Program-made: the position numbers and the translations under genes | Part shown: positions 1 to 51,417 of the stretch, in pieces | Numbering within the stretch: the stretch's first letter is position 1 | Layout of the letters: the number at the start of each line of letters is the position of its first letter | Virus record (IMG/VR): IMGVR_UViG_3300032180_000008 | Span: 1-51,417 of that record | Direction: 5' to 3' (one strand) | Length of the DNA stretch: 51,417 bases | DNA from: a virus | Notes under the pieces: generated by a model | Told to the model about the DNA's origin: nothing | Seen by the model: only the letters and a program-made list of their open reading frames with translations | Database searches by the model: none

Positions 1-1478
1 CCTGCCTCTTCGGCGACAGGACCTTCGCCCGGAATACCCTTCTCGGTCTCGGTCACTCGGGTGGCGATGCGGCCCGTGGCCTTACCCCAAATTTCGGGGT
101 CTCCACCGGCCGAGGCCAGTCCCGGGTCTCCCCAGCGCTCGCCGAACATCCGGGCCCGCATGATCTCATCCGGGTAGTCCTGCTCGGGATCGAACCCGTT
201 GGCTCGCAGCCAAGCCTTGGGCTCGAGGATGCCGGCGTTGTAGCCCACCGTGGCGGCTGCGGAGCGATCGGGCTTCGCGACCACCGGGGATTCGTCGTAC
301 CAGATGATCTGACGCTTGGCGAGGCGCGGGTCCATGCCTCCGGCGATCAGGAAGGGCTGGTAGACCGAGATGGCGAGGTTGGCGAGGATGCGCTCCACGA
401 TGGGTCTCAGATGGGGCCAGGTCATGGAGTCCACGATCCAGGCGTTCCAATGTGTCATGTCCCCGAGCCCCGTCAACAATTCGGTCGGGAGGTCGAAGTC
501 GTGGGCGAAGCGGGTGCGTAGCTCGAGGATTGCGTCCCGCACGTCCTTGGGCATGTCCTTGAACAGCGGCATCCAGCGGAGGAACTCGGGCTTGAGGAAC
601 TCGCTCTTGCCCTTCACCACCACCGGGAACCAGCGGGCAGGCGAGTTCGGAGACTTGATCGCCGTCCTGCCGGCCTGCAACAGTTCGTCCTCGAACTTCG
701 TGGGTTCCCCATCGGGGCCGACCGTGCCCTCGAGATCCAACTCGTCCGGGATCGTCAGGACGCCTCCGGAGGCGATGCGGGACTTGGCCGCAGCGATGCC
801 CGCTTGGATCAGGAGCCACAGTTCCTCGAGCGTGTCGGACTGGGCCAGCATGGGGGAGGTGGCGAAGTGCTTGAACATCGGATCCGGCGTCCACATGCGG
901 GCCAGCAGATCCCGCCCCTCCACCACGTCTATCGGTGGCACTCCCGGCTCGCGGTAGATCCGGAACCCGTTGCCCGAAGGCTGAAGCTCCTCAGTCGAGA
1001 GGATCTCGTGGGTGTTCTCGCCCGTCTCGGGATTGGGGGTGGAGAACCAAAAACATTCTCCAGGTATGGAATCGTGCAGGGTCAGGGCGGCCAGCATGGG
1101 TCCGTGACCGAGCGCCAGCCCGCTGTAGCCTGCCGAGAGGTCGTCCAGCACGCTCTGCTGGAGCGAGAACTCATCGTCCAGGGGAACCGGATCGTCTTGG
1201 GGCCTCGTGATCTCAGCCGGGAAGATGCTGATTCCCGAGATGGCATTCGCTTTGAAGACATTGGCGTAGAACACGGCTCCGATGCCCCGGAAATACTGCC
1301 AGGCAAGGTGCTGGGATGCCTGCCGGGTCCGACGCACATCCATCGCGGAGGCGGTGTTGATCGCCATCGGCGAAGCACTCGCAACGACGGTCGGGCGTCG
1401 GACGGTGGGCGTGATGGCGCGGCTGGCGGGATGGGGAACTACGAGGGTGTTGCTGGTGCGGGCGAGGGTGAGCGTCAC
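1..1478 (-). CDS. Phage portal protein (C-terminus beyond window)
   Basis: About 492 residues are visible; the reading frame is still open at base 1. The portal is the dodecameric ring at one capsid vertex through which DNA is packaged and ejected. The signature is in the second half: a segment with DLPTELLTGLGDMTHWNAW followed by a helix-rich stretch (HLRPIVERILANLAISVYQPF) and KRQIIWYDESPVVAKPDRS, as in SPP1 gp6/actinophage-type portals. The start is taken as GTG at 1478, whose GTGA overlaps the stop of the upstream gene; no ATG fits. It lies downstream of both terminase genes, the usual phage order. The family call is from memory of motifs; fold class is not certain. Confidence 0.85.
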   Translation of the reverse strand, partial: MTLTLARTSNTLVVPHPASRAITPTVRRPTVVASASPMAINTASAMDVRRTRQASQHLAWQYFRGIGAVFYANVFKANAISGISIFPAEITRPQDDPVPLDDEFSLQQSVLDDLSAGYSGLALGHGPMLAALTLHDSIPGECFWFSTPNPETGENTHEILSTEELQPSGNGFRIYREPGVPPIDVVEGRDLLARMWTPDPMFKHFATSPMLAQSDTLEELWLLIQAGIAAAKSRIASGGVLTIPDELDLEGTVGPDGEPTKFEDELLQAGRTAIKSPNSPARWFPVVVKGKSEFLKPEFLRWMPLFKDMPKDVRDAILELRTRFAHDFDLPTELLTGLGDMTHWNAWIVDSMTWPHLRPIVERILANLAISVYQPFLIAGGMDPRLAKRQIIWYDESPVVAKPDRSAAATVGYNAGILEPKAWLRANGFDPEQDYPDEIMRARMFGERWGDPGLASAGGDPEIWGKATGRIATRVTETEKGIPGEGPVAEEA

Positions 1479-1786
1479 CGGGCGAGATCGGGGGCCGATG
1501 CGACTTCGATAGCGGCCCGGTGGATGCCCGCCACGTACTCATCGTCCAGAGCAGCCGTATCGGGGTGGAGATCGCCGAAGGGGATGATGGCCCGATGCTG
1601 TGGATTGTCTCGGGAGCGCCAGATAGCCCAAGCGTCATGCACATCGCCGGGAGTCGTGTCGATCCCCTTCGTCAGCGTGAGGAGCAGGTACAGATCCAGC
1701 AGACCGGGATCCAAGCCCGGGAGTTCGGCATCCAGTCGACCCCGGGCCTCGGCGATATAGGTCATACCGATGAGTCCCAGAGCCAT
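1475..1786 (-). CDS. Conserved small phage protein, RyR-like motif
   Basis: 103 residues. The middle reads DVHDAWAIWRSRDNPQH and then IIPFGDL with a spaced acidic residue, a pattern reminiscent of the RyR domain found in small phage and bacterial proteins, but I cannot confirm this. It is soluble, with no signal peptide or membrane segment. It sits between terminase and portal, overlaps the portal start by GTGA and the preceding gene by 25 bases, so it is translated as part of the packaging operon. Function unknown. Confidence 0.8.
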   Translation of the reverse strand: MALGLIGMTYIAEARGRLDAELPGLDPGLLDLYLLLTLTKGIDTTPGDVHDAWAIWRSRDNPQHRAIIPFGDLHPDTAALDDEYVAGIHRAAIEVASAPDLAR

Positions 1787-1965
1787 GAGACTCGCTCGTT
1801 ACCGATCCAGACTTCCGGCAGGTCCACCCGGATCGGAACCACGCAGTAGTCAGAGGGCGGCACGTAGCGCATGAGGATAAGTTGCCGAGCCTCCGCTTCC
1901 GTCGCCCCGCCGAGCCGAACAAGTTCAGCGATTTCGGCTGCCTCAACCTCCGAGAACTCTCTCAT
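1762..1965 (-). CDS. Small acidic protein of packaging operon
   Basis: 67 residues, acidic N-terminal half (EFSEVEAAEIAELVRLGGATEAEARQLI) predicted helical and resembling a UBA-like or short helix-hairpin segment, then a hydrophobic beta-rich tail. Its ATG overlaps the stop of the preceding gene (ATGA at 1962-1965) and its end overlaps the next gene by 25 bases. Not recognised as a named family. Confidence 0.75.
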   Translation of the reverse strand: MREFSEVEAAEIAELVRLGGATEAEARQLILMRYVPPSDYCVVPIRVDLPEVWIGNERVSWLWDSSV

Positions 1966-2228
1966 GCCCGGCTCTGGTGCAGGACGGACGGCTTGGGCGT
2001 GCGGGCTGGCTTCCCGTCCCCGTTGCCACCTCGCGTAGCCTCAGCGACGCTCTGGTCATGGGCAGCCAGTTCGATGAGGCTGAAGAAGTCGGCGTGCATG
2101 GGCAGGAGAGCGCGTTTCTGGTCAGGGGTGAGATTGGAGAGACACTCCGGGTCCTCAGCCAACTCGGCGTGCAGGCGTAGGAGATTGGCGCAGTGGTGGG
2201 CCGTGAAGGCTGTCGGGTCCTCAGCCAC
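1962..2228 (-). CDS. Small helical protein of packaging operon
   Basis: 88 residues from GTG at 2228 (a TTG at 2243 in the same frame is an alternative start). Mostly helical, with AHHCANLLRLHAELAEDPECLSN and a Gly/Asp-rich tail. Start choice: GTG GCT GA lies at the end of the tiny upstream reading frame at 2221-2283, giving an 8-base overlap. It lies between terminase and portal. No family recognised. Confidence 0.65.
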   Translation of the reverse strand: MAEDPTAFTAHHCANLLRLHAELAEDPECLSNLTPDQKRALLPMHADFFSLIELAAHDQSVAEATRGGNGDGKPARTPKPSVLHQSRA

Positions 2229-2283
2229 AGCGACGGTCCCCAAGAGCGAGCGCCCGCTTGGGCGTGATTACAGGATCGGCCAC
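2221..2283 (-). CDS. Possible 20-residue leader peptide
   Basis: A 20-codon frame (GTG start) with a good ribosome-binding site, GGAG five bases upstream, ending inside the start of the next gene. It may exist to couple translation of the downstream gene across the 120-base gap after the large terminase. Peptide sequence is basic and unremarkable. Weak evidence: size and RBS only. Confidence 0.3.
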   Translation of the reverse strand: MADPVITPKRALALGDRRCG

Positions 2284-2363
2284 AGTGCTCTCCGGTCAGC
2301 GGGCGAGGGTTGGGAAGAGTTTACGGATGGATTCGGGCAATGTCCACAGAGTGCCATTCCGCA

Positions 2364-3932
2364 CTAGCCGCCCAGCAACGTGCCGAGGTTGGTTGACCCC
2401 TTGTGGGGGCCGAGTAGCGAGAGACAGAGTGCGTCGGCGTCGTCCGGCGAAGGCAGGCCCCGGCGCTTGAGTGATTCCTTGGACTCCACTTCGATCCGGC
2501 CTCCCAAGCGGTAATCGTAGGTGATCGAGCAGACCTGAGAACGGAGCCGTGTTCGGGTGGGAGCATCCAACTCGGACAGGTTGAGCCGGTTCTGCTCGCA
2601 TCGTTCCCGCAGGCCCCACCACAACTCATCCCGCCGACGGACGAACTTCTCCGGATCCCGTGCCCGCTCCCCGGCGTTTACATCATTGACATGGATGCCC
2701 GGGGTGAGACGGATAAAGTCCAGCACCGGGCCCCCGAGCCCCGTTGAGTCCCCGTTGACCCGCTTGCACCCGTAGCGCCGCATCCGCTCTATCGCCCACG
2801 ACCCCACCTCTACGCCGTCGAAGCCGTGGATGCGTTCAAGGTGGCGCACGACCGGGCCCTGCCTGATGGCGATGGCGCTGTCGTCCGAACCGAACCGGGC
2901 GATGTCCAATCCCGCCTGGGGCTGCTCGTTCACCGCTGCGAGCCCGCTTGCCCTCTCGGCGCGCTCGAACCACTCCAGCAAGACCACATGCTTGGCCCCC
3001 GAGCCCTCCACGAACTGGCCCAGCACCTTCGTCTTCCACAGCGGGCCCGCCTTGGCTGGATCCCCGTCCCCGTCCGACCAATCCCCACCCGTCTGGCGCA
3101 TCTCCTCCACCCAGCGGTTCGTGACCAGGTTGGGCATCACGTCGTCCCGTCCCGCCACGAGGTTCGGCGTGTCGAAGGCCGAGATGGTGACGTGGTGCCA
3201 GAGAGCCGAGCGAGCGGCACGCTCGAAACCTCCCCCGATGCCCGACGGGTCGGGGTTGCCGATGGCGAGCACTGCCACATCCGCCGATGTCAACTGGCCT
3301 TCCATGATGTCCCACAGAGGCTCGGGGATACCCTCCGCTTCGTCCAGCACGAGCAGGACTCTCCCCCCATGCCAGCCGGAGAACATGTTCGGATCCTTCG
3401 TGCTGAATCCGAGGGCGAAGTTCGAGGGCGAGATGTTCCACTCCGCCGCCTTCGGGAGAAGTTGCCCAGGGAGCGACTCAAGCGCCCCGGTCTCATCTAC
3501 CCCCCGGAGCCGTCCCGAGAGGGCGTAGCGGCTGTGAAGCTGGCGGATCTCCCCCCAGAGTTGTTTGCGAATAGATCGGCCCACTGAGGCCGTGGTGATG
3601 GCAATGGCGTTCGGGTCCGTGCTGATCCAATGCGCCACCAACCGACCACCGAGGAACGTCTTGCCAGAGGAGAAGCAGGAGGACACCACCACCCGACGGT
3701 AGGCGAAGAGAGCATCGGCGATCTCGTCCTGCACTCGCCACAGGCGCTCTTGCAGCACTTCCCGGATCCAACGGCCGGGGGCTTCCCGGTACTCGGACCA
3801 CTTGGAGGCGTCAACCTCAGCCAGCAGCGCCCGTTCCTCGGAGCGGAGCCGCTCCAGTTCCTCAAGCTTGGCGAGCCTCTTTGCCTCCAGTGATGACGCG
3901 GAGTCTTGCAACTCTCTCGCGAGCCTGGGCAA
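2364..3932 (-). CDS. terL: Terminase large subunit
   Basis: 522 residues, normal length for TerL. It is the packaging motor: an ATPase that drives DNA into the prohead and a nuclease that cuts concatemers. Numbered from TTG at 3932: P-loop CFSSGKT at 86-92, Walker B LLVLDEAEG at 193-201, then an RNase H-like nuclease with DIARFGSDDS (343-352), NGDSTGLGG (393-401) and SPDDADAL (495-502) supplying the acidic triad. The N-terminal 40 residues are a charged coiled coil. The start is uncertain: the frame overlaps the end of the small-subunit gene by 71 bases, and a later TTG in the same frame is possible. The classical first Gly of Walker A is Cys here. Confidence 0.95.
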   Translation of the reverse strand: MPRLARELQDSASSLEAKRLAKLEELERLRSEERALLAEVDASKWSEYREAPGRWIREVLQERLWRVQDEIADALFAYRRVVVSSCFSSGKTFLGGRLVAHWISTDPNAIAITTASVGRSIRKQLWGEIRQLHSRYALSGRLRGVDETGALESLPGQLLPKAAEWNISPSNFALGFSTKDPNMFSGWHGGRVLLVLDEAEGIPEPLWDIMEGQLTSADVAVLAIGNPDPSGIGGGFERAARSALWHHVTISAFDTPNLVAGRDDVMPNLVTNRWVEEMRQTGGDWSDGDGDPAKAGPLWKTKVLGQFVEGSGAKHVVLLEWFERAERASGLAAVNEQPQAGLDIARFGSDDSAIAIRQGPVVRHLERIHGFDGVEVGSWAIERMRRYGCKRVNGDSTGLGGPVLDFIRLTPGIHVNDVNAGERARDPEKFVRRRDELWWGLRERCEQNRLNLSELDAPTRTRLRSQVCSITYDYRLGGRIEVESKESLKRRGLPSPDDADALCLSLLGPHKGSTNLGTLLGG

Positions 3933-4302
3933 GTTCCGCCTCCAGCGCCTCGTCCGTTATCTCCACCGTTCGCCGGGCAAACCTCGTCGGCCGGTCGGCA
4001 CGCATGAGTGTAATCAGGAGTTGGTCCGAGAACTTCCGCACCACCCCTACCTGCTCGCCCTTCTGGAACACCGGTTCATCCCAACCCTCTACGGCCCGCC
4101 GTCGGGCTTCGGCCTCGAGGATGTCGGCCGCTTCCTCAAGCGCCGTGTCCCACTGCTCCCGGAACTTGCTGGAGCGCCGACGGGCCTGGTAGCAAGCCTC
4201 CCGGGACACTCCGGCCTCTTGGGCAGCAAGCCGGACGTTGCCCGTGCTAGACAGAGCAGCGAGGAAATCCGGCTGCCACGCCCGCGCACGTTGGGCTGTC
4301 AA
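3862..4302 (-). CDS. terS: Terminase small subunit
   Basis: 146 residues from TTG at 4302, chosen because TTGA overlaps the stop of the upstream gene; the frame is open further up to an ATG at 4419, but that part overlaps the upstream gene. TerS recognises the packaging site and recruits TerL. Visible: an N-terminal helix-turn-helix (TGNVRLAAQEAGVSREACYQARR), an acidic-basic helix (EEAADILEAEARRRAVEGWDEPVF), then KFSDQLLITLMRADRPTRF, the typical ending of this family, and a C-terminal coiled coil. It is directly upstream of TerL. Confidence 0.88.
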   Translation of the reverse strand: MTAQRARAWQPDFLAALSSTGNVRLAAQEAGVSREACYQARRRSSKFREQWDTALEEAADILEAEARRRAVEGWDEPVFQKGEQVGVVRKFSDQLLITLMRADRPTRFARRTVEITDEALEAELAQARERVARLRVITGGKEARQA

Positions 4303-4541
4303 CTTTGTGTCAACCCCGCTGGCTCCGGCCCGTCCAGCACCCCCAGCAAGCGCCTTCCCTCCCAGCAGGGCATCCCGGGGGCACCACATCGACACCCTTC
4401 GGGCTCGAGGTCTCCCCATGCCCGGTGGGGATGCTCCTCACAGACGGTCCCGCAGCCCAAGCAAAACGGGCAAGCGACCAGGATCTCCGACAGACCATCG
4501 ACGGGACGGGTACAGCCGAACTGGTCCACGATGCTGCGCAC
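4299..4541 (-). CDS. Small Cys-rich phage protein (zinc ribbon-like)
   Basis: 80 residues from GTG at 4541. Central part holds CPFCLGCGTVCEEHPHRAW followed by CRCGAPGMPC, a cysteine/histidine arrangement I recognise as recurrent in tiny actinophage proteins next to terminase genes and likely to bind zinc. Overlaps the small terminase start by TTGA and follows the coiled-coil gene by 5 bases. Role unknown; regulation or assembly of the packaging complex is a guess. Confidence 0.75.
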   Translation of the reverse strand: MRSIVDQFGCTRPVDGLSEILVACPFCLGCGTVCEEHPHRAWGDLEPEGCRCGAPGMPCWEGRRLLGVLDGPEPAGLTQS

Positions 4542-4546
4542 TGGCC

Positions 4547-4876
4547 CTACGGGGTTGTGGGGGGCGTGGTCGGGGTCGCCGTAGCCGCTCCCTTGAGACG
4601 GGTGACCTGTGCCTCGATTGCGTCGGCGGCCGACTGGACCGCAGCCGGGTCCCCTGCGGCCACGGCGGCTTGTAGCGTCGTGACCTGACCCTCCAACGTG
4701 GTGATCTCGGTGAGTGTGGCGTCCACCTGCGCTGCGAGGTCTGCCTCTGCCTGGGTGATGTCTGCCATCTGGGCCTCCAATCGTTGGATTCTGCCTTCGT
4801 GGTCGGCGAGCACGCGGAGCATCAGAAGCTCTGAGGTCACATCCAGCCGTACCGGGATGGACTCAGATGGCTTCAT
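4547..4876 (-). CDS. Coiled-coil phage protein
   Basis: 109 residues. A long amphipathic helix from about residue 12 to 95 (heptads around RIQRLEAQMADITQAEADLAAQV), then a Thr/Pro tail. The segment with GDPAAVQSAADAIEAQV is the kind of repeat seen in phage tail-fibre-like or structural coiled coils. First gene of the leftward packaging operon; ATG at 4876. Function unknown. Confidence 0.78.
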   Translation of the reverse strand: MKPSESIPVRLDVTSELLMLRVLADHEGRIQRLEAQMADITQAEADLAAQVDATLTEITTLEGQVTTLQAAVAAGDPAAVQSAADAIEAQVTRLKGAATATPTTPPTTP

Positions 4877-5303
4877 ACGGGGAGAGTGTACGACGCTTGA
4901 GGCGGGGGGCCAATCACCGGCGTCACCGAGAGGGGCAAGTCGGGTCTGTCCCCCTCCCGGTGGCGGTTTGCCCCGGCGTGTTGCTCTCTGTTCGGGGCTT
5001 CGGCTCTACGGTGAGTGACCGTACCCTCTGGGCGGTACGAAGCCCTGACCGGACCACTGCCCGACTGCCGGTCTTTGCCGAGTGTCACCGCTTCGTCGCT
5101 CTGCCCCTCGTTGGCAATCCAAAATCGGTGACGTGAGGGTCCCCACGCGAACCCATCCCTGACCGGAACCTCTCGCTGAGGGTTGGTTGCGTGGGCACCT
5201 CAGCTACCCATCCCGGACCTCGCCGACACCTTGACCCAGCATCAAGCGCATCGGGTTGAGCGCCAACCCCATCCGCTCTCTGCCGGAGGTACGCACGTCA
5301 CCG
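4877..5303 (-). other. Non-coding stretch between packaging operon and tRNA
   Basis: No convincing gene in 427 bases. A 71-codon leftward frame (4873-5088) ends in an ATGA overlap with the coiled-coil gene, but its composition is not protein-like. The stretch should contain the packaging-operon promoter, though I see no clear -35/-10 pair and no ACAAGGTAA box. It holds the hairpin at 5143-5194 and a smaller one (GGTT/AACC arms) near 5250. A packaging (cos/pac) site next to the small terminase is plausible here but not shown. Confidence 0.5.
5143..5194 (-). repeat. Long imperfect hairpin downstream of the tRNA
   Basis: Arms at 5143-5160 and 5179-5194 pair over about 16 positions with small bulges (CCACGC closing pairs, AACC/GGTT inside). 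It lies 110 bases downstream of the tRNA on its strand, so it may end the tRNA transcript or be a structured leader of the packaging operon. Confidence 0.5.
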
Positions 5304-5377
5304 TTGCCCCGGCCGGATTTGAACCGACAAGCTTTGGCTTATGAGGCCAACGAGCTACCAGATTGCTCCACGGGACG
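5304..5377 (-). tRNA. tRNA-Met (CAU), initiator-like
   Basis: 74 bases without encoded CCA. Acceptor arm 5377-5371 pairs with 5311-5305 over six pairs while the first pair is a C-A mismatch, the hallmark of bacterial initiator tRNA. D-stem is GAGC/GCTC, giving the R11-Y24 pair also typical of initiators. Anticodon stem TTGGC/GCCAA closes the loop CTCATAA with anticodon CAT. T-loop TTCAAAT is normal. The anticodon stem lacks the full three G-C pairs of canonical initiators (29-31 are GGC). Folding was done by eye. Confidence 0.88.
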
Positions 5378-5409
5378 CCAAGGATTCTAGACCCCCAGCG
5401 AGGTTGTGT

Positions 5410-5847
5410 CTACGCTGCCGGGCGCGGGCCTAGCTCCGTGTCGGGGTCCCCTTCCTGCGCCAGCTTCCACAGGGGAGCAAGGTCGATCCAGATACCGGCC
5501 GATCCTTCCCCGATGGCGACGGTGGCGGTCCAGCGCTTCCGGCGACGGCGGATTGCCTCCCGCAGCCCCATGCGGTCCCCGGGCAATCCCGGCTCAGTGA
5601 GCTCCCGGATGCTTTGCAGCGACGCGCCCAAGCTCAGAAGCCTCCGGATCGCTAGGGCCAGCACCAGATCCTCACGGGAGTAGAGTCGCTGGCTTCCCGA
5701 GCCCTGCGCCAGAGCAACCGAGGGCTGCAAGAGTCCTGTTCGATCCCACCAGTCCAGTTGGCGGTAACTGATCCCCGAGACGCGGCAGAGTTGCGGACCA
5801 CGGTAGACGCCCGAGTGGTTCGGCTGGGAGAGAGTGCGGATGCTCAC
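5410..5847 (-). CDS. MerR-type transcriptional regulator
   Basis: 145 residues from GTG at 5847; the frame is open further upstream, but that part lies over the gene at 5919-6107 and is Arg/Gly-rich noise. A winged helix-turn-helix is visible: GISYRQLDWWDRTGLL, a wing with SGSQRLYSREDL, and helices ALAIRRLLSLGASLQSIREL. The C-terminal part is short and has no Cys cluster, so it is not a metal sensor. It could bind the TTGTNNACAA palindromes on this element, but there is no direct evidence. Confidence 0.85.
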   Translation of the reverse strand: MSIRTLSQPNHSGVYRGPQLCRVSGISYRQLDWWDRTGLLQPSVALAQGSGSQRLYSREDLVLALAIRRLLSLGASLQSIRELTEPGLPGDRMGLREAIRRRRKRWTATVAIGEGSAGIWIDLAPLWKLAQEGDPDTELGPRPAA

Positions 5848-5918
5848 GCCCTGAATCCTACCCTGTGCTAGGTAGTCCAGAATGGAACTTCCTGTGAATT
5901 CTTCCTGAACCGCTCCCA

Positions 5919-6107
5919 CTATCTCTCTGGCTCGTTCAGCGTCGCCGTCAGCCTGCGCCCCACTTCCCACGGCGGCTCCCCCATCACCACTGTCATCGGG
6001 ACGGTCCAGCGGACCTCCAGCACGGTCCCGGGCACCCAAGGAGGCTCACCCGACACCACGACCATCCTACTGGGAATCAACTTGTCTACAAAACCACTCG
6101 GAGTCAT
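5919..6107 (-). CDS. GEPPW-repeat small protein A
   Basis: 62 residues, ATG at 6107 with GGAG ten bases upstream. It contains two copies of a short unit: SGEPPWVPGTVLEV and MGEPPWEVGRRLTATL, so it looks like an internally duplicated beta-hairpin module. A paralogue lies at 11323-11517 with the same two repeats. Function unknown; I do not recognise a domain family. Position 6082-6091 inside its 5' end carries the TTGTCTACAA palindrome. Confidence 0.75.
   Translation of the reverse strand: MTPSGFVDKLIPSRMVVVSGEPPWVPGTVLEVRWTVPMTVVMGEPPWEVGRRLTATLNEPER
6082..6091. promoter_or_regulatory. TTGTNNACAA palindrome, copy 1
   Basis: TTGTCTACAA, identical over CAACTTGTCTACAAA to the site at 43341-43350. 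Here it falls in the first codons of the GEPPW gene. A regulator-binding role is inferred from the symmetry and the recurrence in control regions. Confidence 0.4.
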
Positions 6108-6171
6108 GGGGACTTATCTCCACCGCCTGGTCAATCGCCTGAGAATGGCCCGCAGCAGGTCACGGACGAAC

Positions 6172-6384
6172 TCAGCCAGCGGCATGGGCGAACAGCCAGT
6201 CCCAGAGTCTCATTCGCAACCTGAGCCTTACGTGCCAGCCGAGGGCCTTGTCGCATCGCCACTCCACCCCCGTGACGTAGCGCCGGACGAAGCCGCTGTA
6301 GGGCACCAGATCCCCCACCCTCGGAGGTGCGGGCAGGTCCACCACGGTGTCCGGGTTGCCATCCACGGCGAACACGACATTCAC
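6172..6384 (-). CDS. Small hypothetical protein
   Basis: 70 residues. Begins with a beta strand MNVVFAVDG, then PPRVGDLVPYSGFVRRYVTGVEW and a basic C-terminus, looking like a small beta-barrel fold. ATG overlaps the preceding stop (ATGA). Part of a run of tiny coupled genes; no family recognised. Confidence 0.7.
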   Translation of the reverse strand: MNVVFAVDGNPDTVVDLPAPPRVGDLVPYSGFVRRYVTGVEWRCDKALGWHVRLRLRMRLWDWLFAHAAG

Positions 6385-6617
6385 TGCTCTCTCACCGAGG
6401 CGAGGAACGCCTCCACGGTCCGGGACACCAGAATGTCAGACTCCCACCAGACGATGTGGAGCACCGCTTTGTCGCAGCAGGTCTGACACCTCACGGTCAA
6501 GGTGAAAGTCCACCCACGCCCGTCCTCTATCAGAGTGACCACATGGTCTGCGGGGTGCAGGTTCGCGTGGTCACGGGGGCACCGGTACTCCACGACGATC
6601 CCCCCGAGGTCGTTCAC
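6381..6617 (-). CDS. Small Cys-containing protein
   Basis: 78 residues from GTG at 6617, whose GTGA overlaps the stop of the holin-like gene; the longer open frame upstream is discarded because it would lie over that gene. Contains YRCPRDHANLHPADHVVTL and TLTVRCQTCC, four cysteines plus histidines that could form a zinc site. Function unknown. Confidence 0.7.
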   Translation of the reverse strand: MNDLGGIVVEYRCPRDHANLHPADHVVTLIEDGRGWTFTLTVRCQTCCDKAVLHIVWWESDILVSRTVEAFLASVREQ

Positions 6618-6823
6618 GACGACTTGAGGTAGCCACCGGCCACGGGGAGCAGCGGGCCCGTCACGGCGAGGATCCCGGCCTTGAGCGTCAGGCCCCCGCT
6701 GGCCCACAGCCCCGCAAGGCTCAGGACGATGAACACGCCCGCCACCATCGCCGCCGCCTTGATCTTCGGGTGAAGAACAGTCAGGGGCAGAGAGGTGGGG
6801 GCAGGCGGTTCCGGGGCGCTCAC
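6614..6823 (-). CDS. Holin-like small membrane protein
   Basis: 69 residues: a Pro-rich N-terminus, HPKIKAAAMVAGV leading into a first membrane helix (about 23-43), a short turn, and a second helix (48-66) ending in GGYLKSS. The pattern HPK...two helices...GYL matches small actinophage holins, which form membrane lesions for lysis. No endolysin is seen beside it in the window, so a different membrane role cannot be excluded. Confidence 0.65.
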   Translation of the reverse strand: MSAPEPPAPTSLPLTVLHPKIKAAAMVAGVFIVLSLAGLWASGGLTLKAGILAVTGPLLPVAGGYLKSS

Positions 6824-7170
6824 GTCCCGGACTGCCCCGGGATCACATTCTTGATGCCTTCGGTCACGCCGCTGACAATCCCTCCAAGTTGAGAGGCGAG
6901 ACTCGGGGCCGGGGAGCCGACAGGCTGAGCCGCTGGCAGAGCGGGAGGCAGAGTCACTGGCACAGAGGTAGGCACTGACGCCTGAGCGGCTAGGGCGGTG
7001 ACTGTGGCGGTGTGACCCGTCAGAGCCTTCACCTCGCCGAGCGTGGCCCTTCCGTCGTTAACGTCCTTGCTCACGACCGCCAGCGTCGCCTTCAAGTCAC
7101 TCATGAGCGCCGGGAGCAGCCTCAGAATCGCTAGAACCTCGTCCAGCTTGGCGTGCAACTTCTTGAACAT
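6820..7170 (-). CDS. Small helical protein with Pro-rich linker
   Basis: 116 residues. N-terminal amphipathic helix (FKKLHAKLDEVLAILRLLPALMSDLKATL), a Ser/Pro/Val linker (about 70-95) and a short hydrophobic C-terminal helix. GGAG ribosome-binding site before ATG at 7170; overlaps the holin-like gene by 4 bases. Related in layout to the three helical genes upstream (7783-8475). Function unknown. Confidence 0.7.
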   Translation of the reverse strand: MFKKLHAKLDEVLAILRLLPALMSDLKATLAVVSKDVNDGRATLGEVKALTGHTATVTALAAQASVPTSVPVTLPPALPAAQPVGSPAPSLASQLGGIVSGVTEGIKNVIPGQSGT

Positions 7171-7181
7171 GAATGCTCCTT

Positions 7182-7319
7182 TCAGCCGAAGATGCTACGT
7201 CCGATAAGTTGCACAATCGCACCGCCGATCTGAAGCATCTCCGACAGAGGCCCTCCAATCGCAGCAGGGAAGATGGCCTTGCCCCCCGCAGCGAGGATGT
7301 CCAGCAGTCCTGCGATCAT
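7182..7319 (-). CDS. 45-residue hydrophobic peptide
   Basis: ATG at 7319 with a strong GAAAGGAG eight bases upstream. The peptide (MIAGLLDILAAGGKAIFPA, then GGPLSEMLQIGGAIVQLIG) is hydrophobic and glycine-rich, like a small membrane-associated or toxin-like peptide. Twelve bases separate it from the next gene, so it belongs to the operon. Confidence 0.65.
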   Translation of the reverse strand: MIAGLLDILAAGGKAIFPAAIGGPLSEMLQIGGAIVQLIGRSIFG

Positions 7320-7337
7320 GTGGGACTCTCCTTTCGG

Positions 7338-7796
7338 CTACTTGGCCTGCGGCACGAACTTGGAGCAGTCCTGTTGAGCATAGGCGGTAGCGACCCGGGC
7401 GCGTAGGCCGGCGATCACGGCGTCACGGGCGGCTGCCTGTTGCGGGCTTACCGGGCGCAGGGGAACGGAGTTCAGTGCGAAGGTCCACAGGTCTGTGGTG
7501 GTCTGGCGGGCCTTGTTGCTCTGGTCGCAGTTGTCCTTGGCGTTGACCGCGTTGCGCTGGGCCACCGTTGCTGCCTGCCTCGCTACCTGCGCCGTGTGGC
7601 GGGCATCGAGGGCCACGTAGATCAAGACGGCACTGATGACCACCAGAACCACGATGATGGCCCACTGGCCACGGATGAGCGAGCGGCTTCGCTGGCCGAA
7701 GTCCCGGATCTCCTGGGTCTCGGCACGCAGGCCCTTGATCTCCGCCGTGAGGCTATTGACCGACTCCGTAAGAACAGTCAGTTCAGACTGTGCCAT
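7338..7796 (-). CDS. Single-pass membrane protein with coiled coil
   Basis: 152 residues. A cytoplasmic coiled coil (about 5-33, LTVLTESVNSLTAEIKGLRAE), one membrane helix at about 45-63, and a mostly helical outer part with two cysteines far apart (DNCDQSNK and QQDCSKF) that could pair outside the membrane. Inside-out arrangement is inferred from RSRSLIRG before the helix. Function unknown; spanin-like or anchor roles are possible. Confidence 0.75.
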   Translation of the reverse strand: MAQSELTVLTESVNSLTAEIKGLRAETQEIRDFGQRSRSLIRGQWAIIVVLVVISAVLIYVALDARHTAQVARQAATVAQRNAVNAKDNCDQSNKARQTTTDLWTFALNSVPLRPVSPQQAAARDAVIAGLRARVATAYAQQDCSKFVPQAK

Positions 7797-7941
7797 CGCT
7801 TTGTCCCCTCACCTCAACCTGCTCCTCGATCTGGCGCGCCACCTCTTCCTTGATGAATACTTGCAGGATGGCCCGGAGGTCGTCCACCTTGGGTATGACC
7901 TCATCGATCTTGGCCACCAGGAGATCCAGCTTGTCAGCCAT
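7783..7941 (-). CDS. Small acidic helical protein
   Basis: 52 residues from ATG at 7941 (the frame extends upstream but lies over the preceding gene). Reads as helix pairs: ADKLDLLVAKIDEVIPKVDD then LRAILQVFIKEEVARQIEEQ. It has the same length and heptad style as its neighbours. Overlaps 14 bases with the gene below and 8 with the gene above. Confidence 0.65.
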   Translation of the reverse strand: MADKLDLLVAKIDEVIPKVDDLRAILQVFIKEEVARQIEEQVEVRGQSDGTV

Positions 7942-8119
7942 CCTGAGCCTCTTCCTCTTTCCCCTTGAACGCCCGACGCACGATGGCGGCGTTGCGTTGA
8001 ATGAGGGTCTCGGACGCCCGGTCCACCTGGCTCCCGAGCGCAGCCAACTTCTCAAGGAGACTGTCTATTTTGGAGTCCACGAGGCTCCCAGTGTCCTCCT
8101 TTTCCGGCTCCCGCATCAT
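7934..8119 (-). CDS. Small charged coiled-coil protein
   Basis: 61 residues, highly charged, predicted all-helical (DSKIDSLLEKLAALGSQVDRA). ATGA overlap with the preceding gene at 8116-8119. No family recognised; part of the row of coiled-coil genes between the holin-like gene and 8900. Confidence 0.68.
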   Translation of the reverse strand: MMREPEKEDTGSLVDSKIDSLLEKLAALGSQVDRASETLIQRNAAIVRRAFKGKEEEAQDG

Positions 8120-8475
8120 ACGGGCGCTCGTTCGGCGAGGCGAGAGAGGGCCGACAGGGCGCGGTCAAGGGTGGCGGTGGCCTGCAACACGCCCGGGATC
8201 ATCTGGTCCTCGAGCTTGGTGCGGAGCCGGGCGAGGTCGTCGTGCACCGCCTGGTAGTCCTGCCGGGGCACCAACTCGTTGTTGCGAGCGAGAAGGGCCG
8301 CGTTGGCAGCCGCCAGAGCTGCCAGAGCGTCGTCCCGCTCCTTGAGCACCGCCTGATGGGTCGGCTTGGCAACGATGTAACCCACTGCGAAGAGGAGCCC
8401 GATCACCCCGACGGGGCCATAGTTGAGCAACAGGGTGACGGGATCGGTCGGCGTCCCCACAGCGAGGTGGATCAC
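8116..8475 (-). CDS. Membrane-anchored coiled-coil protein
   Basis: 119 residues from GTG at 8475, where GTGA overlaps the preceding stop. One membrane helix at about 13-36 (TLLLNYGPVGVIGLLFAVGY), then a long coiled coil (AVLKERDDALAALAAANAALL) to the end. Longer upstream frame rejected because it reads over the next gene. Such N-in anchored coiled coils occur in phage lysis cassettes, but no lysis motif is visible. Confidence 0.72.
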   Translation of the reverse strand: MIHLAVGTPTDPVTLLLNYGPVGVIGLLFAVGYIVAKPTHQAVLKERDDALAALAAANAALLARNNELVPRQDYQAVHDDLARLRTKLEDQMIPGVLQATATLDRALSALSRLAERAPV

Positions 8476-8900
8476 AGGCACAGGAAGAGGAGGTGAAGGA
8501 CCGGGCAGTTGGTCACGGTCACGACCGGAGTGGGCAAGGGGCTGGGCTTGGCCGTGGCGGTCTGGCCCGGTACTGCGAAGGGTATCGGCACAGTGACCAC
8601 CCGGGAGGATCCACCATTGGTCGTCACGGAGGTCTGCCCCGGCATCGGCGTGACCGTGACGGTCACCTGCGCGGGGGGCTGAGTGACCGTCACATGGAGG
8701 TTGCCAAGGGCTTGGTCCCGCTCGGCGATCTTGGAGTTCGCCACCGCCAGAGCGGTCCGGGAAGCCGCCAGGGCCTTGTCGTCGGTCTTCACCCTGCGCT
8801 CTAGGGTGAGGAACAGGTTGCCGAAGTAGAGAACGAGGATCAGCGCGGTGAGTCCGAGAACGCCCCAGCGGGCCACCCGTCCGCCCCATATCCTTACCAT
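8472..8900 (-). CDS. Single-pass membrane protein, Thr/Val-rich outer part
   Basis: 142 residues. Membrane helix at about 11-31 after a basic start, a charged helix (about 33-66), then a long extracytoplasmic stretch of Val/Thr/Pro (TVTQPPAQVTVTVTPMPG) and a hydrophobic C-terminus. First gene of this sub-cluster; a purine-rich AAAAGG sits directly before ATG at 8900. Function unknown. Confidence 0.68.
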   Translation of the reverse strand: MVRIWGGRVARWGVLGLTALILVLYFGNLFLTLERRVKTDDKALAASRTALAVANSKIAERDQALGNLHVTVTQPPAQVTVTVTPMPGQTSVTTNGGSSRVVTVPIPFAVPGQTATAKPSPLPTPVVTVTNCPVLHLLFLCL

Positions 8901-8961
8901 CCTTTTCGGACAGTCACGCCGGGAGTCTTACCTCCCTCCTATGGAGCGTATCCGAAGACAG

Positions 8962-9198
8962 TCATTGCCATGGGACTAGTGACAGTCCCAGACCGTGGGT
9001 GAGGAACCAGTACACCGCCGCGGACCCCACGATGCCCTCAATGGTCAACTGCCAAGCGAACCTCCGACTGGGGCGGGTGCCGGTAGACCGCCCGAGGCTC
9101 ACCGCAGGGAATCGGATCGCCATGACCCACCACGCCGCGCCCAGAATGGCGAGTTCAGCGAGGAGTCCCACCAAGACGACGATCCAGAACAGATCCAC
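8962..9198 (-). CDS. Two-helix membrane protein
   Basis: 78 residues from GTG at 9198 (the open frame upstream has His/Arg-rich noise). Membrane helices at about 4-26 and 50-68 joined by a basic loop (LGRSTGTRPSRRF). Could be a second holin-like or accessory lysis protein, or a simple membrane protein; the sequence does not decide. Confidence 0.55.
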   Translation of the reverse strand: MDLFWIVVLVGLLAELAILGAAWWVMAIRFPAVSLGRSTGTRPSRRFAWQLTIEGIVGSAAVYWFLTHGLGLSLVPWQ

Positions 9199-9278
9199 TC
9201 TGCCAGTACCTTCCGCGTGTGGAGGTCTGCCGTGAGTGTAATGCCTACGGCGGGGCCGGGAAAGGACTGACACTCCAC

Positions 9279-9374
9279 ATGAGACAGATGGTCTGCGCGC
9301 TCGCCGTGGTGGGGACTATCGACGCCTTCGTTCTGGGATGGGCGGTGTGGCTCGGCTGGCGGCGAGGGCCGTGA
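9279..9374 (+). CDS. Possible 31-residue membrane peptide
   Basis: A single rightward frame inside a long leftward region: ATG at 9279 with AAAGGA 12 bases upstream, encoding one hydrophobic helix (ALAVVGTIDAFVLGWAVWLG) with a basic end. The hairpin at 9424-9455, whose T-run favours rightward termination, lies 50 bases downstream. Small size makes the call weak. Confidence 0.35.
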   Translation: MRQMVCALAVVGTIDAFVLGWAVWLGWRRGP

Positions 9375-9423
9375 GTTCCTCTCGCTGGGGGGTAGACTCA
9401 GGGCACGCGTTCGGGACCACGGG

Positions 9424-9455
9424 GAGCCGGGCTACTTCCTTGAGCCCGGCTCTTT
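9424..9455 (+). terminator. Hairpin terminator
   Basis: Perfect 10-bp arms GAGCCGGGCT (9424-9433) and AGCCCGGCTC (9443-9452) followed by TTT on the plus strand. The hairpin could also stop leftward transcription coming from 10264, though no T-run follows on that strand. Confidence 0.7.
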
Positions 9456-9459
9456 CGCG

Positions 9460-9612
9460 TCACCGGTCCAGCATCTCCTCGGCGTAGGCGTAGCAACCAT
9501 CACATTCGTCCTCACCGACATTGCACGGCTCGCCGCAGTCCACGCAGTGCCAGTGCTTCCCGGTGATGACGCAGCCGGGCTCGGAGCAGTAATCCTCCGA
9601 GTCGGCGGTCAT
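9460..9612 (-). CDS. 50-residue Cys-rich protein (zinc finger-like)
   Basis: ATG at 9612 overlaps the preceding stop (ATGA). Seven cysteines in the order YCSEPGC, HWHCVDCGEPC and DECDGC suggest a zinc-binding or zinc-ribbon fold; strongly acidic elsewhere. It is the last gene of the unit driven by the promoter at 10270-10330 before the 9424 hairpin. Function unknown. Confidence 0.65.
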   Translation of the reverse strand: MTADSEDYCSEPGCVITGKHWHCVDCGEPCNVGEDECDGCYAYAEEMLDR

Positions 9613-9794
9613 CGGGTGAGACCCCGAATGATCTGGCCGGCGAGGCGACCGAGGACTCGGCGCTCAACCCGATGTCCGATGGGCTTGACGCTGCCAGAAT
9701 GGACAGCCTTCTCCACAGCCTCGATGTCGCCGAGGTACTTGAGGGTGGGATAGCCGACGCGCCGGACACGGCGGATGATGCTGGGGCGAGCCAT
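9609..9794 (-). CDS. Small basic protein
   Basis: 61 residues, very basic at both ends (ARPSIIRRVRRVGYP and RVERRVLGRLAGQIIRGLTR). AAAGGAG six bases before ATG. Nucleic-acid or membrane association is plausible from charge; no family recognised. Confidence 0.68.
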   Translation of the reverse strand: MARPSIIRRVRRVGYPTLKYLGDIEAVEKAVHSGSVKPIGHRVERRVLGRLAGQIIRGLTR

Positions 9795-9875
9795 GCGGAT
9801 CTCCTTTCTCGGGGAGCCAGCCCGTAGACCGGCCCCCCGTAGTCTGCGCCAAGAGACGCTGAGCGGGGGATTTGA

Positions 9876-10004
9876 TCAGCGCCTCTTCTGACCGTACGTG
9901 ACCTGCCAGGGGTTGCCCAAGTCCCACCAGGGAGCCTCGGATCTGGGGAGCTTGGGCACCGGGGGTGGGACGGCGAGGGTCTTCCTCTTCGCCATGACCT
10001 TCAT
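9876..10004 (-). CDS. 42-residue basic protein
   Basis: ATG at 10004 overlaps the preceding stop (ATGA); a second in-frame ATG lies at 9995 behind GAAGG. Basic start (AKRKTLAVPPPVPKLPRS) then EAPWWDLGNPWQVTYG, two tryptophan clusters. Too short for a family assignment. About 80 bases follow to the next gene without visible features. Confidence 0.55.
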   Translation of the reverse strand: MKVMAKRKTLAVPPPVPKLPRSEAPWWDLGNPWQVTYGQKRR

Positions 10005-10264
10005 AGCTGGACCGGACGCAGGGACGACACCCAGCCGTTTTGCCTCCAGCAGCAGCGGTCTCCGTTGGAGTGCTGCGGACAGTGCTGGGCAACGACGGGA
10101 GAGGTATCGGCCGGGCCGACATTGAGGCGCTGGACGAGCATGGGCTTGTAGCAGATGTCGCAGGCCGTGCCGTTGAGGCGCTGGCCCTCGGTCTCGTCAA
10201 CGTCCCTGCGATGACCGTTGGCGCAGGCGAGCGTGAAGGTCAGCTTGAGCGGGCGGGTTGCCAT
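10001..10264 (-). CDS. Zinc-ribbon-like small protein
   Basis: 87 residues. CANGHRRDVDE and ACDICYKPM form a typical split zinc knuckle, followed by further Cys/His (QHCPQHSNGDRCCW). GAAGGGAG ribosome-binding site and ACAAGGTAA leader directly upstream, so it is the first gene of the unit read from the promoter at 10270-10330. Confidence 0.72.
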   Translation of the reverse strand: MATRPLKLTFTLACANGHRRDVDETEGQRLNGTACDICYKPMLVQRLNVGPADTSPVVAQHCPQHSNGDRCCWRQNGWVSSLRPVQL

Positions 10265-10269
10265 GCGTA

Positions 10270-10330
10270 CTCCCTTCGGTAGCGTTTACCTTGTGCGCCA
10301 AGGATACGCCTGACCGGGCTGGCCCGTCAA
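10270..10330 (-). promoter_or_regulatory. ACAAGGTAA-leader promoter 1
   Basis: On the minus strand: TTGACG (10325-10330), 18 bases, TATCCT (10301-10306), 6 bases, ACAAGGTAA (10286-10294), then ACGCTACC and GAAGGGAG before the ATG at 10264. The predicted transcript start is at or next to the box. Confidence 0.8.
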
Positions 10331-10381
10331 TCCCCACGGGGCAGCTATCTCGGGATCGTGCGGATTAGAAGCAGGGATGGG

Positions 10382-10606
10382 CTACCGGCTCGACGCCATC
10401 CACGTAATCTCCTGCTGAGCACGGGCCAGCAGATCCGGGTCCACTCGCCGGCCGTGCTCAAGGTCGCCCAGGTCCTTCGGGGAGACTCCCAGCGCGGCGG
10501 CCAGGTCCCGCAGGCTGATGCCCGCTCCCACGCGGGCCTCCCAGAGACGCTGGGCCTCGGAGGACTTGAGGGTGACGCCCGATCGGACCCAGCCGCAGCG
10601 GTTCAC
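10382..10606 (-). CDS. XRE-like helix-turn-helix protein
   Basis: 74 residues from GTG at 10606 (GTGA overlap). Helix-turn-helix ISLRDLAAALGVSPKDLGDLEHGRR fits the cro/C1 family, followed by a short helix. DNA-binding regulator, small enough to be a repressor or excision-type control protein. No C-terminal oligomerisation domain. Confidence 0.75.
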   Translation of the reverse strand: MNRCGWVRSGVTLKSSEAQRLWEARVGAGISLRDLAAALGVSPKDLGDLEHGRRVDPDLLARAQQEITWMASSR

Positions 10607-10704
10607 CGGATGTCCAAGCGCTCAAGCCGGCGAAGGTGCTCACGGCTCGCCGCCGGCAGACCGCGCCAGATGTCTCGCCAGCGCCAGAGCCATCGGCGGA
10701 TCAC
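10603..10704 (-). CDS. 33-residue Arg/Trp-rich peptide
   Basis: Fits exactly between two genes with GTGA overlaps at both ends (10704 and 10606), which is strong evidence for a translated frame. Peptide is rich in Trp and Arg (IRRWLWRWRDIWRGL) and likely amphipathic. Function unknown; it may serve mainly for translational coupling. Confidence 0.5.
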   Translation of the reverse strand: MIRRWLWRWRDIWRGLPAASREHLRRLERLDIR

Positions 10705-11222
10705 TCGTCGCCTCCGTCGGCCAGCTTCCACTGGAACCCGCAGGCAGGGCAGGTCACGGAGTCGTCCGGCTTCTCCTCGGCCTTGTGGGCAGCCACGCCC
10801 GCGCCGATCCCCTTGCCCAGCTCGTCCAGCATGGCCTGCAGCCCCTGGTTGTCTACATGCACTTCTGCCAACAGGGCACTCAGGTTCTCTGCGTCCGTGC
10901 CTGCCATTGCGGCAATGGGATCAAGGCTCAGGAGGGCAATCTTCTCCTCCTCGGGCGAGAGGTCCACGTAGACGACAGGTACCGTCGGCTCCCCGCGGGA
11001 GAGGGCAAGCTCCACCCGAAGGTGGCCGTCGATCACGGTTCCCGAGCGATGCGAGACGACAATCTGGTCTATCCACCCCAGCGTGTCCAGGGAGCCCCCC
11101 GTGGCGTCCTGCTGCCGCTTTGGGTGAATTCGGAAGTTGAACGCCGAGGCCATCAGTTGGTCAGGCGCGACATCCTCATGGCCGGTGATGCGATTGCGCC
11201 AGGGCTCCGGGGGCTTGGTCAT
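10701..11222 (-). CDS. ParB-like nuclease-domain protein
   Basis: 173 residues from ATG at 11222. ParB/sulfiredoxin fold: NFRIHPKRQQDATGGSLDTLGWIDQIVVSHRSGTVIDGHLRVELAL carries the GHLR-type nucleotide-binding motif, then a helical part with LSPEEEKIALLSLDPI, and a C-terminal CPACGFQW knuckle. Such stand-alone domains in phages often sit by DNA methyltransferase genes, as here, and may have CTPase or nuclease activity. Partner ParA is not seen, so plasmid partition is not supported. Confidence 0.8.
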   Translation of the reverse strand: MTKPPEPWRNRITGHEDVAPDQLMASAFNFRIHPKRQQDATGGSLDTLGWIDQIVVSHRSGTVIDGHLRVELALSRGEPTVPVVYVDLSPEEEKIALLSLDPIAAMAGTDAENLSALLAEVHVDNQGLQAMLDELGKGIGAGVAAHKAEEKPDDSVTCPACGFQWKLADGGDE

Positions 11223-11326
11223 CCGTTGCGCGCCCTCCACTCCGGGTCGGCGATCAACCAGTGGGCTGCCAAGTGCAAGCCGTCGCTGAGCCAGTGGACG
11301 AACTCGCCAAGCCTGCGCCGGATCAC
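11219..11326 (-). CDS. 35-residue peptide
   Basis: GTG at 11326 overlaps the preceding stop (GTGA) and its own stop overlaps the ParB-like gene start (ATGA), so it sits exactly in the coupled chain. Reads as an amphipathic helix pair with several His/Trp (FVHWLSDGLHLAAHWLIADP). Function unknown. Confidence 0.5.
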   Translation of the reverse strand: MIRRRLGEFVHWLSDGLHLAAHWLIADPEWRARNG

Positions 11327-11517
11327 GGCCTAATTCTAAGCCGGCTCGGGACCCCGCTCTCTTCCGGCTGGTCAAGGGTGGCGACCAGCTTGCGCCCTAC
11401 CTCCCAGGGCGGCTCACCAATCACGACCTCGAGCTGCACCGGGAAGTTGGCCTCAAAGACCTCGCCGGGCTCCCACGGGGGCTCGCCCTGCGTCACGGTC
11501 AGCTTCACGCCGGCCAT
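11323..11517 (-). CDS. GEPPW-repeat small protein B
   Basis: 64 residues, ATG at 11517. Two repeats: TQGEPPWEPGEVFEANF and VIGEPPWEVGRKLVATL, separated by a short strand; the second is almost identical to the second repeat of protein A (5919-6107). The frame is open far upstream, but that part is noise lying over other genes. A beta-hairpin duplication is inferred; function unknown. Confidence 0.78.
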   Translation of the reverse strand: MAGVKLTVTQGEPPWEPGEVFEANFPVQLEVVIGEPPWEVGRKLVATLDQPEESGVPSRLRIRP

Positions 11518-11747
11518 CCGCCTACGGGGTCCCAAGCGATCCCAAGCTCGCAGCCGTTGTCTACCTCGTCCGGTGTGGCCTGGCGACTCTGCCAGCCCTG
11601 GGGAGCCGCGCAGCGCAGGCATCGCCATTGCTTGCGCCTGCGGTCCCAGCGCCATTGGGTCTCCGCTCCGCACTCCCGACAGGGCTTGACCTCGGGATGC
11701 TCGGGCGGTGCCGTAGGCCCGGGGTCGAAGAGGCGGGCGGTGCTCAC
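11505..11747 (-). CDS. Zinc-ribbon protein with RLFDPGPT start
   Basis: 80 residues from GTG at 11747 (GTGA overlap). N-terminus TARLFDPGPTAPPEHP resembles the gene at 15123-15374. A zinc ribbon follows: CRECGAETQW and WRCLRCAAPQ. Likely binds zinc; could be a transcription or DNA-modification accessory. Shares 13 bases with the GEPPW gene. Confidence 0.72.
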   Translation of the reverse strand: MSTARLFDPGPTAPPEHPEVKPCRECGAETQWRWDRRRKQWRCLRCAAPQGWQSRQATPDEVDNGCELGIAWDPVGGWPA

Positions 11748-11989
11748 CGTGGCCCCTTGCTGGGCGGATCGGTACAACTGGACCAATGGTTGACGTGGAG
11801 CATCCTGCCCGCTCGTTGATCCTTCGGGACAATCCGATAGGTTCCCGCTTCCTCGTCCACTTCGATGTTGCCGTCGGGGACCGTCGTGGCGTCGATGGGG
11901 GCCGCGATCCCCGTCTTCTCGTGGCGGGCCCACAGAATGGAGGCTCTACACCCATCTTGGCGACACCAGCCCCGGTCAGCCCGTGGCAT
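11744..11989 (-). CDS. Small Cys/His protein of a recurrent phage family
   Basis: 81 residues. CRQDGCRASILWARHEKTG then APIDATTVPDGNI and a C-terminal HVNHWSSC: a zinc knuckle followed by a short beta sheet, a layout that recurs in small actinophage proteins. Overlaps the gene above by 14 bases and the gene below by GTGA. Role unknown. Confidence 0.72.
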   Translation of the reverse strand: MPRADRGWCRQDGCRASILWARHEKTGIAAPIDATTVPDGNIEVDEEAGTYRIVPKDQRAGRMLHVNHWSSCTDPPSKGPR

Positions 11990-12293
11990 GCTCTCGCTCC
12001 AAGCCGGGTGGACAGAGGTAGGTCGGATCGACAGCCACGAGGGGTAGCTGCCCGTTGGCGTGGGCGCGGGCGGTCAGATCCACGCTCGTCATCGTCCAGA
12101 GCCCCACACAGAGGATGCCGCAGAAGTGCAGGAGGTGGTCGTTCGCTCGCATGCGGCTCAAGTGGAACCAGTCCCGGAGCGGGCTGGGCTTGGCGTACTC
12201 GCCCCGGTCGGTGAAGAGGTCCGTGGAAGGCTCGGGCTGGCGACGGCCGCAGCCGTTGCACTCGAACTCTCGGGTGTCGATGTGGTAGGTCAC
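11976..12293 (-). CDS. Hypothetical protein downstream of methyltransferase
   Basis: 105 residues from GTG at 12293, whose GTGA overlaps the methyltransferase stop. Starts TYHIDTREFECNGCGRRQPEP with a CxxC knuckle; the middle (LRDWFHLSRMRANDHLLHFCG) is helical. The same frame is open for another 1.2 kb upstream, but that is antisense-like noise over the methyltransferase. Function unknown. Confidence 0.65.
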   Translation of the reverse strand: MTYHIDTREFECNGCGRRQPEPSTDLFTDRGEYAKPSPLRDWFHLSRMRANDHLLHFCGILCVGLWTMTSVDLTARAHANGQLPLVAVDPTYLCPPGLEREHATG

Positions 12294-13312
12294 GGTACCT
12301 CGCTGCCGAACGCCAGCGCCTCCTGGCCCGATCGGTCCGTCTCGACTGCTGCCAGGTTCTTCACCGCCTGCCGGTAGTAAGAGGGCTTCAGCTCCGCACC
12401 GATCCCTTTCCGGCCAAGCTCCACCGCCCCGTAGACCTCGCTGCCCACGCCCATGAAGGGCGACAGCACCGTCTCGCCCGGGTTGGTGCGCATGTCCACA
12501 AACCGCCGGACCACGTCCAGCTGTAGCGGGTGGACGTGCTTCTCGTCTTCCTCGTCGCGGGCTTCCCGGAACGGCAGTACCGCCATGTAGGATCGGTCGT
12601 CGTACTGGCCGAGGTTGCCCCGGATGTCGTCCCACACGCACGAGGCGTACTGCCGCCACACCCACTGCGAGTACCGGTTCCCCGTTTGGGCACCCGGCCA
12701 GTTGCGGTAGCGGAGAACCTCGGCCGGCGGCACCGATGCTCCGTGGTAGGCGGTGATCCCATTCGGGTGTGTCACCGGAATGGGGTTCTCCCCGCGCCGG
12801 CGGAAGATCAGCAGGTAGTCGGCGCTGGCGATCCCGGCGAGGGCGGAGTCCTCCACGATGGTCTGGTGCGTCAGGTCCTTCGCCATCGTTCGGTTGCGGA
12901 CTGCCAGCGGTTCCTTCCAGATGACATGGCGGCCGAGGTACTCGAACCCGAGCCGCAGATGCAGGCGGATCAGGTCCCCGGGGAAGTCTGCTACGCAATC
13001 CCCGCCAGAGTTTCCCGTGGGCACGTCCATGCAGTGGACACCCGAGATGCGGCCCGGCATCGTCAGGCGTGCAACCTCGGCCACGACGTACTCGTAGTGG
13101 GTCAGGAACTCCTCGTAGGAGCGGCTGTTGCTCAGGTCTCGGTCGGATGAGGAGTAGTGGTAGAGCCCGGGGTTCGCACCGCCCGGGCGGGCGAAGGGCA
13201 GGGAGTAGACCGAGGCGTGCATCGACCCGGTCGGCAGGCTCTCCATCAGCTCGACGCAATCGGCATTGTAGATGGCGTACTGGTCGGTGATCTGCTGGGC
13301 TAGCACAGCCAC
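12290..13312 (-). CDS. DNA methyltransferase, N4/N6 type
   Basis: 340 residues. Transfers a methyl group from S-adenosylmethionine to an amino group of adenine or cytosine. Visible: catalytic motif region SVYSLPFA (about 34-41, where the family usually has SPPF or DPPY), an internal RSYEEFLTHYEYVVAEVARLT, and the SAM-binding motif TVLSPFMGVGSEVYGAVELGRKGIG near 280-305, so this is a beta-class order (motif IV before motif I). No restriction enzyme is beside it; protection of element DNA or epigenetic control is likely. The Leu in SLPF is a deviation to note. Confidence 0.88.
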   Translation of the reverse strand: MAVLAQQITDQYAIYNADCVELMESLPTGSMHASVYSLPFARPGGANPGLYHYSSSDRDLSNSRSYEEFLTHYEYVVAEVARLTMPGRISGVHCMDVPTGNSGGDCVADFPGDLIRLHLRLGFEYLGRHVIWKEPLAVRNRTMAKDLTHQTIVEDSALAGIASADYLLIFRRRGENPIPVTHPNGITAYHGASVPPAEVLRYRNWPGAQTGNRYSQWVWRQYASCVWDDIRGNLGQYDDRSYMAVLPFREARDEEDEKHVHPLQLDVVRRFVDMRTNPGETVLSPFMGVGSEVYGAVELGRKGIGAELKPSYYRQAVKNLAAVETDRSGQEALAFGSEVP

Positions 13313-14676
13313 GAGGGTACCTCCGCTTTCTTGCTGTAGGTCTCGGCACGTTGGATTGACTGGGCATCCCGCATGTGGGCGGTGAGGGAGGAGAACATGG
13401 CATCCGCCTGAGCGGCCTTGCGCTCAAGGTTGGCAAGCATCCGTTCCGTGCCCGTGGTGGTGATGACATCGACGGTGACGGGCTCGGTCTGGCCGAAGCG
13501 CCAACATCGCCGGACCGCCTGGTACATCGCCTCGAAGCTGTGATCGACCATGTAGGTCATGCGGTGGCAGTTCTGATAATTGAGCCCCCATGAGGCGATC
13601 CGGGGCTTCGTGACCAGGACTCGGATCTCCCCACGGCCGAACGCGCTGAGCTTCTCCTCCTTTTCCTCCACCGGATCCGAGCCCGCCACCTGTACCGCAC
13701 CGGGGATCAGCTTCGTGAGCAGATCACCCTCGTCGTTCAAGTGGCACCAGGCGATCCCGGGAACGGCGTCGGCGAGCAACTCGGTGGCCTTCTCGCACCG
13801 CTCTGCGATGGTCCGGCGGGTCGCTTCCCGTTCCTCGTCAAGCCCGATGGCGGGAACGTCGAACAGGGTCCCTTCCTTCGCCCTCCGGGCGTCCACCATG
13901 TGGTGGCGGATCTCAAGTGGAGGAAGGATGAACCCGTCGTCCTCGAAGCCGAGGTCAGACGGCTTGCGCATCGCCCGGGCCCACGACGACACCCACTGCC
14001 AGAACGGCACTTCGGCGTGGCCCTTGAACCGCCATTCCTCGCCGGCCCGAGAACGCCATCTTCCACCACGGGCCTTGGATGTCTTGTCCTTGTTGGTGAA
14101 GAACCGGGCCAGCATGTCCATGTGGCCCAGGTAGCCGAGGGCCTCGCTGGACGTGCCGAGTTCCGTGTGGTCGTTCGGTGAGGGTGTCGCGGTGGCCAGC
14201 AGCCGGTAGGGCAGGATGCGCATGAACTCCGTCACCATCGCCCGTCGAACCCCGTCGTATGCCTTGAGTGCCGAACTCTCGTCGCACACCACCCCGCCGA
14301 ACTTGTCCCGGTCGAAGTGCTCCAACCGTTCGTAGTTGGTCACGGTGACGGGAGCGGGGGCCGAACCGTCACGGGAGATTTCCACATCCACGCCGAACTT
14401 GGCCCCTTCGGTCACCATCTGCTCGGTGACCCCCAGCCGGGTCAGTAGCAGGACGGGCTTGCCGGTGTACTTGTAGACGTTCTGCGCCCACACGAGCGCC
14501 ATTGGTCCTTTTCCCGCGCCACAATCGAGAAACAGAGCGCCTCTCCCTTGCCGGACAGACCAGTCGGTGAGCATCTGCTGGAACGGGAACAGCCACTCAG
14601 GCACCCACAGCGGCTCGAACCCGGCCCGACCGTCCATCTGGGCCTTACGTTCGAGAAAATCCTCGTAGGTCCCCAC
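13300..14676 (-). CDS. SNF2-like DEAD-box helicase/ATPase
   Basis: 458 residues, GTG start at 14676 behind GAAGGGAG. Superfamily 2 helicase core: motif I region LFLDCGAGKGPMAL (50-61), motif II VVCDESSALK, motif III LLATATPSPND, and C-terminal motifs with VLVTKPRIASWGLNYQNCHRM and MYQAVRRCWRFGQ, as in phage SNF2-type helicases. Motif I reads GAGKG where GxGKT is expected. Phage relatives act in DNA replication or recombination. First gene of the unit under the promoter at 14683-14742; overlaps the methyltransferase gene by 13 bases. Confidence 0.88.
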   Translation of the reverse strand: MGTYEDFLERKAQMDGRAGFEPLWVPEWLFPFQQMLTDWSVRQGRGALFLDCGAGKGPMALVWAQNVYKYTGKPVLLLTRLGVTEQMVTEGAKFGVDVEISRDGSAPAPVTVTNYERLEHFDRDKFGGVVCDESSALKAYDGVRRAMVTEFMRILPYRLLATATPSPNDHTELGTSSEALGYLGHMDMLARFFTNKDKTSKARGGRWRSRAGEEWRFKGHAEVPFWQWVSSWARAMRKPSDLGFEDDGFILPPLEIRHHMVDARRAKEGTLFDVPAIGLDEEREATRRTIAERCEKATELLADAVPGIAWCHLNDEGDLLTKLIPGAVQVAGSDPVEEKEEKLSAFGRGEIRVLVTKPRIASWGLNYQNCHRMTYMVDHSFEAMYQAVRRCWRFGQTEPVTVDVITTTGTERMLANLERKAAQADAMFSSLTAHMRDAQSIQRAETYSKKAEVPSWLC

Positions 14677-14682
14677 AGCGCT

Positions 14683-14742
14683 CCCTTCGGTTCGGGCTTA
14701 CCTTGTATCGTCAGCGTACATCACCGGCAGCCCAGGACACAA
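14683..14742 (-). promoter_or_regulatory. ACAAGGTAA-leader promoter 2
   Basis: Minus strand: TTGTGT (14737-14742), 18 bases, TACGCT (14713-14718), 6 bases, ACAAGGTAA (14698-14706), then GCCCGAACC and GAAGGGAG before the GTG at 14676. The leader is nearly identical to promoter 3. Confidence 0.75.
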
Positions 14743-14743
14743 G

Positions 14744-15118
14744 TTACTTCGGCGGTGCGGACAGGCGGGCGATGATGGCCGGTAGGTCACTCGGCCGCCA
14801 CAGCTCCGCCCCGAGGGCCTCCACCCATTCCCGCTGGCCCGGTTTCCAGTGCCAGCCCACTTCGGTCTTGAGTTCGGCCGTGATGACCTCCCCGGCCCGT
14901 GCCAGCACCAAATCCGGGAACCCTGGGTCTCCCTGGATGGCCGTGAGCCACCGCTTGCCGTCGTTGACGGGGCGGGAGTGCATCACAAGCCATCCGTTCC
15001 GGTGGGCGTGGTCGATGATCGTGCTTTGTAGCTGCGCCTCGGTCATCTCCCGGTCCAGGAGTTCCCGGGCGGTGAGACGGGAGCCCCGCCGCGCCGGACG
15101 TGATCGGACCTCGCTCAT
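14744..15118 (-). CDS. VRR-NUC domain nuclease
   Basis: 124 residues from ATG at 15118. TEAQLQSTIIDHAHRNGWLV, then GDPGFPDLVLARAGEVITAELKTEVGWHWKPGQREW: the PD-(D/E)XK core with the D of FPDLVL and ExK of AELKTE is that of VRR-NUC enzymes, small Holliday-junction or flap nucleases often paired with SNF2 helicases in phages, exactly as in this neighbourhood. Ends just before promoter 2. Confidence 0.88.
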   Translation of the reverse strand: MSEVRSRPARRGSRLTARELLDREMTEAQLQSTIIDHAHRNGWLVMHSRPVNDGKRWLTAIQGDPGFPDLVLARAGEVITAELKTEVGWHWKPGQREWVEALGAELWRPSDLPAIIARLSAPPK

Positions 15119-15122
15119 AGCC

Positions 15123-15374
15123 TCACCGGAACGCCCGTGGGTTGACTTCCACCCGATGGCCGTCCATCCACCACCCGCACGAGAGGCACCGCCGAACGGT
15201 GGTCTCCAAGGCTGCGCCGTATCCACATGCCACGAAGAGTGCTGGTTGCCATGTCGTGAACGAGTCCAGAGGCGCTCCGCACGATGGGCAGCGCAGACGG
15301 GGAAGCGGGACCAGCGCCCTGCCCGTGATCGGGTGGCGTCCGGTAGGACCGGGGTCGAACAGCCTGTCTTTCAC
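15123..15374 (-). CDS. Zinc-ribbon protein, RLFDPGPT paralogue
   Basis: 83 residues, GTG start. N-terminus KDRLFDPGPTGRHP resembles the 11505-11747 protein. Two CxxC pairs follow (LRCPSCGAPL and RRCLSCGWWM) with an intervening VACGYGAAL. Likely zinc-binding. Function unknown; position in the DNA-repair-like cluster suggests a nucleic-acid role. Confidence 0.7.
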   Translation of the reverse strand: MKDRLFDPGPTGRHPITGRALVPLPRLRCPSCGAPLDSFTTWQPALFVACGYGAALETTVRRCLSCGWWMDGHRVEVNPRAFR

Positions 15375-15387
15375 TCACCACATGCTC

Positions 15388-15873
15388 TCAGATGCTCATC
15401 TTGAGTTGGAGGGCCTCGGCGAACTCCGTCAGATCCGGCTTCCACGCTCCGTACCTCTGGGCGATTGCGCTGAACTCCTCCACGTCGTGCCCGACGATCT
15501 TGCGGAGGACCGTGCCGTCGTCCTCGTCAATTTCGATGGAGAAGTGGCAGAGTTCATGGTCCACGAGGGCGACGCGCTGGCGGGCGGTGAGGTTCTCCCA
15601 AGCGTCCTCAGCGATCTCCACGACGAACATGTCGCCCGCCTGGTCCCCAAATTCGTTCGAGTCTCCGGTGGCCGAGTGGATCAGGTAGCAGGCCATCCCG
15701 CCCACCTTGTGGGCCTTGCCCAGCACGACGCGCCCCTTGGACTTCGCCGCCTTGTCCCGGAAGATATAGCGTATTTCGTCCATCCAGAGTTCGATCTCCT
15801 GGTGGTGCTCGGGGATCAGCCGGTCCGCTATCTCTTTGACTTCGGGGGCCTCACGCCACATCGTCTTTGCCAT
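15388..15873 (-). CDS. Putative phage metallopeptidase
   Basis: 161 residues. A zinc-protease signature HELCH at 106-110 within RVALVDHELCHFSIE, preceded by TARQRVALVDH and followed by VEEFSAIAQRYGAW. The family (phage metallopeptidase-like, in SprT/WSS1 style) is common in actinophage early regions. Substrate unknown. ATG at 15873 with AAAGGA upstream. Normal length for the family. Confidence 0.85.
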   Translation of the reverse strand: MAKTMWREAPEVKEIADRLIPEHHQEIELWMDEIRYIFRDKAAKSKGRVVLGKAHKVGGMACYLIHSATGDSNEFGDQAGDMFVVEIAEDAWENLTARQRVALVDHELCHFSIEIDEDDGTVLRKIVGHDVEEFSAIAQRYGAWKPDLTEFAEALQLKMSI

Positions 15874-15903
15874 CGTTGGGTCCTTTTATCGTTGGGCTAC
15901 CGG

Positions 15904-17250
15904 TTACCAGTCGCCTCCGCCTCCCCCGCCGGAATCCCCGCCTCCGCTGGAATCGAATCCTCCGCCGCTGTCGAAGCCGCCTCCGAGATCCGCTGGCGGG
16001 TCGTAGGTCGGCGGGGGGTCGTAGCTAGGGGCCGATGGAGGATCGTAGGAGGCAGGGGCCTCATAGCTCGGAGGCGGTTCGTAGGACTGCGCGCCGCGGT
16101 CGTCGTCCCGGTCGTGGTCCTCGGCCAGATCCTCCATAGCCTCGTACATCATCACGTCCTCGAGCCAAGGACTGCCCCCGTACCATCCGCCGCCCCAGGA
16201 CCGGCCCATGTAGCTGCCAGCGGGGTAGTAGACCTGCGAGACGCCATCTTGCATGCGAGTCCGCACCGGAGCGGGTTCCCCCACGAACGGAGCCGGACCG
16301 CTGCCCGCAGACCGCATCTCTGCCCGTTGGAGCGTCATGGGTGAGTCGGTGAACCCGGGCGGCACCCGGCCACCGCTCTTGGCGACCAGCATGGACCGTC
16401 TACCTTCTGCCACGATGTCCCCGATGGTGGCCCAGTCTTCTGCGGTCTGCGCCGATGCGAGGTTGCCTCCGGCGTTGTTGTAGGCGCTCTGGGCTGTCAG
16501 GTAGGCGTTGCGGACCGTCGGGTCGGTGTCGTCCTCAAGGCTGCCGTGGGCAACCAGATCGGCTCCGAGGTCGTCGTAGGCTGCCATCACCTTCGTCTTG
16601 CCCGTCCTGCGGGCCTGCTTGGAGCGGCGACGGCCGACCACCAGGAGGCTTGCTCCCCCGATGCCGACCAGGACCAGGAAGATCCACCCGAGCGGGTTGT
16701 GCGACTGGCCGGCCGGGGCTGGCTTCGCCGTCTGGGCCTTGGCCACGCTCTGGACGCTCGTGATGAAGCTCTCGACCATCGGCCTCAGTCCCTGTTTGCC
16801 GTGGTCCTTGGCCGCAGCGATTGCCAAGCGATCCGCCTCACCCGGGCTGGCGGGGTCCTTCACGATAGATGAGGTCGCCCGGAAGAAGTGGCTCTGGGGC
16901 AGGATCATCCCGACCGTGCCGGGGATCGCCGCCAGGTTCGCCAGGCGGTAGACGGTCTGCTCGGCACCGATCGAGTTCACCGTGCCCGAGACCGCGGAGT
17001 CCGGCAGGATGGCGACCATGATGGGCGTGGACGCGTGGGCAAGCTCGCCGTCGAGGGCCTGGGCATCAACCTGGCTCATGAAGCTGGCGACCGCCGGGTC
17101 GACCACCAGATGGGATGTGCGAAAGCCCGCGACGGCGTTCGTCACCGGGTCGGGCGAGTCGGCAATCGACGCCCTCGCCAAGATGATGCTGCCGATCAAT
17201 CCGACAACGATGGCGCTGAGGTAGAACGCTACCTTCCTTGGGGTGCTCAT
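15904..17250 (-). CDS. Secreted/membrane TPM-like protein with Gly-rich tail
   Basis: 448 residues from ATG at 17250. Signal peptide or anchor at about 8-28, an extracytoplasmic domain with MVAILPDSAVSGTVNSIGAEQTVYRLANLA (TPM-like), a second membrane helix (IFLVLVGIGGASLLVVG), then a cytoplasmic part. The tail has a Tyr-Pro repeat run (SYDPPSAPSYDPPPTYDPP) and ends in Gly/Ser repeats with a terminal DW. TPM proteins with such tails act at the cell envelope; the exact role is unknown. It sits oddly within a DNA-metabolism operon. Confidence 0.78.
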   Translation of the reverse strand: MSTPRKVAFYLSAIVVGLIGSIILARASIADSPDPVTNAVAGFRTSHLVVDPAVASFMSQVDAQALDGELAHASTPIMVAILPDSAVSGTVNSIGAEQTVYRLANLAAIPGTVGMILPQSHFFRATSSIVKDPASPGEADRLAIAAAKDHGKQGLRPMVESFITSVQSVAKAQTAKPAPAGQSHNPLGWIFLVLVGIGGASLLVVGRRRSKQARRTGKTKVMAAYDDLGADLVAHGSLEDDTDPTVRNAYLTAQSAYNNAGGNLASAQTAEDWATIGDIVAEGRRSMLVAKSGGRVPPGFTDSPMTLQRAEMRSAGSGPAPFVGEPAPVRTRMQDGVSQVYYPAGSYMGRSWGGGWYGGSPWLEDVMMYEAMEDLAEDHDRDDDRGAQSYEPPPSYEAPASYDPPSAPSYDPPPTYDPPADLGGGFDSGGGFDSSGGGDSGGGGGGDW

Positions 17251-17582
17251 GGCTTTCCTTTCGTCGTGGCGGGCTCTCCGCCGGGGATAGAGCGCAACAT
17301 CGGACGCCCGCACAGAGGGCATCGGGTCACGTCGTTCGACCGCATGACCGCTCCGCAGCCGGAGCAGGTGGGCGGGGCGGCTGCTGGATCTTCGAGGCCA
17401 GTCGCCCGGGTCAGGAAGCGGTCGATGCGGTCTGCCAGGGCGTTCGCTTCCCAACTCCACTCGGTCCCGTCCTGCTTCTCTCGCAGAGAGATCCGGGCGT
17501 CTTCAAGCAGGCCCCACGCTTCGACCCACATCCGCCGGACGGCTTCGGACTCGGCCTGCGCCCACAAAGGCACGCCGGTCAC
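17247..17582 (-). CDS. Small protein with C-terminal zinc ribbon
   Basis: 111 residues. Helical first part (about 8-62), a Pro/Ala linker, then CSGCGAVM and RCPLCGRPM, a clear double-CxxC ribbon. ATGA overlaps with both neighbours. Function unknown; perhaps a nucleic-acid or protein adaptor. Confidence 0.7.
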   Translation of the reverse strand: MTGVPLWAQAESEAVRRMWVEAWGLLEDARISLREKQDGTEWSWEANALADRIDRFLTRATGLEDPAAAPPTCSGCGAVMRSNDVTRCPLCGRPMLRSIPGGEPATTKGKP

Positions 17583-18016
17583 GGGAGCGCCTCAAGAGCC
17601 TTGCGGCAGGATGGCCAGTCCTCGAAGTGCTCCACTTCGGGCAGCGTGTGGAATACGTTCTCCCGTGGTCCGACCACCATGACCCGCTTCCCCGATGCGA
17701 CGGCGATACCGAACTCAACATGACGGCCACCCTTGCCGCCCGATCCGCAGGTGAACGAGACCACACAGTCAGCCCGGTCGAGATCGGACCAGTCAGCGAT
17801 GGCGTAGGCACTGCACAGATCGGGTGTAGCGCTCAACTGCTCGGGCGTGAACGACTTCTCCAAGATGGCGAGGGCCTCAGCGGACACGTAGTCCGTGCTC
17901 CCGGCGTGCAGGTCGATCCATCGCGCCGTGACCTCGTGGCCCATCGCCTCAAGTTCATCCCGGTAGCCCCGGAGTTCGGCGTTGCGGCTGTAGCGGGATG
18001 CCAAGTACACCTTCAT
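17579..18016 (-). CDS. Nucleoside 2-deoxyribosyltransferase-like protein
   Basis: 145 residues from ATG at 18016 with GGGGAAGGGGAG upstream; the frame above this is noise. MKVYLASRYSRNAELRGYRDELEAMGHEVTARWID is the start of the Rossmann-like fold, DLDRADCVVSF the second strand, and GGKGGRHVEFGIAVASGKRVMVVGPRENVFHTL carries the Gly/Glu active-site segment. These enzymes swap bases between deoxynucleosides or cleave them; in phages they feed nucleotide salvage or modify signalling nucleotides. Substrate not known. Confidence 0.8.
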   Translation of the reverse strand: MKVYLASRYSRNAELRGYRDELEAMGHEVTARWIDLHAGSTDYVSAEALAILEKSFTPEQLSATPDLCSAYAIADWSDLDRADCVVSFTCGSGGKGGRHVEFGIAVASGKRVMVVGPRENVFHTLPEVEHFEDWPSCRKALEALP

Positions 18017-18465
18017 GCCACTCCCCTTCCCCACAACTCGTCTACGTGGCGGTGGGCCACCGATGCGAGGCTGTCCGCGTGGTCGAGGCTCAGCCAGCCC
18101 TCCCGCTTCCACCGGGCTAGGCGGCGCTCCCACACGCGGGGACTGAGGCCGCTGCGCTCGGACAGCACCACCACGGCGGTTGAATGGCCCTCGGTCTTTG
18201 TCTGGCTCCCGTCAGGCGGGTACTCAAGGGCCAGCTGCTCAATCACCACGAGGGCCGGGGCTACGGGGTAGCGGAGCGGCTCGGGAGGACTCGGAGGGGT
18301 GGGCTCTACCAGCTCGGCGAGGTCCTCGATCATGAAGCACGGGTGGCCGTTGGACAGGTGCCAGCACGGGAGCTTGCCCAACTCGGCCAGGTGGACGAGG
18401 CGCTTCTCCCGGATGCCAGTGAGGCGGGCGGCAAGGTGTAGCCCTATGAACACGATGTCAGTCAC
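18013..18465 (-). CDS. Helix-turn-helix DNA-binding protein
   Basis: 150 residues from GTG at 18465 (GTGA overlap). N-terminal VTDIVFIGLHLAARLTGIREKRLVHLAELGKLPCWHL resembles an excisionase-type helix-turn-helix, and the C-terminal half (SERSGLSPRVWERRLARWKREGWL) a second winged helix, with basic residues. Possibly a replication or transcription regulator. Overlaps the nearby genes by 4 bases. Confidence 0.68.
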   Translation of the reverse strand: MTDIVFIGLHLAARLTGIREKRLVHLAELGKLPCWHLSNGHPCFMIEDLAELVEPTPPSPPEPLRYPVAPALVVIEQLALEYPPDGSQTKTEGHSTAVVVLSERSGLSPRVWERRLARWKREGWLSLDHADSLASVAHRHVDELWGRGVA

Positions 18466-19382
18466 GCCTCGTGCTCCAAGCCGGATGGGCCGATCCGCAA
18501 TTGGAAGCGGCCGGTCGGGGCCGAAGGAACGGAGGGAGCGCACACAACCTCTTGGCCTCCGGCCCCTTCCCGGCCAGCGGGATCATATGCCGGTCGATCT
18601 GCTCGGCGGTGGATCATGTGGCCCGGAGGATCGCCCTTGTCGCCGTAGAGCTGGCCGTGAGCACGGATCTCGTGCAGGCCCCGGCCCCACTCGTTGCGGT
18701 CGCTCCCGCCCGAGCATCCCGGCTTGCGACAGGGGAAGCGGTACTCCGAGGGCAGCCCGCCCTGGGCCACCTTGCGGGCCCGCTGCTCCGCGGCGTAGCG
18801 CCGTCCCGTCTGGCGCTCGCACTCCCGGCACCAGCTCGCCCACCTGGGCCTCCGGGGCTTCTTGACCAGCATGCCCATCTGGCGGAAGTGCTCAGGGTCC
18901 AGGGGCTGGACGACATGGCATTTCGTGCAGGCTTTGGCAGGGGAGGCGGGGGACGGAACCGGGGGGTTGGCTCCGCGATCCCCCTTCCCCTGCGCGGGCC
19001 GGGGACGGGAAGCGGGCTTCGCCACGGAGTCCGGTCGATCCTCCCCTGTCCCCGACATTGGCACTGACCGGAGAGGCGGGGGGACACCCTCCGGCCAGAG
19101 CACCTTTGGATCGAGGCCGAGCGCCGCGGCCAGGGCTTCTCCGACCCAGCGGGGAAGCGAGGCCAAGGTGAAGCTCACGGCCGTGAGGGCTCCCATCACC
19201 TGTGCGGCCTTGCGGCTGTCGAAGTCCCTCCCCCCGCGGCGGCGTGCCTCTTCGGCGAAGCGGTCGATGGCCCCCACGAAGTTGGCTCGCCGGTCCTCGT
19301 GCATGCGCCAGAGGACATGACGGATCGGCTCGGTATCGACCGGCACCATGCCGGGGTCGAGTTCCTCGGGGCGGGCGCTCAT
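18462..19382 (-). CDS. Large hypothetical protein with zinc fingers
   Basis: 306 residues. Helical N-terminal domain (about 20-95, REPIRHV...FVGAIDRFAEEARRRGGRDF), a Pro-rich linker (about 110-150), then CTKCHVVQPLDPEHFRQ...WASWCRECERQTGR, and CRKPGCSGG, two probable zinc sites. The CTKCHVV...F part resembles small phage zinc-ribbon proteins fused to HNH-like modules, but no nuclease active site is visible. Function unknown. Confidence 0.65.
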   Translation of the reverse strand: MSARPEELDPGMVPVDTEPIRHVLWRMHEDRRANFVGAIDRFAEEARRRGGRDFDSRKAAQVMGALTAVSFTLASLPRWVGEALAAALGLDPKVLWPEGVPPPLRSVPMSGTGEDRPDSVAKPASRPRPAQGKGDRGANPPVPSPASPAKACTKCHVVQPLDPEHFRQMGMLVKKPRRPRWASWCRECERQTGRRYAAEQRARKVAQGGLPSEYRFPCRKPGCSGGSDRNEWGRGLHEIRAHGQLYGDKGDPPGHMIHRRADRPAYDPAGREGAGGQEVVCAPSVPSAPTGRFQLRIGPSGLEHEA

Positions 19383-19828
19383 CAGACGACCGTCGTTCCC
19401 GGGCTGGACTCATCCGGGTCGACCGGGCGGGGCACTTCGATGTTCAGGGAGCGACCCTCAACCCAGACCCGGATCTCGGGCTCCGGCGCTATCCACTCGG
19501 CACCGAGACCCCGCAGGAACAGCCGCCACGTAGCCTCACGGAGCACCGTGCCTGCCCGACCGAGGTATTCGGCGAGTAGCTTGAGGGCCATCAGTTGCAG
19601 CGGTATGGAGAGGAAGAAATCCCGGTGGTACTCGGCCAGCGTGTAGTTCGGCCCGGCGAGACGGTGGAGAAGGTCGGTCACCGTGGGGGCGACGGTGAAG
19701 ATCCACTGCACCAGGACTGAGCCGATGAACAGGGCCCGTCGGCTTCGACGCGGAATCTTGGGGTCGGCGGCATAGGAGAAGCCCACTATCGACGCCAAGG
19801 CGATCACGAATCCAGCGAGCCAACTCAC
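19382..19828 (-). CDS. Membrane protein
   Basis: 148 residues, GTG start. Two membrane helices (about 3-20 and 32-52) and a third amphipathic region (IPLQLMALKLLAEYLG), then a charged C-terminal domain with EPEIRVWVEGRSLNIEVPRPV. No family recognised. Overlaps its neighbours. Confidence 0.62.
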   Translation of the reverse strand: MSWLAGFVIALASIVGFSYAADPKIPRRSRRALFIGSVLVQWIFTVAPTVTDLLHRLAGPNYTLAEYHRDFFLSIPLQLMALKLLAEYLGRAGTVLREATWRLFLRGLGAEWIAPEPEIRVWVEGRSLNIEVPRPVDPDESSPGTTVV

Positions 19829-19998
19829 CGGCCACTCTCCGCTGCCGCCATAGCCCGGACCGTGTACTCCACGGCTGCCTGCTCCCCTTCGGTCCTGCCA
19901 TCCACATCGGTGACGAGGGCCAGTTCGAGGACGGCGCTGGCGATGTCAAGCGGTAGCTGGACCTGGGGGCCACGGAGGTCAAGAACTCGGATGCTCAT
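19825..19998 (-). CDS. Small hypothetical protein
   Basis: 57 residues from ATG at 19998; the frame above is noise. A short beta start (SIRVLDLRGPQVQLPLDIAS), then a helix with acidic residues (LELALVTDVDGRTEGEQAAVEY). Overlaps the gene below by 4 bases. No family recognised. Confidence 0.6.
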   Translation of the reverse strand: MSIRVLDLRGPQVQLPLDIASAVLELALVTDVDGRTEGEQAAVEYTVRAMAAAESGR

Positions 19999-20209
19999 GA
20001 CGTACCTCGGCTCGGTGGACGGTGTAGCCGTGGGCCTGCCCGTACTCGGCGCACTGCTCGCAGCACCCCGACGGGCGACCAGTCCAGTCCTCAATGAAGC
20101 CGACTGCCGGTTGGTCGTCGTGGATCTTGCACTGGCCAGCGAGGGCCTCAACCCGCAGACGGTGAAGCACTCCGGCGATAGCGTGGATGTTGCGGGCTCC
20201 GGCGCTCAC
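19979..20209 (-). CDS. Small Cys/His protein
   Basis: 76 residues from GTG at 20209 (GTGA overlap). AIAGVLHRLRVEALAGQCKIHDD, then WTGRPSGCCEQCAEYGQAHGYTVH: three cysteines and several histidines, a possible zinc site. Ends overlap the next gene by 20 bases. Function unknown. Confidence 0.6.
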   Translation of the reverse strand: MSAGARNIHAIAGVLHRLRVEALAGQCKIHDDQPAVGFIEDWTGRPSGCCEQCAEYGQAHGYTVHRAEVRHEHPSS

Positions 20210-20466
20210 AGCGCCGGCCTTCCTGCGAGAAGGGCCTGCCACACGACCAGGGGATCGGTGTTGCTGGCCCCGGCGATGCCCTTGATGAGGATGCCGATCA
20301 TGTTTGCCGCCATCCCGTAGACGACCACGGTGTCAGCCGTCATGGCCTTCGCCAGGTGGTCGGGCCACTCCTCGATGGGCGTCGGGCCGGTCAGCTTCAT
20401 CGTCACGCACTCCTTGAGCAACGCGAGGACCTGGCCCTCTTTGGTGGTGGGTTCGAGGCCGTTCAT
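20206..20466 (-). CDS. Small hypothetical helical protein
   Basis: 86 residues. Helix-rich (TTKEGQVLALLKECVTM), then DHLAKAMTADTVVVYGMAANM and a hydrophobic helix (IGILIKGIAGAS). Conserved-looking but not recognised; 4-base overlaps on both sides. Confidence 0.6.
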   Translation of the reverse strand: MNGLEPTTKEGQVLALLKECVTMKLTGPTPIEEWPDHLAKAMTADTVVVYGMAANMIGILIKGIAGASNTDPLVVWQALLAGRPAL

Positions 20467-20906
20467 GGCAGGTGAACCTCCTGACCCTCATGGCAAGAAC
20501 ACTCGCAGAAGTGCCAGATGTAGTCGTCGCCCAGCCGCTTGCCCATGCAGCAGCCCTCCGGGAAGTCGGCGGCGAAGTGGTGATCCTCCCGGCAGGCCAT
20601 GGACAACGTGGGTTCCGGGATGGGCTTCACGATCTCGGCGAAGAGGTCCGCGATGGCCTCCGGGCTGAGGCCGAGCGACTCCCCGGCCACCCGGAAGGCG
20701 TCGAACATCCTCGTCTCGCTCTCGGCCCGCAGGACCTTGTTGTCGATCTCTTCCCGGACGGACATGGGCACCGGCCGGGCTGCGAGAGGTCCTCGCTTGT
20801 AGAGCGGCAGGTCGTCTTCGATGTCAGGCGTGTCGAGGCCCGGGATTTCCTCGCCCGCGATGAGGTTCCAGCCTCCGGTGAACGAGCCCTCGTAGAGAGT
20901 GCCCAT
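20463..20906 (-). CDS. Hypothetical protein with C-terminal Cys/His cluster
   Basis: 147 residues from ATG at 20906, which begins on the A of the preceding TGA. Beta-rich start (GTLYEGSFTGGWNLIAG), a helical middle (RVAGESLGLSPEAIADLFAEI) and a C-terminal CREDHHF...CCMGKR...HFCECSCHE, likely a metal site. Function unknown. Confidence 0.65.
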   Translation of the reverse strand: MGTLYEGSFTGGWNLIAGEEIPGLDTPDIEDDLPLYKRGPLAARPVPMSVREEIDNKVLRAESETRMFDAFRVAGESLGLSPEAIADLFAEIVKPIPEPTLSMACREDHHFAADFPEGCCMGKRLGDDYIWHFCECSCHEGQEVHLP

Positions 20907-21145
20907 CAGGACTCGACCTTCCAAGCGGGCCAAGCGGGGAAGTCAGGGGTCTCGTCAAGGAGCCAGAAACGGTCGCACGTCAGGCAGCGAGCCACACCGC
21001 CGAGCATGGACTTGGGATCGTCCACCACGACGGCCCTGTCAATCTGCCCGTCGGTGACGTAGAGGTACAGGGGGACGCGGTAGGCGATGGTCAGGTGCGT
21101 CTCTCCGCACTCGCATCGCAGGGTGGGAGCCTGAGTGTCGGCCAT
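20906..21145 (-). CDS. Small zinc-ribbon protein
   Basis: 79 residues. RCECGETHLTIAYRVPLYLY, a beta segment, then ARCLTCDRFWLLDE: two C-x-C/CxxC half-sites suggest a zinc ribbon. Overlaps the gene above by one base. Function unknown. Confidence 0.65.
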   Translation of the reverse strand: MADTQAPTLRCECGETHLTIAYRVPLYLYVTDGQIDRAVVVDDPKSMLGGVARCLTCDRFWLLDETPDFPAWPAWKVES

Positions 21146-21456
21146 CAGGACTCAGCCCCGTCGGCCTTGGTCTTCTCGGCCTTGTCCACGGTCAGGCGGA
21201 GGTACTCGAAGCCGTCGTATGCGGGAAGAGTCGGTCCACCCTCACGATCAAACGGTAGCGCCGAGTCCCAGAGGGTCAACAACTCCTTGGCTGCAACGAT
21301 CAGACCGGCTTGGTCTGATGTGAGGCGCTCCACGTAGGCCAGCAGGGCGTCCATGTGCTGGTACGACATGCCCTTGTGCTCTCGCAGGTACGCAAGGGCA
21401 TCCTCTGCGGTGCCGGGCGGAACGGCATGGACCGGGTTGATCTCAGTGCGAGGCAT
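21145..21456 (-). CDS. Small helical protein, first gene of promoter-3 unit
   Basis: 103 residues from ATG at 21456 behind GAAGGGAG. Predicted helices: AEDALAYLREHKGMSYQHMDALLAYVERLTSDQAGLIVAAKEL. It reads like a regulatory or chaperone-like helical bundle, no family recognised. The frame above 21456 is noise over the HNH gene. Confidence 0.68.
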   Translation of the reverse strand: MPRTEINPVHAVPPGTAEDALAYLREHKGMSYQHMDALLAYVERLTSDQAGLIVAAKELLTLWDSALPFDREGGPTLPAYDGFEYLRLTVDKAEKTKADGAES

Positions 21457-21462
21457 AAGCGC

Positions 21463-21522
21463 TCCCTTCGGTTCGGGCTTACCTTGTATCTCAACCTTAC
21501 AACCCCGCCACCTGTCCGTCAA
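21463..21522 (-). promoter_or_regulatory. ACAAGGTAA-leader promoter 3
   Basis: Minus strand: TTGACG (21517-21522), 17 bases, TAAGGT (21494-21499), 6 bases, ACAAGGTAA (21479-21487), then GCCCGAACC and GAAGGGAG before ATG 21456. The -35 lies inside the 3' end of the HNH gene, so transcription can restart within the operon. Confidence 0.8.
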
Positions 21523-21946
21523 GGCGAAACTGGGCGAGGCGCTGGAAAACTTCGGCGACGGGGCCGACGGGCATCCACCTTGGCACGATGATGCCGAGCG
21601 AGACCGAGAGGGCCACATTCGCATGTGCCCACGAATGGCAGGAAGCACAGCAGTCGAGCAAGTTTCCCAAGTCGTTCGAGCCTCCTTGACTCCGACGCTT
21701 GCGGTGGTGGGGGTGGACCGCTTGTCCCTGGCAGCCCGGTAGGCGAATCTCGCAGAGTCCCTTGGAGCGCTGGTGGAGGGCTGGGCGGGCTCGGTCCAAG
21801 TCCTGCTCGTAGTGGTTCTTGCCGACGGGCTTGGGGAAGGGTGTCCTGCGGAGGGTGCCCGTGCGCTTGAGCTCCACGGAGCTCTGGGGCATGGGGGTCT
21901 TACGGACAGGCATGGGGGTCCTTCGGAGCGGGGCGCCACGCTTCAC
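21497..21946 (-). CDS. HNH endonuclease
   Basis: 149 residues from GTG at 21946 (GTGA overlap with the methyltransferase stop). Basic start with repeated LRRTPMPVRKTPMP motifs common in phage HNH proteins, then GLCEIRLPGCQGQAVHPHHRKRRSQGGSNDLGNLLDCCASCHSWAH: the HNH core with zinc cysteines, catalytic HH and the final N/H. Nicking or homing endonuclease, or packaging-associated nuclease. Confidence 0.85.
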   Translation of the reverse strand: MKRGAPLRRTPMPVRKTPMPQSSVELKRTGTLRRTPFPKPVGKNHYEQDLDRARPALHQRSKGLCEIRLPGCQGQAVHPHHRKRRSQGGSNDLGNLLDCCASCHSWAHANVALSVSLGIIVPRWMPVGPVAEVFQRLAQFRLDGQVAGL

Positions 21947-23202
21947 GATGTCACCAGTCCAAGTCCCTCTGCCACTCCGAGACGAAACGCAAGCGTTCGG
22001 AATGCGTGCGCTGCCACCAGAGGAACCACTCCGTTGCCGAGGCATCGCAATCGGTCCATCCGGGCGGGAGTCCTTGCAACCAGTTCACAAACTGCGGGTT
22101 CAGCCTCCGGCACTCGCTGGAGCACGTATGCCCATCCAGCTCTGTCCCCGGGACCAGGAGGGAACGCTCCGACGCTTCCCCAGCCAGCGTCATGCCATGA
22201 CCGTTCCCGTGGCTCGGAGCATTCTTCGTTGTGCGGTTCTCCTGAGCCGACGCCCTGGGCGTCGGCCAATGCTCCGTCGTGAAGTGCAGATCCGGGGAGT
22301 GTCCGACACTCCCCGGAGAATCCCGATGCGCGCCCTCCCGCGCCTTCGGTGTCGGCCAGTTGGCTACCAGCGAGTTCAGAGGCGGGGAGTTCCTCCCCGC
22401 CTGAGAAGGTCCCCCGTTGTTCTCCGCATCCTGCGTGCTCGGCGTCGGCCATGAGCGGGCGGCGATGGTCAGCGGAGTCCCCGCACCGTTGCCGTTCTGG
22501 TGCTGCGCTTTCAGCGAGAGGCGCCGCGCCTCTCGCTTCTCCAATGGTTCCCCGTCGTTGATCACATTCGCATCTGGCGTGGGCCAGTTCTGCGCTTCGC
22601 CCGTCAGACTCAAGCGGGGCTTGCTGTGGTCGGCTTGGTCGTACTGATACCCGACCCCCTTGGCCTCCGCCGCTCGGGGAGTAGCCCAAGACGAAGAGGC
22701 GCTCGCGTTCATGCGTCGCGCCAACCTCCGCCGCCGAGAAAAGTCCCGCCTCACATCGGTAGCCCAAGACTCCCAAGTCAGACCAAACATCGTCGAAGGC
22801 GAGTCGAAGATGACCGCCGACGTTCTTGAGGAAGACGTATGCAGGCCGACACTCAGAGACAACTCTTGCGACCTCGGGCCAGAGCCATCGGGGGTCTCGC
22901 TGCCCCAATCGCTTGCCAGCCGTGGACTGCCCAGGGCAGGGGTAGCCAGCAGTGACGAGACCCACTCCCGCAAATGGTCGGGCATCGAAGTCCTGTAGGT
23001 TGCCGCACCAAATAGGTGCTGGATCCAAGGTCTCGTCTTCCATCCTCGCCAAGAGCACGGCCGCGGCGTAGGGATCCCGCTCAACGGCACATACCAGGCG
23101 TGTTCGCAGGCCGGCGAGCCGCAACCCGAGCTCGATCCCCCCGACTCCGGTGGCGAGGCTGAGGACGGTGACTGGAGTTGCTTGGGGAGAAGCCACATTC
23201 AC
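21943..23202 (-). CDS. DNA cytosine-5 methyltransferase (motifs altered)
   Basis: 419 residues from GTG at 23202 (GTGA overlap). SAM motif I LSLATGVGGIELGLRLAGL (about 15), motif IV AGYPCPGQSTAGKR, motif VI FLKNVGGHL, motif VIII GATHERERLFVLG, and motif X RCLGNGVVPLVAAHAFRTLAF at the end, so all blocks are present in order. The usual PCQ is PCP and the usual ENV is KNV; both residues matter for cytosine binding and activation, so catalysis may be reduced. The last 600 bases are rich in LAD(A/T) repeats and carry a second long frame. Confidence 0.82.
   Translation of the reverse strand: MNVASPQATPVTVLSLATGVGGIELGLRLAGLRTRLVCAVERDPYAAAVLLARMEDETLDPAPIWCGNLQDFDARPFAGVGLVTAGYPCPGQSTAGKRLGQRDPRWLWPEVARVVSECRPAYVFLKNVGGHLRLAFDDVWSDLGVLGYRCEAGLFSAAEVGATHERERLFVLGYSPSGGGQGGRVSVRPSRPQQAPLESDGRSAELAHARCECDQRRGTIGEARGAAPLAESAAPERQRCGDSADHRRPLMADAEHAGCGEQRGTFSGGEELPASELAGSQLADTEGAGGRASGFSGECRTLPGSALHDGALADAQGVGSGEPHNEECSEPRERSWHDAGWGSVGAFPPGPGDRAGWAYVLQRVPEAEPAVCELVARTPARMDRLRCLGNGVVPLVAAHAFRTLAFRLGVAEGLGLVTS
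21951..23198 (-). CDS. Overlapping frame with WPTP repeats
   Basis: 415 codons in the second leftward frame, almost the full length of the methyltransferase gene. The first half is Ser/Pro-rich noise, but after about residue 165 it becomes ordered: SSWATPRAAE, NWPTPDANV, SWPTPSTQD, NWPTPKARE and HWPTPRASA at intervals, then NPQFVNWLQGLPPGWTD and ATEWFLWWQRTHSERLRF before the stop. That C-terminal pattern recurs in phage methyltransferase-associated proteins as I remember them, so translation by internal start or frameshift is plausible, not proven. Confidence 0.4.
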   Translation of the reverse strand: MWLLPKQLQSPSSASPPESGGSSSGCGSPACEHAWYVPLSGIPTPRPCSWRGWKTRPWIQHLFGAATYRTSMPDHLREWVSSLLATPALGSPRLASDWGSETPDGSGPRSQELSLSVGLHTSSSRTSAVIFDSPSTMFGLTWESWATDVRRDFSRRRRLARRMNASASSSWATPRAAEAKGVGYQYDQADHSKPRLSLTGEAQNWPTPDANVINDGEPLEKREARRLSLKAQHQNGNGAGTPLTIAARSWPTPSTQDAENNGGPSQAGRNSPPLNSLVANWPTPKAREGAHRDSPGSVGHSPDLHFTTEHWPTPRASAQENRTTKNAPSHGNGHGMTLAGEASERSLLVPGTELDGHTCSSECRRLNPQFVNWLQGLPPGWTDCDASATEWFLWWQRTHSERLRFVSEWQRDLDW

Positions 23203-24029
23203 TTCATTCCTTTCGGGTTGCGCTTCACAAGCAACCGGCCCTGAGCTGCGCCGAGCGGTTCGGGCCACTGCCGCACCCGAAGATCCGGGGGCCATTCGGC
23301 CATGCCCTCGCCCTTGGCGTCCCGCAGGCCCCACTCTCGGGCCAGCACCGCCCCCGTCTGCTTGAACAGGTACGGAACCCCAGCCGTAGCGCACTGAGCG
23401 AGAAGCGAGCGGGCCCACTCGGGATCCATGCGCCTCGCCCCGTGCCCGCTCTCGCCGCCGTTGATCACCCAGAGCCGTAGGGAGTCCCGCCTGAGCCATC
23501 GGTGGAGGTCCACCGGCCCAATCATCGGCTCCACGGAGAGGAAGCGGACGACGGCGGGGAGTTCCAGCAGGATCGGGATACGACGGTCAGCCCACTCCTG
23601 ATTCTCCACTGAGCAACCGGTCCAGACGTTCTCGGGCCACTCGCTGCCCCACGGCACCATGCTCGCCACGTTCTCAATCCGCTTGGTCAGGAGCAGCCAG
23701 TCCAGGTTGGGTGTGGCCTCGATCAGAGACCAGAGCCTGGCCCGCTCGGGAGGAAGGGCAGGGTGGTCCTCGAAGACATCCGCCATGCTGGCGCAGAACA
23801 CCCGCCGCCTCTCGCCGGCCCGTTGCGCCGCGGCGTTCCAGGCAAGGGGCTCCCGCCAGTGCTTCTCGGGGAAGGTCTGGCGCTCCCCCTTGGCTCCCCA
23901 CAGGTCGAACCCGGTGCGCTTGGCCCATGTGTGAGCGTAGCAGTTGACGCAACCCGGAGAAACGTTAGAACAACCCCACCAAGGATTAAACGTGTGATTG
24001 CACCAGGCGATGCTTGTTCCCTCTCCCAT
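23199..24029 (-). CDS. DUF5131/phage Gp37-Gp68 family protein
   Basis: 276 residues. MGEGTSIAWCNHTFNPWWGCSNVSPGCVNCYA gives the radical-SAM-like cysteine set, then FPEKHW, FCASMADVFEDH, WLLLTKRIENV, ENVWTGCSVENQE, RFLSVEPMIGP and WVINGGESGHGARRMD, all expected in this family. Members are radical-SAM-related enzymes of phage genomes, biochemical role unclear. Its GTGA links it to the cytosine methyltransferase, a pairing seen in other phages. Confidence 0.9.
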   Translation of the reverse strand: MGEGTSIAWCNHTFNPWWGCSNVSPGCVNCYAHTWAKRTGFDLWGAKGERQTFPEKHWREPLAWNAAAQRAGERRRVFCASMADVFEDHPALPPERARLWSLIEATPNLDWLLLTKRIENVASMVPWGSEWPENVWTGCSVENQEWADRRIPILLELPAVVRFLSVEPMIGPVDLHRWLRRDSLRLWVINGGESGHGARRMDPEWARSLLAQCATAGVPYLFKQTGAVLAREWGLRDAKGEGMAEWPPDLRVRQWPEPLGAAQGRLLVKRNPKGMK

Positions 24030-24204
24030 CCAGCTAGCCTCTCTCTTCCAATTCTTGGGGTAACAAACCCGACAATCAAAACCCCTAAACCCATAAATTC
24101 CTATAGTTATTTAGGTCTTTAGGGGTTATGGAAGCCGCTCCTTGGCGGCCTTCCAACCTAAAACCCCTAACAAACCCCTAACACTGGGTTTTAGGGGTTT
24201 ATAC
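24030..24204. other. A+T-richer block, candidate replication origin
   Basis: 175 bases, clearly A+T-richer than the surroundings and without a gene. They contain the AAACCCCTAA repeats (24079-24200), the sequence CCTATAGTTATTTAGG, and a hairpin near 24129-24154 (GGAAGCCGC / GGCGGCCTTCC with a bulge). It is immediately downstream of the RepA-like helicase gene. Origin function is inferred from composition, repeats and neighbour. Confidence 0.55.
24079..24200. repeat. Five AAACCCCTAA iteron-like repeats
   Basis: Copies of AAACCCCTAA at 24079-24088, 24161-24170 and 24172-24181, and in reverse orientation at 24119-24127 and 24191-24200. Two direct copies are exactly 11 bases apart, one helical turn, and the last pair (24172/24191) is inverted. 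Suits binding of a replication initiator. Confidence 0.7.
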
Positions 24205-25545
24205 CTAACGCAGTGTCCATTTCGTAGAAATGCCTCTTCCTCCCCCCGATAAGAACACGAACCGATCATCTTTCTTGAGAAGGCGACTGAGGTACTCCTC
24301 CCCGATGCCGATGACGCCAGCCAGATCCTTGTTGGTCATGCTCACGCCTCCGGAGAGCAGGGCCGCGGCACGGTCGGCGGGACCACTCATCTGGATCAGG
24401 TCGGGGGCGTCCGACACCTTGGTTCCCGTGACGTAGATGGGACCACCCTCGGCCTCCCACTCGAAGTTCAGCCCCCAAGCGTCGGGGATCGGAGCGTCGT
24501 TGTTGGCCTTCTGCCGCAGGAATGCGATGGTGCCGTTCTCGCCCGACCGACGGATGTAGGTCGTCAGACGGGGGCCGTGATGCCAGAACCGTGAGCCGAA
24601 GGCGTGTGCTCCTCGAAAGCCGTTCTTAGCCGTGTCGGCTGAGACGTGTGCGATGGCCAAGTGCGTCCCCCCGATCCTGCGGACGGCTTGGAGGTAGGAC
24701 CGGGCGATGTCATCGTCCAGCAGGGAGCCCCCAGCCGCCCACGAAACGCTGTCGTGGACCACCACGTCTGCTCCGATGTCGTCCATCTTGCGCCGGATGG
24801 CCCGTACCCGGTCCACGAGCGGCTGGTCCATGTGGAGCCACTCAAGGGCTGGGGCCTCTGGGGGGGGCACCTTCGCTCCCTGTGCGAGGCGCAGGAGACG
24901 GGAGTTGTGTGTCTCCCAGTCGGCCTCCCAGTCAAGGTAGAGAACCCGGCTCTGTTTTTGAGGCTCGCAGGGCTTGGGCACGTCGCAGTCAGTCGTGAGC
25001 GCCAGCGCGATCCACAGGGCGATCACTGATTTTCCGCTGCCTCCATCCCCGAAGAGAAGGGAGCAGCCCCCCTCTCGGACTAGCGGCCAGAAGTAGTAGG
25101 GCTCCTCTCGCCGGACCATTGGGATACCGAGTGGTCGGGACTCGTCAAGCTCCCGTTCGGCCTGCACGATGGTGGCGCACATCTGGTCCACCGTCGGCCC
25201 CCACTCGTAGGGGAACCCCTGGACCAGCGTGGCCCAGCGGTTGGAGAAGGTGGTCCGGACCCGGCTCGAGCCGAGGTTGAAGTTGGTGTCGAAATCCACG
25301 AGTTTGGTGCCACGGTAGAGGTAGATTTCCCCCCGGATCTCCCCTCGCTTCTCCTCTACGTCCTGAAAGTCGAACGTGACGTTGCCCACCTTGAACCGCC
25401 AGCCGAAGGCATACCGCTCCAACTTCTCGAGGGGCGGAGCGTTGCGGATGTCGTCGGGGGTGCCCCCGTGGGTAAGTAGGTCATCCGGCCCTACCTTGGG
25501 CGGCTTGGGAGCAGACTCGGCACCAACCACACGACGGACGCTCAT
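24205..25545 (-). CDS. RepA/RecA-like replicative helicase (AAA_25)
   Basis: 446 residues. N-terminal part unique; then Walker A GDGGSGKS (166-173), VLYLDWEADWETHNSRL after it, Walker B ADVVVHDSVS (about 259-268), HLAIAHVSAD and FGSRFWHH in the core, and a C-terminal winged helix with MTNKDLAGVIGIGEEYLSRLLKKD. This RepA-like hexameric helicase family opens origins in plasmids and phages. The iteron block starts right after it, and the TOPRIM gene overlaps by 4 bases. Confidence 0.9.
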   Translation of the reverse strand: MSVRRVVGAESAPKPPKVGPDDLLTHGGTPDDIRNAPPLEKLERYAFGWRFKVGNVTFDFQDVEEKRGEIRGEIYLYRGTKLVDFDTNFNLGSSRVRTTFSNRWATLVQGFPYEWGPTVDQMCATIVQAERELDESRPLGIPMVRREEPYYFWPLVREGGCSLLFGDGGSGKSVIALWIALALTTDCDVPKPCEPQKQSRVLYLDWEADWETHNSRLLRLAQGAKVPPPEAPALEWLHMDQPLVDRVRAIRRKMDDIGADVVVHDSVSWAAGGSLLDDDIARSYLQAVRRIGGTHLAIAHVSADTAKNGFRGAHAFGSRFWHHGPRLTTYIRRSGENGTIAFLRQKANNDAPIPDAWGLNFEWEAEGGPIYVTGTKVSDAPDLIQMSGPADRAAALLSGGVSMTNKDLAGVIGIGEEYLSRLLKKDDRFVFLSGGGRGISTKWTLR

Positions 25546-26291
25546 GCGACACCTTCTTTCGGGACGGGAGTGGTGGAGATGTCACAGGAGGACGCTCCGA
25601 GGGTCATGAGGACGCTGGCAAGGCGCTGGTAGGCCGGCCACCCGGCCTTGTGGTCGCGGGTGATGTCCGAGTCGTACAGGAGCCGCACGGGTCGACGCCA
25701 GATGTTCCGTGGCCCGACGAACCGTTCCCGAGGCGTCCCCTCGCCTGATTGGAGCCACCCGTTGATGCCGGGATAGCAGACAGCGGGGATGCCGTCCTGA
25801 GTGAGCTTCAGCGCCTTCTTCTCGCCCTCCACGACGTAGAGTTCGTCCAGCCCGATCAAGAACCCATCGGTGAACGGCGGGATGAGAGGGACAAACAACC
25901 GCGGGGGTCTGCCGGCGGGTCCGAGGTAGCGTGGAGCCTTCTTGCGTACAGCGTCCTTCCTGCCCTCCGCCGTCTGGGCCCGCATGCGGATCCGCCAGTA
26001 GGAGGGCTCGGCGTGGTCCCAGCTCTGGATGTGGAGGAAGGGGATCCGGTCCGGTCCGAGCTCGGGGTAGGGGATGATGTAGCCCCCGGGGACGTGCGCG
26101 TAGATCTCGCCCTCGGAGTTCCACCCCAGCAGATCCCGGACCCGGCCCTTGTCGAGCGTCTGGAACCCCACCCGGCAGAGCGTCTCCTGAGAGAGCCCCG
26201 AGCCCCCGATCAGGTCTTGCAGGTCGGAGGAGAACAGCCGCCAGGTGGAGAGGTGCCAGCCCTCTCTGCCAGCGCAGGGGGCGCACTCCAC
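25542..26291 (-). CDS. TOPRIM primase-like protein (DUF3854 type)
   Basis: 249 residues. The N-terminal half is the CRVGFQTLDKGRV and EIYAHVPGGYIIPYPE domain, then YLGPAGRPPRLFVP, and a TOPRIM with LYVVEGEKKALKLTQDGIPAVCYPGINGW (151-179, Glu155 and Lys residues) and YDSDITRDH for the acidic pair. In plasmids and phages such proteins prime DNA synthesis together with an adjacent helicase, as here. No Cys4 zinc finger of DnaG is seen except CAPCAG at the N-terminus. Confidence 0.82.
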   Translation of the reverse strand: MECAPCAGREGWHLSTWRLFSSDLQDLIGGSGLSQETLCRVGFQTLDKGRVRDLLGWNSEGEIYAHVPGGYIIPYPELGPDRIPFLHIQSWDHAEPSYWRIRMRAQTAEGRKDAVRKKAPRYLGPAGRPPRLFVPLIPPFTDGFLIGLDELYVVEGEKKALKLTQDGIPAVCYPGINGWLQSGEGTPRERFVGPRNIWRRPVRLLYDSDITRDHKAGWPAYQRLASVLMTLGASSCDISTTPVPKEGVA

Positions 26292-26294
26292 GTC

Positions 26295-26540
26295 TCAGCG
26301 TCCCGCGTCCGCGACGATCGAGTCCAGCACGTCGCCCCAGTACCCCCGCCACTGCTCGACCGCCTCCCCGCCGTCGTGGCCGAGTGCCAACATGCGGTCA
26401 AGGGTCCAGCGCAGATGAACCCGAAGGGCGTCCTGGGCAAGCCCGGTGACGGCCGTCAGGGTCGGGTCAGGGGGGAGGGCGTGTCCGCACTCTGGCCCGT
26501 CAGAACACTTGCACGGTCCAGTGCAGGCGTGTAGGATCAC
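26295..26540 (-). CDS. Small Cys-rich protein upstream of primase
   Basis: 81 residues, GTG start with GGAG about seven bases upstream. CTGPCKCSDGPECGH gives a possible zinc site, then a helix (DALRVHLRWTLDRMLALGHDGGEAVEQW). It is first in the primase-helicase unit and could assist primase. No family recognised. Confidence 0.62.
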   Translation of the reverse strand: MILHACTGPCKCSDGPECGHALPPDPTLTAVTGLAQDALRVHLRWTLDRMLALGHDGGEAVEQWRGYWGDVLDSIVADAGR

Positions 26541-26859
26541 CTTGTTCTCCGTTTCATTTGGACGCTCGCTCGCTGCCAGGCTTACAGAGCGTTAATCGGA
26601 CTGAACTACACGGGGCCCCCTTTGCGGGCCCCTTCCGCGTGGCGTGTCCGGCGCCGAGTCGGCAAATGCGCTCCTACCATACGCCCACGGGCCTCGGATC
26701 GGCAAGCATGCGGTCCCGGGCTGGCTTGCCCCGACTCGGTGCGCTCCCCTACAATGGCCCTGCTAACTTCGGTTTCTCCGCCCCACGGGCGTTGAGACTG
26801 GTGTTTGCCTTGTCGGCGAGGCCGCTCTTTCGGGGGCGGCCTGCGTCGTTCCGGACTGG
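26541..26859. other. Structured non-coding region
   Basis: No gene in 319 bases. Paired elements: GGGGCCC/GGGCCCC arms at 26612-26618 and 26626-26632; CCGAGTCGG (26654-26662) with CCGACTCGG (26731-26739), enclosing GGCAAGC/GCTTGCC (26701-26707, 26724-26730); and AGGCCGC/GCGGCCT (26819-26825, 26836-26842). Terminators of the unit 30125-26860 explain some; the nested middle one does not look like one. Confidence 0.6.
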
Positions 26860-27075
26860 TCACTCCCGCCAGTACTCCCGCTCCCAGCGGGCAAGCTCCG
26901 CGATCCACTCCTCATCCGTGGGCATTCTCTCGGCTGGTCGATGGGGCCAGTGCAGGTCGAACGTGGCCGCTGCGGTGCCCAGCATGAGGCCGGCGAAGAT
27001 CACCGCCAGGATGACGACGTAGACGACGGCGATCCACCCCAGGATCACCAGACCGACGTGAAGGGGCTCAGCCAC
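26860..27075 (-). CDS. Small membrane protein
   Basis: 71 residues: one or two membrane helices in 8-37 (LVILGWIAVVYVVILAVIFAGLMLG), then an acidic, aromatic C-terminus (EEWIAELARWEREYWRE). No family recognised; last gene of the unit driven from 30125. Confidence 0.65.
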   Translation of the reverse strand: MAEPLHVGLVILGWIAVVYVVILAVIFAGLMLGTAAATFDLHWPHRPAERMPTDEEWIAELARWEREYWRE

Positions 27076-27292
27076 CGAGTAGCTCCACGGTGATCGGCGG
27101 ATCCGCGTGGGCTAGCCGGGCGAGGCAGGCACGGGCGAGACGGTCCGCGTAGTCCTGCGGGGCGCCCCGCTCCACGAACAGCGCTGTGAGGATGTCCACG
27201 GACCGGGCGTAGACATTAAGCACCCAGTCTGCTACCTCCGGGCTCGGCACGCCGTCATCATCGCATCCTGGGGTCTCTGAGGGCTCGCTCAC
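27068..27292 (-). CDS. Small helical protein
   Basis: 74 residues, acidic start, then a helix with VLNVYARSVDILTALFVERG and DRLARACLARLAH. Overlaps the membrane protein gene by 8 bases and the gene above by 4. No family recognised. Confidence 0.65.
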   Translation of the reverse strand: MSEPSETPGCDDDGVPSPEVADWVLNVYARSVDILTALFVERGAPQDYADRLARACLARLAHADPPITVELLGG

Positions 27293-27597
27293 CGCAGCCT
27301 CATCCCCTGCGGATGCCCGGCGAGGATGGCCGCGCTGACCTCCTCGGGCGTGGCCCCCAGTTCGAGGGCCTCCTGACGCCGACGGGCCCGGAGTCTCATG
27401 GCCTGGTGTGCCGCCGCGCTGGCCTCCACCACTCCCCGGGTGCTCTCGGTCACGGCCTCCAGGGCACGGGCCTTCCGGTACGCTCCGAGGGCCTGGACAG
27501 TCTCATCCTCCACTGTAGGGTCAGACTCGAACTCTCCCCTGATGCTGGCCTTGAGCGCCTCCATGAGACCCACGAGAGGCTTGGGACGATCATCCAT
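27289..27597 (-). CDS. Coiled-coil protein downstream of annealing protein
   Basis: 102 residues, mostly helix, charged (SIRGEFESDPTVEDETVQALGAYRKARALEAVT), with a C-terminal segment of repeated Arg. It follows the putative recombinase with an 8-base overlap; phage recombination operons often carry a small partner (gam-like or exonuclease-associated), but no such motif is seen here. Confidence 0.66.
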   Translation of the reverse strand: MDDRPKPLVGLMEALKASIRGEFESDPTVEDETVQALGAYRKARALEAVTESTRGVVEASAAAHQAMRLRARRRQEALELGATPEEVSAAILAGHPQGMRLR

Positions 27598-28738
27598 TGC
27601 CGCCAGCCTCCTTCTTGGCGTCTTGGAGATCCTTGAGTTCCTTCGTGAGCGCCTTCGCGGCTGCGTCGGCCTGGGCCACCGTCCAGGCGTCGTATTCCCA
27701 CGCCGTCAGGTTGTCGAGCCCGATGGCACTGCCGATCTGGCGCAACCCGGCCTCCATGGTGGGCTTCGGCTGGCCGGCGCTCTTGGCAATCGTCAGGACC
27801 AGACGCTGGTGAAGGTCCCGCTGGGCCTGGGTCATGGGAGCGTTCTGGTCCCCCACGGTCTCCACCTTCTCCGTGGGGGCAGCCTCCGGCTGGTCCTGCT
27901 GCCACTCGGCATCCTTGCTCGGCTCCACGTCGGCGCCGTCGCCCGCCCGGGGGTCGCACGTCGGGTGCCAAGCACCCTTGCCCTTCTTGTAGACGACCTG
28001 GTCGCCCTTCTTGATCGGGCCCTCGCAGACAACGCACTTCCCGTCGTACTGCGACGTGATGAGCTTCCCGTCATAGGCTGGCGCACTCGCCTCACCGTTC
28101 CCGTTGCCGTTGTGGCGGCGATGCGGAACCCCGTCCTCGCCCTCTCCGACGATCTCTTCGGCGCTGACCTCGCCCGCCCCGATCAGGTCCGACACGGCCC
28201 GGTTGAGTGCCCGCGTGTAGGCCGTGGTGGGGATGTCGTGCTCAGCGTGGGAGAAGTGGGTCCATCCTGGGCAGTGCTCACTTCTGGCGGCGGGGCAGTG
28301 GTCGTGACTGGTGGCCGTATTCGAGCACCCGGGCTCGCAGCACCGCTCGTAGATGTCGCACACACCCTCGCCATCCATGCTGCGTCCGTTCGGCGCGATG
28401 GCCCGCACAGTGCGCTTTGCCCGCCGAATCCGGCCGTCGGGCAGAAAGTCGTCCTCCGCACTGACCCGCTCGCCGCTGATGCCGAACGCCGTGGCCAGCT
28501 TGCGCCATGCCGACTTCTTCTTGAAGTCTTTACTGCCGATGCGCTGGTAGTCCTCGGACGACCGCTTACCATCGGGGATGGGCACCAGTAGCGCCTTGAC
28601 GCACTTCTGGTACGCCGTGAACATGTCCACGATCGCGCTCAGGTCTGCGATCGGCTGGACCAACCCGGGGCCCGCGGGAACGGCTATCTCCGCAGGCTCT
28701 CGCCTGACGACTTCGGTGCTGGTGACTTCGGGTGCCAT
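27590..28738 (-). CDS. Putative Rad52/Sak-like single-strand annealing protein
   Basis: 382 residues, ATG with GAAGGGGGAAG before it. Features: KDFKKKSAWRKLATAFGIS at about 70-88, VRAIAPNGRSMDGEGVCD, and HDIPTTAYTRALNRAVSDLIGAGEVSAEEIV (about 168-198), which match the Rad52/Sak-type phage annealing proteins as I know them. Between them lie cysteine/histidine clusters (CCEPGC, CPAARSEHCPGW). A second zinc-like site CVVCEGPIKKGDQ and an acidic, Lys-rich tail follow. Role: annealing of ssDNA during recombination. Family assignment from motif memory. Confidence 0.62.
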   Translation of the reverse strand: MAPEVTSTEVVRREPAEIAVPAGPGLVQPIADLSAIVDMFTAYQKCVKALLVPIPDGKRSSEDYQRIGSKDFKKKSAWRKLATAFGISGERVSAEDDFLPDGRIRRAKRTVRAIAPNGRSMDGEGVCDIYERCCEPGCSNTATSHDHCPAARSEHCPGWTHFSHAEHDIPTTAYTRALNRAVSDLIGAGEVSAEEIVGEGEDGVPHRRHNGNGNGEASAPAYDGKLITSQYDGKCVVCEGPIKKGDQVVYKKGKGAWHPTCDPRAGDGADVEPSKDAEWQQDQPEAAPTEKVETVGDQNAPMTQAQRDLHQRLVLTIAKSAGQPKPTMEAGLRQIGSAIGLDNLTAWEYDAWTVAQADAAAKALTKELKDLQDAKKEAGGNG

Positions 28739-28765
28739 GGTGGTGCTTCCCCCTTCGTGTAGTGG

Positions 28766-29254
28766 TTACGCGCTGGTGCGCCGACGCTTCGTGTTCGCTG
28801 CCTGCTCTGCGAGGTACTTGTCGGCAAGCTGGCCGCAGTAGCCCCGGCGGAAGCCCGTCAGGACCTCGAGCTGGCCGAGGCTCAGGTTCTCGGGCGACCC
28901 CGGCTTGGCCTGCCGGGCCCGGGCGAGCAGGGGTAGGAGAGCCTCCTTGGCCCTCTCCGCTTGGGCGAGCCCCTCTCTTCGCTGCCGGCCGAGCTCGGCG
29001 ATCTGCTCGACCAGGGGCGTGTCCCCGATGGGCCGCATGCGCCAGACTCCCTGGCTGTCGGTCTCCACGTCGTCCCGGATGCTCGGTGTCCATCGGGGAT
29101 CGTTGCGCAGGTGGTGAAGTACCGCCTGGCGGCTCACCCCGTGCTCCTTGGCGATCTGGTCCGCCAGGGTCGAAGGGGCCAGGGCGTCCGGCTTCGTGAG
29201 GGCGTCGAAGAACTCCGCCAGTACCTTCGCCGGGTCCAACTTGACTGGTGCCAT
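28766..29254 (-). CDS. Helix-turn-helix protein
   Basis: 162 residues. N-terminal helix-turn-helix around LADQIAKEHGVSRQAVLHHLRND; the middle is a long charged helix (LVEQIAELGRQRREGLAQAER); the C-terminus GQLEVLTGFRRGYCGQLADKYL may be another DNA-binding helix set. Probable regulator or replication accessory, no named family. Confidence 0.68.
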   Translation of the reverse strand: MAPVKLDPAKVLAEFFDALTKPDALAPSTLADQIAKEHGVSRQAVLHHLRNDPRWTPSIRDDVETDSQGVWRMRPIGDTPLVEQIAELGRQRREGLAQAERAKEALLPLLARARQAKPGSPENLSLGQLEVLTGFRRGYCGQLADKYLAEQAANTKRRRTSA

Positions 29255-29273
29255 GTGCTGGGTCCCTCCTGTT

Positions 29274-29789
29274 CTAGGCGACGAAGTTGCGGATCTGCGC
29301 TATGTGGTCGGGAGTGATCCCCTTCGCCCAGTTGGGAGCGATAGCAAGGCTCGATCCTTCGGGCAGCGTCTGTAGCCACGCATGGGCCTCCGGCGCATAG
29401 CCCAGGTCGTCGTCAATCCAGACGAAGGGCTTGTGGTCCCACTCCCAGAGCGCTCGGGCGATGGGGAGTTTCCACCACTCGCCGTCTTCCTCGGCCATGT
29501 GGTTACGCTGCCCTGCTAGTCGCCACGTAGGGAGACCGAGCGCCGGCCCGAGCATCTCGAAGGCAGACCGCTCCCACGTGGTGAGCCACAGAATCTCAGC
29601 GCCGTCGTCGTGCATAGCGGTGAGGAACTCGCAGACCGCTGGTGCCCAACGGATCATGAACCCCCGGCTCAGCGGGCTCGGAGTGAGACGTACACGCTCA
29701 CCCCGCCATGTATCCCAGTGAGGCCCGGGCGCGTCCGTGACGGCGTTGAGCACGCCATCCACATCCAGAAGAATCCGCATGTCGTTCAT
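29274..29789 (-). CDS. HAD-superfamily phosphatase
   Basis: 171 residues. Motif I ILLDVDGVLN (6-15, nucleophile Asp9, acid Asp11), motif II EILWLTTWE (about 66-74, Thr), Lys further on, and motif III/IV VWIDDDLGYAPEAHAWL (Asp-Asp). This is the small HAD class common in phages; likely substrate a nucleotide or polynucleotide 5'/3' end, not determinable. ATG at 29789. Confidence 0.88.
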   Translation of the reverse strand: MNDMRILLDVDGVLNAVTDAPGPHWDTWRGERVRLTPSPLSRGFMIRWAPAVCEFLTAMHDDGAEILWLTTWERSAFEMLGPALGLPTWRLAGQRNHMAEEDGEWWKLPIARALWEWDHKPFVWIDDDLGYAPEAHAWLQTLPEGSSLAIAPNWAKGITPDHIAQIRNFVA

Positions 29790-29792
29790 TCC

Positions 29793-30125
29793 TTACCGGC
29801 CCATCCCCGTCTTCGCCCGCATGCCCACGGTGATCTTGCCCGACTGGATCTCGGCCCGGATACGTGCTAGGGCGTGATCGAGGTCGTGCGCTCCGAGAGC
29901 GACCGCGGCGGACTGGGGATCGGGGAAGTCGTGGCGTATGTCCTCATGGCAGCTTCCCCGGGGGCAGATGAAGCACCACCGGCCGGAGGCGGCCAGCCGC
30001 ACGACGATCCCCATCGGCTTGCCCGAGAGGGGGTGCGTCACCCGGAACACGGACACGCTGGCGGTGCCGCCGGTCGGCTTCACGGCCGTCATGCTGAACC
30101 TCGTCTCTGCACCTTCGCTCATCAT
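29793..30125 (-). CDS. First gene of the leftward replication unit
   Basis: 110 residues from ATG at 30125 with GAAGGAG. Beta-rich start with TGGTASVSVFRVTHPL, then CFICPRGSCHEDIRHDF, a Cys/His cluster of zinc-ribbon type, and a helical acidic end. It lies just downstream of promoter 4. Function unknown. Confidence 0.68.
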   Translation of the reverse strand: MMSEGAETRFSMTAVKPTGGTASVSVFRVTHPLSGKPMGIVVRLAASGRWCFICPRGSCHEDIRHDFPDPQSAAVALGAHDLDHALARIRAEIQSGKITVGMRAKTGMGR

Positions 30126-30129
30126 GGCC

Positions 30130-30190
30130 TCCTTCGGTGTAGGCTTTACCTTGTTCGCTAAGCGTACATCCGATTCGCTGAATGCGTCAA
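30130..30190 (-). promoter_or_regulatory. ACAAGGTAA-leader promoter 4
   Basis: Minus strand: TTGACG (30185-30190), 18 bases, TACGCT (30161-30166), 6 bases, ACAAGGTAA (30146-30154), then GAAGGAG before ATG 30125. It faces promoter 5 across a 25-base core, the divergent switch point of the element. Confidence 0.78.
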
Positions 30191-30215
30191 GAGGGCAGAA
30201 TCTTCGCCAAGAGGA

Positions 30216-30270
30216 TTGCATCCCTCGCCCCAAGGTGTATGATGCAGGTACAAGGTAAACCGAAGGGAGC
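30216..30270 (+). promoter_or_regulatory. ACAAGGTAA-leader promoter 5
   Basis: Plus strand: TTGCAT (30216-30221), 16 bases, TATGAT (30238-30243), 6 bases, ACAAGGTAA (30250-30258), then GAAGGGAG and GTG 30275. The leader is the shortest of the set. Confidence 0.76.
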
Positions 30271-30274
30271 CGCA

Positions 30275-30775
30275 GTGACCGATCTCAACCTCTACCAGAC
30301 CCACAGTGGCGTAGTGGACCTCGCCGACCCCATCGCCCGCTTCACCCGAGGCGCTCTCGAAGCCGTCGATTTCCTCTATCGCCAGCACGGCGTACCCGCC
30401 AGGATCGAACTATCCAGGGATCAGCGCAGGATTGAAGTCACCTACCCGGCTAGGTCCGGCCACGAGCACCCCTACACCTACGCGCTGCGCCCCGTCGCCG
30501 AGCCAAGCGGTGCCCGCCAGTATTGGGAAGTCCGCACCCGCTCGGGCCGGATCGACCACGGCACCGGCACGCAAGCTCAGGTCCAGGCGTTCTTCGCCAG
30601 CATCCACGCCGCGGGCGAGTACCTGAAGATCCCAGTGGAGCGTCTGACCCTCTTCGCCGTGTCCGAGCCCGCGAACCGCCTCCGGGTAGCCGCACCGACG
30701 CGCATGGACGACTTGGCCCAAGGTGCCACCCGTGCCCGTGCGAAGGCCGGGATCAGGCCGAAGGGAGCGGAGTAG
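30275..30775 (+). CDS. First rightward gene, hypothetical
   Basis: 166 residues from GTG at 30275; the longer frame to 30182 overlaps the promoter and is not used. Contains HGVPARIELSRDQRRIEVTYPARSG and HPYTYALRPVAEPSGARQYWEV, a beta-sandwich-like stretch, then GTGTQAQVQAFFASIHAAGEYLK and a basic C-terminus (ARAKAGIRPKGAE). No family recognised. Confidence 0.68.
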   Translation: MTDLNLYQTHSGVVDLADPIARFTRGALEAVDFLYRQHGVPARIELSRDQRRIEVTYPARSGHEHPYTYALRPVAEPSGARQYWEVRTRSGRIDHGTGTQAQVQAFFASIHAAGEYLKIPVERLTLFAVSEPANRLRVAAPTRMDDLAQGATRARAKAGIRPKGAE

Positions 30776-31231
30776 ATGGCAAATCGCATGGACTGGATCT
30801 ACGACGATGGAGGCCGCGCAGAGGCTGGATTCAAGGGCGATGCTGGCGACTGCGTCACCCGGGCTTTCGCCATCGCAGGTGGGGAACCCTACCGCTACAT
30901 CTACGACTCGCTCAAGGAACTCGCCAAGGCCGAGCGCGTGACCAAGAAGCGTGGAGGCCATCGGTCGTCAGTTCGGGATGGCGTTCGCAAGGCCACCTAC
31001 CGTAAGTTCGCCGCTGCCCATGACTGGACCTTCCACCCGACCATGGTGATCGGCTCCGGTTGCACGGTCCACCTTCGGCCCGACGAACTTCCCAGTGGTC
31101 GAATCGTCTGCGTCTGCTCGGGCCACCTCTGTGCTGTCATCAACGGCGTGATCCACGACACACACGACCCCAGCCGAGAGGGAACCCGGTGCGTCTACGG
31201 CTACTTCACGAGATGGGAGGAGCCAGCATGA
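30776..31231 (+). CDS. Papain-like cysteine protease-type protein
   Basis: 151 residues, starting right after the stop of the gene before. GFKGDAGDCVTRAFAIA supplies a Cys27-type nucleophile after a helix start, and GHLCAVINGVIHDTHDPS a His/Asp pair later, the order expected for a papain-fold hydrolase. Basic middle (VTKKRGGHRSSVRDGVRKATY) with an aromatic part (HDWTFHPT). Possibly an inactivating or processing peptidase; not biochemically determined. Confidence 0.6.
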   Translation: MANRMDWIYDDGGRAEAGFKGDAGDCVTRAFAIAGGEPYRYIYDSLKELAKAERVTKKRGGHRSSVRDGVRKATYRKFAAAHDWTFHPTMVIGSGCTVHLRPDELPSGRIVCVCSGHLCAVINGVIHDTHDPSREGTRCVYGYFTRWEEPA

Positions 31232-31578
31232 AATGCTCTCTCCGCTACGACTCGGAAGCCCGGGAACTCCGCCTTGTCATGGACGACCTCTGGGACGGCC
31301 AGCACGAACACTCCGAGGACCGGGTCCCCAACACCGCTCGGGCCAAGGACTTCGACGGCCGGGAAGTCCGCTGGGACTCCGCTACCGCCCGCCATTACGT
31401 CCAGTTGGGAGACTCTTGGATGGGACAGCGAGCGTATCTTGATACGGATAACTCGCCTCCGGTGGTCTTCACCAAGACCCCGTGCCCTCGACTGGCCTCA
31501 AGGTCGGGCCGGGCCAAGTGTCAGGCGTGCCGCGACCTCGGCTGGCAGGATGTCCCGAAGCCGCGGGCGACAGCGTAA
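31228..31578 (+). CDS. Hypothetical protein
   Basis: 116 residues, ATG at 31228 overlapping the preceding stop (ATGA). N-terminal beta strands (KCSLRYDSEARELRLVMDDLWDG), then an RVPNTARAKDFDGREVRWDS and aromatic segment, and a C-terminal CQACRDLGWQDVPKP. Likely zinc-knuckle end. Function unknown. Confidence 0.66.
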   Translation: MKCSLRYDSEARELRLVMDDLWDGQHEHSEDRVPNTARAKDFDGREVRWDSATARHYVQLGDSWMGQRAYLDTDNSPPVVFTKTPCPRLASRSGRAKCQACRDLGWQDVPKPRATA

Positions 31579-31971
31579 ATGTCCTCTCACGCCGAACAGA
31601 TCCGGGGAGTGGTCGATGCCACGCGGGAGGGCACCGAGGCCCCGATTCGTACCCACTTGGGACGGCATCGGACAGAGCGGCTGTGCGCGAACTTGGAGGC
31701 TCTCGTCACCGGTCTGCTCCATCCCCCGGTCGCTCCGGTATCCCCAGCGAAGGTCTACGTGCCCATCGTGGAGACCGACGATTTCCGTGCCCACTCAGCG
31801 GATACCAACTCCGGAGGATCTGACTTCAGCCTCGTCGTCATGGACCGCTACGGCAAGCCAGCCTGCCGGGATCACGGGGCCATGAACAAGGTCTCACCCT
31901 CGCCCCCGGGGATCTGGCGGTGCCCGGGTGGACTCGCCCGATGTCCGGCTGGATGCCAAGAGGCCGTATGA
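31579..31971 (+). CDS. Hypothetical protein with duplicated tail
   Basis: 130 residues. N-terminal helix (SSHAEQIRGVVDATREGTEAP), a hydrophobic/beta middle with PAKVYVPIVETDDF, then GKPACRDHGAMNK and a Cys-rich C-terminus ending in RCPAGCQEAV, probably binding metal. The DNA for that tail is repeated at 32397-32428. Function unknown. Confidence 0.6.
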   Translation: MSSHAEQIRGVVDATREGTEAPIRTHLGRHRTERLCANLEALVTGLLHPPVAPVSPAKVYVPIVETDDFRAHSADTNSGGSDFSLVVMDRYGKPACRDHGAMNKVSPSPPGIWRCPGGLARCPAGCQEAV

Positions 31972-31973
31972 CC
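31942..31973. repeat. 32-bp direct repeat, copy 1
   Basis: Differs from the copy at 32397-32428 in one base. It covers the last codons of the 130-residue gene (RCPAGCQEAV) and the ATG of the following short frame. Confidence 0.8.
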
Positions 31974-31999
31974 GACAGGCCGAAGGGAGCATAAAAAAG

Positions 32000-32383
32000 G
32001 TGGAGAAGGCCAGCTTCGCAATCAGCGGGAAGCGACGGTACGCCGTGGACCTCGGCAGCCTCGTGCTCGAACCCGCTGGGAGCCTCACCCACGCTACCGT
32101 GCGAGCCGTGTGGTTCCGCCGTAAGGAGCGCGTGACGGGGGCCTGCATCGGGCATCTGTGGAACTCCTTCCGCGAGGCACCTTCCGACACCGCCGACTTC
32201 CTCGCCCGGAGCACGGACGGCCGCTACGGAGGCGTGTGCGAGGGGCGGTGGGATGGCACGCGGTACTGGGGTGCGCAGGAGCCCGAGACCATTGAGGCCC
32301 ACCTGCAACTGCTCCGACCGATGCTGGAGTGGTATCCGGACGTGCCGGAGGGCTTCGACGGATGGTGGATCTATGAGCGGTAG
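32000..32383 (+). CDS. Hypothetical protein with beta-rich core
   Basis: 127 residues from GTG at 32000 with GAAGGGAG 11 bases upstream; no ATG is well placed. VEKASFAISGKRRYAVDLGSLVL, then HATVRAVWFRRKERV, CIGHLWNSFREAPSDTADFLAR and YWGAQEPETIEAHLQLL: a mixed alpha/beta protein with several Trp. No family recognised. Confidence 0.65.
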   Translation: MEKASFAISGKRRYAVDLGSLVLEPAGSLTHATVRAVWFRRKERVTGACIGHLWNSFREAPSDTADFLARSTDGRYGGVCEGRWDGTRYWGAQEPETIEAHLQLLRPMLEWYPDVPEGFDGWWIYER

Positions 32384-32426
32384 CACTCTTGCGCGGTGTC
32401 CGGCTGGGTGCCAAGAGGCCGTATGA
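32373..32426 (+). CDS. 17-residue frame with duplicated tail
   Basis: ATG at 32373 overlaps the stop of the previous gene and encodes SGSTLARCPAGCQEAV, whose last ten residues match the end of the 31579-31971 protein. Probably a by-product of the 32-bp duplication, but it could serve for translation coupling to the next gene (ATGA overlap at 32423). Confidence 0.25.
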   Translation: MSGSTLARCPAGCQEAV

Positions 32427-32428
32427 CC
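32397..32428. repeat. 32-bp direct repeat, copy 2
   Basis: 31 of 32 bases identical to 31942-31973. It supplies the ATG of the HNH gene at 32423. Confidence 0.8.
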
Positions 32429-33142
32429 ACCCAAGCTCGCAGTCGCATCATGCGCCTCGCTGAACGTGACGGCTCGTTGTGCCACTACTGCGAGACACCG
32501 CTGGACGTGGTGAACGTACCTCGTGTCCTCGCCAAGCCGCCGAACAGTCCTACCTCTGACCATGTCATTCCTCGTTCGGCCGGAGGATGTGACGCTCTCG
32601 GTAACCTCGTGCTGGCCTGCCGACTCTGCAACAACCGTCGGGCGTCGAAGCCCTACGCCGACTACCTCCGGCAGATAGGGCTGGCACCGCGGCCCGACGT
32701 CCTGAACCGGGCCAACCAAGCCAATGCGAACGCCAGAAAGGAACGGGCTCGGGTTCCCAACCCAAGGGCTTACCCTCGCCTGACGGCTGCGCAAGCCCGG
32801 GAAGAGACACACCGAGCGACTGAGGCGGCGATGCTGCGAGGCATCCCAGCCCGCACGTTGCCACCGCCGACGCCGGTGAAGCTGACCCGACCTGGGCTGG
32901 TAGTGGTCGATGTCACCCCGAGCGGAATCCCCATCCTAGGAAGGGACCGGGCGATGAACGACACCCAACAGCGCGTTGAGAACCGGAAGGCCGAATACCG
33001 GGCGATGGGCTTCTTGCTGCGCCCGATGATGGTCGTCGTGGGTCGTGTCGTGTACCCCTCGGGTGTCGATCCGGCCACCCTGGATTTCTACCACCGTGCT
33101 CGGGACGGCATGCTGGATAGACGGGTTGACGAGTCGGCCTGA
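32423..33142 (+). CDS. HNH endonuclease
   Basis: 239 residues from ATG at 32423. Zinc-bearing HNH near the start: SLCHYCETPLD (CxxC), SDHVIPRSAGGCDALGNLVLACRLCNNRR with catalytic DHV/H and N. After residue 110 a basic linker and a separate C-terminal part with PGLVVVDVTPSGIPI and RVENRKAEYRAMGFLLRP. Homing or host-interference endonuclease; the flanking 32-bp repeats suggest recent movement. Confidence 0.82.
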   Translation: MTTQARSRIMRLAERDGSLCHYCETPLDVVNVPRVLAKPPNSPTSDHVIPRSAGGCDALGNLVLACRLCNNRRASKPYADYLRQIGLAPRPDVLNRANQANANARKERARVPNPRAYPRLTAAQAREETHRATEAAMLRGIPARTLPPPTPVKLTRPGLVVVDVTPSGIPILGRDRAMNDTQQRVENRKAEYRAMGFLLRPMMVVVGRVVYPSGVDPATLDFYHRARDGMLDRRVDESA

Positions 33143-33151
33143 GAAAATAGC

Positions 33152-33214
33152 TTGCCTCCTACCCGACTAGGTGTATCCTTGACGTACAAGGTAAACGCTA
33201 CGACCGAAGGAGAT
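33152..33214 (+). promoter_or_regulatory. ACAAGGTAA-leader promoter 6
   Basis: Plus strand: TTGCCT (33152-33157), 16 bases, TATCCT (33174-33179), 6 bases, ACAAGGTAA (33186-33194), then ACGCTACGACC and GAAGGAG before ATG 33219. It begins right after the HNH gene. Confidence 0.78.
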
Positions 33215-33218
33215 AGAG

Positions 33219-33416
33219 ATGAGGGGAATCACCACCAGAATCAGCCCTGAGAACTTGGCTGACAAGATCTGCGAGATGGGTGACGAGGACGGCTGCGCCG
33301 AGGCCCCCGTGTTCTGGGTCGACGCCCCTACGATCTGGGTCAAGTCGATGCTGTGCTGCCAGAAGCACGCCGACGAAATGGCGTTCTGCGGACTTCTCGC
33401 CTCCCGGCACGCATGA
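33219..33416 (+). CDS. Small Cys-containing protein
   Basis: 65 residues. RISPENLADKICEMGDEDGCAEAP, then WVDAPTIWVKSMLCCQKHADEMAF. Four to five cysteines with a His suggest metal binding. First gene of the promoter-6 unit. Function unknown. Confidence 0.68.
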   Translation: MRGITTRISPENLADKICEMGDEDGCAEAPVFWVDAPTIWVKSMLCCQKHADEMAFCGLLASRHA

Positions 33417-33598
33417 ACATCGACCAGTGGGCTGCTCAGGCCAGCACTGACCTTCGTGCAGAGGGCGAGACCCAAGCCGAGTACGAGGCCCGTATCGCCG
33501 CTCTGCGGAAGTTCTCGGCCGAGAACTCCGAGAAGCATCAGTGGTCGCGCCCGCGCCGGAAGCCACCCGAGAAAGGAACCAGCCCATGCCCCAGATGA
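33413..33598 (+). CDS. Small charged helical protein
   Basis: 61 residues from ATG at 33413 (ATGA overlap). One charged helix (QWAAQASTDLRAEGETQAEYEARIAALRKF) and a basic tail ending CPR. No family recognised. Confidence 0.62.
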   Translation: MNIDQWAAQASTDLRAEGETQAEYEARIAALRKFSAENSEKHQWSRPRRKPPEKGTSPCPR

Positions 33599-34198
33599 CC
33601 GCCGCCGAAGCCGCCGCAGAGTTCCGGCGCCTCCGCCCGGGAGGCTTTTCTCGCCTACCGCAGTGAAGTGGCAGAGCGCGGCACTCCGGAGGACGAAGCG
33701 ATCATGCGGGGGTACCGACTGCTGGCTCAGGGCCGGATGCTCCTGAACCTCGTGGAGACCATGCGGAAGGTGGGCGTGGACGACCGGGGCCTGCCCAAGC
33801 TGGCGATCGCCCGAGCGGATGCCCAGTGGTGCTTTGTGGACACCCGCCCGGACGGCTCGGCCCAGTTCGGCTCCGATCAGCGCCCGTGGCACATGCGGGG
33901 ACGGGCTCAGGGCCGGCTGACCTCGCTGCCGCGCAACACCTTCCCCGAGTACCGCTGGGACGAGAGACGTGCCAACACGGCTCAGGCCCTCGTGCCGCTC
34001 GTTCCCCTGCCTCTCCGGCCCAAGGGCATGCTGACGGGCTATCACGTTCTCTGGGAGGCGGAGTGGCAGCAGGTCGTCCCCCGGGACCCGTTCCTGCTGC
34101 GCCACATCGGCGGGGACCTCTACTCCGTGGTGGCCGCCTGGGATCTGACGGACCTCGAGCGCAGCGTCATCGCCGCAAGACTGCGAGGGAGGCCGTGA
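33586..34198 (+). pseudogene. Gene interrupted by a +1 frameshift
   Basis: The ATG (33586 or, by ATGA overlap, 33595) with GAAAGGA opens a frame that stops at 33664-33666 after TAAEAAAEFRRLRP. The continuing frame (RSEVAERGTPEDEAIMRGYRLLAQGR...) reads to 34198 without its own ribosome-binding site; the two join smoothly into a 203-residue protein if one base is skipped near 33636-33650. The long second part has VPLPLRPKGMLTGYHVLWEAEWQQ and VVAAWDLTDLERSVIAARL. A sequencing insertion, a real mutation or programmed frameshifting all fit; an alternative GTG start at 33668 is possible. Function unknown. Confidence 0.6.
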
Positions 34199-34371
34199 TC
34201 AGTCTCGGGTGGCTCATCCTCGCCGTGTCGGTGATTGCCACAGCTCTCGGGCTTTGGGCCTTCCACATCACCGAGAGCCGTGGCGGCGACTCGTGCGATC
34301 GGGAGCTTGTGCGGGAGGAGCGGGATCTGTTCGACCGGCTGGCAGTGGGAGCCGAGGAGTGGTTGCCGTGA
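34195..34371 (+). CDS. Small membrane protein
   Basis: 58 residues from GTG at 34195 (GTGA overlap). N-terminal membrane helix (LGWLILAVSVIATALGLWAF), then a charged, acidic cytoplasmic part (ELVREERDLFDRLAVGAEEW). Possibly spanin- or holin-like by size, but nothing specific. Confidence 0.62.
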   Translation: MISLGWLILAVSVIATALGLWAFHITESRGGDSCDRELVREERDLFDRLAVGAEEWLP

Positions 34372-35129
34372 GGGAAGCTGGCCGAACGACGATCCCGGCT
34401 CTCCCTCAGAACCTCATCCTTCTCTGCGAGGTGGGATCTACCGCGCACGGCACCGGATTGCCGGGGCACGAGGATCGCGACGAGATGGGAATCGTGGTGG
34501 AAACACCGTGGGAAGTGTTCGGCCTCGGTCCTGGCTTCGGCACGAAGACCTACCGGACGCAGCCGGAGGGCGTGCCGTCGGGTCCCGGCGATACGGACCG
34601 GACGCTCTACTCCCTCCGTCACTACCTGAGCCTCGCCGCGGCTGGTAACCCCAGCATCCTCGTCTGCCTCTTCGCTCCGGTGCTGCAAGCCACCCCGCTC
34701 GGGCACGACCTACGGGCCTGCGCTCAGATGTTCGTCGGCCGCCACATCGTCCCCCGCTACCGTGGCTACATGCAGGCGCAGGTGGAGAAGCTCGAACGGG
34801 GCTCAGGCCAGCGAGAGGCGCTGATCGAAGCCCACGGATATGACACGAAGTTCGCCATGCACGCTGCTCGGCTGGGGTTCCAAGGGATCGAACTCCTTGT
34901 CACGGGCCAACTGGCGTTGCCGATGGTGGGACCGGCCGGGGACTGGCTACGGGCTGTCCGTCGGGGAGAGGTGACACTCGGCGAGTGGCGCTCTGTGGTC
35001 CGAGACCTTGACGCCAAACTGGCCTCGCTCACTGATGATCCGCGGTATCCCGAAGGCCCGAACCGCAACGGTATCGAGCAGTGGTCGGTGACAGCCCACA
35101 CCGCAACCTGGGCAGGGGAACTCGGCTAG
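34368..35129 (+). CDS. Nucleotidyltransferase (RlaP-like)
   Basis: 253 residues from GTG at 34368 (GTGA overlap). LLCEVGSTAHGTGLPGHEDRDEMGIVVE holds GS and the D..D pair of the pol-beta superfamily, then TLYSLRHYLSLAAAGNPSILVCLFAP, and a helical domain with GYDTKFAMHAARLGFQGIELL. This is the phage-encoded RlaP/YcgL-like class of unknown substrate, thought to modify nucleic acid or proteins. Ends overlapping the convergent gene by 4 bases. Confidence 0.8.
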   Translation: MREAGRTTIPALPQNLILLCEVGSTAHGTGLPGHEDRDEMGIVVETPWEVFGLGPGFGTKTYRTQPEGVPSGPGDTDRTLYSLRHYLSLAAAGNPSILVCLFAPVLQATPLGHDLRACAQMFVGRHIVPRYRGYMQAQVEKLERGSGQREALIEAHGYDTKFAMHAARLGFQGIELLVTGQLALPMVGPAGDWLRAVRRGEVTLGEWRSVVRDLDAKLASLTDDPRYPEGPNRNGIEQWSVTAHTATWAGELG

Positions 35130-35791
35130 CCCACTTCGATCTCAATCCACTGACGGCCGTACTGGCGGGCCTCCCAACAGGACGACACCCAGAAATCTAG
35201 CTGTGTCCCGCTGCCGTAGTGGTCCAGGACCGTCTCAACCGCCCCGGCAAACGAGCCGCTCAGGATTCGGACAGTAGTCCCGATGTCGAGCGTGTTCATA
35301 GCGATCACCCCCACCGCGACCGGTGCGCCAGAGGCGGTGATCCACCCTCCCCCGCACCCGTACGAGTAGGCCGTGGAGACCACACTGAGGCGTTGCCCGG
35401 TGCCGCTAGGACTCGGCGCTGACCGTGCGCCAGGTGCCGAGACGCCGGGGGACCGACTCCCACCAGGCTGGGGGCTCGGTGACATCGTCGCAGTCCAGGG
35501 TCGCGGTGAGGTCGTCCCAGTCGTCCCACGAGTTCCGCTCACATCGGGGGAGACCGATGAGGACAGGGATGAGACCGACCCCCACGACGGTCCAGCGGCC
35601 ACGAGGGGCCCAGATGGTGCCGAAGAGGGGATCGTCGGGGGTGAAGGGTGCGACGACGGCCCAGAACCGCGAGCCAGATGTGGGGAGGACTCGGAGCCCT
35701 GGGCCACTAGAGCCAGGACTGTGACGCCTCCCGTGATGATGAGCAAGGCTGCTGTGGCGTGGGCGAGCCCGAAGGCTCGTAGTCGCCGCAT
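35126..35791 (-). CDS. Secreted 3D-domain protein
   Basis: 221 residues. Membrane-signal segment at about 10-30, a long Ser/Pro/Gly linker (about 35-130), then STAYSYGCGGGWITASGAPVAVGVIAMNTLDIGTTVRIL ... VLDHYGSGTQLDFWVSSCWEARQYGRQW, a 3D/RlpA-type double-psi beta-barrel with a candidate disulfide and Asp at the usual place. Suggests peptidoglycan or cell-wall remodelling, useful for entry or conjugation. Convergent with the nucleotidyltransferase gene. Confidence 0.75.
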   Translation of the reverse strand: MRRLRAFGLAHATAALLIITGGVTVLALVAQGSESSPHLARGSGPSSHPSPPTIPSSAPSGPLVAAGPSWGSVSSLSSSVSPDVSGTRGTTGTTSPRPWTATMSPSPQPGGSRSPGVSAPGARSAPSPSGTGQRLSVVSTAYSYGCGGGWITASGAPVAVGVIAMNTLDIGTTVRILSGSFAGAVETVLDHYGSGTQLDFWVSSCWEARQYGRQWIEIEVG

Positions 35792-35830
35792 TCCGAGGAT
35801 TCAAGCGGATTCGGAGTGCCGATGCAAGTT

Positions 35831-36028
35831 TCATCGCCGACAACACCGGGGGTAGTGCGGGCATTCGCTTGGGGCGTAGCCCTCTGGACATGCCTCCCAC
35901 GGGCACCCAATCGCCTCTTCCTCGTAGTCTTCAAGGAGGCTGACGGTCGGGCAGTCAGGACATGCCTCGGTGCCGCCTAGTTCCAGGCAGCGCCCTTTGC
36001 AACTTGGCCCAGCGCCGGGGAGCGTCAT
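35831..36028 (-). CDS. Small Cys-rich protein
   Basis: 65 residues: CKGRCLELGGTEACPDCPTV, then acidic EDYEEEAIGC and CPEGYAPSECPHYPRCC, at least nine cysteines. Likely a metal-binding protein; no family recognised. Confidence 0.62.
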   Translation of the reverse strand: MTLPGAGPSCKGRCLELGGTEACPDCPTVSLLEDYEEEAIGCPWEACPEGYAPSECPHYPRCCRR

Positions 36029-36035
36029 GAGGGTC

Positions 36036-36455
36036 TTAGGCGGACCGCTCCTTGACCGGGTAGCCCGACCTCGCCTCGAGACCGCCGTCTGCCAAAGGCG
36101 TCACGTAGACCTCCAGGTCGGCTGCGGCTGCGGCCATGTCCGGCGTCAGGCGAAGCCCGTCCGGGTAGTCGAGCAGCGCAGCAGCCAGCAGCGCCTTGTA
36201 CCGCTGCCACTCCGCAGCTCCGGCGGTGATCTGCCGGGCCAGCTCGTCCCGCTCGGCGATCAGGGCGCCGACATCGACCGTCCCCAGGGCTTCCTGGTGG
36301 ACCTCGTACTGCCGGCGCCGGGCCTTGAGGCCGAGCCCGATGGCGACTCCGATCACTTCGGCCAGGATGAAGGCGTCCAGCTTCAGCGCGTGGAAGACGA
36401 TCGCCAGTACGACGAGGAACAGGCCCATCCTGATCGGGTGCCGCTTGCGGTCCAT
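36036..36455 (-). CDS. Membrane protein with coiled coil
   Basis: 139 residues from ATG at 36455 with GAAGGGAG. Membrane helices at about 10-45 (MGLFLVVLAIVFHALKLDAFILAEVIGVAIG in pieces), then a charged helix region (VDVGALIAERDELARQITAGAAEWQRY). The frame above is noise. No family recognised. Confidence 0.66.
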   Translation of the reverse strand: MDRKRHPIRMGLFLVVLAIVFHALKLDAFILAEVIGVAIGLGLKARRRQYEVHQEALGTVDVGALIAERDELARQITAGAAEWQRYKALLAAALLDYPDGLRLTPDMAAAAADLEVYVTPLADGGLEARSGYPVKERSA

Positions 36456-36482
36456 GTCGTCTCCCTTCGGCGGTAGCTTCGC

Positions 36483-36540
36483 CGAGTTTAAAGCGCCTTG
36501 CGGGGATAAGGATAGAGACTTGTCAACAAATAGACAACCC
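36483..36540 (-). promoter_or_regulatory. Degenerate promoter (variant of the leader class)
   Basis: Minus strand: TTGTCT (36532-36537), 17 bases, TATCCT (36509-36514), 7 bases and a degenerate GCAAGG instead of ACAAGGTAA, leading to GAAGGGAG and ATG 36455. The region between the boxes holds the TTGTCAACAA palindrome (36520-36529), so it could be switched by the regulator that binds it. Confidence 0.5.
36520..36529. promoter_or_regulatory. TTGTNNACAA palindrome, copy 2
   Basis: TTGTCAACAA, with an extra half-site GACAA eight bases on (36533-36537). It lies in the 180-base divergent interval between 36455 and 36636, inside the spacer of the variant leftward promoter. Confidence 0.5.
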
Positions 36541-36635
36541 TTCCTCCGAAGTCCAGATGTAGTAGACTCCAATATGGAATGTCCCGCGGCGCTGAGAACG
36601 CCCGGGACCGGCCGATCCTTTCTGGGAGGACCGAC

Positions 36636-37181
36636 ATGCGTAAGACTACCCGAGTTGAGGGCATTTGCCCGATCTGCAAGAAACACAAGTTGCTCGAAGT
36701 CGACCACGACCACGCTACTGGCCTGATCCGAGGACGTGTCTGCCAGCGATGCAATCTCGGCCTTGGCTGGCTGGAGTCGGGTTGGCTGGAAACTCACCGA
36801 GAAGCCATCAAGGCTTTCCTGACTCACCCCCCTGGGATCGCTGAGGGATACACCACGTGGCGACAATGGACGACGGGGCAGTTAACGCATCCGCAAGATC
36901 CAGTCACAAGAAACCCCCAGGTACCTCTGCGGGCCCGCCAAACGAAAGTGCTGGTCGCCCTAGGTGATCCGGCGACTTCCGTCGATGCCCAAACACTCGC
37001 GAAGGTGACGGGCGTGAGCCGGAAGCATATCCACCACGTTCTCCACCTACTGGAGCACCGGGGGTATGTCCAAGAGGTTTGGGAACCCTTCCCGCTCCAA
37101 ATAAACGGCCAGCGCCACCGACGCGTTTATCAGATCACTGAGAGCGGGTTTGCAGAGAGAAAGCTTCTTGCCGGGGGTTGA
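36636..37181 (+). CDS. Endonuclease VII domain fused to winged helix
   Basis: 181 residues from ATG at 36636 with GGGAGG. N-terminal domain CPICKKHKLLEVDHDHATGLIRGRVCQRCNLGLG is a recombination endonuclease VII core (two CxxC zinc sites, HDH, N), which cuts branched DNA. After a linker, ARQTKVLVALGDPATSVDAQTLAKVTGVSRKHIHHVLHLLEHRGYVQEVW is a winged helix-turn-helix. This fusion suggests site-directed cutting; the C-terminal part is unusual for the family. Confidence 0.82.
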   Translation: MRKTTRVEGICPICKKHKLLEVDHDHATGLIRGRVCQRCNLGLGWLESGWLETHREAIKAFLTHPPGIAEGYTTWRQWTTGQLTHPQDPVTRNPQVPLRARQTKVLVALGDPATSVDAQTLAKVTGVSRKHIHHVLHLLEHRGYVQEVWEPFPLQINGQRHRRVYQITESGFAERKLLAGG

Positions 37182-37240
37182 CGCCCGGAGACCGCTGGGT
37201 GTATCCTTACCACACAAGGTAAACGCTACCGAAGGGAGCC
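37178..37240 (+). promoter_or_regulatory. ACAAGGTAA-leader promoter 7
   Basis: Plus strand: TTGACG (37178-37183), 18 bases, TATCCT (37202-37207), 6 bases, ACAAGGTAA (37214-37222), then ACGCTACC and GAAGGGAG before ATG 37243. Its leader equals promoter 1 from the box to GAAGGGAG. Confidence 0.82.
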
Positions 37241-37242
37241 AC

Positions 37243-37485
37243 ATGCTTAAGTTCACGGCGGCGCACAGGACGGGTCAGTCCGAGTCCGTCGCCCCTGGAT
37301 TCGCTGGCATCGGAGTGTTCGGCGTCTTCTATCTGCGGGCAACCAGCATCGAATCCGTCGGCTTCGGGCCAGACAACGGGGCCTGCATCCTCACCGCAAC
37401 CCGGGCCTACCTCGTGACCGAGACAGTTGAGCAGGTGCTGGAGGCCATGGGCTACAACGCAGCATCGCCGCAGGTGACATTCTGA
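37243..37485 (+). CDS. Small hypothetical protein
   Basis: 80 residues from ATG at 37243. Beta-rich with Gly: GFAGIGVFGVFYLRATSIESVG, then DNGACILTATRAYLVTETVEQVLEAMGY. Could be a small enzyme-like or structural fold; no family recognised. The stop A overlaps the next start. Confidence 0.66.
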   Translation: MLKFTAAHRTGQSESVAPGFAGIGVFGVFYLRATSIESVGFGPDNGACILTATRAYLVTETVEQVLEAMGYNAASPQVTF

Positions 37486-37688
37486 TGGGCTACAGGGAAT
37501 CGGCAGCGGCGTACCTGCGGGACTGCGTTGATGCGTTGGCCGAGGGCCCGCTGGAATCGGACTTCGGCACCATCGGTCGGCTCAGCGAGATCGCCGCCGA
37601 CTTGGATGTCATCCTTGAGGCCGTCCCCAAGTCTGGTGAAGGTGCCATCTTCAAGGCCGTGCAGCGCTTGAGGGGGGATCTCTCGTGA
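37485..37688 (+). CDS. Small helical protein
   Basis: 67 residues: YRESAAAYLRDCVDALAEGPLESDFGTIGRLSEIAADLDVIL, two helices with acidic residues. Overlaps the next gene by GTGA. No family recognised. Confidence 0.64.
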   Translation: MGYRESAAAYLRDCVDALAEGPLESDFGTIGRLSEIAADLDVILEAVPKSGEGAIFKAVQRLRGDLS

Positions 37689-37834
37689 CCGAGACCACGA
37701 TCCCTACCTCCGATCTTCGCCCGGGGGACTGCATCGACAATTGGTGCGGCATCCTCATGGGCGTCACGGTCTCGGAGATCACCGGGGGCCTCGTGCGCTT
37801 CACCCGGGCCGATGGGACCAGCTCCGCATGGTGA
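37685..37834 (+). CDS. 49-residue hypothetical protein
   Basis: GTG at 37685 overlaps the preceding stop (GTGA). TSDLRPGDCIDNWCGILMGVTVSEITGGLVRF looks like a small beta barrel with two cysteines. Overlaps the next start by ATGGTGA. No family recognised. Confidence 0.6.
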   Translation: MTETTIPTSDLRPGDCIDNWCGILMGVTVSEITGGLVRFTRADGTSSAW

Positions 37835-37965
37835 TCCGAGAGGTCAAGGACGGCCGTGCCCGCCTCAGTTACGAGGACGACCCCGGAGACGAGACGTGGG
37901 AGGACTGCGAGGACATCCGCACGGCCTTCACGCCGGTCCCGGCAGCACAGAAAGGAGGTGTGTAG
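37828..37965 (+). CDS. 45-residue hypothetical protein
   Basis: ATG at 37828 (GTG at 37831 is equivalent). REVKDGRARLSYEDDPGDETWEDCEDIRTAFTPVP, acidic with a beta pattern. Follows the gene above with a 7-base overlap. No family recognised. Confidence 0.55.
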   Translation: MVIREVKDGRARLSYEDDPGDETWEDCEDIRTAFTPVPAAQKGGV

Positions 37966-38018
37966 GGAGTCGCGTCACGCTGTACCGTCACTGTCCAGCC
38001 CCAACGAGAGGAGCAGCA

Positions 38019-38351
38019 ATGGACTCAGAAGTCGCACAGATGGACCCGGAAGTCAGCGCCATGGCCGCCGTGGTGGGAGCGGTCAAGCGCCTCAGCCCCG
38101 ACCAACTCAGGCTGTTCGCCGCCACGAGGCTCCCGACCGCCGACCAGGATCTCACCGACCTGGCGACGGCGACGGAGGCCCTCCAGACCGCCATCCAGGC
38201 CCTGCGGGGACTCCCCGACCAGACCCAGCGCCAGGCCCTCGCCCGCTTCACCGCCCAGCGCTTCGCCCCCGTGGTGGAGGCCAAGGCGCCGAGTCAGGGT
38301 GCCCGCCGGGGGCCGCGTCCCAAGGACGAGAGCCTCCGCAAGGTCGGGTAG
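38019..38351 (+). CDS. Hypothetical helical protein
   Basis: 110 residues from ATG at 38019 with AGAGGAG. Helical: SAMAAVVGAVKRLSPDQLRLFAATRLP, then LATATEALQTAIQALRG and a basic C-terminus (GARRGPRPKDESLRKVG). Possibly DNA-associated at its end. No family recognised. Confidence 0.65.
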   Translation: MDSEVAQMDPEVSAMAAVVGAVKRLSPDQLRLFAATRLPTADQDLTDLATATEALQTAIQALRGLPDQTQRQALARFTAQRFAPVVEAKAPSQGARRGPRPKDESLRKVG

Positions 38352-38382
38352 CACCCGGCGATTGTCGCAGAGAGGAGGCGAG

Positions 38383-38667
38383 ATGAAGTGGAAGGGACAT
38401 GATCTGGACACCATCGGGGACCTCATGACGCACGGCATCGACGCCTGCCAGACCCGTGAGGAAGCCGAGCAGTTCATGAAAGAGTACGCAGCCGAGAACC
38501 CCCACGCCTACGCCAACATCGGGTACCTCGCGGGCTACTACGGCCAGAAGGACATGGACCGGATCCTGGACTGGTTCCAGACCACTCACCCGATCTTCGG
38601 GCGGTCGCATCCCACCCCCGAGGAAGCCTTCGCCGCTGGCCAGAAGCTCGGACAGACACTGCGGTAG
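38383..38667 (+). CDS. Hypothetical protein, last rightward gene
   Basis: 94 residues from ATG at 38383 with GAGGAGG. KWKGHDLDTIGDLMTHGIDACQTREEAEQFMKEYAAENPHAYANIGYLAGYY is helical, followed by a short C-terminus. No family recognised. The hairpin at 38689 follows 20 bases after the stop. Confidence 0.65.
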   Translation: MKWKGHDLDTIGDLMTHGIDACQTREEAEQFMKEYAAENPHAYANIGYLAGYYGQKDMDRILDWFQTTHPIFGRSHPTPEEAFAAGQKLGQTLR

Positions 38668-38688
38668 CACCACGCCACACCCACGCTG

Positions 38689-38709
38689 GGACCCCTTCGG
38701 GGGTCCTTT
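38689..38709. terminator. Bidirectional hairpin terminator
   Basis: Arms GGACCCC (38689-38695) and GGGGTCC (38700-38706), loop TTCG, then TTT. It separates the rightward unit (ends 38667) from the leftward conjugation-like module (ends 38713). Confidence 0.85.
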
Positions 38710-38712
38710 GCC

Positions 38713-39543
38713 TTACTGCCCCTCGCCCCGTCCCAGCCAGTCCGACCGCTCGCCCAGACTCTGCGGGCTGCTCCATATCGGGGCGAAGGGACCTACGTCC
38801 CGGATCTGGCCGAGGGTGGTGATGCGGTAGGGCAGCGCCACGCCGTTCCTCCGGGAGTAGGCCGTGATGCGCTCCAGGCGGTCCCGGCTGGCCCGGTCGG
38901 TGTCCTCGTCGGCGGCGTCGACCACGAACAAAAGGAAGGGCCAGCCCTGGGGGAAGCGGTGGGCCCAGAGCCGCGGGTCGTCCCGGACGTCGGCGTACTG
39001 GCGGAGCTTCTCGCCCAGCCTGCCAGGGGAGTAGGTGGCCCGGTCGACCTCCAGGAGGGCGGTGGCGAACGCCGGCCGTCCGTCGGGCAGCATCACGGTG
39101 TAGCGGATCAGCGCATCGGCGATCACCCGGTTTCGTCTCAAGGGGATCTCGTGGTCCCACCCGTGAACCCCGAAGTCGTCCCCACGCTGGCGGGCTGAGC
39201 GCAACAGGGAAATCCCCACTTCGTTCACCGCCCAGGTGTGCCGGGCCAGCCTGAGCCCCTTCGAGCTCGGGGAGAACGGCAGGCGCCCGTCACCGTCCAA
39301 CTCCCTGAGCCCCAACAGGGTGCAGCTCCATACCTTTTTGCCCGAGCGCACCAACTTGCGCCCGGTGATGAGCCCCCGGTGCTCCAGGCGGGAGAGCGGC
39401 TTGCTCACCGCGGCCCCCGACCCAGCCTTGGTGCCGGGGAGGTGCATGACCCGAATCTGCTCGGAGTCCAGGTAGCGGTGCCAGCCGATCGACTGGAGGA
39501 TCGCGGCATCGGTCGCCTGGAGGGGGGTGAGGTCAAGCACCAC
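38713..39543 (-). CDS. Replication-relaxation family protein
   Basis: 276 residues. Winged-helix start (TDAAILQSIGWHRYLDSEQIRVMHLPG, then SRLEHRGLITGRKLVRSGKKVWSCTLLGLREL), then a catalytic-like domain with HEIPLRRNRVIADALIRYTVMLPDGRPAFATALLEVDRATYSPGRLGEKLRQYA, the PD-(D/E)XK-like core with E and D residues of the family. Members act in plasmid DNA relaxation/replication in Gram-positive mobile elements. Supports a plasmid or conjugative character; last gene of the leftward module. Confidence 0.85.
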   Translation of the reverse strand: MVLDLTPLQATDAAILQSIGWHRYLDSEQIRVMHLPGTKAGSGAAVSKPLSRLEHRGLITGRKLVRSGKKVWSCTLLGLRELDGDGRLPFSPSSKGLRLARHTWAVNEVGISLLRSARQRGDDFGVHGWDHEIPLRRNRVIADALIRYTVMLPDGRPAFATALLEVDRATYSPGRLGEKLRQYADVRDDPRLWAHRFPQGWPFLLFVVDAADEDTDRASRDRLERITAYSRRNGVALPYRITTLGQIRDVGPFAPIWSSPQSLGERSDWLGRGEGQ

Positions 39544-39733
39544 GGTGGCCCTTCTTGTCTGCCCGTTCGTGGGCCCGCTCCGAGACGGCTCGGCAGATCA
39601 GCCGAAAGGCACAGTAGGCGTTGAATACCTCTTCCCAGTCCCGGGCGGTCAGGGGGCAGTCGACTAGCCATGTGTGGCCGCAGTCGGGCTTCTGGCGGTA
39701 GCTGCCGAGGCCGGTGTCAGGCATCGCTGACAT
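39533..39733 (-). CDS. Small protein upstream of replication-relaxation
   Basis: 66 residues: KPDCGHTWLVDCPLTARDWEEVFNAYCAFRLICRAV, a Cys/His set with a helix, and a basic tail. Overlaps the replication-relaxation gene by 11 bases. Function unknown. Confidence 0.62.
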   Translation of the reverse strand: MSAMPDTGLGSYRQKPDCGHTWLVDCPLTARDWEEVFNAYCAFRLICRAVSERAHERADKKGHRGA

Positions 39734-40172
39734 CCTTTCTGCCGGCCGCGAGGGCTACCCGGTAGTTGTGCTCGAGCGCTCGATACCCCTTGTAGCTTTC
39801 CCGGTGCCCGCTGACAACTCGCCACATTCCTCCCTGATTTAGCCCCTGATCGCGACAAAACTGTGTCAGGTTGAAAATCTCGATGACTTGTCCAGCGGGG
39901 TCAAGTACCCACACGGTCTTCGCCTCTGACACCGCTATAAGTGCGCGGGTCTCAGCGGACACGGTTACCCCATAGCATGGGTTACGTAGGCCTTGATGGT
40001 CCTGCCTTGCCTGCCGATTCTTGGATCTCATATCGGCCATATTGTCGCTGTGTGTCCCGTCGTGGTAGTCCCCGCTGTTGATGACACCCCAGCAGTACAG
40101 TTCGCCGAACCACTTCTCAGGGTTGGGCCAGTATTCGGCCGTCGGGTTGTGCCCGCCGCAGATGAAGCTCAC
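39717..40172 (-). CDS. Homing-endonuclease-like protein (NUMOD)
   Basis: 151 residues from GTG at 40172 (GTGA overlap). VSFICGGHNPTAEYWPNPEKWFG, then HSDNMADMRSKNRQARQDHQGLRNP and FNLTQFCRDQGLNQGGMWRVVSGHRESYKGYRAL, the NUMOD-type DNA-binding segment of HNH homing endonucleases. No intact HNH catalytic part is visible here, so it could be a specificity-only or decayed protein; the gene above carries an HNH. Confidence 0.65.
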   Translation of the reverse strand: MSFICGGHNPTAEYWPNPEKWFGELYCWGVINSGDYHDGTHSDNMADMRSKNRQARQDHQGLRNPCYGVTVSAETRALIAVSEAKTVWVLDPAGQVIEIFNLTQFCRDQGLNQGGMWRVVSGHRESYKGYRALEHNYRVALAAGRKDVSDA

Positions 40173-40732
40173 AGGTCCACCGCCTCCAGGCTCATTTGCA
40201 ATGCTGGGCGGCGATGAAGGGCTGGCCCGTGACATTCGCAGAGGCACTCGGCCATCACGAAACCTCCGAGGGTCGTCCCGGCTGGCGCTTGCGACCAGCA
40301 CTGGTCATGCAGGCCCGTCCAGCACGCGATGGTCCGGTGAGCCGTTCCGATAGGGCCGCTGCGAACCGAGACGATCTGGAGGCGCGTTACCTCAACGTGG
40401 TGTGAGTGACACAGGGTTTCGAGGTTCCCGAGATGGTTGGCGCAACTCAATCCCCATCGCTGGGCTCCCCGGATAGGCAGGATGTGGTTGACCTCCACCC
40501 TGTCATCGCTCGCACACCGGACACAGACCGACCCATCCCGACGTAGTGCCGCTCTGGCCGCATAGGTCCAGTAGTGGTTGCGGAGGAAGTGGTACTCGCA
40601 CTCCTCGCCGCACCAGGCAGTTTTGCGGCCGGTCAGGGCAGTGCCGCACCACCCGCACATCTTGGGAGTGGCCTTGAAACTGACCTTCTCGCATAGATCC
40701 GTGACGGGCAGGGGAATGGGGATCGGCTTCAT
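40169..40732 (-). CDS. HNH endonuclease
   Basis: 187 residues. CGWCGTALTGRKTAWCGEECEYHF, a first zinc knuckle, then CVRCASDDRVEVNHILPIRGAQRWGLSCANHLGNLETLCHSHHVEVT, an HNH with catalytic NH and zinc Cys/His. The C-terminal part is a His-rich tail (CECHGPALHRRP). Homing endonuclease candidate, sitting between coupling ATPase and replication-relaxation genes. Confidence 0.82.
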   Translation of the reverse strand: MKPIPIPLPVTDLCEKVSFKATPKMCGWCGTALTGRKTAWCGEECEYHFLRNHYWTYAARAALRRDGSVCVRCASDDRVEVNHILPIRGAQRWGLSCANHLGNLETLCHSHHVEVTRLQIVSVRSGPIGTAHRTIACWTGLHDQCWSQAPAGTTLGGFVMAECLCECHGPALHRRPALQMSLEAVDL

Positions 40733-43179
40733 AAATCGGCTACCTGGAGCCCCCCGTCGACCGGGGGATTCTGTCCGACGGGATCTTCGCCGAGTGCCTC
40801 CAGGATGGCATTGTCGAGCCCGTCGAGAGCCGCGACGGTGTCGGTCGCCAGCCGGTAGCGGGGGTCCCCAGCGATGGTGGACTCCAGCGCCCCGGGCTTG
40901 GACGGGTAGAGCTCGCCGGGTTGCAAGGGTCGCACCTGGAACGCGGGGGAGCGCCGGTCCTCATGCACGATCGAGGCGAGGAAGTGGAACCGGGCGGTAT
41001 CCATGATGTCCGCGGCTCCCGCGCCGGACCACTCCTTGGCGATCAGGGAGGCAGCAGCGTAGGAGACGGCCGTGGTGGCGATGGCGGACCCGTTGGTGAA
41101 AATGGCCTCGATGGTCCCGGGCTTGAGCTTGATCGGGGACTGGGAGAGGATCTCGGCCCGCATCCCGTACTTCCCCTGCTCCTGGAGCCCGACGGCGAGG
41201 TCCGGCCCGTCGTACGTCGGGGCCTCGTCATAGATGGTCAGGAACCGCGGGCAGCGGGTGGCCCGAACGTCTGCCGGCGTGTCGGCCCGGGAGGACCCGC
41301 CCATCAGGAGCCCCCGGACGAACAGGGAGGTAGGCAAAGCATCCTGCCCATCCCCCTTCCGGGCATTGCTGAACAGCAGGACCCACCGGGCGTCCATGGC
41401 CTTGCGGAAGTCGAACGTGGAGGGCCCCCCGAGGAACGCCGCGGTGGGGACGTGGGAGCGGAGCCGGTTGATCAGGTTCGTCACGGTGAGGGGAGCGTCC
41501 TTCGGCAGCCGGGGGAAGTCGTCCTCCCACCAAGCCCGGGTGGACCGGGGAAGGTGGCGCATGACAGCCTTCCGCCAAGCCTCGTTGTTGATCAGCGTGG
41601 GGATCTGGAAGAATGTCGGCACCAGTGGGGAACCCACTTCGGCGAGAGCCTGGGCAAGAGCGATCAGGGCCTGCCCGCACGCGACCACGATGGCGGTGGC
41701 GCGCGGAGCAAAGCTGGCGCTCCACTTAGTGGCGGCCTGGAATGCGGACGTGACGGCCCCGAGCGCCGCGTTGGCCTCCTGGGGAGAAGCCCGGCCGGCA
41801 TCGAAGGGGTTCCAGCACGGCAGGTAGAGCCGGGTCCACTGCCGCCCCAGGTCGATGATGAGCCCCCGGCTGGGGAACAGGAAAGCGAAGGGCTCCAGGT
41901 CCCCGATAGCGTCCCCGGCTGGATCCACGAAGGCCCCGCCCAGACCCAGCCCGTACGGAGGGTCCGCGACCCACGACAGGAACCGTGTCATGGCTGCCGA
42001 GCTTTTCCCCCAGCGCGTTTTGCCACACTCTGCCCCGAAGAAGAACTCCTCCCACCGCGTACCGACGGGCTCGGGGTAGCCGTCGACAATCCCGAGCGGC
42101 CGGATACCCGGCCCCAAAGGCAACAGCCCACGCGGTGGCGGGGCGGCAGCGCCGGACCGCCAAAGATCCGCGTGGCCGTTCTTCGCGGTGGGAGGCTTCA
42201 GGAGGCCCAGGATCTCGGTGGCGGAGACCCGGGGGCGCCCACGCGAACCCGGGAAGGTCCCCAGCTCCAATCGGGTGTCGAAACCCTCGCGCACCAGCGG
42301 CCAGTCACTGGTGGGACGGCCGAAAAGAGCGCGGGGCGTGAACCAGTTACCCCCCTGGGGAGAGGCCCACTGCCTCAATGGAGCGCCGGTCACGGCGTCA
42401 ACCAAAAGCCTGGCGCGCTCACGCGTACCAGCTTGGGCCACGGCCAGGCACTGGACATGGAAAAGCGGGGCGGGAGACCCGGGCTTCGCGCCAGAAGCCT
42501 TGCGCACAGGAGCGGTAAGAACAGGTACAGCAGAGCGGGACGCAGGCCCGAGCGGTTGGGAGAGCTGCCGGAAGGCATGGCCCACGTTCACCTTCGCGCG
42601 CGGGGAAGGCTCCTCGCGTTCGGTGAAAACCTCCGCGTGAGCCTGGTGGGATAAAGGCAAGAGGTCGAAGTACACGGCCAGATCCTCGTCAACCTGCACG
42701 GTGGCGAACACACGCGCGAAGCCGGTCAGCGGATCGGGGTCGAGACCAACTGGGGCCAGTAGGTGCCCGTCCGGACGGGCCAGGACCATCTCGCGCCGCA
42801 CGGTGAAGCGAGGCATGTCCCTCTCGGGTTCGGAGGGCTCACGGACCGAAAGCCCTGCGGGCAGGTGGGGGCGGAGCTGCGCCAGCATGTCCGCCGGGGC
42901 CTCGAGCCGGTAGCCGAGCCTCCCGGGAGGGATCGTGACCAGCCCGATCCGGATGGCGTCGGCCGAGCGCGTGGCTATGGGTCCCGTTCGCCGGACGGAG
43001 GCGAATGCGCTGGCGAGGCGCATCAGCTCCTCGCCCGTGGGGTCGAAGGCTCTGGAGGGGATGAGGTCAATCCCCTCCCTGGTCGCTGCGCGCCTGCGGA
43101 TGGCGCTGCGCAGGACCGCGGGGGAGGCGAGTCCCCCGGCAGCGAGAGCGCCCGGAAGGGCGATCAGAGCGGGGATCAT
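40729..43179 (-). CDS. VirD4/TraG-like type IV coupling ATPase
   Basis: 816 residues, ATG at 43179 (ATAA end overlapping the next gene). Hydrophobic N-terminus (3-30), a long unique domain up to about 340, then Walker A GKTRWGKS (386-393), a DPAGDAIGDLE segment, Walker B LTIYDEAPTYDG (647-658), and LSQSPIKLKPGTIEAIFTNGSAIATT, the conserved arm of this family. Coupling proteins feed DNA to the secretion channel; here it would link the relaxosome to VirB4 and VirB6. It is long for VirD4, with an extended N-terminal part. Confidence 0.82.
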   Translation of the reverse strand: MIPALIALPGALAAGGLASPAVLRSAIRRRAATREGIDLIPSRAFDPTGEELMRLASAFASVRRTGPIATRSADAIRIGLVTIPPGRLGYRLEAPADMLAQLRPHLPAGLSVREPSEPERDMPRFTVRREMVLARPDGHLLAPVGLDPDPLTGFARVFATVQVDEDLAVYFDLLPLSHQAHAEVFTEREEPSPRAKVNVGHAFRQLSQPLGPASRSAVPVLTAPVRKASGAKPGSPAPLFHVQCLAVAQAGTRERARLLVDAVTGAPLRQWASPQGGNWFTPRALFGRPTSDWPLVREGFDTRLELGTFPGSRGRPRVSATEILGLLKPPTAKNGHADLWRSGAAAPPPRGLLPLGPGIRPLGIVDGYPEPVGTRWEEFFFGAECGKTRWGKSSAAMTRFLSWVADPPYGLGLGGAFVDPAGDAIGDLEPFAFLFPSRGLIIDLGRQWTRLYLPCWNPFDAGRASPQEANAALGAVTSAFQAATKWSASFAPRATAIVVACGQALIALAQALAEVGSPLVPTFFQIPTLINNEAWRKAVMRHLPRSTRAWWEDDFPRLPKDAPLTVTNLINRLRSHVPTAAFLGGPSTFDFRKAMDARWVLLFSNARKGDGQDALPTSLFVRGLLMGGSSRADTPADVRATRCPRFLTIYDEAPTYDGPDLAVGLQEQGKYGMRAEILSQSPIKLKPGTIEAIFTNGSAIATTAVSYAAASLIAKEWSGAGAADIMDTARFHFLASIVHEDRRSPAFQVRPLQPGELYPSKPGALESTIAGDPRYRLATDTVAALDGLDNAILEALGEDPVGQNPPVDGGLQVADL

Positions 43180-43387
43180 GTTCGCCCCGATTGCGAAACG
43201 CCGACAGGCGGGACGCTGTGAAGTACCGAAAATCCAGCGTAGCTGGAGATGAGGGGTCGCACCTTCACTGGGCTGGGCTCCTAGCTGGGAAAACTGGGCT
43301 CATGAGGGAATCCTAATATAGCCTAATACTCGCTGGCAACTTGTCTACAAATCGCCAAAGCGATAAGGGGATTCCAGCCAGTCACTT
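43180..43387. other. Regulatory interval with palindrome
   Basis: 208 bases without a gene. Contains TTGTCTACAA at 43341-43350; on the minus strand TTGTAG with TATTAG 16 bases on makes a candidate promoter for the coupling-protein gene, and TTGCCA/TATTAG is an alternative. No ACAAGGTAA box. Confidence 0.5.
43341..43350. promoter_or_regulatory. TTGTNNACAA palindrome, copy 3
   Basis: TTGTCTACAA, identical over 15 bases (CAACTTGTCTACAAA) to the copy at 6082-6091. Overlaps the predicted -35 of the conjugation-module promoter, a repressor-type position. Confidence 0.5.
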
Positions 43388-43750
43388 TCACGGCTTGAGC
43401 TCCGCCGGCATCGCAAACAATGGAGTGACCCACGGGAGACCAGCCCCGCGCTGGAACAGAACAGCACCGATGGCGTCTCTACCAGCCCTGTGTTCCTCCA
43501 TAGATCGTCCGGTGGTCAGAACATCGTCAACGATCAGGAGAGGGCCAGAGGTTACGTAGGGAGCGAGGGCATCGGCGATCCACCGGCCACCGCTGGGCAC
43601 GCCCTCCACGCTACCGAAGGCTGGGAGTACCTCCGACAGCATCAGGGCAAGCGTCTCAATGTCTTCGGAGGTGAGCCCGTCACAGTCGATTTTCCACGCT
43701 GAGAAGCCGCTACTGTGGAGCCTGAAACCTCCTTGGATGAAGATGCTCAC
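43388..43750 (-). CDS. Phosphoribosyltransferase-like protein
   Basis: 120 residues from GTG at 43750 (GTGA overlap). LLIVDDVLTTGRSME is a textbook PRPP-binding motif of ComF/type I phosphoribosyltransferases. It lacks the long hood domain and the flexible loop, so may be a minimal ComF-like protein. ComF relatives work in DNA uptake, which may be why it is in a T4SS cluster; the role is inferred. Confidence 0.7.
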   Translation of the reverse strand: MSIFIQGGFRLHSSGFSAWKIDCDGLTSEDIETLALMLSEVLPAFGSVEGVPSGGRWIADALAPYVTSGPLLIVDDVLTTGRSMEEHRAGRDAIGAVLFQRGAGLPWVTPLFAMPAELKP

Positions 43751-44343
43751 GGCGTCACCCCCTGAGCCTTCACGGCCTCGTAGATGGGCACCAGCGTAGA
43801 TCCCGGGGCTCCCCCGAAGGATTGGTAATGGCACTCGCACCACGGACTCTCTCCCAGGGCAGTGATCTGCACCAGCGGGTCCGACCCGAAGCTGGCTACC
43901 ACCCCGGCGTACTGCCTCGTCCCCAGGAGTTGAGCAATCGCCGCGGCACCATCGGCAGGAGTGGGGTACGTCGCCCAGTCCCGGCCGGCGAGGCTCATGC
44001 AGGGTCCCCCGGTGCAGGCGATGAACAGGAAGTTGTTCGCTGGCTGTCCCGGGTTGCCCCCGTTCTCCTGGTGGAACCAGGCCCGACAGACGTTCAGGTC
44101 GATCCCCGGGGAGCGAAGCTGGGCGGTCAGAATCACCAGATCCTGACACCCGCTCTCCTGGGTACTCGACAGCATCCCCGTGGCCGGAGCCGTGATGTCC
44201 ACCGTGGCCGTGGGTGTCACCTGAGCCGATACCGGTGCATCCGGGACGGTCCCGAAGCTGGCGAAGAACAGCGCCACGCCGAACAGCGCCGTAGCGCTGA
44301 GCCCGGCGGCGGCGGCGAAGATCAGCTTCACGCTGGCACCCAT
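43747..44343 (-). CDS. Secreted lytic-enzyme-like protein
   Basis: 198 residues. Signal/anchor at about 5-27 (KLIFAAAAGLSATALFGVALF), a short linker, then ICRAWFHQENGG-type segment: VCRAWFHQENGGNPGQPANNFLFIACTGG, WATYPTPADGAAAIAQLLGTRQYAG and SPWCECHYQS, matching lysozyme/glucosaminidase-type domains with the E in QEN as possible catalytic residue. Needed to open peptidoglycan for a T4SS channel or for virion entry. Confidence 0.72.
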   Translation of the reverse strand: MGASVKLIFAAAAGLSATALFGVALFFASFGTVPDAPVSAQVTPTATVDITAPATGMLSSTQESGCQDLVILTAQLRSPGIDLNVCRAWFHQENGGNPGQPANNFLFIACTGGPCMSLAGRDWATYPTPADGAAAIAQLLGTRQYAGVVASFGSDPLVQITALGESPWCECHYQSFGGAPGSTLVPIYEAVKAQGVTP

Positions 44344-44669
44344 CGCCCGTTCGTGATGAAGCCGTGGAGACCGCAGCCACCCTTGTCGATGGCGCAGTGA
44401 ATGCTCGGCGAGAGCGTGAGCGGGTCCCAGTTAATGACCTGCCACCGTGGGCTATCCGGCCAGACTTCGGCGATCTCCGGTAGGTCGAAGAGAATCCCGC
44501 CGTCGCATCGCTTACTAGGGTCCCGTGCGTCTGGGTGGTCTAGTTCCAGTCCGCACCACGGGACATCGGCCAGGTGCGCCCACTGAGGATTCAGCGCTAG
44601 GTCTGGCCCCCAGCGGTGCCGGTAGCCGATGACGCCCGAGCCGAAATCAAGCGGGGCGGGATCTGTCAC
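44328..44669 (-). CDS. Hypothetical protein with Cys/His residues
   Basis: 113 residues from GTG at 44669. HRWGPDLALNPQWAHLADVPWCGLELDHPDARDPSKRCDGG then WQVINWDPLTLSPSIHCAIDKGGCGLHGF: several Trp, Cys and His residues, maybe a metal or lectin-like fold. The C-terminal end overlaps the next gene by 16 bases. No family recognised. Confidence 0.58.
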   Translation of the reverse strand: MTDPAPLDFGSGVIGYRHRWGPDLALNPQWAHLADVPWCGLELDHPDARDPSKRCDGGILFDLPEIAEVWPDSPRWQVINWDPLTLSPSIHCAIDKGGCGLHGFITNGRWVPA

Positions 44670-44679
44670 GCCAACTGCC

Positions 44680-46686
44680 TCACGGCTTGGGGTTTCGCCC
44701 GGCTGCCCGGTGGCGGAGTCGCTCCAAGGTCTGCCTGCCGAAGTCCTGGCGGGCCTGCTCCTGAGCGACTCTCTGGGCCTCCATGTCGGCCTCACGCTGG
44801 CGACGGGCTGCGATGTCGGCCAGTCCTGCCCGGATCTTCGTCGCCCTCGCCTGCTGGACCTGGCGGGCCTGAGACTGCTGGAAGGCATCGCCCTCCATGT
44901 AGGACGACAAAGCGCCCTGGGGGATCGCCAGGCGTGCCTCACGAGCGGCTGCGAGGCGGTCCCGGACTTCGGCGACCCGGTTCTGGAGAGGAACGCCTGC
45001 GCCCAGGGCTGCGGTGCCCACGCCCTCGGTCAGTTGCCTGCCGGCGTCCTTCATTCCCCTGGCGAGCCCGGCGACCGGCATGCCCACCCGGATCGCCGTT
45101 CGGGTCGCCAGGTCCTTCACCCGGTCCAGCCGGTCGGGGAACTCCTTCATGACCTTGTAGGTCCCCACCCCGAGCGCCGAGACTCCTGCGAGGTTGCGGA
45201 GCACATGGCCCGGCTTGGGAACCGACGGCCTCCAACCTCCACTTCCCCCCCTTCCCGCTGCGGCCCCGGCAAGTCCTCCTGCGAGAGCGGCACTTCCCCT
45301 GGTTGCGGCGGCGAAGAAGTGCTTCTTGGCGAAGAACGCCCCGACCACCACGGCCGAGACCATGACGGCCTTTTCGGCGGGCGGGTCGTTCTGGGTGATG
45401 CTCAGGCCCTGGGAGAAGAACATCACGAAGACCACCAGGAGGGCAGAGGCGGCCAGGATCGTGAAGGCGGCCTTGCCTGCCCACTGGGTCCACTTCCACG
45501 CGGCCTTGTGGCCGGGGAAGAGGGCCAGGGCGGCGAAGATCGAGAGCGTGGCGACCAGGGCGATCCCGAGGAGCTGGGCTCCCACCACAGCCAAGGCGAC
45601 GATGACGAGGAGGATCATGACGCCGAGGGAGAGGAGGACGAAGAACCAGGCGAACAGCCATCGTCCCCCGTTGCTCGGGTCGGCGTTGATATCGGCGTAC
45701 TTCGCACAGGCAGGGTCGGCCCGCATGGCGTCCCGGGGGGCGTTGTCCGACCCCCACGGCCCTTGGCTCAGGATGGCGTCCCGGATCACAGCGCAGTTTC
45801 CCGTCAGAGGCTGGCCCCAGTCCAGCTCGTCGTAGGGCTTGTCCACCAGGGCGGTACTGATCGCCCGGCGGAGGGGAGACAGGGAAGCCTGAAACTCCGG
45901 GTGGTCGAACTGGTTGGAGGGAGCAGGGATGGTCTGGCCCGCCTGGTTGTCGGTCGAGGCTTGCAGGATTGAGCCAGAGACATCGCTCGTGAGTCCGAGC
46001 GCTCCCCGGAAGTACCCGGCTGGGTTGGCCATGATGATGCCGAAGATGGCCCAGATGACCAGCGTGGCCGCGACTTCCCCCCCTGCTCTCGACCATCGGC
46101 CCTTGAACAACTGCCAGCCGCAGTAGAGGGCCAGCACCGCCATGGCAATGTGGCCGAAGCCGAACGGACCGATCAGGTGTGTGGTGAACAGCCGGGAGGT
46201 CTCGGCGGCCGGGGCGGCGAACTTGCTGGCGAAGGTGAAACTGAACGCCCAGGTGACGGCGAAGAGGCCGAAGCGGATGAACAGCATATTGACCGTCCAC
46301 GCCACGGTCATGAGCGTCCCGAAGAAGTGCCGGGACACGTCCGTTCCGCTGCCGGGATCGAAACCGAGGTCGTAGTTCTGCAGGGGGAAGCGGGTCCCCA
46401 CGTCCCCCGGCACCATCTCGCCAGCGAGGTCCACGGGTTGATGCCGAGGGGTGTACTCGGGATGGTGCTGTCGGCACTGCTGGAGGTTGACGAACCGGAT
46501 CGCCGCGTCCGCCTGGCTCTCGCCACCTTCGGGCGGGGCCACGTACTTCGCACACGGGTCCGGCTGTAGGAGGCTCGACACAGCGGGCGTGACGGTGTTC
46601 GTCGGGGTTGGAGGGGTCTGCGCCCACGCGGGAGCACCGATCAGCATGGCCCCCGCCGCCAGGAGCCCGGCAGCCGCCAGTCTCAC
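44680..46686 (-). CDS. VirB6/TrbL-like T4SS membrane protein
   Basis: 668 residues from GTG at 46686 (GTGA overlap); the upstream extension is noise. Signal peptide (RLAAAGLLAAGAMLIGAPAWAQ), an outer linker, then groups of membrane helices (TLMTVAWTVNMLFIRFGLFAV, GHIAMAVLALYCGWQLF, VMILLVIVALAVVGAQLLGIA, FTILAASALLVVFVMFF, SAVVVGAF) and a long basic, helical C-terminal tail (about 545-668, Arg/Gln/Ala-rich). Fits the TrbL/VirB6-like core channel protein of Gram-positive T4SS. The tail may dock to cytosolic ATPases. Confidence 0.78.
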   Translation of the reverse strand: MRLAAAGLLAAGAMLIGAPAWAQTPPTPTNTVTPAVSSLLQPDPCAKYVAPPEGGESQADAAIRFVNLQQCRQHHPEYTPRHQPVDLAGEMVPGDVGTRFPLQNYDLGFDPGSGTDVSRHFFGTLMTVAWTVNMLFIRFGLFAVTWAFSFTFASKFAAPAAETSRLFTTHLIGPFGFGHIAMAVLALYCGWQLFKGRWSRAGGEVAATLVIWAIFGIIMANPAGYFRGALGLTSDVSGSILQASTDNQAGQTIPAPSNQFDHPEFQASLSPLRRAISTALVDKPYDELDWGQPLTGNCAVIRDAILSQGPWGSDNAPRDAMRADPACAKYADINADPSNGGRWLFAWFFVLLSLGVMILLVIVALAVVGAQLLGIALVATLSIFAALALFPGHKAAWKWTQWAGKAAFTILAASALLVVFVMFFSQGLSITQNDPPAEKAVMVSAVVVGAFFAKKHFFAAATRGSAALAGGLAGAAAGRGGSGGWRPSVPKPGHVLRNLAGVSALGVGTYKVMKEFPDRLDRVKDLATRTAIRVGMPVAGLARGMKDAGRQLTEGVGTAALGAGVPLQNRVAEVRDRLAAAREARLAIPQGALSSYMEGDAFQQSQARQVQQARATKIRAGLADIAARRQREADMEAQRVAQEQARQDFGRQTLERLRHRAAGRNPKP

Positions 46687-47282
46687 AGCCGGTGCCCGAC
46701 CTGTTCGAGCCACGTCAGTGTAGGAGAGAACCCCCACCAGTAGACGAGTCCCCCGAAGACCACGGCAACCCACCAGAACCGAACGAGAGCGACGGCAACG
46801 AGCGTCCGCCGGAGGTAGGGCCAGAACCCCGGCGATGGCCGGTCGTGGCGTAGGAGACTCTCGGTACGGTTCACGGCCTGCGTCGCGGGGACGATCTCGT
46901 ACCACCGCTCCCGGTAGATTCCCCGGGCGGTATCTACGTGGGTGTAGCCGATGTGGTGCCCGACACGCTTGAGCCGGCCATTGCGACTACTGAGTAGGCG
47001 GACCCACCCTGCATAGACGAAACCGAAGACGGCGAAGTCCTGGATGGGCCATGCGAGAAGGATCCTCGCGGAACCGTGGAGCGAGTCGGCGAAGAGCCAG
47101 AAGGCGGCGAGGGGGCCCGCGGTTACCGTCCACCCGATACAGCGCCAGATAATGAAGGCCCGATCCCGTTTGGCGTACCACTCTGGGCTTCGGAGGTAGT
47201 CCGCCATGCTCTGCCGTGAGGCGACCCACGCCTCCCTCCGCACAGCAGCGCGGGCCTCTCGGACACTGGTGAGCCTAAGCAC
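46683..47282 (-). CDS. Membrane protein of the T4SS-like module
   Basis: 199 residues. Three to four membrane helices (about 43-66, 75-95, 160-180, 180-195) with charged loops, e.g. KRDRAFIIWRC and SRNGRLKRVGHHIGY. GTGA overlap with the VirB6-like gene. VirB3/TrbD-like by position and size only; not recognised by sequence. Confidence 0.62.
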   Translation of the reverse strand: MLRLTSVREARAAVRREAWVASRQSMADYLRSPEWYAKRDRAFIIWRCIGWTVTAGPLAAFWLFADSLHGSARILLAWPIQDFAVFGFVYAGWVRLLSSRNGRLKRVGHHIGYTHVDTARGIYRERWYEIVPATQAVNRTESLLRHDRPSPGFWPYLRRTLVAVALVRFWWVAVVFGGLVYWWGFSPTLTWLEQVGHRL

Positions 47283-47294
47283 TGGCGCGTTCTC

Positions 47295-47642
47295 TCATTC
47301 GGGCTGGTTCCTCTCCCGAAACAGCGCCTCAGCCCGCTCGGCTCTCCCCTGTGCCGTCCGCGTGGTGGCGTTGGCTTGCCGGAGACTTGCCGTGAGCGCC
47401 CAACTCTCGGCCACCAAAGTTTTCACCCGTTCCCGCAGCGCCTCGTTCTCCACCTTCAGCGGTGCCTCTAGCCACTCCCGAGCGGCGAGGACAACGACTC
47501 GGGCTTGGGCGTAGTCCATAGGCTGTACATGCCCGCCTACCCACTCTGCGAGGGCCTCCCCGGCGTGCTTCACAGCCAGCACAAGGGCGTCGTCATCCCC
47601 ATCCTCACGCCACGGTTCGACCGGAGGGACGCTCAACGCCAT
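47295..47642 (-). CDS. Coiled-coil protein
   Basis: 115 residues from ATG at 47642; the upstream frame is noise over the surface-protein gene. N-terminal acidic part with WREDGDDDALVLAVKHAGEALAEW, then a coiled coil (APLKVENEALRERVKTLVAESWAL) to the end. Function unknown; small T4SS accessory possible. Confidence 0.64.
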   Translation of the reverse strand: MALSVPPVEPWREDGDDDALVLAVKHAGEALAEWVGGHVQPMDYAQARVVVLAAREWLEAPLKVENEALRERVKTLVAESWALTASLRQANATTRTAQGRAERAEALFRERNQPE

Positions 47643-48496
47643 CCCCAGTGCCAGCGGGCGGCGAGAAAGGCAATGACTATCAGCCCGAGCCCGAGCAGCC
47701 AGAGGAAGGTCAGGTGGAACCCACGGCCGCTCCCGAGCGTGTCGGATGCCCGGCGCGTGGTGGGTGCGGCGTCGAACTCGGGGGCCGTAGGATGAGCGGG
47801 TGAAACCGACGGCTGCGGAGACGGTGACGATGGCGGAGGCGTTCCGATGGCCACCACTGGCGTACCAGCGGGCGATGGGGGCTGCGGTGACGGGACTGGG
47901 GGTGGTGACGCCGTCGCTGGGGCGGTCGCTGCAGGCGCTGGCCGAGGCGGAGCTACGGGAGTACCGGAAATGGCTGGCTTCGCTGCCACCACTCTCGCTG
48001 GTACCGGGGCCACAGGAGCCGCCGCGCTCGCTACAGGACTCGGCGGAGCGGGCGGCAGCTCGCTGGCGAAGGTCACGTCGATCGTCGGCGTGCCGGTAGC
48101 TCCCTGGGGAAGCGGGCAGGTCACTTCGATCCGCCACGTCACGGGTGCCGTCATGTTCAGCGACCAGACGTAGGGAGGCGGAGCACCCGCACCGATGTGC
48201 TGCGAGTCCTGCTCGACCCCGTTGCGGTAGCGAGTCGTGGAGCAGGACGGGCCCGCCCAATTGGGGTCCCAGACATGCACCCAGGGCGTCACGTAGACCC
48301 ACAAGGGCCCGGTGTGGCCGTAGTCCTCGGCGGTGCCTGCGGTGATGACGTCGGCGCTCTGCTGAGTCGGCGTGGGAGAGATCGACATGCCCCAGGTGTA
48401 ACCGCCGTCGTTCGCTCGGGCAGCGGTGCCAGTCAGGACCAGAGCGGCAAGTAGCGCCAGCGTCCAGAGGATTCTGGCAAGCCTCGAAATCGTCAC
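47633..48496 (-). CDS. Cell-surface protein with Pro-rich stalk
   Basis: 287 residues: signal peptide (about 1-28, ALLAALVLTGTAARA), a beta-rich extracellular domain (about 30-140) with two cysteine pairs (PSCSTTRY, IEVTCPLP), a 120-residue Pro/Ala stalk, and a C-terminal membrane helix (FLWLLGLGLIVIAFLAARWHW). It follows VirB4 and could be the pilus-like or mating-contact protein, or a surface anchor. The last 10 bases overlap the coiled-coil gene. Confidence 0.72.
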   Translation of the reverse strand: MTISRLARILWTLALLAALVLTGTAARANDGGYTWGMSISPTPTQQSADVITAGTAEDYGHTGPLWVYVTPWVHVWDPNWAGPSCSTTRYRNGVEQDSQHIGAGAPPPYVWSLNMTAPVTWRIEVTCPLPQGATGTPTIDVTFASELPPAPPSPVASAAAPVAPVPARVVAAKPAISGTPVAPPRPAPAATAPATASPPPVPSPQPPSPAGTPVVAIGTPPPSSPSPQPSVSPAHPTAPEFDAAPTTRRASDTLGSGRGFHLTFLWLLGLGLIVIAFLAARWHWGWR

Positions 48497-51417
48497 GCGG
48501 GAACCTCCTCAAGTTGGCGCATCCGGGCGGGATTGGTTTCGTAGGCGATGGCGTGCTTGCCTTGGGGGGGCCGGACCCAGACGAGGCCGACTCTCCCGAG
48601 GGTGTCCCGGAGCAGGCACAGGGCAGGAGCGGGGGGGGCGGAGAGATCCAGGTCCCGGCGACGCATCTTCTCTTCCAGGAGGATCCGCAGATCGTCCGTG
48701 GGTTCCAGGCCGAGCAGGACTGCGGCTTCGTTGCCGGCGTTGCGGGCTTGACCGAAGAGGAAGCGGTACTCGAACTGGGCTGCGAGCTCGGGAGGCACAT
48801 CCCCCGGGTGCTGGGTGAGGATCCACACCGCGGCGTTCTCCTTGCGGCCCTTGCGGACCCCACCCTCGATCAACGACCTACCCGGGATGGTCGCCGTGTA
48901 GGTGTGGGCCTCGTCCAGGATCGCCACGGCGAAGCGTTGGGGGTCCAGGAGGGTGAATGCCTGCTGGACGGCCGCCACGGCGTAGAGGATCGCCACCGAG
49001 AAGTGCTGCTCGGGAAGGAGGTTGCGGCTCAGGTCGGGCGAGAGCATCTGCTCACGGGTCGGGAGGCTGAGGCCGGCCGCACCGAAGACCAGGGCGTCGA
49101 TGTTGCGGAGGTCCAGTACCTTCCGGTCCCGGTCGAACACGAGGGCTCCGAGCCACTCCCCGGACTTCGGGCGCCGGGCGAAGGTGTTCAGGTGCCGGAG
49201 GGCCAGGGCGGCTCCCTCCACTTCCCGCCTAGCCATGTCCTCCAGGATCTCCAGGGCGAGCGGCATGGAGGGCTCGGGAGAGTCCGCGGACTGCTCGATG
49301 GCCTCCTTGATCGACGTTCCCTCGTCTCCCCGGGGGTCGCAGCCGGCGATCATGGTGGCGAAGCCCAGGGCATAGCGTCGTCCTGCCCCCGGGTCGTGGG
49401 CGAAGACCCGGAGAGGGTCGATCGAAAGGGTCGGGCTCTCGGTGAGGTCCACGAGGGCCTTGCGCTCCTCCGGGAGATCCTGGACCGCCAGCCACCGTGC
49501 CCACTCCTGCTGGTTGGTCACGTCGATGGCCGTCACCATCCCGGCCTGGTCGATGACCGATGTCGCCAGCAGCTTGCCCGTGATGCTGTTGTGCGTCGGG
49601 ATCATTGAGCGTCCAGCCAGGAATAGGTGGGTCGGCGAGTCCACCACGATGCACTTGACCGGCACCGAGGCCACCGGACGCACATCCACGATGTAGCGGT
49701 ACTGAGAGGTTGACCGGAGTTTGGTAGGAAGCCGATCCACCTTTCGCTGAAGCCGGAACGCGGGCAGGGTGGTGGAGAAGTGAATGGCGTACTTTGGCCC
49801 GCAGTCCACCCCATTGAGCCGGGCTGTCCCCTTGATCAGGCTCGCTCGAACGCCGAGACTCCAAATAAGTTCACGAACATTCTCAGCAAGCCCGTAGTGG
49901 ACACTCACGAACTCGCATTGTCCGAGAACGGTCACATGGCCATCCGTGTCCATGAGTCCCTGTAGCAGAGCGAGGCGCTGGGCGAAGCTGGCCCGGAGGT
50001 ACTGGGGGGGGATGTGCTTGTTGCCGAGAAGCCCGAGCGATGTGAGGTGATCTCGGAAGCTTGGAACAGACATCTTGGTGGGTGCTGGAACGAACTGGAC
50101 ACCATTGCGACGTTGTTGACCCTCCCGTTGGCAGACTCTGCACAATGTCACCCCGCGACCACCATTTGGGTTGGTCCAGGTATAGGTTGATTCCTCGGTC
50201 CGAAGGTGGCCACCAGAACAATGCGAGCGCTCAGCACCACGCTGTACCGGGTCGATACGATAGAAACCAACCCTGGAAGCGGCCTTCTCAAGAGGGCGAA
50301 CGCGGTATCCAGCTGCCCGGATCTCATCGATTACCTGCACATCAGCATCGGCTGTCGTGATAGTCGTGTCTTTGGATGTCCCATCCCCGAGCCAAGCCCC
50401 CAAGACGTAGGGGTCGATGGGCAATGGGATCTCCGGGAGGTCGAGCGGCTGACATAGCCGAACAGCATGATTCGTTCCGCCATCCGCCCGACGAAGAGTC
50501 GCTTTGATCTCCCCAGTCGTCACGGTCGATGGTTTGGGCGGAGCAACCCGGCTCGCTCCTAGCCGCGCTATGGCAGCACGAACCGCGGCACCGTTGCGGT
50601 AACCAAGTTGCTCAGCGATCTCTCTAAAGGGCACTCCTGCGTCTCGGAGTGCAGACGCTTCCGTTGCTCTCGCAACCGTCTCTACTCGAACATAGCGCCG
50701 TGGGCGGCCGGTCCGGGCTCTAGCCTCACCTCGCGAGACAGAAGATCGATAAGCCGCGAGTTCCGTGTTCCATAGATGGCCCTCGTCGGCGACAATCACA
50801 CTGCCGTCGTCAAACACAACTTCATAGCAGGGTCGGTTCGGCTGCACTTGGCTTGTCGCTGTCACCCGAGTCGGCCGTCCATGTTCGTCCAGCACTTCAT
50901 CGCCCACTTGGATCTCCCCCATCGTGGTCCACCCGTCGGGCGTCGGGATGGGTGTGTCGAGCGCCAGAGCCTTGCCCTCGCCCGGCGCTCCGACGAAGAG
51001 GGCACTGCCTGAGCGCCCGATGCGCTGGGCCTCGGCCGGGTTGATGAGCACCAGGCGGGTGTGCCTGGCGGTGGCCGAGTACCCGAACAGGGTTCCCGAG
51101 CGGTCGCCGAGGTCGAGGCCCAGGAACAGGCCCAACTTGGAAAGATCCTCCGGGAAGAAGTGCTGGCGGTAGTCGGCCATCAGCATCGCCGCCTGTCTCC
51201 GCAGGGTTCCGGGCAGGCTGGCAGTGAAGAGGGGAAGCTGGCCGCCGGTCGGCCGCTGAAGTCTCCAGTCGATCGGGGCGTAGGCCCGGCGCAGGTCGGC
51301 GGCGCGCTCCTCGGCGTCCTGGGCGGTGGGGCCGTAGACGCAGAAGATCACACATGCCCGGTGCTCCGGGTCGTTCGTGGCGGCCAGGTGGTCCCGGAAC
51401 TCCTGGGTGGCGATGAT
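48493..51417 (-). CDS. virB4: VirB4-type T4SS ATPase split by an intein (N-terminus outside)
   Basis: The frame is open to the right edge, so the start is outside the window. Extein parts: RAADLRRAYAPIDWRL and LFLGLDLGDRSGTLFG, P-loop GAPGEGK immediately before the intein and SITGKLLA right after it; then VAILDEAHTYTA (Walker B), WILTQHPGDVPPELAAQFEYRFLFGQARN (motif of VirB4/TraC ATPases). VirB4 powers assembly of the secretion channel and pilus. The intein (49588-50970) must be removed by splicing to restore the P-loop. Confidence 0.85.
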   Translation of the reverse strand: MIATQEFRDHLAATNDPEHRACVIFCVYGPTAQDAEERAADLRRAYAPIDWRLQRPTGGQLPLFTASLPGTLRRQAAMLMADYRQHFFPEDLSKLGLFLGLDLGDRSGTLFGYSATARHTRLVLINPAEAQRIGRSGSALFVGAPGEGKALALDTPIPTPDGWTTMGEIQVGDEVLDEHGRPTRVTATSQVQPNRPCYEVVFDDGSVIVADEGHLWNTELAAYRSSVSRGEARARTGRPRRYVRVETVARATEASALRDAGVPFREIAEQLGYRNGAAVRAAIARLGASRVAPPKPSTVTTGEIKATLRRADGGTNHAVRLCQPLDLPEIPLPIDPYVLGAWLGDGTSKDTTITTADADVQVIDEIRAAGYRVRPLEKAASRVGFYRIDPVQRGAERSHCSGGHLRTEESTYTWTNPNGGRGVTLCRVCQREGQQRRNGVQFVPAPTKMSVPSFRDHLTSLGLLGNKHIPPQYLRASFAQRLALLQGLMDTDGHVTVLGQCEFVSVHYGLAENVRELIWSLGVRASLIKGTARLNGVDCGPKYAIHFSTTLPAFRLQRKVDRLPTKLRSTSQYRYIVDVRPVASVPVKCIVVDSPTHLFLAGRSMIPTHNSITGKLLATSVIDQAGMVTAIDVTNQQEWARWLAVQDLPEERKALVDLTESPTLSIDPLRVFAHDPGAGRRYALGFATMIAGCDPRGDEGTSIKEAIEQSADSPEPSMPLALEILEDMARREVEGAALALRHLNTFARRPKSGEWLGALVFDRDRKVLDLRNIDALVFGAAGLSLPTREQMLSPDLSRNLLPEQHFSVAILYAVAAVQQAFTLLDPQRFAVAILDEAHTYTATIPGRSLIEGGVRKGRKENAAVWILTQHPGDVPPELAAQFEYRFLFGQARNAGNEAAVLLGLEPTDDLRILLEEKMRRRDLDLSAPPAPALCLLRDTLGRVGLVWVRPPQGKHAIAYETNPARMRQLEEVPA
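49588..50970 (-). mobile_element. Class 3 intein with DOD homing endonuclease
   Basis: 461 residues, from Ala1 (ALALDTPIPTPDGWTTMGEI) to the C-terminal HN (LAGRSMIPTHN) before extein Ser. Ala instead of Cys/Ser at position 1, Trp in VADEGHLWNTE (block B), Cys440 in VPVKCIVVDSP (block F) and Thr before HN (block G) form the WCT set of class 3 inteins. Endonuclease blocks: LGAWLGDG (block C) and GLMDTDGH (block E), both Asp present. Inside it are a helix-turn-helix (FREIAEQLGYRNGAAVRAAI, 115-134) and a Cys/His ribbon (HCSGGHLR...CRVC, 250-280). It sits at the GK|S bond of the P-loop. Confidence 0.9.

What the first reader, a model, noticed from the sequence alone, without database searches (positions are those of the whole stretch)
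1..51417. Phage packaging genes and a type IV secretion module on one element
Portal, large and small terminase (1-4.3 kb) occur in the same continuous, housekeeping-free stretch as VirB4, a VirB6/TrbL-like protein, a VirD4-like coupling ATPase and a replication-relaxation protein (38.7-51.4 kb). No integrase or attachment boundary separates them. A shared palindrome (6082, 36520, 43341) hints at common control. If the whole is one replicon, it could spread both as virions and by conjugation, a combination I do not know as an established class. A join of two neighbouring elements is the main alternative.
Basis: partly seen in the sequence, partly recalled or inferred. Interest (0 to 1): 0.88.

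Follow-up and report, generated by a model that had tools for sequence, protein, structure and literature searches.

The report
Phages carrying their own conjugation machine
A small group of viruses, probably of actinobacteria, carries on one genome both the genes for building virus particles and most of a conjugation apparatus, so they may be able to spread in two different ways.

Summary
The window is a 51.4 kb fragment of a phage genome of probably 90-100 kb. It has portal, small and large terminase at one end and a Gram-positive-type conjugation operon at the other: VirB4 split by an intein, VirB6-like protein, coupling ATPase, MOBC-type relaxase. It is not a join of two neighbours: three other IMG/VR records (98.9, 90.7, 93.0 kb), each with overlapping ends, hold head and tail genes plus the same operon, in the same order of main blocks. 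Window and G001 share terminase (86%) but have distant T4SS genes (30-36%). Window and G003 share five T4SS genes (44-80%) but neither portal nor terminase. Phage VirB4 and coupling ATPase form a supported clade apart from the plasmid copies sampled, so the link looks old and kept while modules are exchanged. The genes evolve under purifying selection. VirB8/TcpC, present in the plasmid operons, was not found in any of the four. No tyrosine integrase was found; the host is unknown. Most likely these are phage-plasmids that can also pass DNA through the T4SS; conjugation is inferred, not shown. The nearest precedent met is a pneumococcal prophage with a whole Tn916 inserted, a different arrangement.

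The parts
1..1367 (-). portal protein, cut at the contig start
   Evidence: phrog_776 E 8e-58; 75% and 66% identical to G001 and G002
2364..3932 (-). terminase large subunit
   Evidence: phrog_2 E 6e-18; 86% and 63% identical to G001 and G002
3862..4419 (-). terminase small subunit
   Evidence: phrog_4044 E 1.4e-33; missed by my gene caller
5303..5377 (-). tRNA-Met (cat)
   Evidence: ARAGORN, Rfam RF00005
5410..5847 (-). MerR-family regulator, likely binder of the palindrome (inferred)
   Evidence: PF13411 E 2e-13 on the longer frame 5410-6039; homologue G003_30 has the palindrome upstream of it, between it and the divergent T4SS side
6080..6092 (.). palindrome site 1, ACTTGTCTACAAA
   Evidence: matching site in G003 at 22165
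10701..11222 (-). ParB-like/methyltransferase-like protein
   Evidence: phrog_498 and phrog_620, no Pfam family; homologues in all three relatives
24205..25545 (-). replication helicase-like ATPase
   Evidence: PF13481, phrog_6012
25542..26291 (-). primase-like protein
   Evidence: PF12965, phrog_849 E 9e-4
36518..36530 (.). palindrome site 2, ACTTGTCAACAAA
   Evidence: matching site in G003 at 7898
38713..39543 (-). MOBC-type relaxase (Replic_Relax)
   Evidence: PF13814 over cut-off; PF13814 listed as MobC relaxase superfamily in PMC5357655 Table 1
39717..40172 (-). HNH endonuclease-like gene, probably a homing gene (inferred)
   Evidence: phrog_2081 E 1e-9; homologue at the same place in G003
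40169..40732 (-). HNH endonuclease-like gene, probably a homing gene (inferred)
   Evidence: phrog_144 E 3e-12
40729..43179 (-). coupling-type ATPase (T4CP)
   Evidence: homologues in G001-G003 and 119 Streptomyces/Kitasatospora plasmids; model matches TrwK, Cag-beta and TrwB
43339..43351 (.). palindrome site 3, upstream of the coupling ATPase
   Evidence: matching site in G003 at 14205
43747..44343 (-). secreted-looking protein of the operon, in the place of the VirB1-like hydrolase
   Evidence: homologues in G002 and G003; no Pfam family; G001 has an M23 peptidase in that place
44680..46686 (-). VirB6/TcpH-like polytopic protein
   Evidence: NF046089 E 5e-20, below its cut-off; homologues in G001-G003
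46683..47243 (-). small protein, membrane-type by reading, conserved in the operons of G002 and G003
48493..51417 (-). VirB4/TcpF-type ATPase, N-terminal part cut off by the contig end
   Evidence: PF12846; alignment with intact relatives
49588..50970 (-). intein inside the Walker A motif of VirB4, with a LAGLIDADG-like stretch
   Evidence: PF14528 22.4 bits, just below its cut-off of 22.5; alignment; limits

Best explanation
The window is about half of one circularly mapping phage genome of about 90-100 kb, probably from an actinobacterial host; the head-tail genes fall in the missing half. The genome carries a T4SS operon as a standing module. Shown: phage and T4SS genes on one contig in four records, three of them with overlapping ends; the same order of main blocks; head and tail genes in the three relatives; intact T4SS genes with dN below dS; phage VirB4 and coupling ATPase forming one clade in the sampled trees. 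Inferred mechanism: in a plasmid-like, non-lytic phase a regulator acting on the palindrome turns on the operon. The MOBC relaxase nicks the phage DNA, the coupling ATPase and VirB4 feed it into the VirB6/TcpE channel, a wall hydrolase opens the peptidoglycan, and DNA passes to a neighbouring cell or hyphal compartment. Packaging by TerS, TerL and portal is the second route.
For: Portal and coupling ATPase co-occur in G001 and G002; G003 has the T4SS with a different portal, TerL and head set. End overlaps of 127 of 127, 147 of 148 and 259 of 272 bases; no 20-mer of the first 1.5 kb recurs outside the last 1.5 kb. Major head, major tail, adaptor and minor tail genes in G001, homologues in G002; portal, head-like and tape-measure-like proteins in G003; endolysin-type glycosidases in G002 and G003. 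VirB4 and VirB6; TcpE: PF12648 in G003, homologues of that protein in G001 and G002 (Pfam itself did not name those two). Coupling ATPase fold. Relaxase family in 4 of 4. Operon order as in Streptomyces plasmids; of these two the relaxase gene directly follows the coupling ATPase in NZ_CP107900 only. Phage rows on one side of a branch, support 100/98 (VirB4) and 100/99 (coupling). dN below dS in 5 of 5 T4SS pairs of window and G003. UTRA/GntR regulators beside the operon in G001 and G002. ParA in G001.
Against: VirB8/TcpC: 0 of 4 phage records against 2 of 2 plasmids; a profile built from those two plasmid proteins finds nothing in the phages at E<=10. A VirB8-like protein is essential in pIP501 (PMC4840375, passages). 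Tad pilus genes follow the operon in the plasmids but I did not see them in the phage gene calls (no dedicated search). ParA in 1 of 4 and tyrosine integrase in 0 of 4: a plasmid or prophage state is not shown. No TerL relative in the genome-contig scan, so no lysogen is known and a purely lytic life is not excluded. Only four metagenomic records. The palindrome is absent from G001 and G002.
Confidence: 0.55

Rival explanations
1. One phage genome, but the T4SS is incomplete or repurposed and does not transfer the element on its own. It may block other conjugative elements, borrow a VirB8 from a host plasmid, or move DNA only between compartments of a mycelium.
For: No TcpC/VirB8 in 4 of 4 phage records against presence in 2 of 2 plasmids, also with a profile built from the plasmid proteins.
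Against: The relaxase family, which a blocking device should not need (inference), is kept in 4 of 4; both ATPases and the operon order are kept across deep divergence; dN below dS. VirB8 homologues are described as diverse in topology and domain make-up (PMC12857230, passages), so a remote one could be missed.
Confidence: 0.3
2. A lytic or otherwise ordinary phage group picked up a conjugation operon as a passenger without function.
For: No lysogen found; tyrosine integrase in 0 of 4. Passenger conjugative elements in prophages exist: pneumococcal phage IPP61 carries an inserted Tn916.
Against: One T4SS clade of these phages with deep branches in the sampled trees, the same block order in four genomes, dN/dS of about 0.2-0.5, palindromes at matching places in two genomes. 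Unlike IPP61, no tyrosine integrase was found on these genomes.
Confidence: 0.08
3. Assembly artefact, or two neighbouring elements in a chromosome.
For: The window itself is an unclosed fragment with no end overlap.
Against: Three further records with end overlaps and the same arrangement; even G+C. A related T4SS that does sit in a chromosome (G004) is surrounded by cellular genes, unlike these.
Confidence: 0.04

Closest known systems
T4SS operon of Streptomyces linear plasmids (NZ_CP109080, NZ_CP107900)
   Same: VirB4, VirB6-position gene, lytic transglycosylase/C40 hydrolase, coupling ATPase in the same order, and a replication-relaxation gene nearby; coupling ATPase about 30% identical
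   Different: the plasmids carry TcpC and, downstream, Tad pilus genes; no head or tail genes annotated in the stretches read
Tcp conjugation system of plasmid pCW3
   Same: TcpF-like VirB4 and CD3337/EF1877-type VirB6-like protein, below curated cut-offs, TcpE
   Different: no TcpC; MOBC-type relaxase instead of TcpM (TcpM from PMC6499999, passages)
Streptococcus phage IPP61 (KY065497)
   Same: a phage genome record with a T4SS operon inside
   Different: there it is a discrete inserted Tn916 with its own excisionase, transposase and ORF13; here no tyrosine integrase was found and the operon recurs in four genomes at one place in the block order
Phage-plasmids (P1-like group)
   Same: a phage genome with a plasmid-type gene: ParA, in G001 only
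   Different: [quoted passage not shown] no own T4SS was mentioned in the passages seen
Conjugative prophage Phi1207.3 of Streptococcus pyogenes
   Same: a prophage that moves by a process fitting the operational definition of conjugation (PMC4260502, passages)
   Different: mechanism unknown, and 'type IV' and 'relaxase' do not occur in that text; here T4SS genes are explicit but transfer is untested
MOBC relaxases (TraX of pAD1, MobC of CloDF13)
   Same: PF13814 listed as the MobC superfamily; MOBC described as related to PD-(D/E)XK nucleases (PMC12857230, passages)
   Different: no activity tested; the model gives only weak nuclease matches

Membership tests
tailed phage | portal, terminase, head and tail genes on one genome | tested here: met
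   window: portal, TerS, TerL; relatives with overlapping ends: head, tail and adaptor genes. In the window itself no head or tail gene was identified; the contig ends in portal.
phage-plasmid | extrachromosomal maintenance with plasmid partition or replication genes | tested here: inconclusive
   ParA in 1 of 4; tyrosine integrase in 0 of 4; circular maps of three; no lysogen found
conjugative T4SS of Gram-positive type | VirB4 ATPase | tested here: met
   profile of relatives against PDB sequences: VirB4-like 4ag5 E 2e-8
conjugative T4SS of Gram-positive type | T4CP of the FtsK/HerA class | tested here: met
   model against PDB: TrwK, Cag-beta and TrwB lead the list, E 2e-10 to 3e-6, HerA types lower; VirB4 and VirD4 types are not told apart by this
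conjugative T4SS of Gram-positive type | VirB6-like channel protein | tested here: met
   NF046089 E 5e-20 in the window and 1e-8 in G001, both below the curated cut-off
conjugative T4SS of Gram-positive type | VirB8/TcpC scaffold protein | tested here: not met
   PF12642 in 0 of 4 phage records, 2 of 2 plasmids; plasmid-built profile no hit at E<=10. The window is cut in VirB4, upstream of which the gene would lie; the three relatives have overlapping ends.
conjugative T4SS of Gram-positive type | relaxase | tested here: met
   PF13814 (MOBC) over cut-off in 4 of 4; nicking not tested
conjugative T4SS of Gram-positive type | DNA transfer between cells | not testable with these tools
   no isolate
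integrative element (ICE or integrated prophage) | integrase | tested here: not met
   PF00589 in 0 of 4 at E<=0.1; PF00239 only as a short fragment in G001

The most novel reading that the evidence does not exclude
A virus lineage with two self-encoded routes of spread, virions and a T4SS without VirB8, in which the conjugation module is an old core part, swapped between relatives as freely as head modules are.
Probability: 0.5. Interest if true: 0.9.

Novelty: new variant of a known kind. Interest (0 to 1): 0.78.

Why it matters
Phages and conjugative elements are treated as separate ways of moving DNA. A phage group that kept a conjugation operon through deep divergence would join them, widen what phage-plasmids can do, and give a transfer route that needs no phage receptor. 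It also raises a testable question: can a Gram-positive-type T4SS work without VirB8?

Tried and rejected
Join of two neighbours: rejected through the relatives with overlapping ends. Solirubrobacteraceae contig G004 as a host prophage: its translations read as cellular genes (an RNA polymerase beta-like protein at one end, a sigma factor, transporters; my reading, no family search) with a T4SS; the only other match to the phage proteomes is one weak hit to a protein of the structural block of G001 and G002. Not evidence of a host. Streptomyces sp. NBC_00464 plasmid (W02), the only one of 17 terminase- or portal-matching plasmids with the T4SS: its first 100 kb show a lone terminase-like gene and no annotated head or tail genes (the other 145 kb were not read). 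The 17 were all 7 portal-hit plasmids and 10 of the 48 TerL-hit plasmids. The 37 viral contigs found with window VirB4: the matched ranges of all 37 lie within residues 99-650, around the intein, so they were not used. Phage records with a VirB4 hit: 3; IPP61 is a prophage with an inserted Tn916; of the two Enterococcus records one was looked up, an unverified and unannotated contig; neither was examined further. Viral scans with alignments of coupling ATPase, VirB4 and TerL gave no further member beyond one 25% match, L126, not examined; these scans rest on short peptide patterns. Relaxase model: no Foldseek match under E 0.001; among weak ones (E 0.02-0.08) are XisH-type, Mus81 and nickase N.BspD6I chains beside many winged-helix proteins; the second look lists mainly matches of the N-terminal winged-helix part, so a nuclease fold is not shown by me. 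Coupling profile against solved sequences: only a HerA-domain protein at E 0.55. NCBIfam on the coupling ATPase: one aminotransferase model at E 0.003, far below cut-off, taken as chance. The ParB-like gene near TerL was not taken as partition evidence. Publication searches: (and 114 on TcpC); the library lacks most subscription papers, and the 2021 phage-plasmid survey was not held, so absence in print is weak evidence.

Full report
What is in the window. The window is the whole of one IMG/VR record, 51,417 bases, unclosed (no end overlap). Its first bases lie inside a minus-strand portal gene (phrog_776); next come terminase large subunit and small subunit. It ends inside a minus-strand VirB4-type ATPase. 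Between lie many small genes, a methyltransferase, a helicase and a primase/helicase pair, one tRNA-Met and the transfer operon at 38.7-51.4 kb. G+C is even.

The transfer operon. Main genes in order of transcription: VirB4 (PF12846), a small protein that reads as membrane-type, a VirB6/TcpH-like protein, a secreted-looking protein, the coupling ATPase, two HNH genes and Replic_Relax (PF13814). PF13814 is listed as the MobC relaxase superfamily in PMC5357655 (one passage seen); MOBC relaxases are described as related to PD-(D/E)XK nucleases in PMC12857230 (passages seen). The coupling ATPase has no Pfam family; a model made from ten aligned homologues (mean pLDDT 75) matches R388 VirB4/TrwK, Cag-beta and TrwB best in the PDB (E 2e-10 to 3e-6), HerA types lower. 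VirB4 carries a 461-residue intein right after the Walker A lysine. PHROGs' top names for this protein are terminase large subunits; the stretches shown for the three best lie in or at the edge of the intein.

One replicon. The portal finds two viral records, G001 (98.9 kb, 75% identity) and G002 (90.7 kb, 66%); the coupling ATPase finds G003 (93.0 kb, 70%). G001 and G002 have both; G003 has the coupling ATPase but not this portal. The ends of the records overlap with 127 of 127, 147 of 148 and 259 of 272 identical bases, and no 20-mer of the first 1.5 kb recurs outside the last 1.5 kb, so all three map as circles, G003 less cleanly because its ends lie in a repeat. A circular map fits a circular replicon or a permuted linear virion genome. 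The order of main blocks, read off, is the same: ParB-like, TerL, portal, head and tail genes, T4SS operon, small genes. The block with the MerR gene is not at the same place in window and G003. The window fits the part of this circle without the head-tail genes (inference). In the relatives: major head, major tail, adaptor and minor tail genes in G001 with homologues in G002; another portal, head-like and tape-measure-like proteins and TerL in G003; endolysin-type glycosidases in G002 and G003. Of the ten proteins, two had no family and one only a family of unknown function.

Exchange of modules and age. Window and G001: TerL 86%, portal 75%, but VirB4 35%, coupling 36%, VirB6 30%, relaxase 32%. 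Window and G003: VirB4 68%, coupling 70%, secreted protein 55%, VirB6 44%, relaxase 80%, small protein 31%, and no blastp match of TerL or portal at 1e-5. In trees of 14 rows the four phage rows are one side of a branch, support 100/98 (VirB4) and 100/99 (coupling). Within them the VirB4 tree pairs G000 with G003 and G001 with G002; the coupling tree puts G001 outermost. G004 VirB4, G001 coupling and one plasmid coupling row are long branches; the other rows are nine Streptomyces sequences (two on plasmids) and one Solirubrobacteraceae sequence. So, as far as this small sampling tells, the T4SS came into the group once and stayed in place while modules were swapped. For window against G003, dN/dS is 0.23/1.10 (coupling), 0.24/0.86 (VirB4), 0.18/0.86 (relaxase), 0.52/1.13 (VirB6) and 0.49/0.95 (secreted protein); for window against G001 portal 0.21/1.09 and TerL 0.11/0.97. 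Synonymous sites are near saturation, so the ratios are rough.

What is missing. TcpC/VirB8 (PF12642) is found in 2 of 2 plasmids and 0 of 4 phage records. A profile built from those two plasmid proteins hits 8 of 10 plasmid or chromosome loci (two being its own rows; not L088 or L094, the latter with a shorter upstream flank) and no phage protein at E<=10. TcpE: Pfam names it in G003 only; that protein finds homologues next to VirB4 in G001 and G002. G001 has an M23 peptidase in the hydrolase place. Tyrosine integrase 0 of 4; a short resolvase fragment in G001 alone; ParA in G001 alone.

Control sites. ACTTGTCWACAAA occurs three times in the window, each between called genes. In G003 the core TTGTNNACAA occurs four times, three at matching places: upstream of the coupling ATPase, between the homologues of window genes 74 and 77, and upstream of the MerR homologue. 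G001 and G002 have none. That MerR binds it is inferred; in G001 and G002 UTRA/GntR regulators stand near the operon.

How rare it is. The coupling ATPase gives 0 matches in 50,697 phage records and 119 of 72,556 plasmids, all Streptomyces or Kitasatospora. VirB4 of G002 gives 3 phage records, of which one, pneumococcal IPP61, shows a whole Tn916 inserted in a prophage; the other two are Enterococcus records, one looked up and unannotated. So a phage record with a T4SS is not without precedent, but that one is a nested ICE with its own excisionase and transposase. Of 17 actinobacterial plasmids picked for a TerL or portal match, 1 has the T4SS: a 245 kb linear plasmid with a lone terminase-like gene in the first 100 kb read. 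TerL relatives in 84,980 genomes: 28 stretches matched the short patterns, none was confirmed. The coupling scan of the same genomes gave 30 loci: one Solirubrobacteraceae (35%), seven Streptomyces (29-31%) and 22 weaker ones of 21-25%, mostly Patescibacteria-type MAGs. Portal relatives are mostly actinophages (846 records); TerL relatives are mixed (410 records, 174 of Salinibacter). The actinobacterial host is therefore an inference.

Literature. [quoted passage not shown] The T4SS review PMC12857230 has no word beginning with 'phage' or 'bacteriophage' in its main text by the tool's count. PMC4260502 (passages) describes a prophage moved by a conjugation-like process of unknown mechanism; [quoted passage not shown] PMC4840375 (passages) reports VirB8-like TraH as essential in pIP501. 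Searches listed no paper on a phage with its own T4SS operon that I recognised from titles and abstract starts.

Verdict. That the phage genes and the T4SS genes belong to one phage genome I hold at about 0.95; that the T4SS moves the element's DNA between cells at about 0.55.

Noticed in passing
window 49588-50970 and 39717-40732: The T4SS operon holds several likely homing elements: an intein in the Walker A motif of VirB4 (first residue Ala) and two HNH genes between coupling ATPase and relaxase.
   Followed up: partly
window 10270, 14677, 21458, 30231, 33167, 37195: A family of repeats of about 35-50 bases sharing a core like TTACCTTGT, in both orientations; possible promoters or replication sites.
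   Followed up: no
window 23199-24029: DUF5131 protein present in all four phage records; a 'Gp37/Gp68 family' gene is annotated in the Saccharopolyspora plasmid, the same family as I recall.
   Followed up: no
window 34368-35129: RlaP-type nucleotidyltransferase of RNA repair.
   Followed up: no
L087 12554-14176 (NZ_CP107900 62554-64176): A terminase-like gene with no annotated phage genes around it on a 245 kb linear Streptomyces plasmid with a T4SS operon.
   Followed up: partly
L067/L068 (NZ_CP031143): 86 kb circular Saccharopolyspora pogona plasmid that looks like a phage-plasmid by annotation (ParA, RecT, minor capsid, tail), with several proteins present two or three times under one accession.
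   Followed up: no
G003 92141-93031: A protein of short SATV-type repeats at the contig end, perhaps why the assembly stopped there.
   Followed up: no
window 15904-17250: 448-residue protein with a Gly/Ser/Pro-rich tail, secreted-looking by reading, shared with G003 (58%); no Pfam family.
   Followed up: no
G001 16120-18354 (L047): Besides the portal, a second protein of the structural block matches a portal family over its C-terminal part (phrog_859); perhaps a head-morphogenesis protein.
   Followed up: no
L127 (KY065497): Pneumococcal phage record IPP61 contains an inserted Tn916 with excisionase and transposase.
   Followed up: partly

Follow-up and report, generated by a model that had tools for sequence, protein, structure and literature searches.

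The interrupted ATPase gene and its insert

The window, by which the whole stretch of DNA analysed is meant (51,417 nt, IMG/VR virus record IMGVR_UViG_3300032180_000008), carries at 48493-51417 a minus-strand open reading frame of 974 open codons that runs off the record at its right end, and codons 150-610 of this frame make up an in-frame insert of 461 aa. The insert separates the Walker A lysine from the serine in a VirB4/TcpF-like AAA_10 ATPase, and the interrupted gene comprises the following parts.

50971-51417 (-): N-extein of the VirB4-like ATPase, 149 aa recorded, ending with Walker A GAPGEGK and running off the record end
49588-50970 (-): class 3 intein (Hint splicing domain and DOD/LAGLIDADG homing endonuclease), 461 aa
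48493-49587 (-): C-extein of the VirB4-like ATPase, 364 aa and stop, beginning at the Walker A Ser
50968-50970 (-): Ala1, with no N-terminal Cys or Ser, as in class 3
50770-50778 (-): block B, H65-L66-W67, with the His of the triad and the WCT Trp
50548-50685 (-): three-helix region, intein residues 96-141, mostly pLDDT ~78-92
50380-50403 (-): endonuclease motif 1, LGAWLGDG (residues 190-197; D196)
50131-50220 (-): Cys/His cluster C251-x3-H255...C277-x2-C280, pLDDT ~42
49939-49968 (-): endonuclease motif 2, LLQGLMDTDG (residues 335-344; D341, D343)
49651-49653 (-): block F, Cys440 (branch-forming nucleophile, WCT set)
49588-49596 (-): block G, T459-H460-N461 (WCT Thr, penultimate His, terminal Asn)

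The junctions read GAPGEGK↓ALALDTP on the N-terminal side and MIPTHN↓SITGK on the C-terminal side (the arrow marks the bond) or, at greater length, LFVGAPGEGK↓ALALDTPIPTPDGWTTMGEI and DSPTHLFLAGRSMIPTHN↓SITGKLLA, and the +1 nucleophile is a serine, the Walker A Ser of the C-extein. In an alignment of class 3-type inteins, consisting of the window intein and 40 others found in this analysis, H65, W67, C440, T459, H460 and N461 are invariant (41 of 41 rows) and A1 is present in 37 of the 41. The top PDB sequence matches are the solved class 3 DnaB inteins of M. chimaera and M. smegmatis, 6rix (E=3e-35) and 6bs8 (4.5e-31), both with the two ends of the splicing domain aligned; in particular, the class 3 catalytic triad of MchDnaB1, C124/H65/T143 (PMC7664689), aligns with C440/H65/T459 of the window intein. 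The Pfam model Intein_splicing gave no match in the window's own record, which is a failure of sensitivity and no evidence of absence. Judged from these residues, the insert is a class 3 intein whose catalytic residues are intact. The position 49588-50970 given by an earlier sequence-only reading proved exact in translation and at the junctions, and its description of a class 3 intein in the P-loop of VirB4 is fully borne out by the WCT set, Ala1, the GK↓S bond and the AAA_10 host.

The host protein matches AAA_10 (PF12846) with 95.2 bits against a curated cut-off of 27.5, while the match to TcpF is partial (53.4 bits against a cut-off of 1100) and the N-terminus of the host lies outside the record. 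When the insert is removed in a script, the P-loop aligns without gaps with 10 intein-free homologues; the Walker B region of the C-extein, AILDEAH, is conserved too. By its sequence the host is a VirB4-type ATPase.

Both LAGLIDADG motifs retain their catalytic acids, in agreement with the earlier statement that the DOD endonuclease residues are intact; D341 and D343 are invariant in the intein alignment and D196 is nearly so, and the LAGLIDADG_3 match (22.4 bits) falls just below the cut-off of 22.5. An AlphaFold model of the intein, built from 31 aligned inteins, has a mean pLDDT of 86, most of residues 247-294 falling below 50, and is predicted to contain the Hint splicing fold. In Foldseek comparisons PI-SceI is the best match for the whole model, and the splicing-domain part superposes on 6bs8/6rix with 0.6-0.8 A over ~70 columns. 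The three-helix region appears helix-turn-helix-like in the model and perhaps gives the endonuclease a further contact with DNA, and the Cys/His cluster (residues 251-280), placed with low confidence, is a possible zinc finger. Single-sequence folding of the entire precursor was uninformative (pLDDT 34).

Empty alleles and age of the insertion

The comparison with intein-free alleles that had been proposed as a check revealed empty sites at the same bond in three kin contigs and in bacterial homologues. In IMGVR_UViG_3300043632_000006 (G001), IMGVR_UViG_3300036792_000096 (G406) and IMGVR_UViG_3300010366_000011 (G407) the same ATPase is uninterrupted at the exact bond, which reads GNVGSGK↓T, GVPGSGK↓S and GASGEGK↓S, respectively; likewise, all homologues matched on both sides of the site in 397 Actinomycetota genomes, a sample and no census, are uninterrupted. 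Since homologues are continuous at the same bond, a chance origin of the insert is excluded. The closest empty allele is that of G407, with 73% (N-extein) and 68% (C-extein) aa identity, and both extein matches meet there at a single base of contiguous DNA (4563/4564 of locus L137).

The third-position GC content (GC3) of the intein is 0.63 versus 0.88 in its own exteins (Fisher p ~3e-21), and fourteen other genes of the window range from 0.72 to 0.91. The difference between intein and exteins suggests that the intein is a late arrival in the VirB4 gene; reasons besides recent arrival could also lower its GC3. In two intein trees the window intein falls among inteins of terminases, of FtsK/DnaB and of a VirB4-like gene of an actinobacterial genome (L091), with no well-supported sister. 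A clade uniting it with other VirB4 inteins is not rejected (p-AU 0.31-0.33; 0.31 for the clade with L091 and the intein of a Bifidobacterium longum plasmid, L038) and not supported either, so that one invasion of VirB4 genes by inteins and several are both compatible with the trees.

The phage contigs and the conjugation-type cassette

The interrupted gene lies at one end of a conjugation-type cassette, and phage packaging genes occupy the other end of the window.

1-1478 (-): phage portal protein, truncated where the record ends; 73% identical in G001, 63% in G406
2364-3932 (-): terminase large subunit (TerL), intein-free; 86% identical in G001, 61% in G406
38713-39543 (-): cassette Replic_Relax (PF13814) protein; 80% identical in G407
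40729-43179 (-): cassette 816-aa P-loop protein, coupling-ATPase-like; 70/49/36% identical in G407/G406/G001
44680-46905 (-): cassette VirB6/TrbL-type membrane protein, CD3337/EF1877-like, 71 bits against a curated cut-off of 120
47633-48496 (-): cassette 287-aa protein adjoining VirB4; G407 has a homologue (64% identity) at the corresponding position

The 816-aa protein is homologous to ATP/GTP-binding proteins of Streptomyces plasmids and is without a family match. The cassette (VirB4, VirB6-like, coupling-ATPase-like and Replic_Relax genes) has the same gene order in four contigs from different metagenomes, namely the window (51 kb; cassette at 38713-51417), G001 (99 kb; 80.5-91 kb), G406 (91 kb; 14-26 kb) and G407 (93 kb; 10-21 kb), and all four also encode tailed-phage packaging or structural genes. 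In particular, G001 encodes a major head protein, an adaptor and tail proteins besides the cassette, and G407 has its own, different terminase, portal and tail set together with counterparts of many window genes from the 5-48 kb region. In the window portal and TerL are present, capsid and tail genes are not seen, and the record is cut at the portal gene; neither a relaxase nor an integrase was recognised, only the Replic_Relax protein. Searches of viral contigs with the spliced VirB4, and likewise with the VirB6-like protein, gave no match, and the kin contigs were reached only through TerL, portal and coupling-like protein queries. Neither the coupling-like protein nor the VirB4 of G001 had a match when searched by sequence against the PDB.

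Other features of the window are a tRNA-Met gene (5303-5377, minus strand), an RlaP-family gene (RNA repair polymerase beta-like, 34209-35129) near an HNH endonuclease gene (32396-33142), and a repeated operator-like site (GTTTACCTTGT / ACAAGGTAAAC, with at most 1 mismatch) at 10284, 14696, 21477, 30144, 30250, 33186 and 37214. The operator-like sites occur in both orientations and adjoin a tail of the CCTTCGG type, a possible repressor regulon; the site was not found in G001.

The identity between the window and G001 is uneven, 86% for TerL and 36% for VirB4, and for this reason modules have probably been exchanged between these elements. The same inequality would fit an integrative conjugative element that lies next to the phage and was included at the border of a predicted provirus, a reading of the context and not of the intein, to which the position of the cassette at the window end opposite the packaging genes and the presence of adjacent VirB4/VirB6-like pairs in bacterial genomes also lend themselves. 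This arrangement is nevertheless unlikely, because four contigs pair the cassette, in the same order, with tailed-phage packaging or structural genes and because G407 and the window have many genes in common between 5 and 48 kb. The simpler idea that the VirB4 gene is just bacterial host DNA is weakened by G001, G406 and G407. The window and these three contigs may form a phage-plasmid-like group with a conjugation-type cassette; that such elements move both as virions and by cell contact is conceivable, if rather doubtful.

Splicing, spread and comparison with known inteins

The locus is in all likelihood explained by a mobile, endonuclease-bearing class 3 intein inserted at the Walker A K↓S bond of VirB4, the gene belonging to the conjugation-type cassette of a tailed-phage, possibly phage-plasmid, lineage. 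The intein group favours P-loop K↓S/T bonds, and the present member is most likely a selfish homing intein that invaded the VirB4 gene. By analogy with class 3 biochemistry, Cys440 would attack the N-terminal junction to form a branched thioester, after which the chain would pass to Ser+1, Asn461 would cyclise and the exteins would be joined, with GAPGEGKS restored. Before splicing the Walker A motif is split, and the ATPase, deprived of its nucleotide site, should be inactive. The LAGLIDADG domain would be expected to cut empty VirB4 alleles, whose repair would copy the intein in (homing). The 12 nt preceding the insertion site (GGCGAGGGCAAG) are identical in G407 and the window; around the empty site of G407 39 of 60 nt are identical and 21 differ, so that cleavage of this allele is not assured.

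An insertion that would disable the ATPase until it is spliced out also invites a different reading, in which the intein is retained as a post-translational switch, splicing awaits a redox, metal or other cue, and the transfer ATPase is active only then. Mycobacterial class 3 DnaB inteins are reportedly responsive to oxidants, zinc and reactive chlorine (PMC6195587, PMC7360933, PMC8557812), and the window intein likewise has a Cys nucleophile (C440) as well as the Cys/His cluster. However, the intein is absent from relatives that carry this cassette and is therefore not needed for cassette function, and a regulatory role is disfavoured on the same ground; moreover, the intact endonuclease residues are those expected of a selfish element, and ready splicing was seen in phage TerL inteins assayed elsewhere (PMC5050341). 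The related suggestion of the sequence-only reading, that splicing could turn on DNA transfer, is speculative. A retained switch is accordingly a decidedly improbable explanation, and selfish spread, not regulation, is the simplest reason for the presence of the intein. Still less probable is that the intein is splicing-dead or decaying and the VirB4 gene effectively broken: although a pseudogene is known among class 3 inteins (at least Arth_1007, PMC3196547) and the VirB4-like host of L091 is frameshifted just after its intein, the window intein keeps all splicing and endonuclease residues in an open frame of 461 codons, and its exteins keep Walker A, Walker B and 68-73% identity to G407. The most ambitious combination, a tailed-phage lineage with a working transfer cassette that is mobile by virion and by cell contact and whose motor is activated only by cue-driven splicing, is highly improbable.

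The locus brings the VirB4 motor into the set of P-loop ATPases that class 3 inteins have entered, and it offers related alleles, both empty and occupied, on which homing and splicing can be tested directly. It supports a picture in which mobile elements carry class 3 inteins between unrelated ATPases of packaging, replication, chromosome and DNA transfer, the P-loop K↓S/T bond being the recurring target. The keeping of a conjugation-type cassette by a tailed-phage group would matter more if the cassette is functional.

Insertion at the P-loop Lys/Thr is a classic intein site, and ~70% of inteins are cited in ATP-binding proteins (PMC5050341). Relatives of the window intein at GK↓S/T are found in many terminases, in DnaB, FtsK and ClpB (L057), and further ones in TraD of an IncC plasmid (L039) and in a TraG/VirD4-type protein (L127); the names of the terminase, DnaB, FtsK and ClpB hosts, where no family search was made, follow the record annotation or a reading of the exteins. 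The sequence-only reading, which placed class 3 inteins mostly in phage replicative helicases, was too narrow in this respect: such inteins are no less common in the terminases of phages and the DnaB of bacteria, and FtsK, ClpB and type IV secretion coupling proteins also carry them (PMC5050341). A common intein locus, which would count against its proposal, is what the P-loop in general turns out to be; the site in VirB4 is rarely occupied, and no homologue matched on both sides of it in the 397 Actinomycetota genomes is interrupted. Its statement that no VirB4 case is described holds for the literature searched, as none of the open-licence articles covered describes an intein in VirB4 or TraD, a weak evidence of absence, and apparent links of inteins with VirB4 or conjugation proved to be entries in reference lists; public records, on the other hand, hold VirB4-like cases in B. 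longum plasmids and at L091.

Among the known systems, the mini-inteins MchDnaB1 and MsmDnaB1 (6rix, 6bs8) share with the window intein the WCT set, His65, Ala1 and the THN C-terminus, with 61-64% identity over ~70 N-terminal splicing-domain columns; they reside in DnaB, whereas the window intein resides in VirB4 and has LAGLIDADG, HTH-like and Cys/His inserts. Terminase inteins (TerL1-a, PMC5050341; L001, L002, L006, L007, L050 and pCQ4 L081) share the K↓S/T bond and the LAGLIDADG domain, the terminase loci read here also have the WCT set, and the nearest are 48-50% identical to the window intein; they differ in the host, a packaging motor instead of a VirB4 ATPase. Coupling proteins are interrupted at GK↓T in pKAZ5 TraD (L039, IncC) and in Brachybacterium pCBA3105-1 (L127), neither of which is a VirB4, and in the trees the TraD intein groups with ClpB on a distant branch. 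The same match as that of the pKAZ5 TraD intein (query range and identity) recurs in the enterobacterial plasmids NZ_AP019818, NZ_AP028316, NZ_AP028319 and NZ_AP019688. On actinobacterial plasmids P-loop inteins of this kind occur in the TraG/VirD4-type protein of L127 (1046-4240), an FtsK-like protein (L119), an ATPase (L120, from Miltoncostaea, to which neither Pfam nor NCBIfam assigned a family) and a protein annotated as an AAA family ATPase (L121).

Closer to the present host, an "ATP-binding protein" of B. longum plasmids (WP_131206008.1, L038; also L126) is a VirB4-like AAA_10 protein with an intein at GK↓T; that of L038, 566 aa long and plasmid-borne, is distant, with at most 36% identity to any row of the tree set. 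At locus L091, in genome G289, the GK↓S bond of a VirB4-like ATPase (weak VirB4_CagE and CD1110-family matches, ~21 bits) is split by a class 3 intein, and over 328 columns this intein and that of the window are 51% identical; the frameshift of the L091 host lies ~25 codons past the intein, in the C-extein, and may reflect decay or an assembly error. In the Curtobacterium plasmid D40 (L040) a class 3 intein interrupts a VirB4-like ATPase at IIDPK↓T, downstream of an intact Walker A, and in L030 and L032 the bond in other proteins is DWK↓T; judging by these bonds, the K↓S/T pair may be more important than its location in a P-loop. Because the VirB4-like cases L038, L126, L091 and L040 exist, the VirB4 intein of the window is not unique in the databases; it is a further example of a known insert at a known site, and what is unusual is its host protein and the phage-borne cassette.
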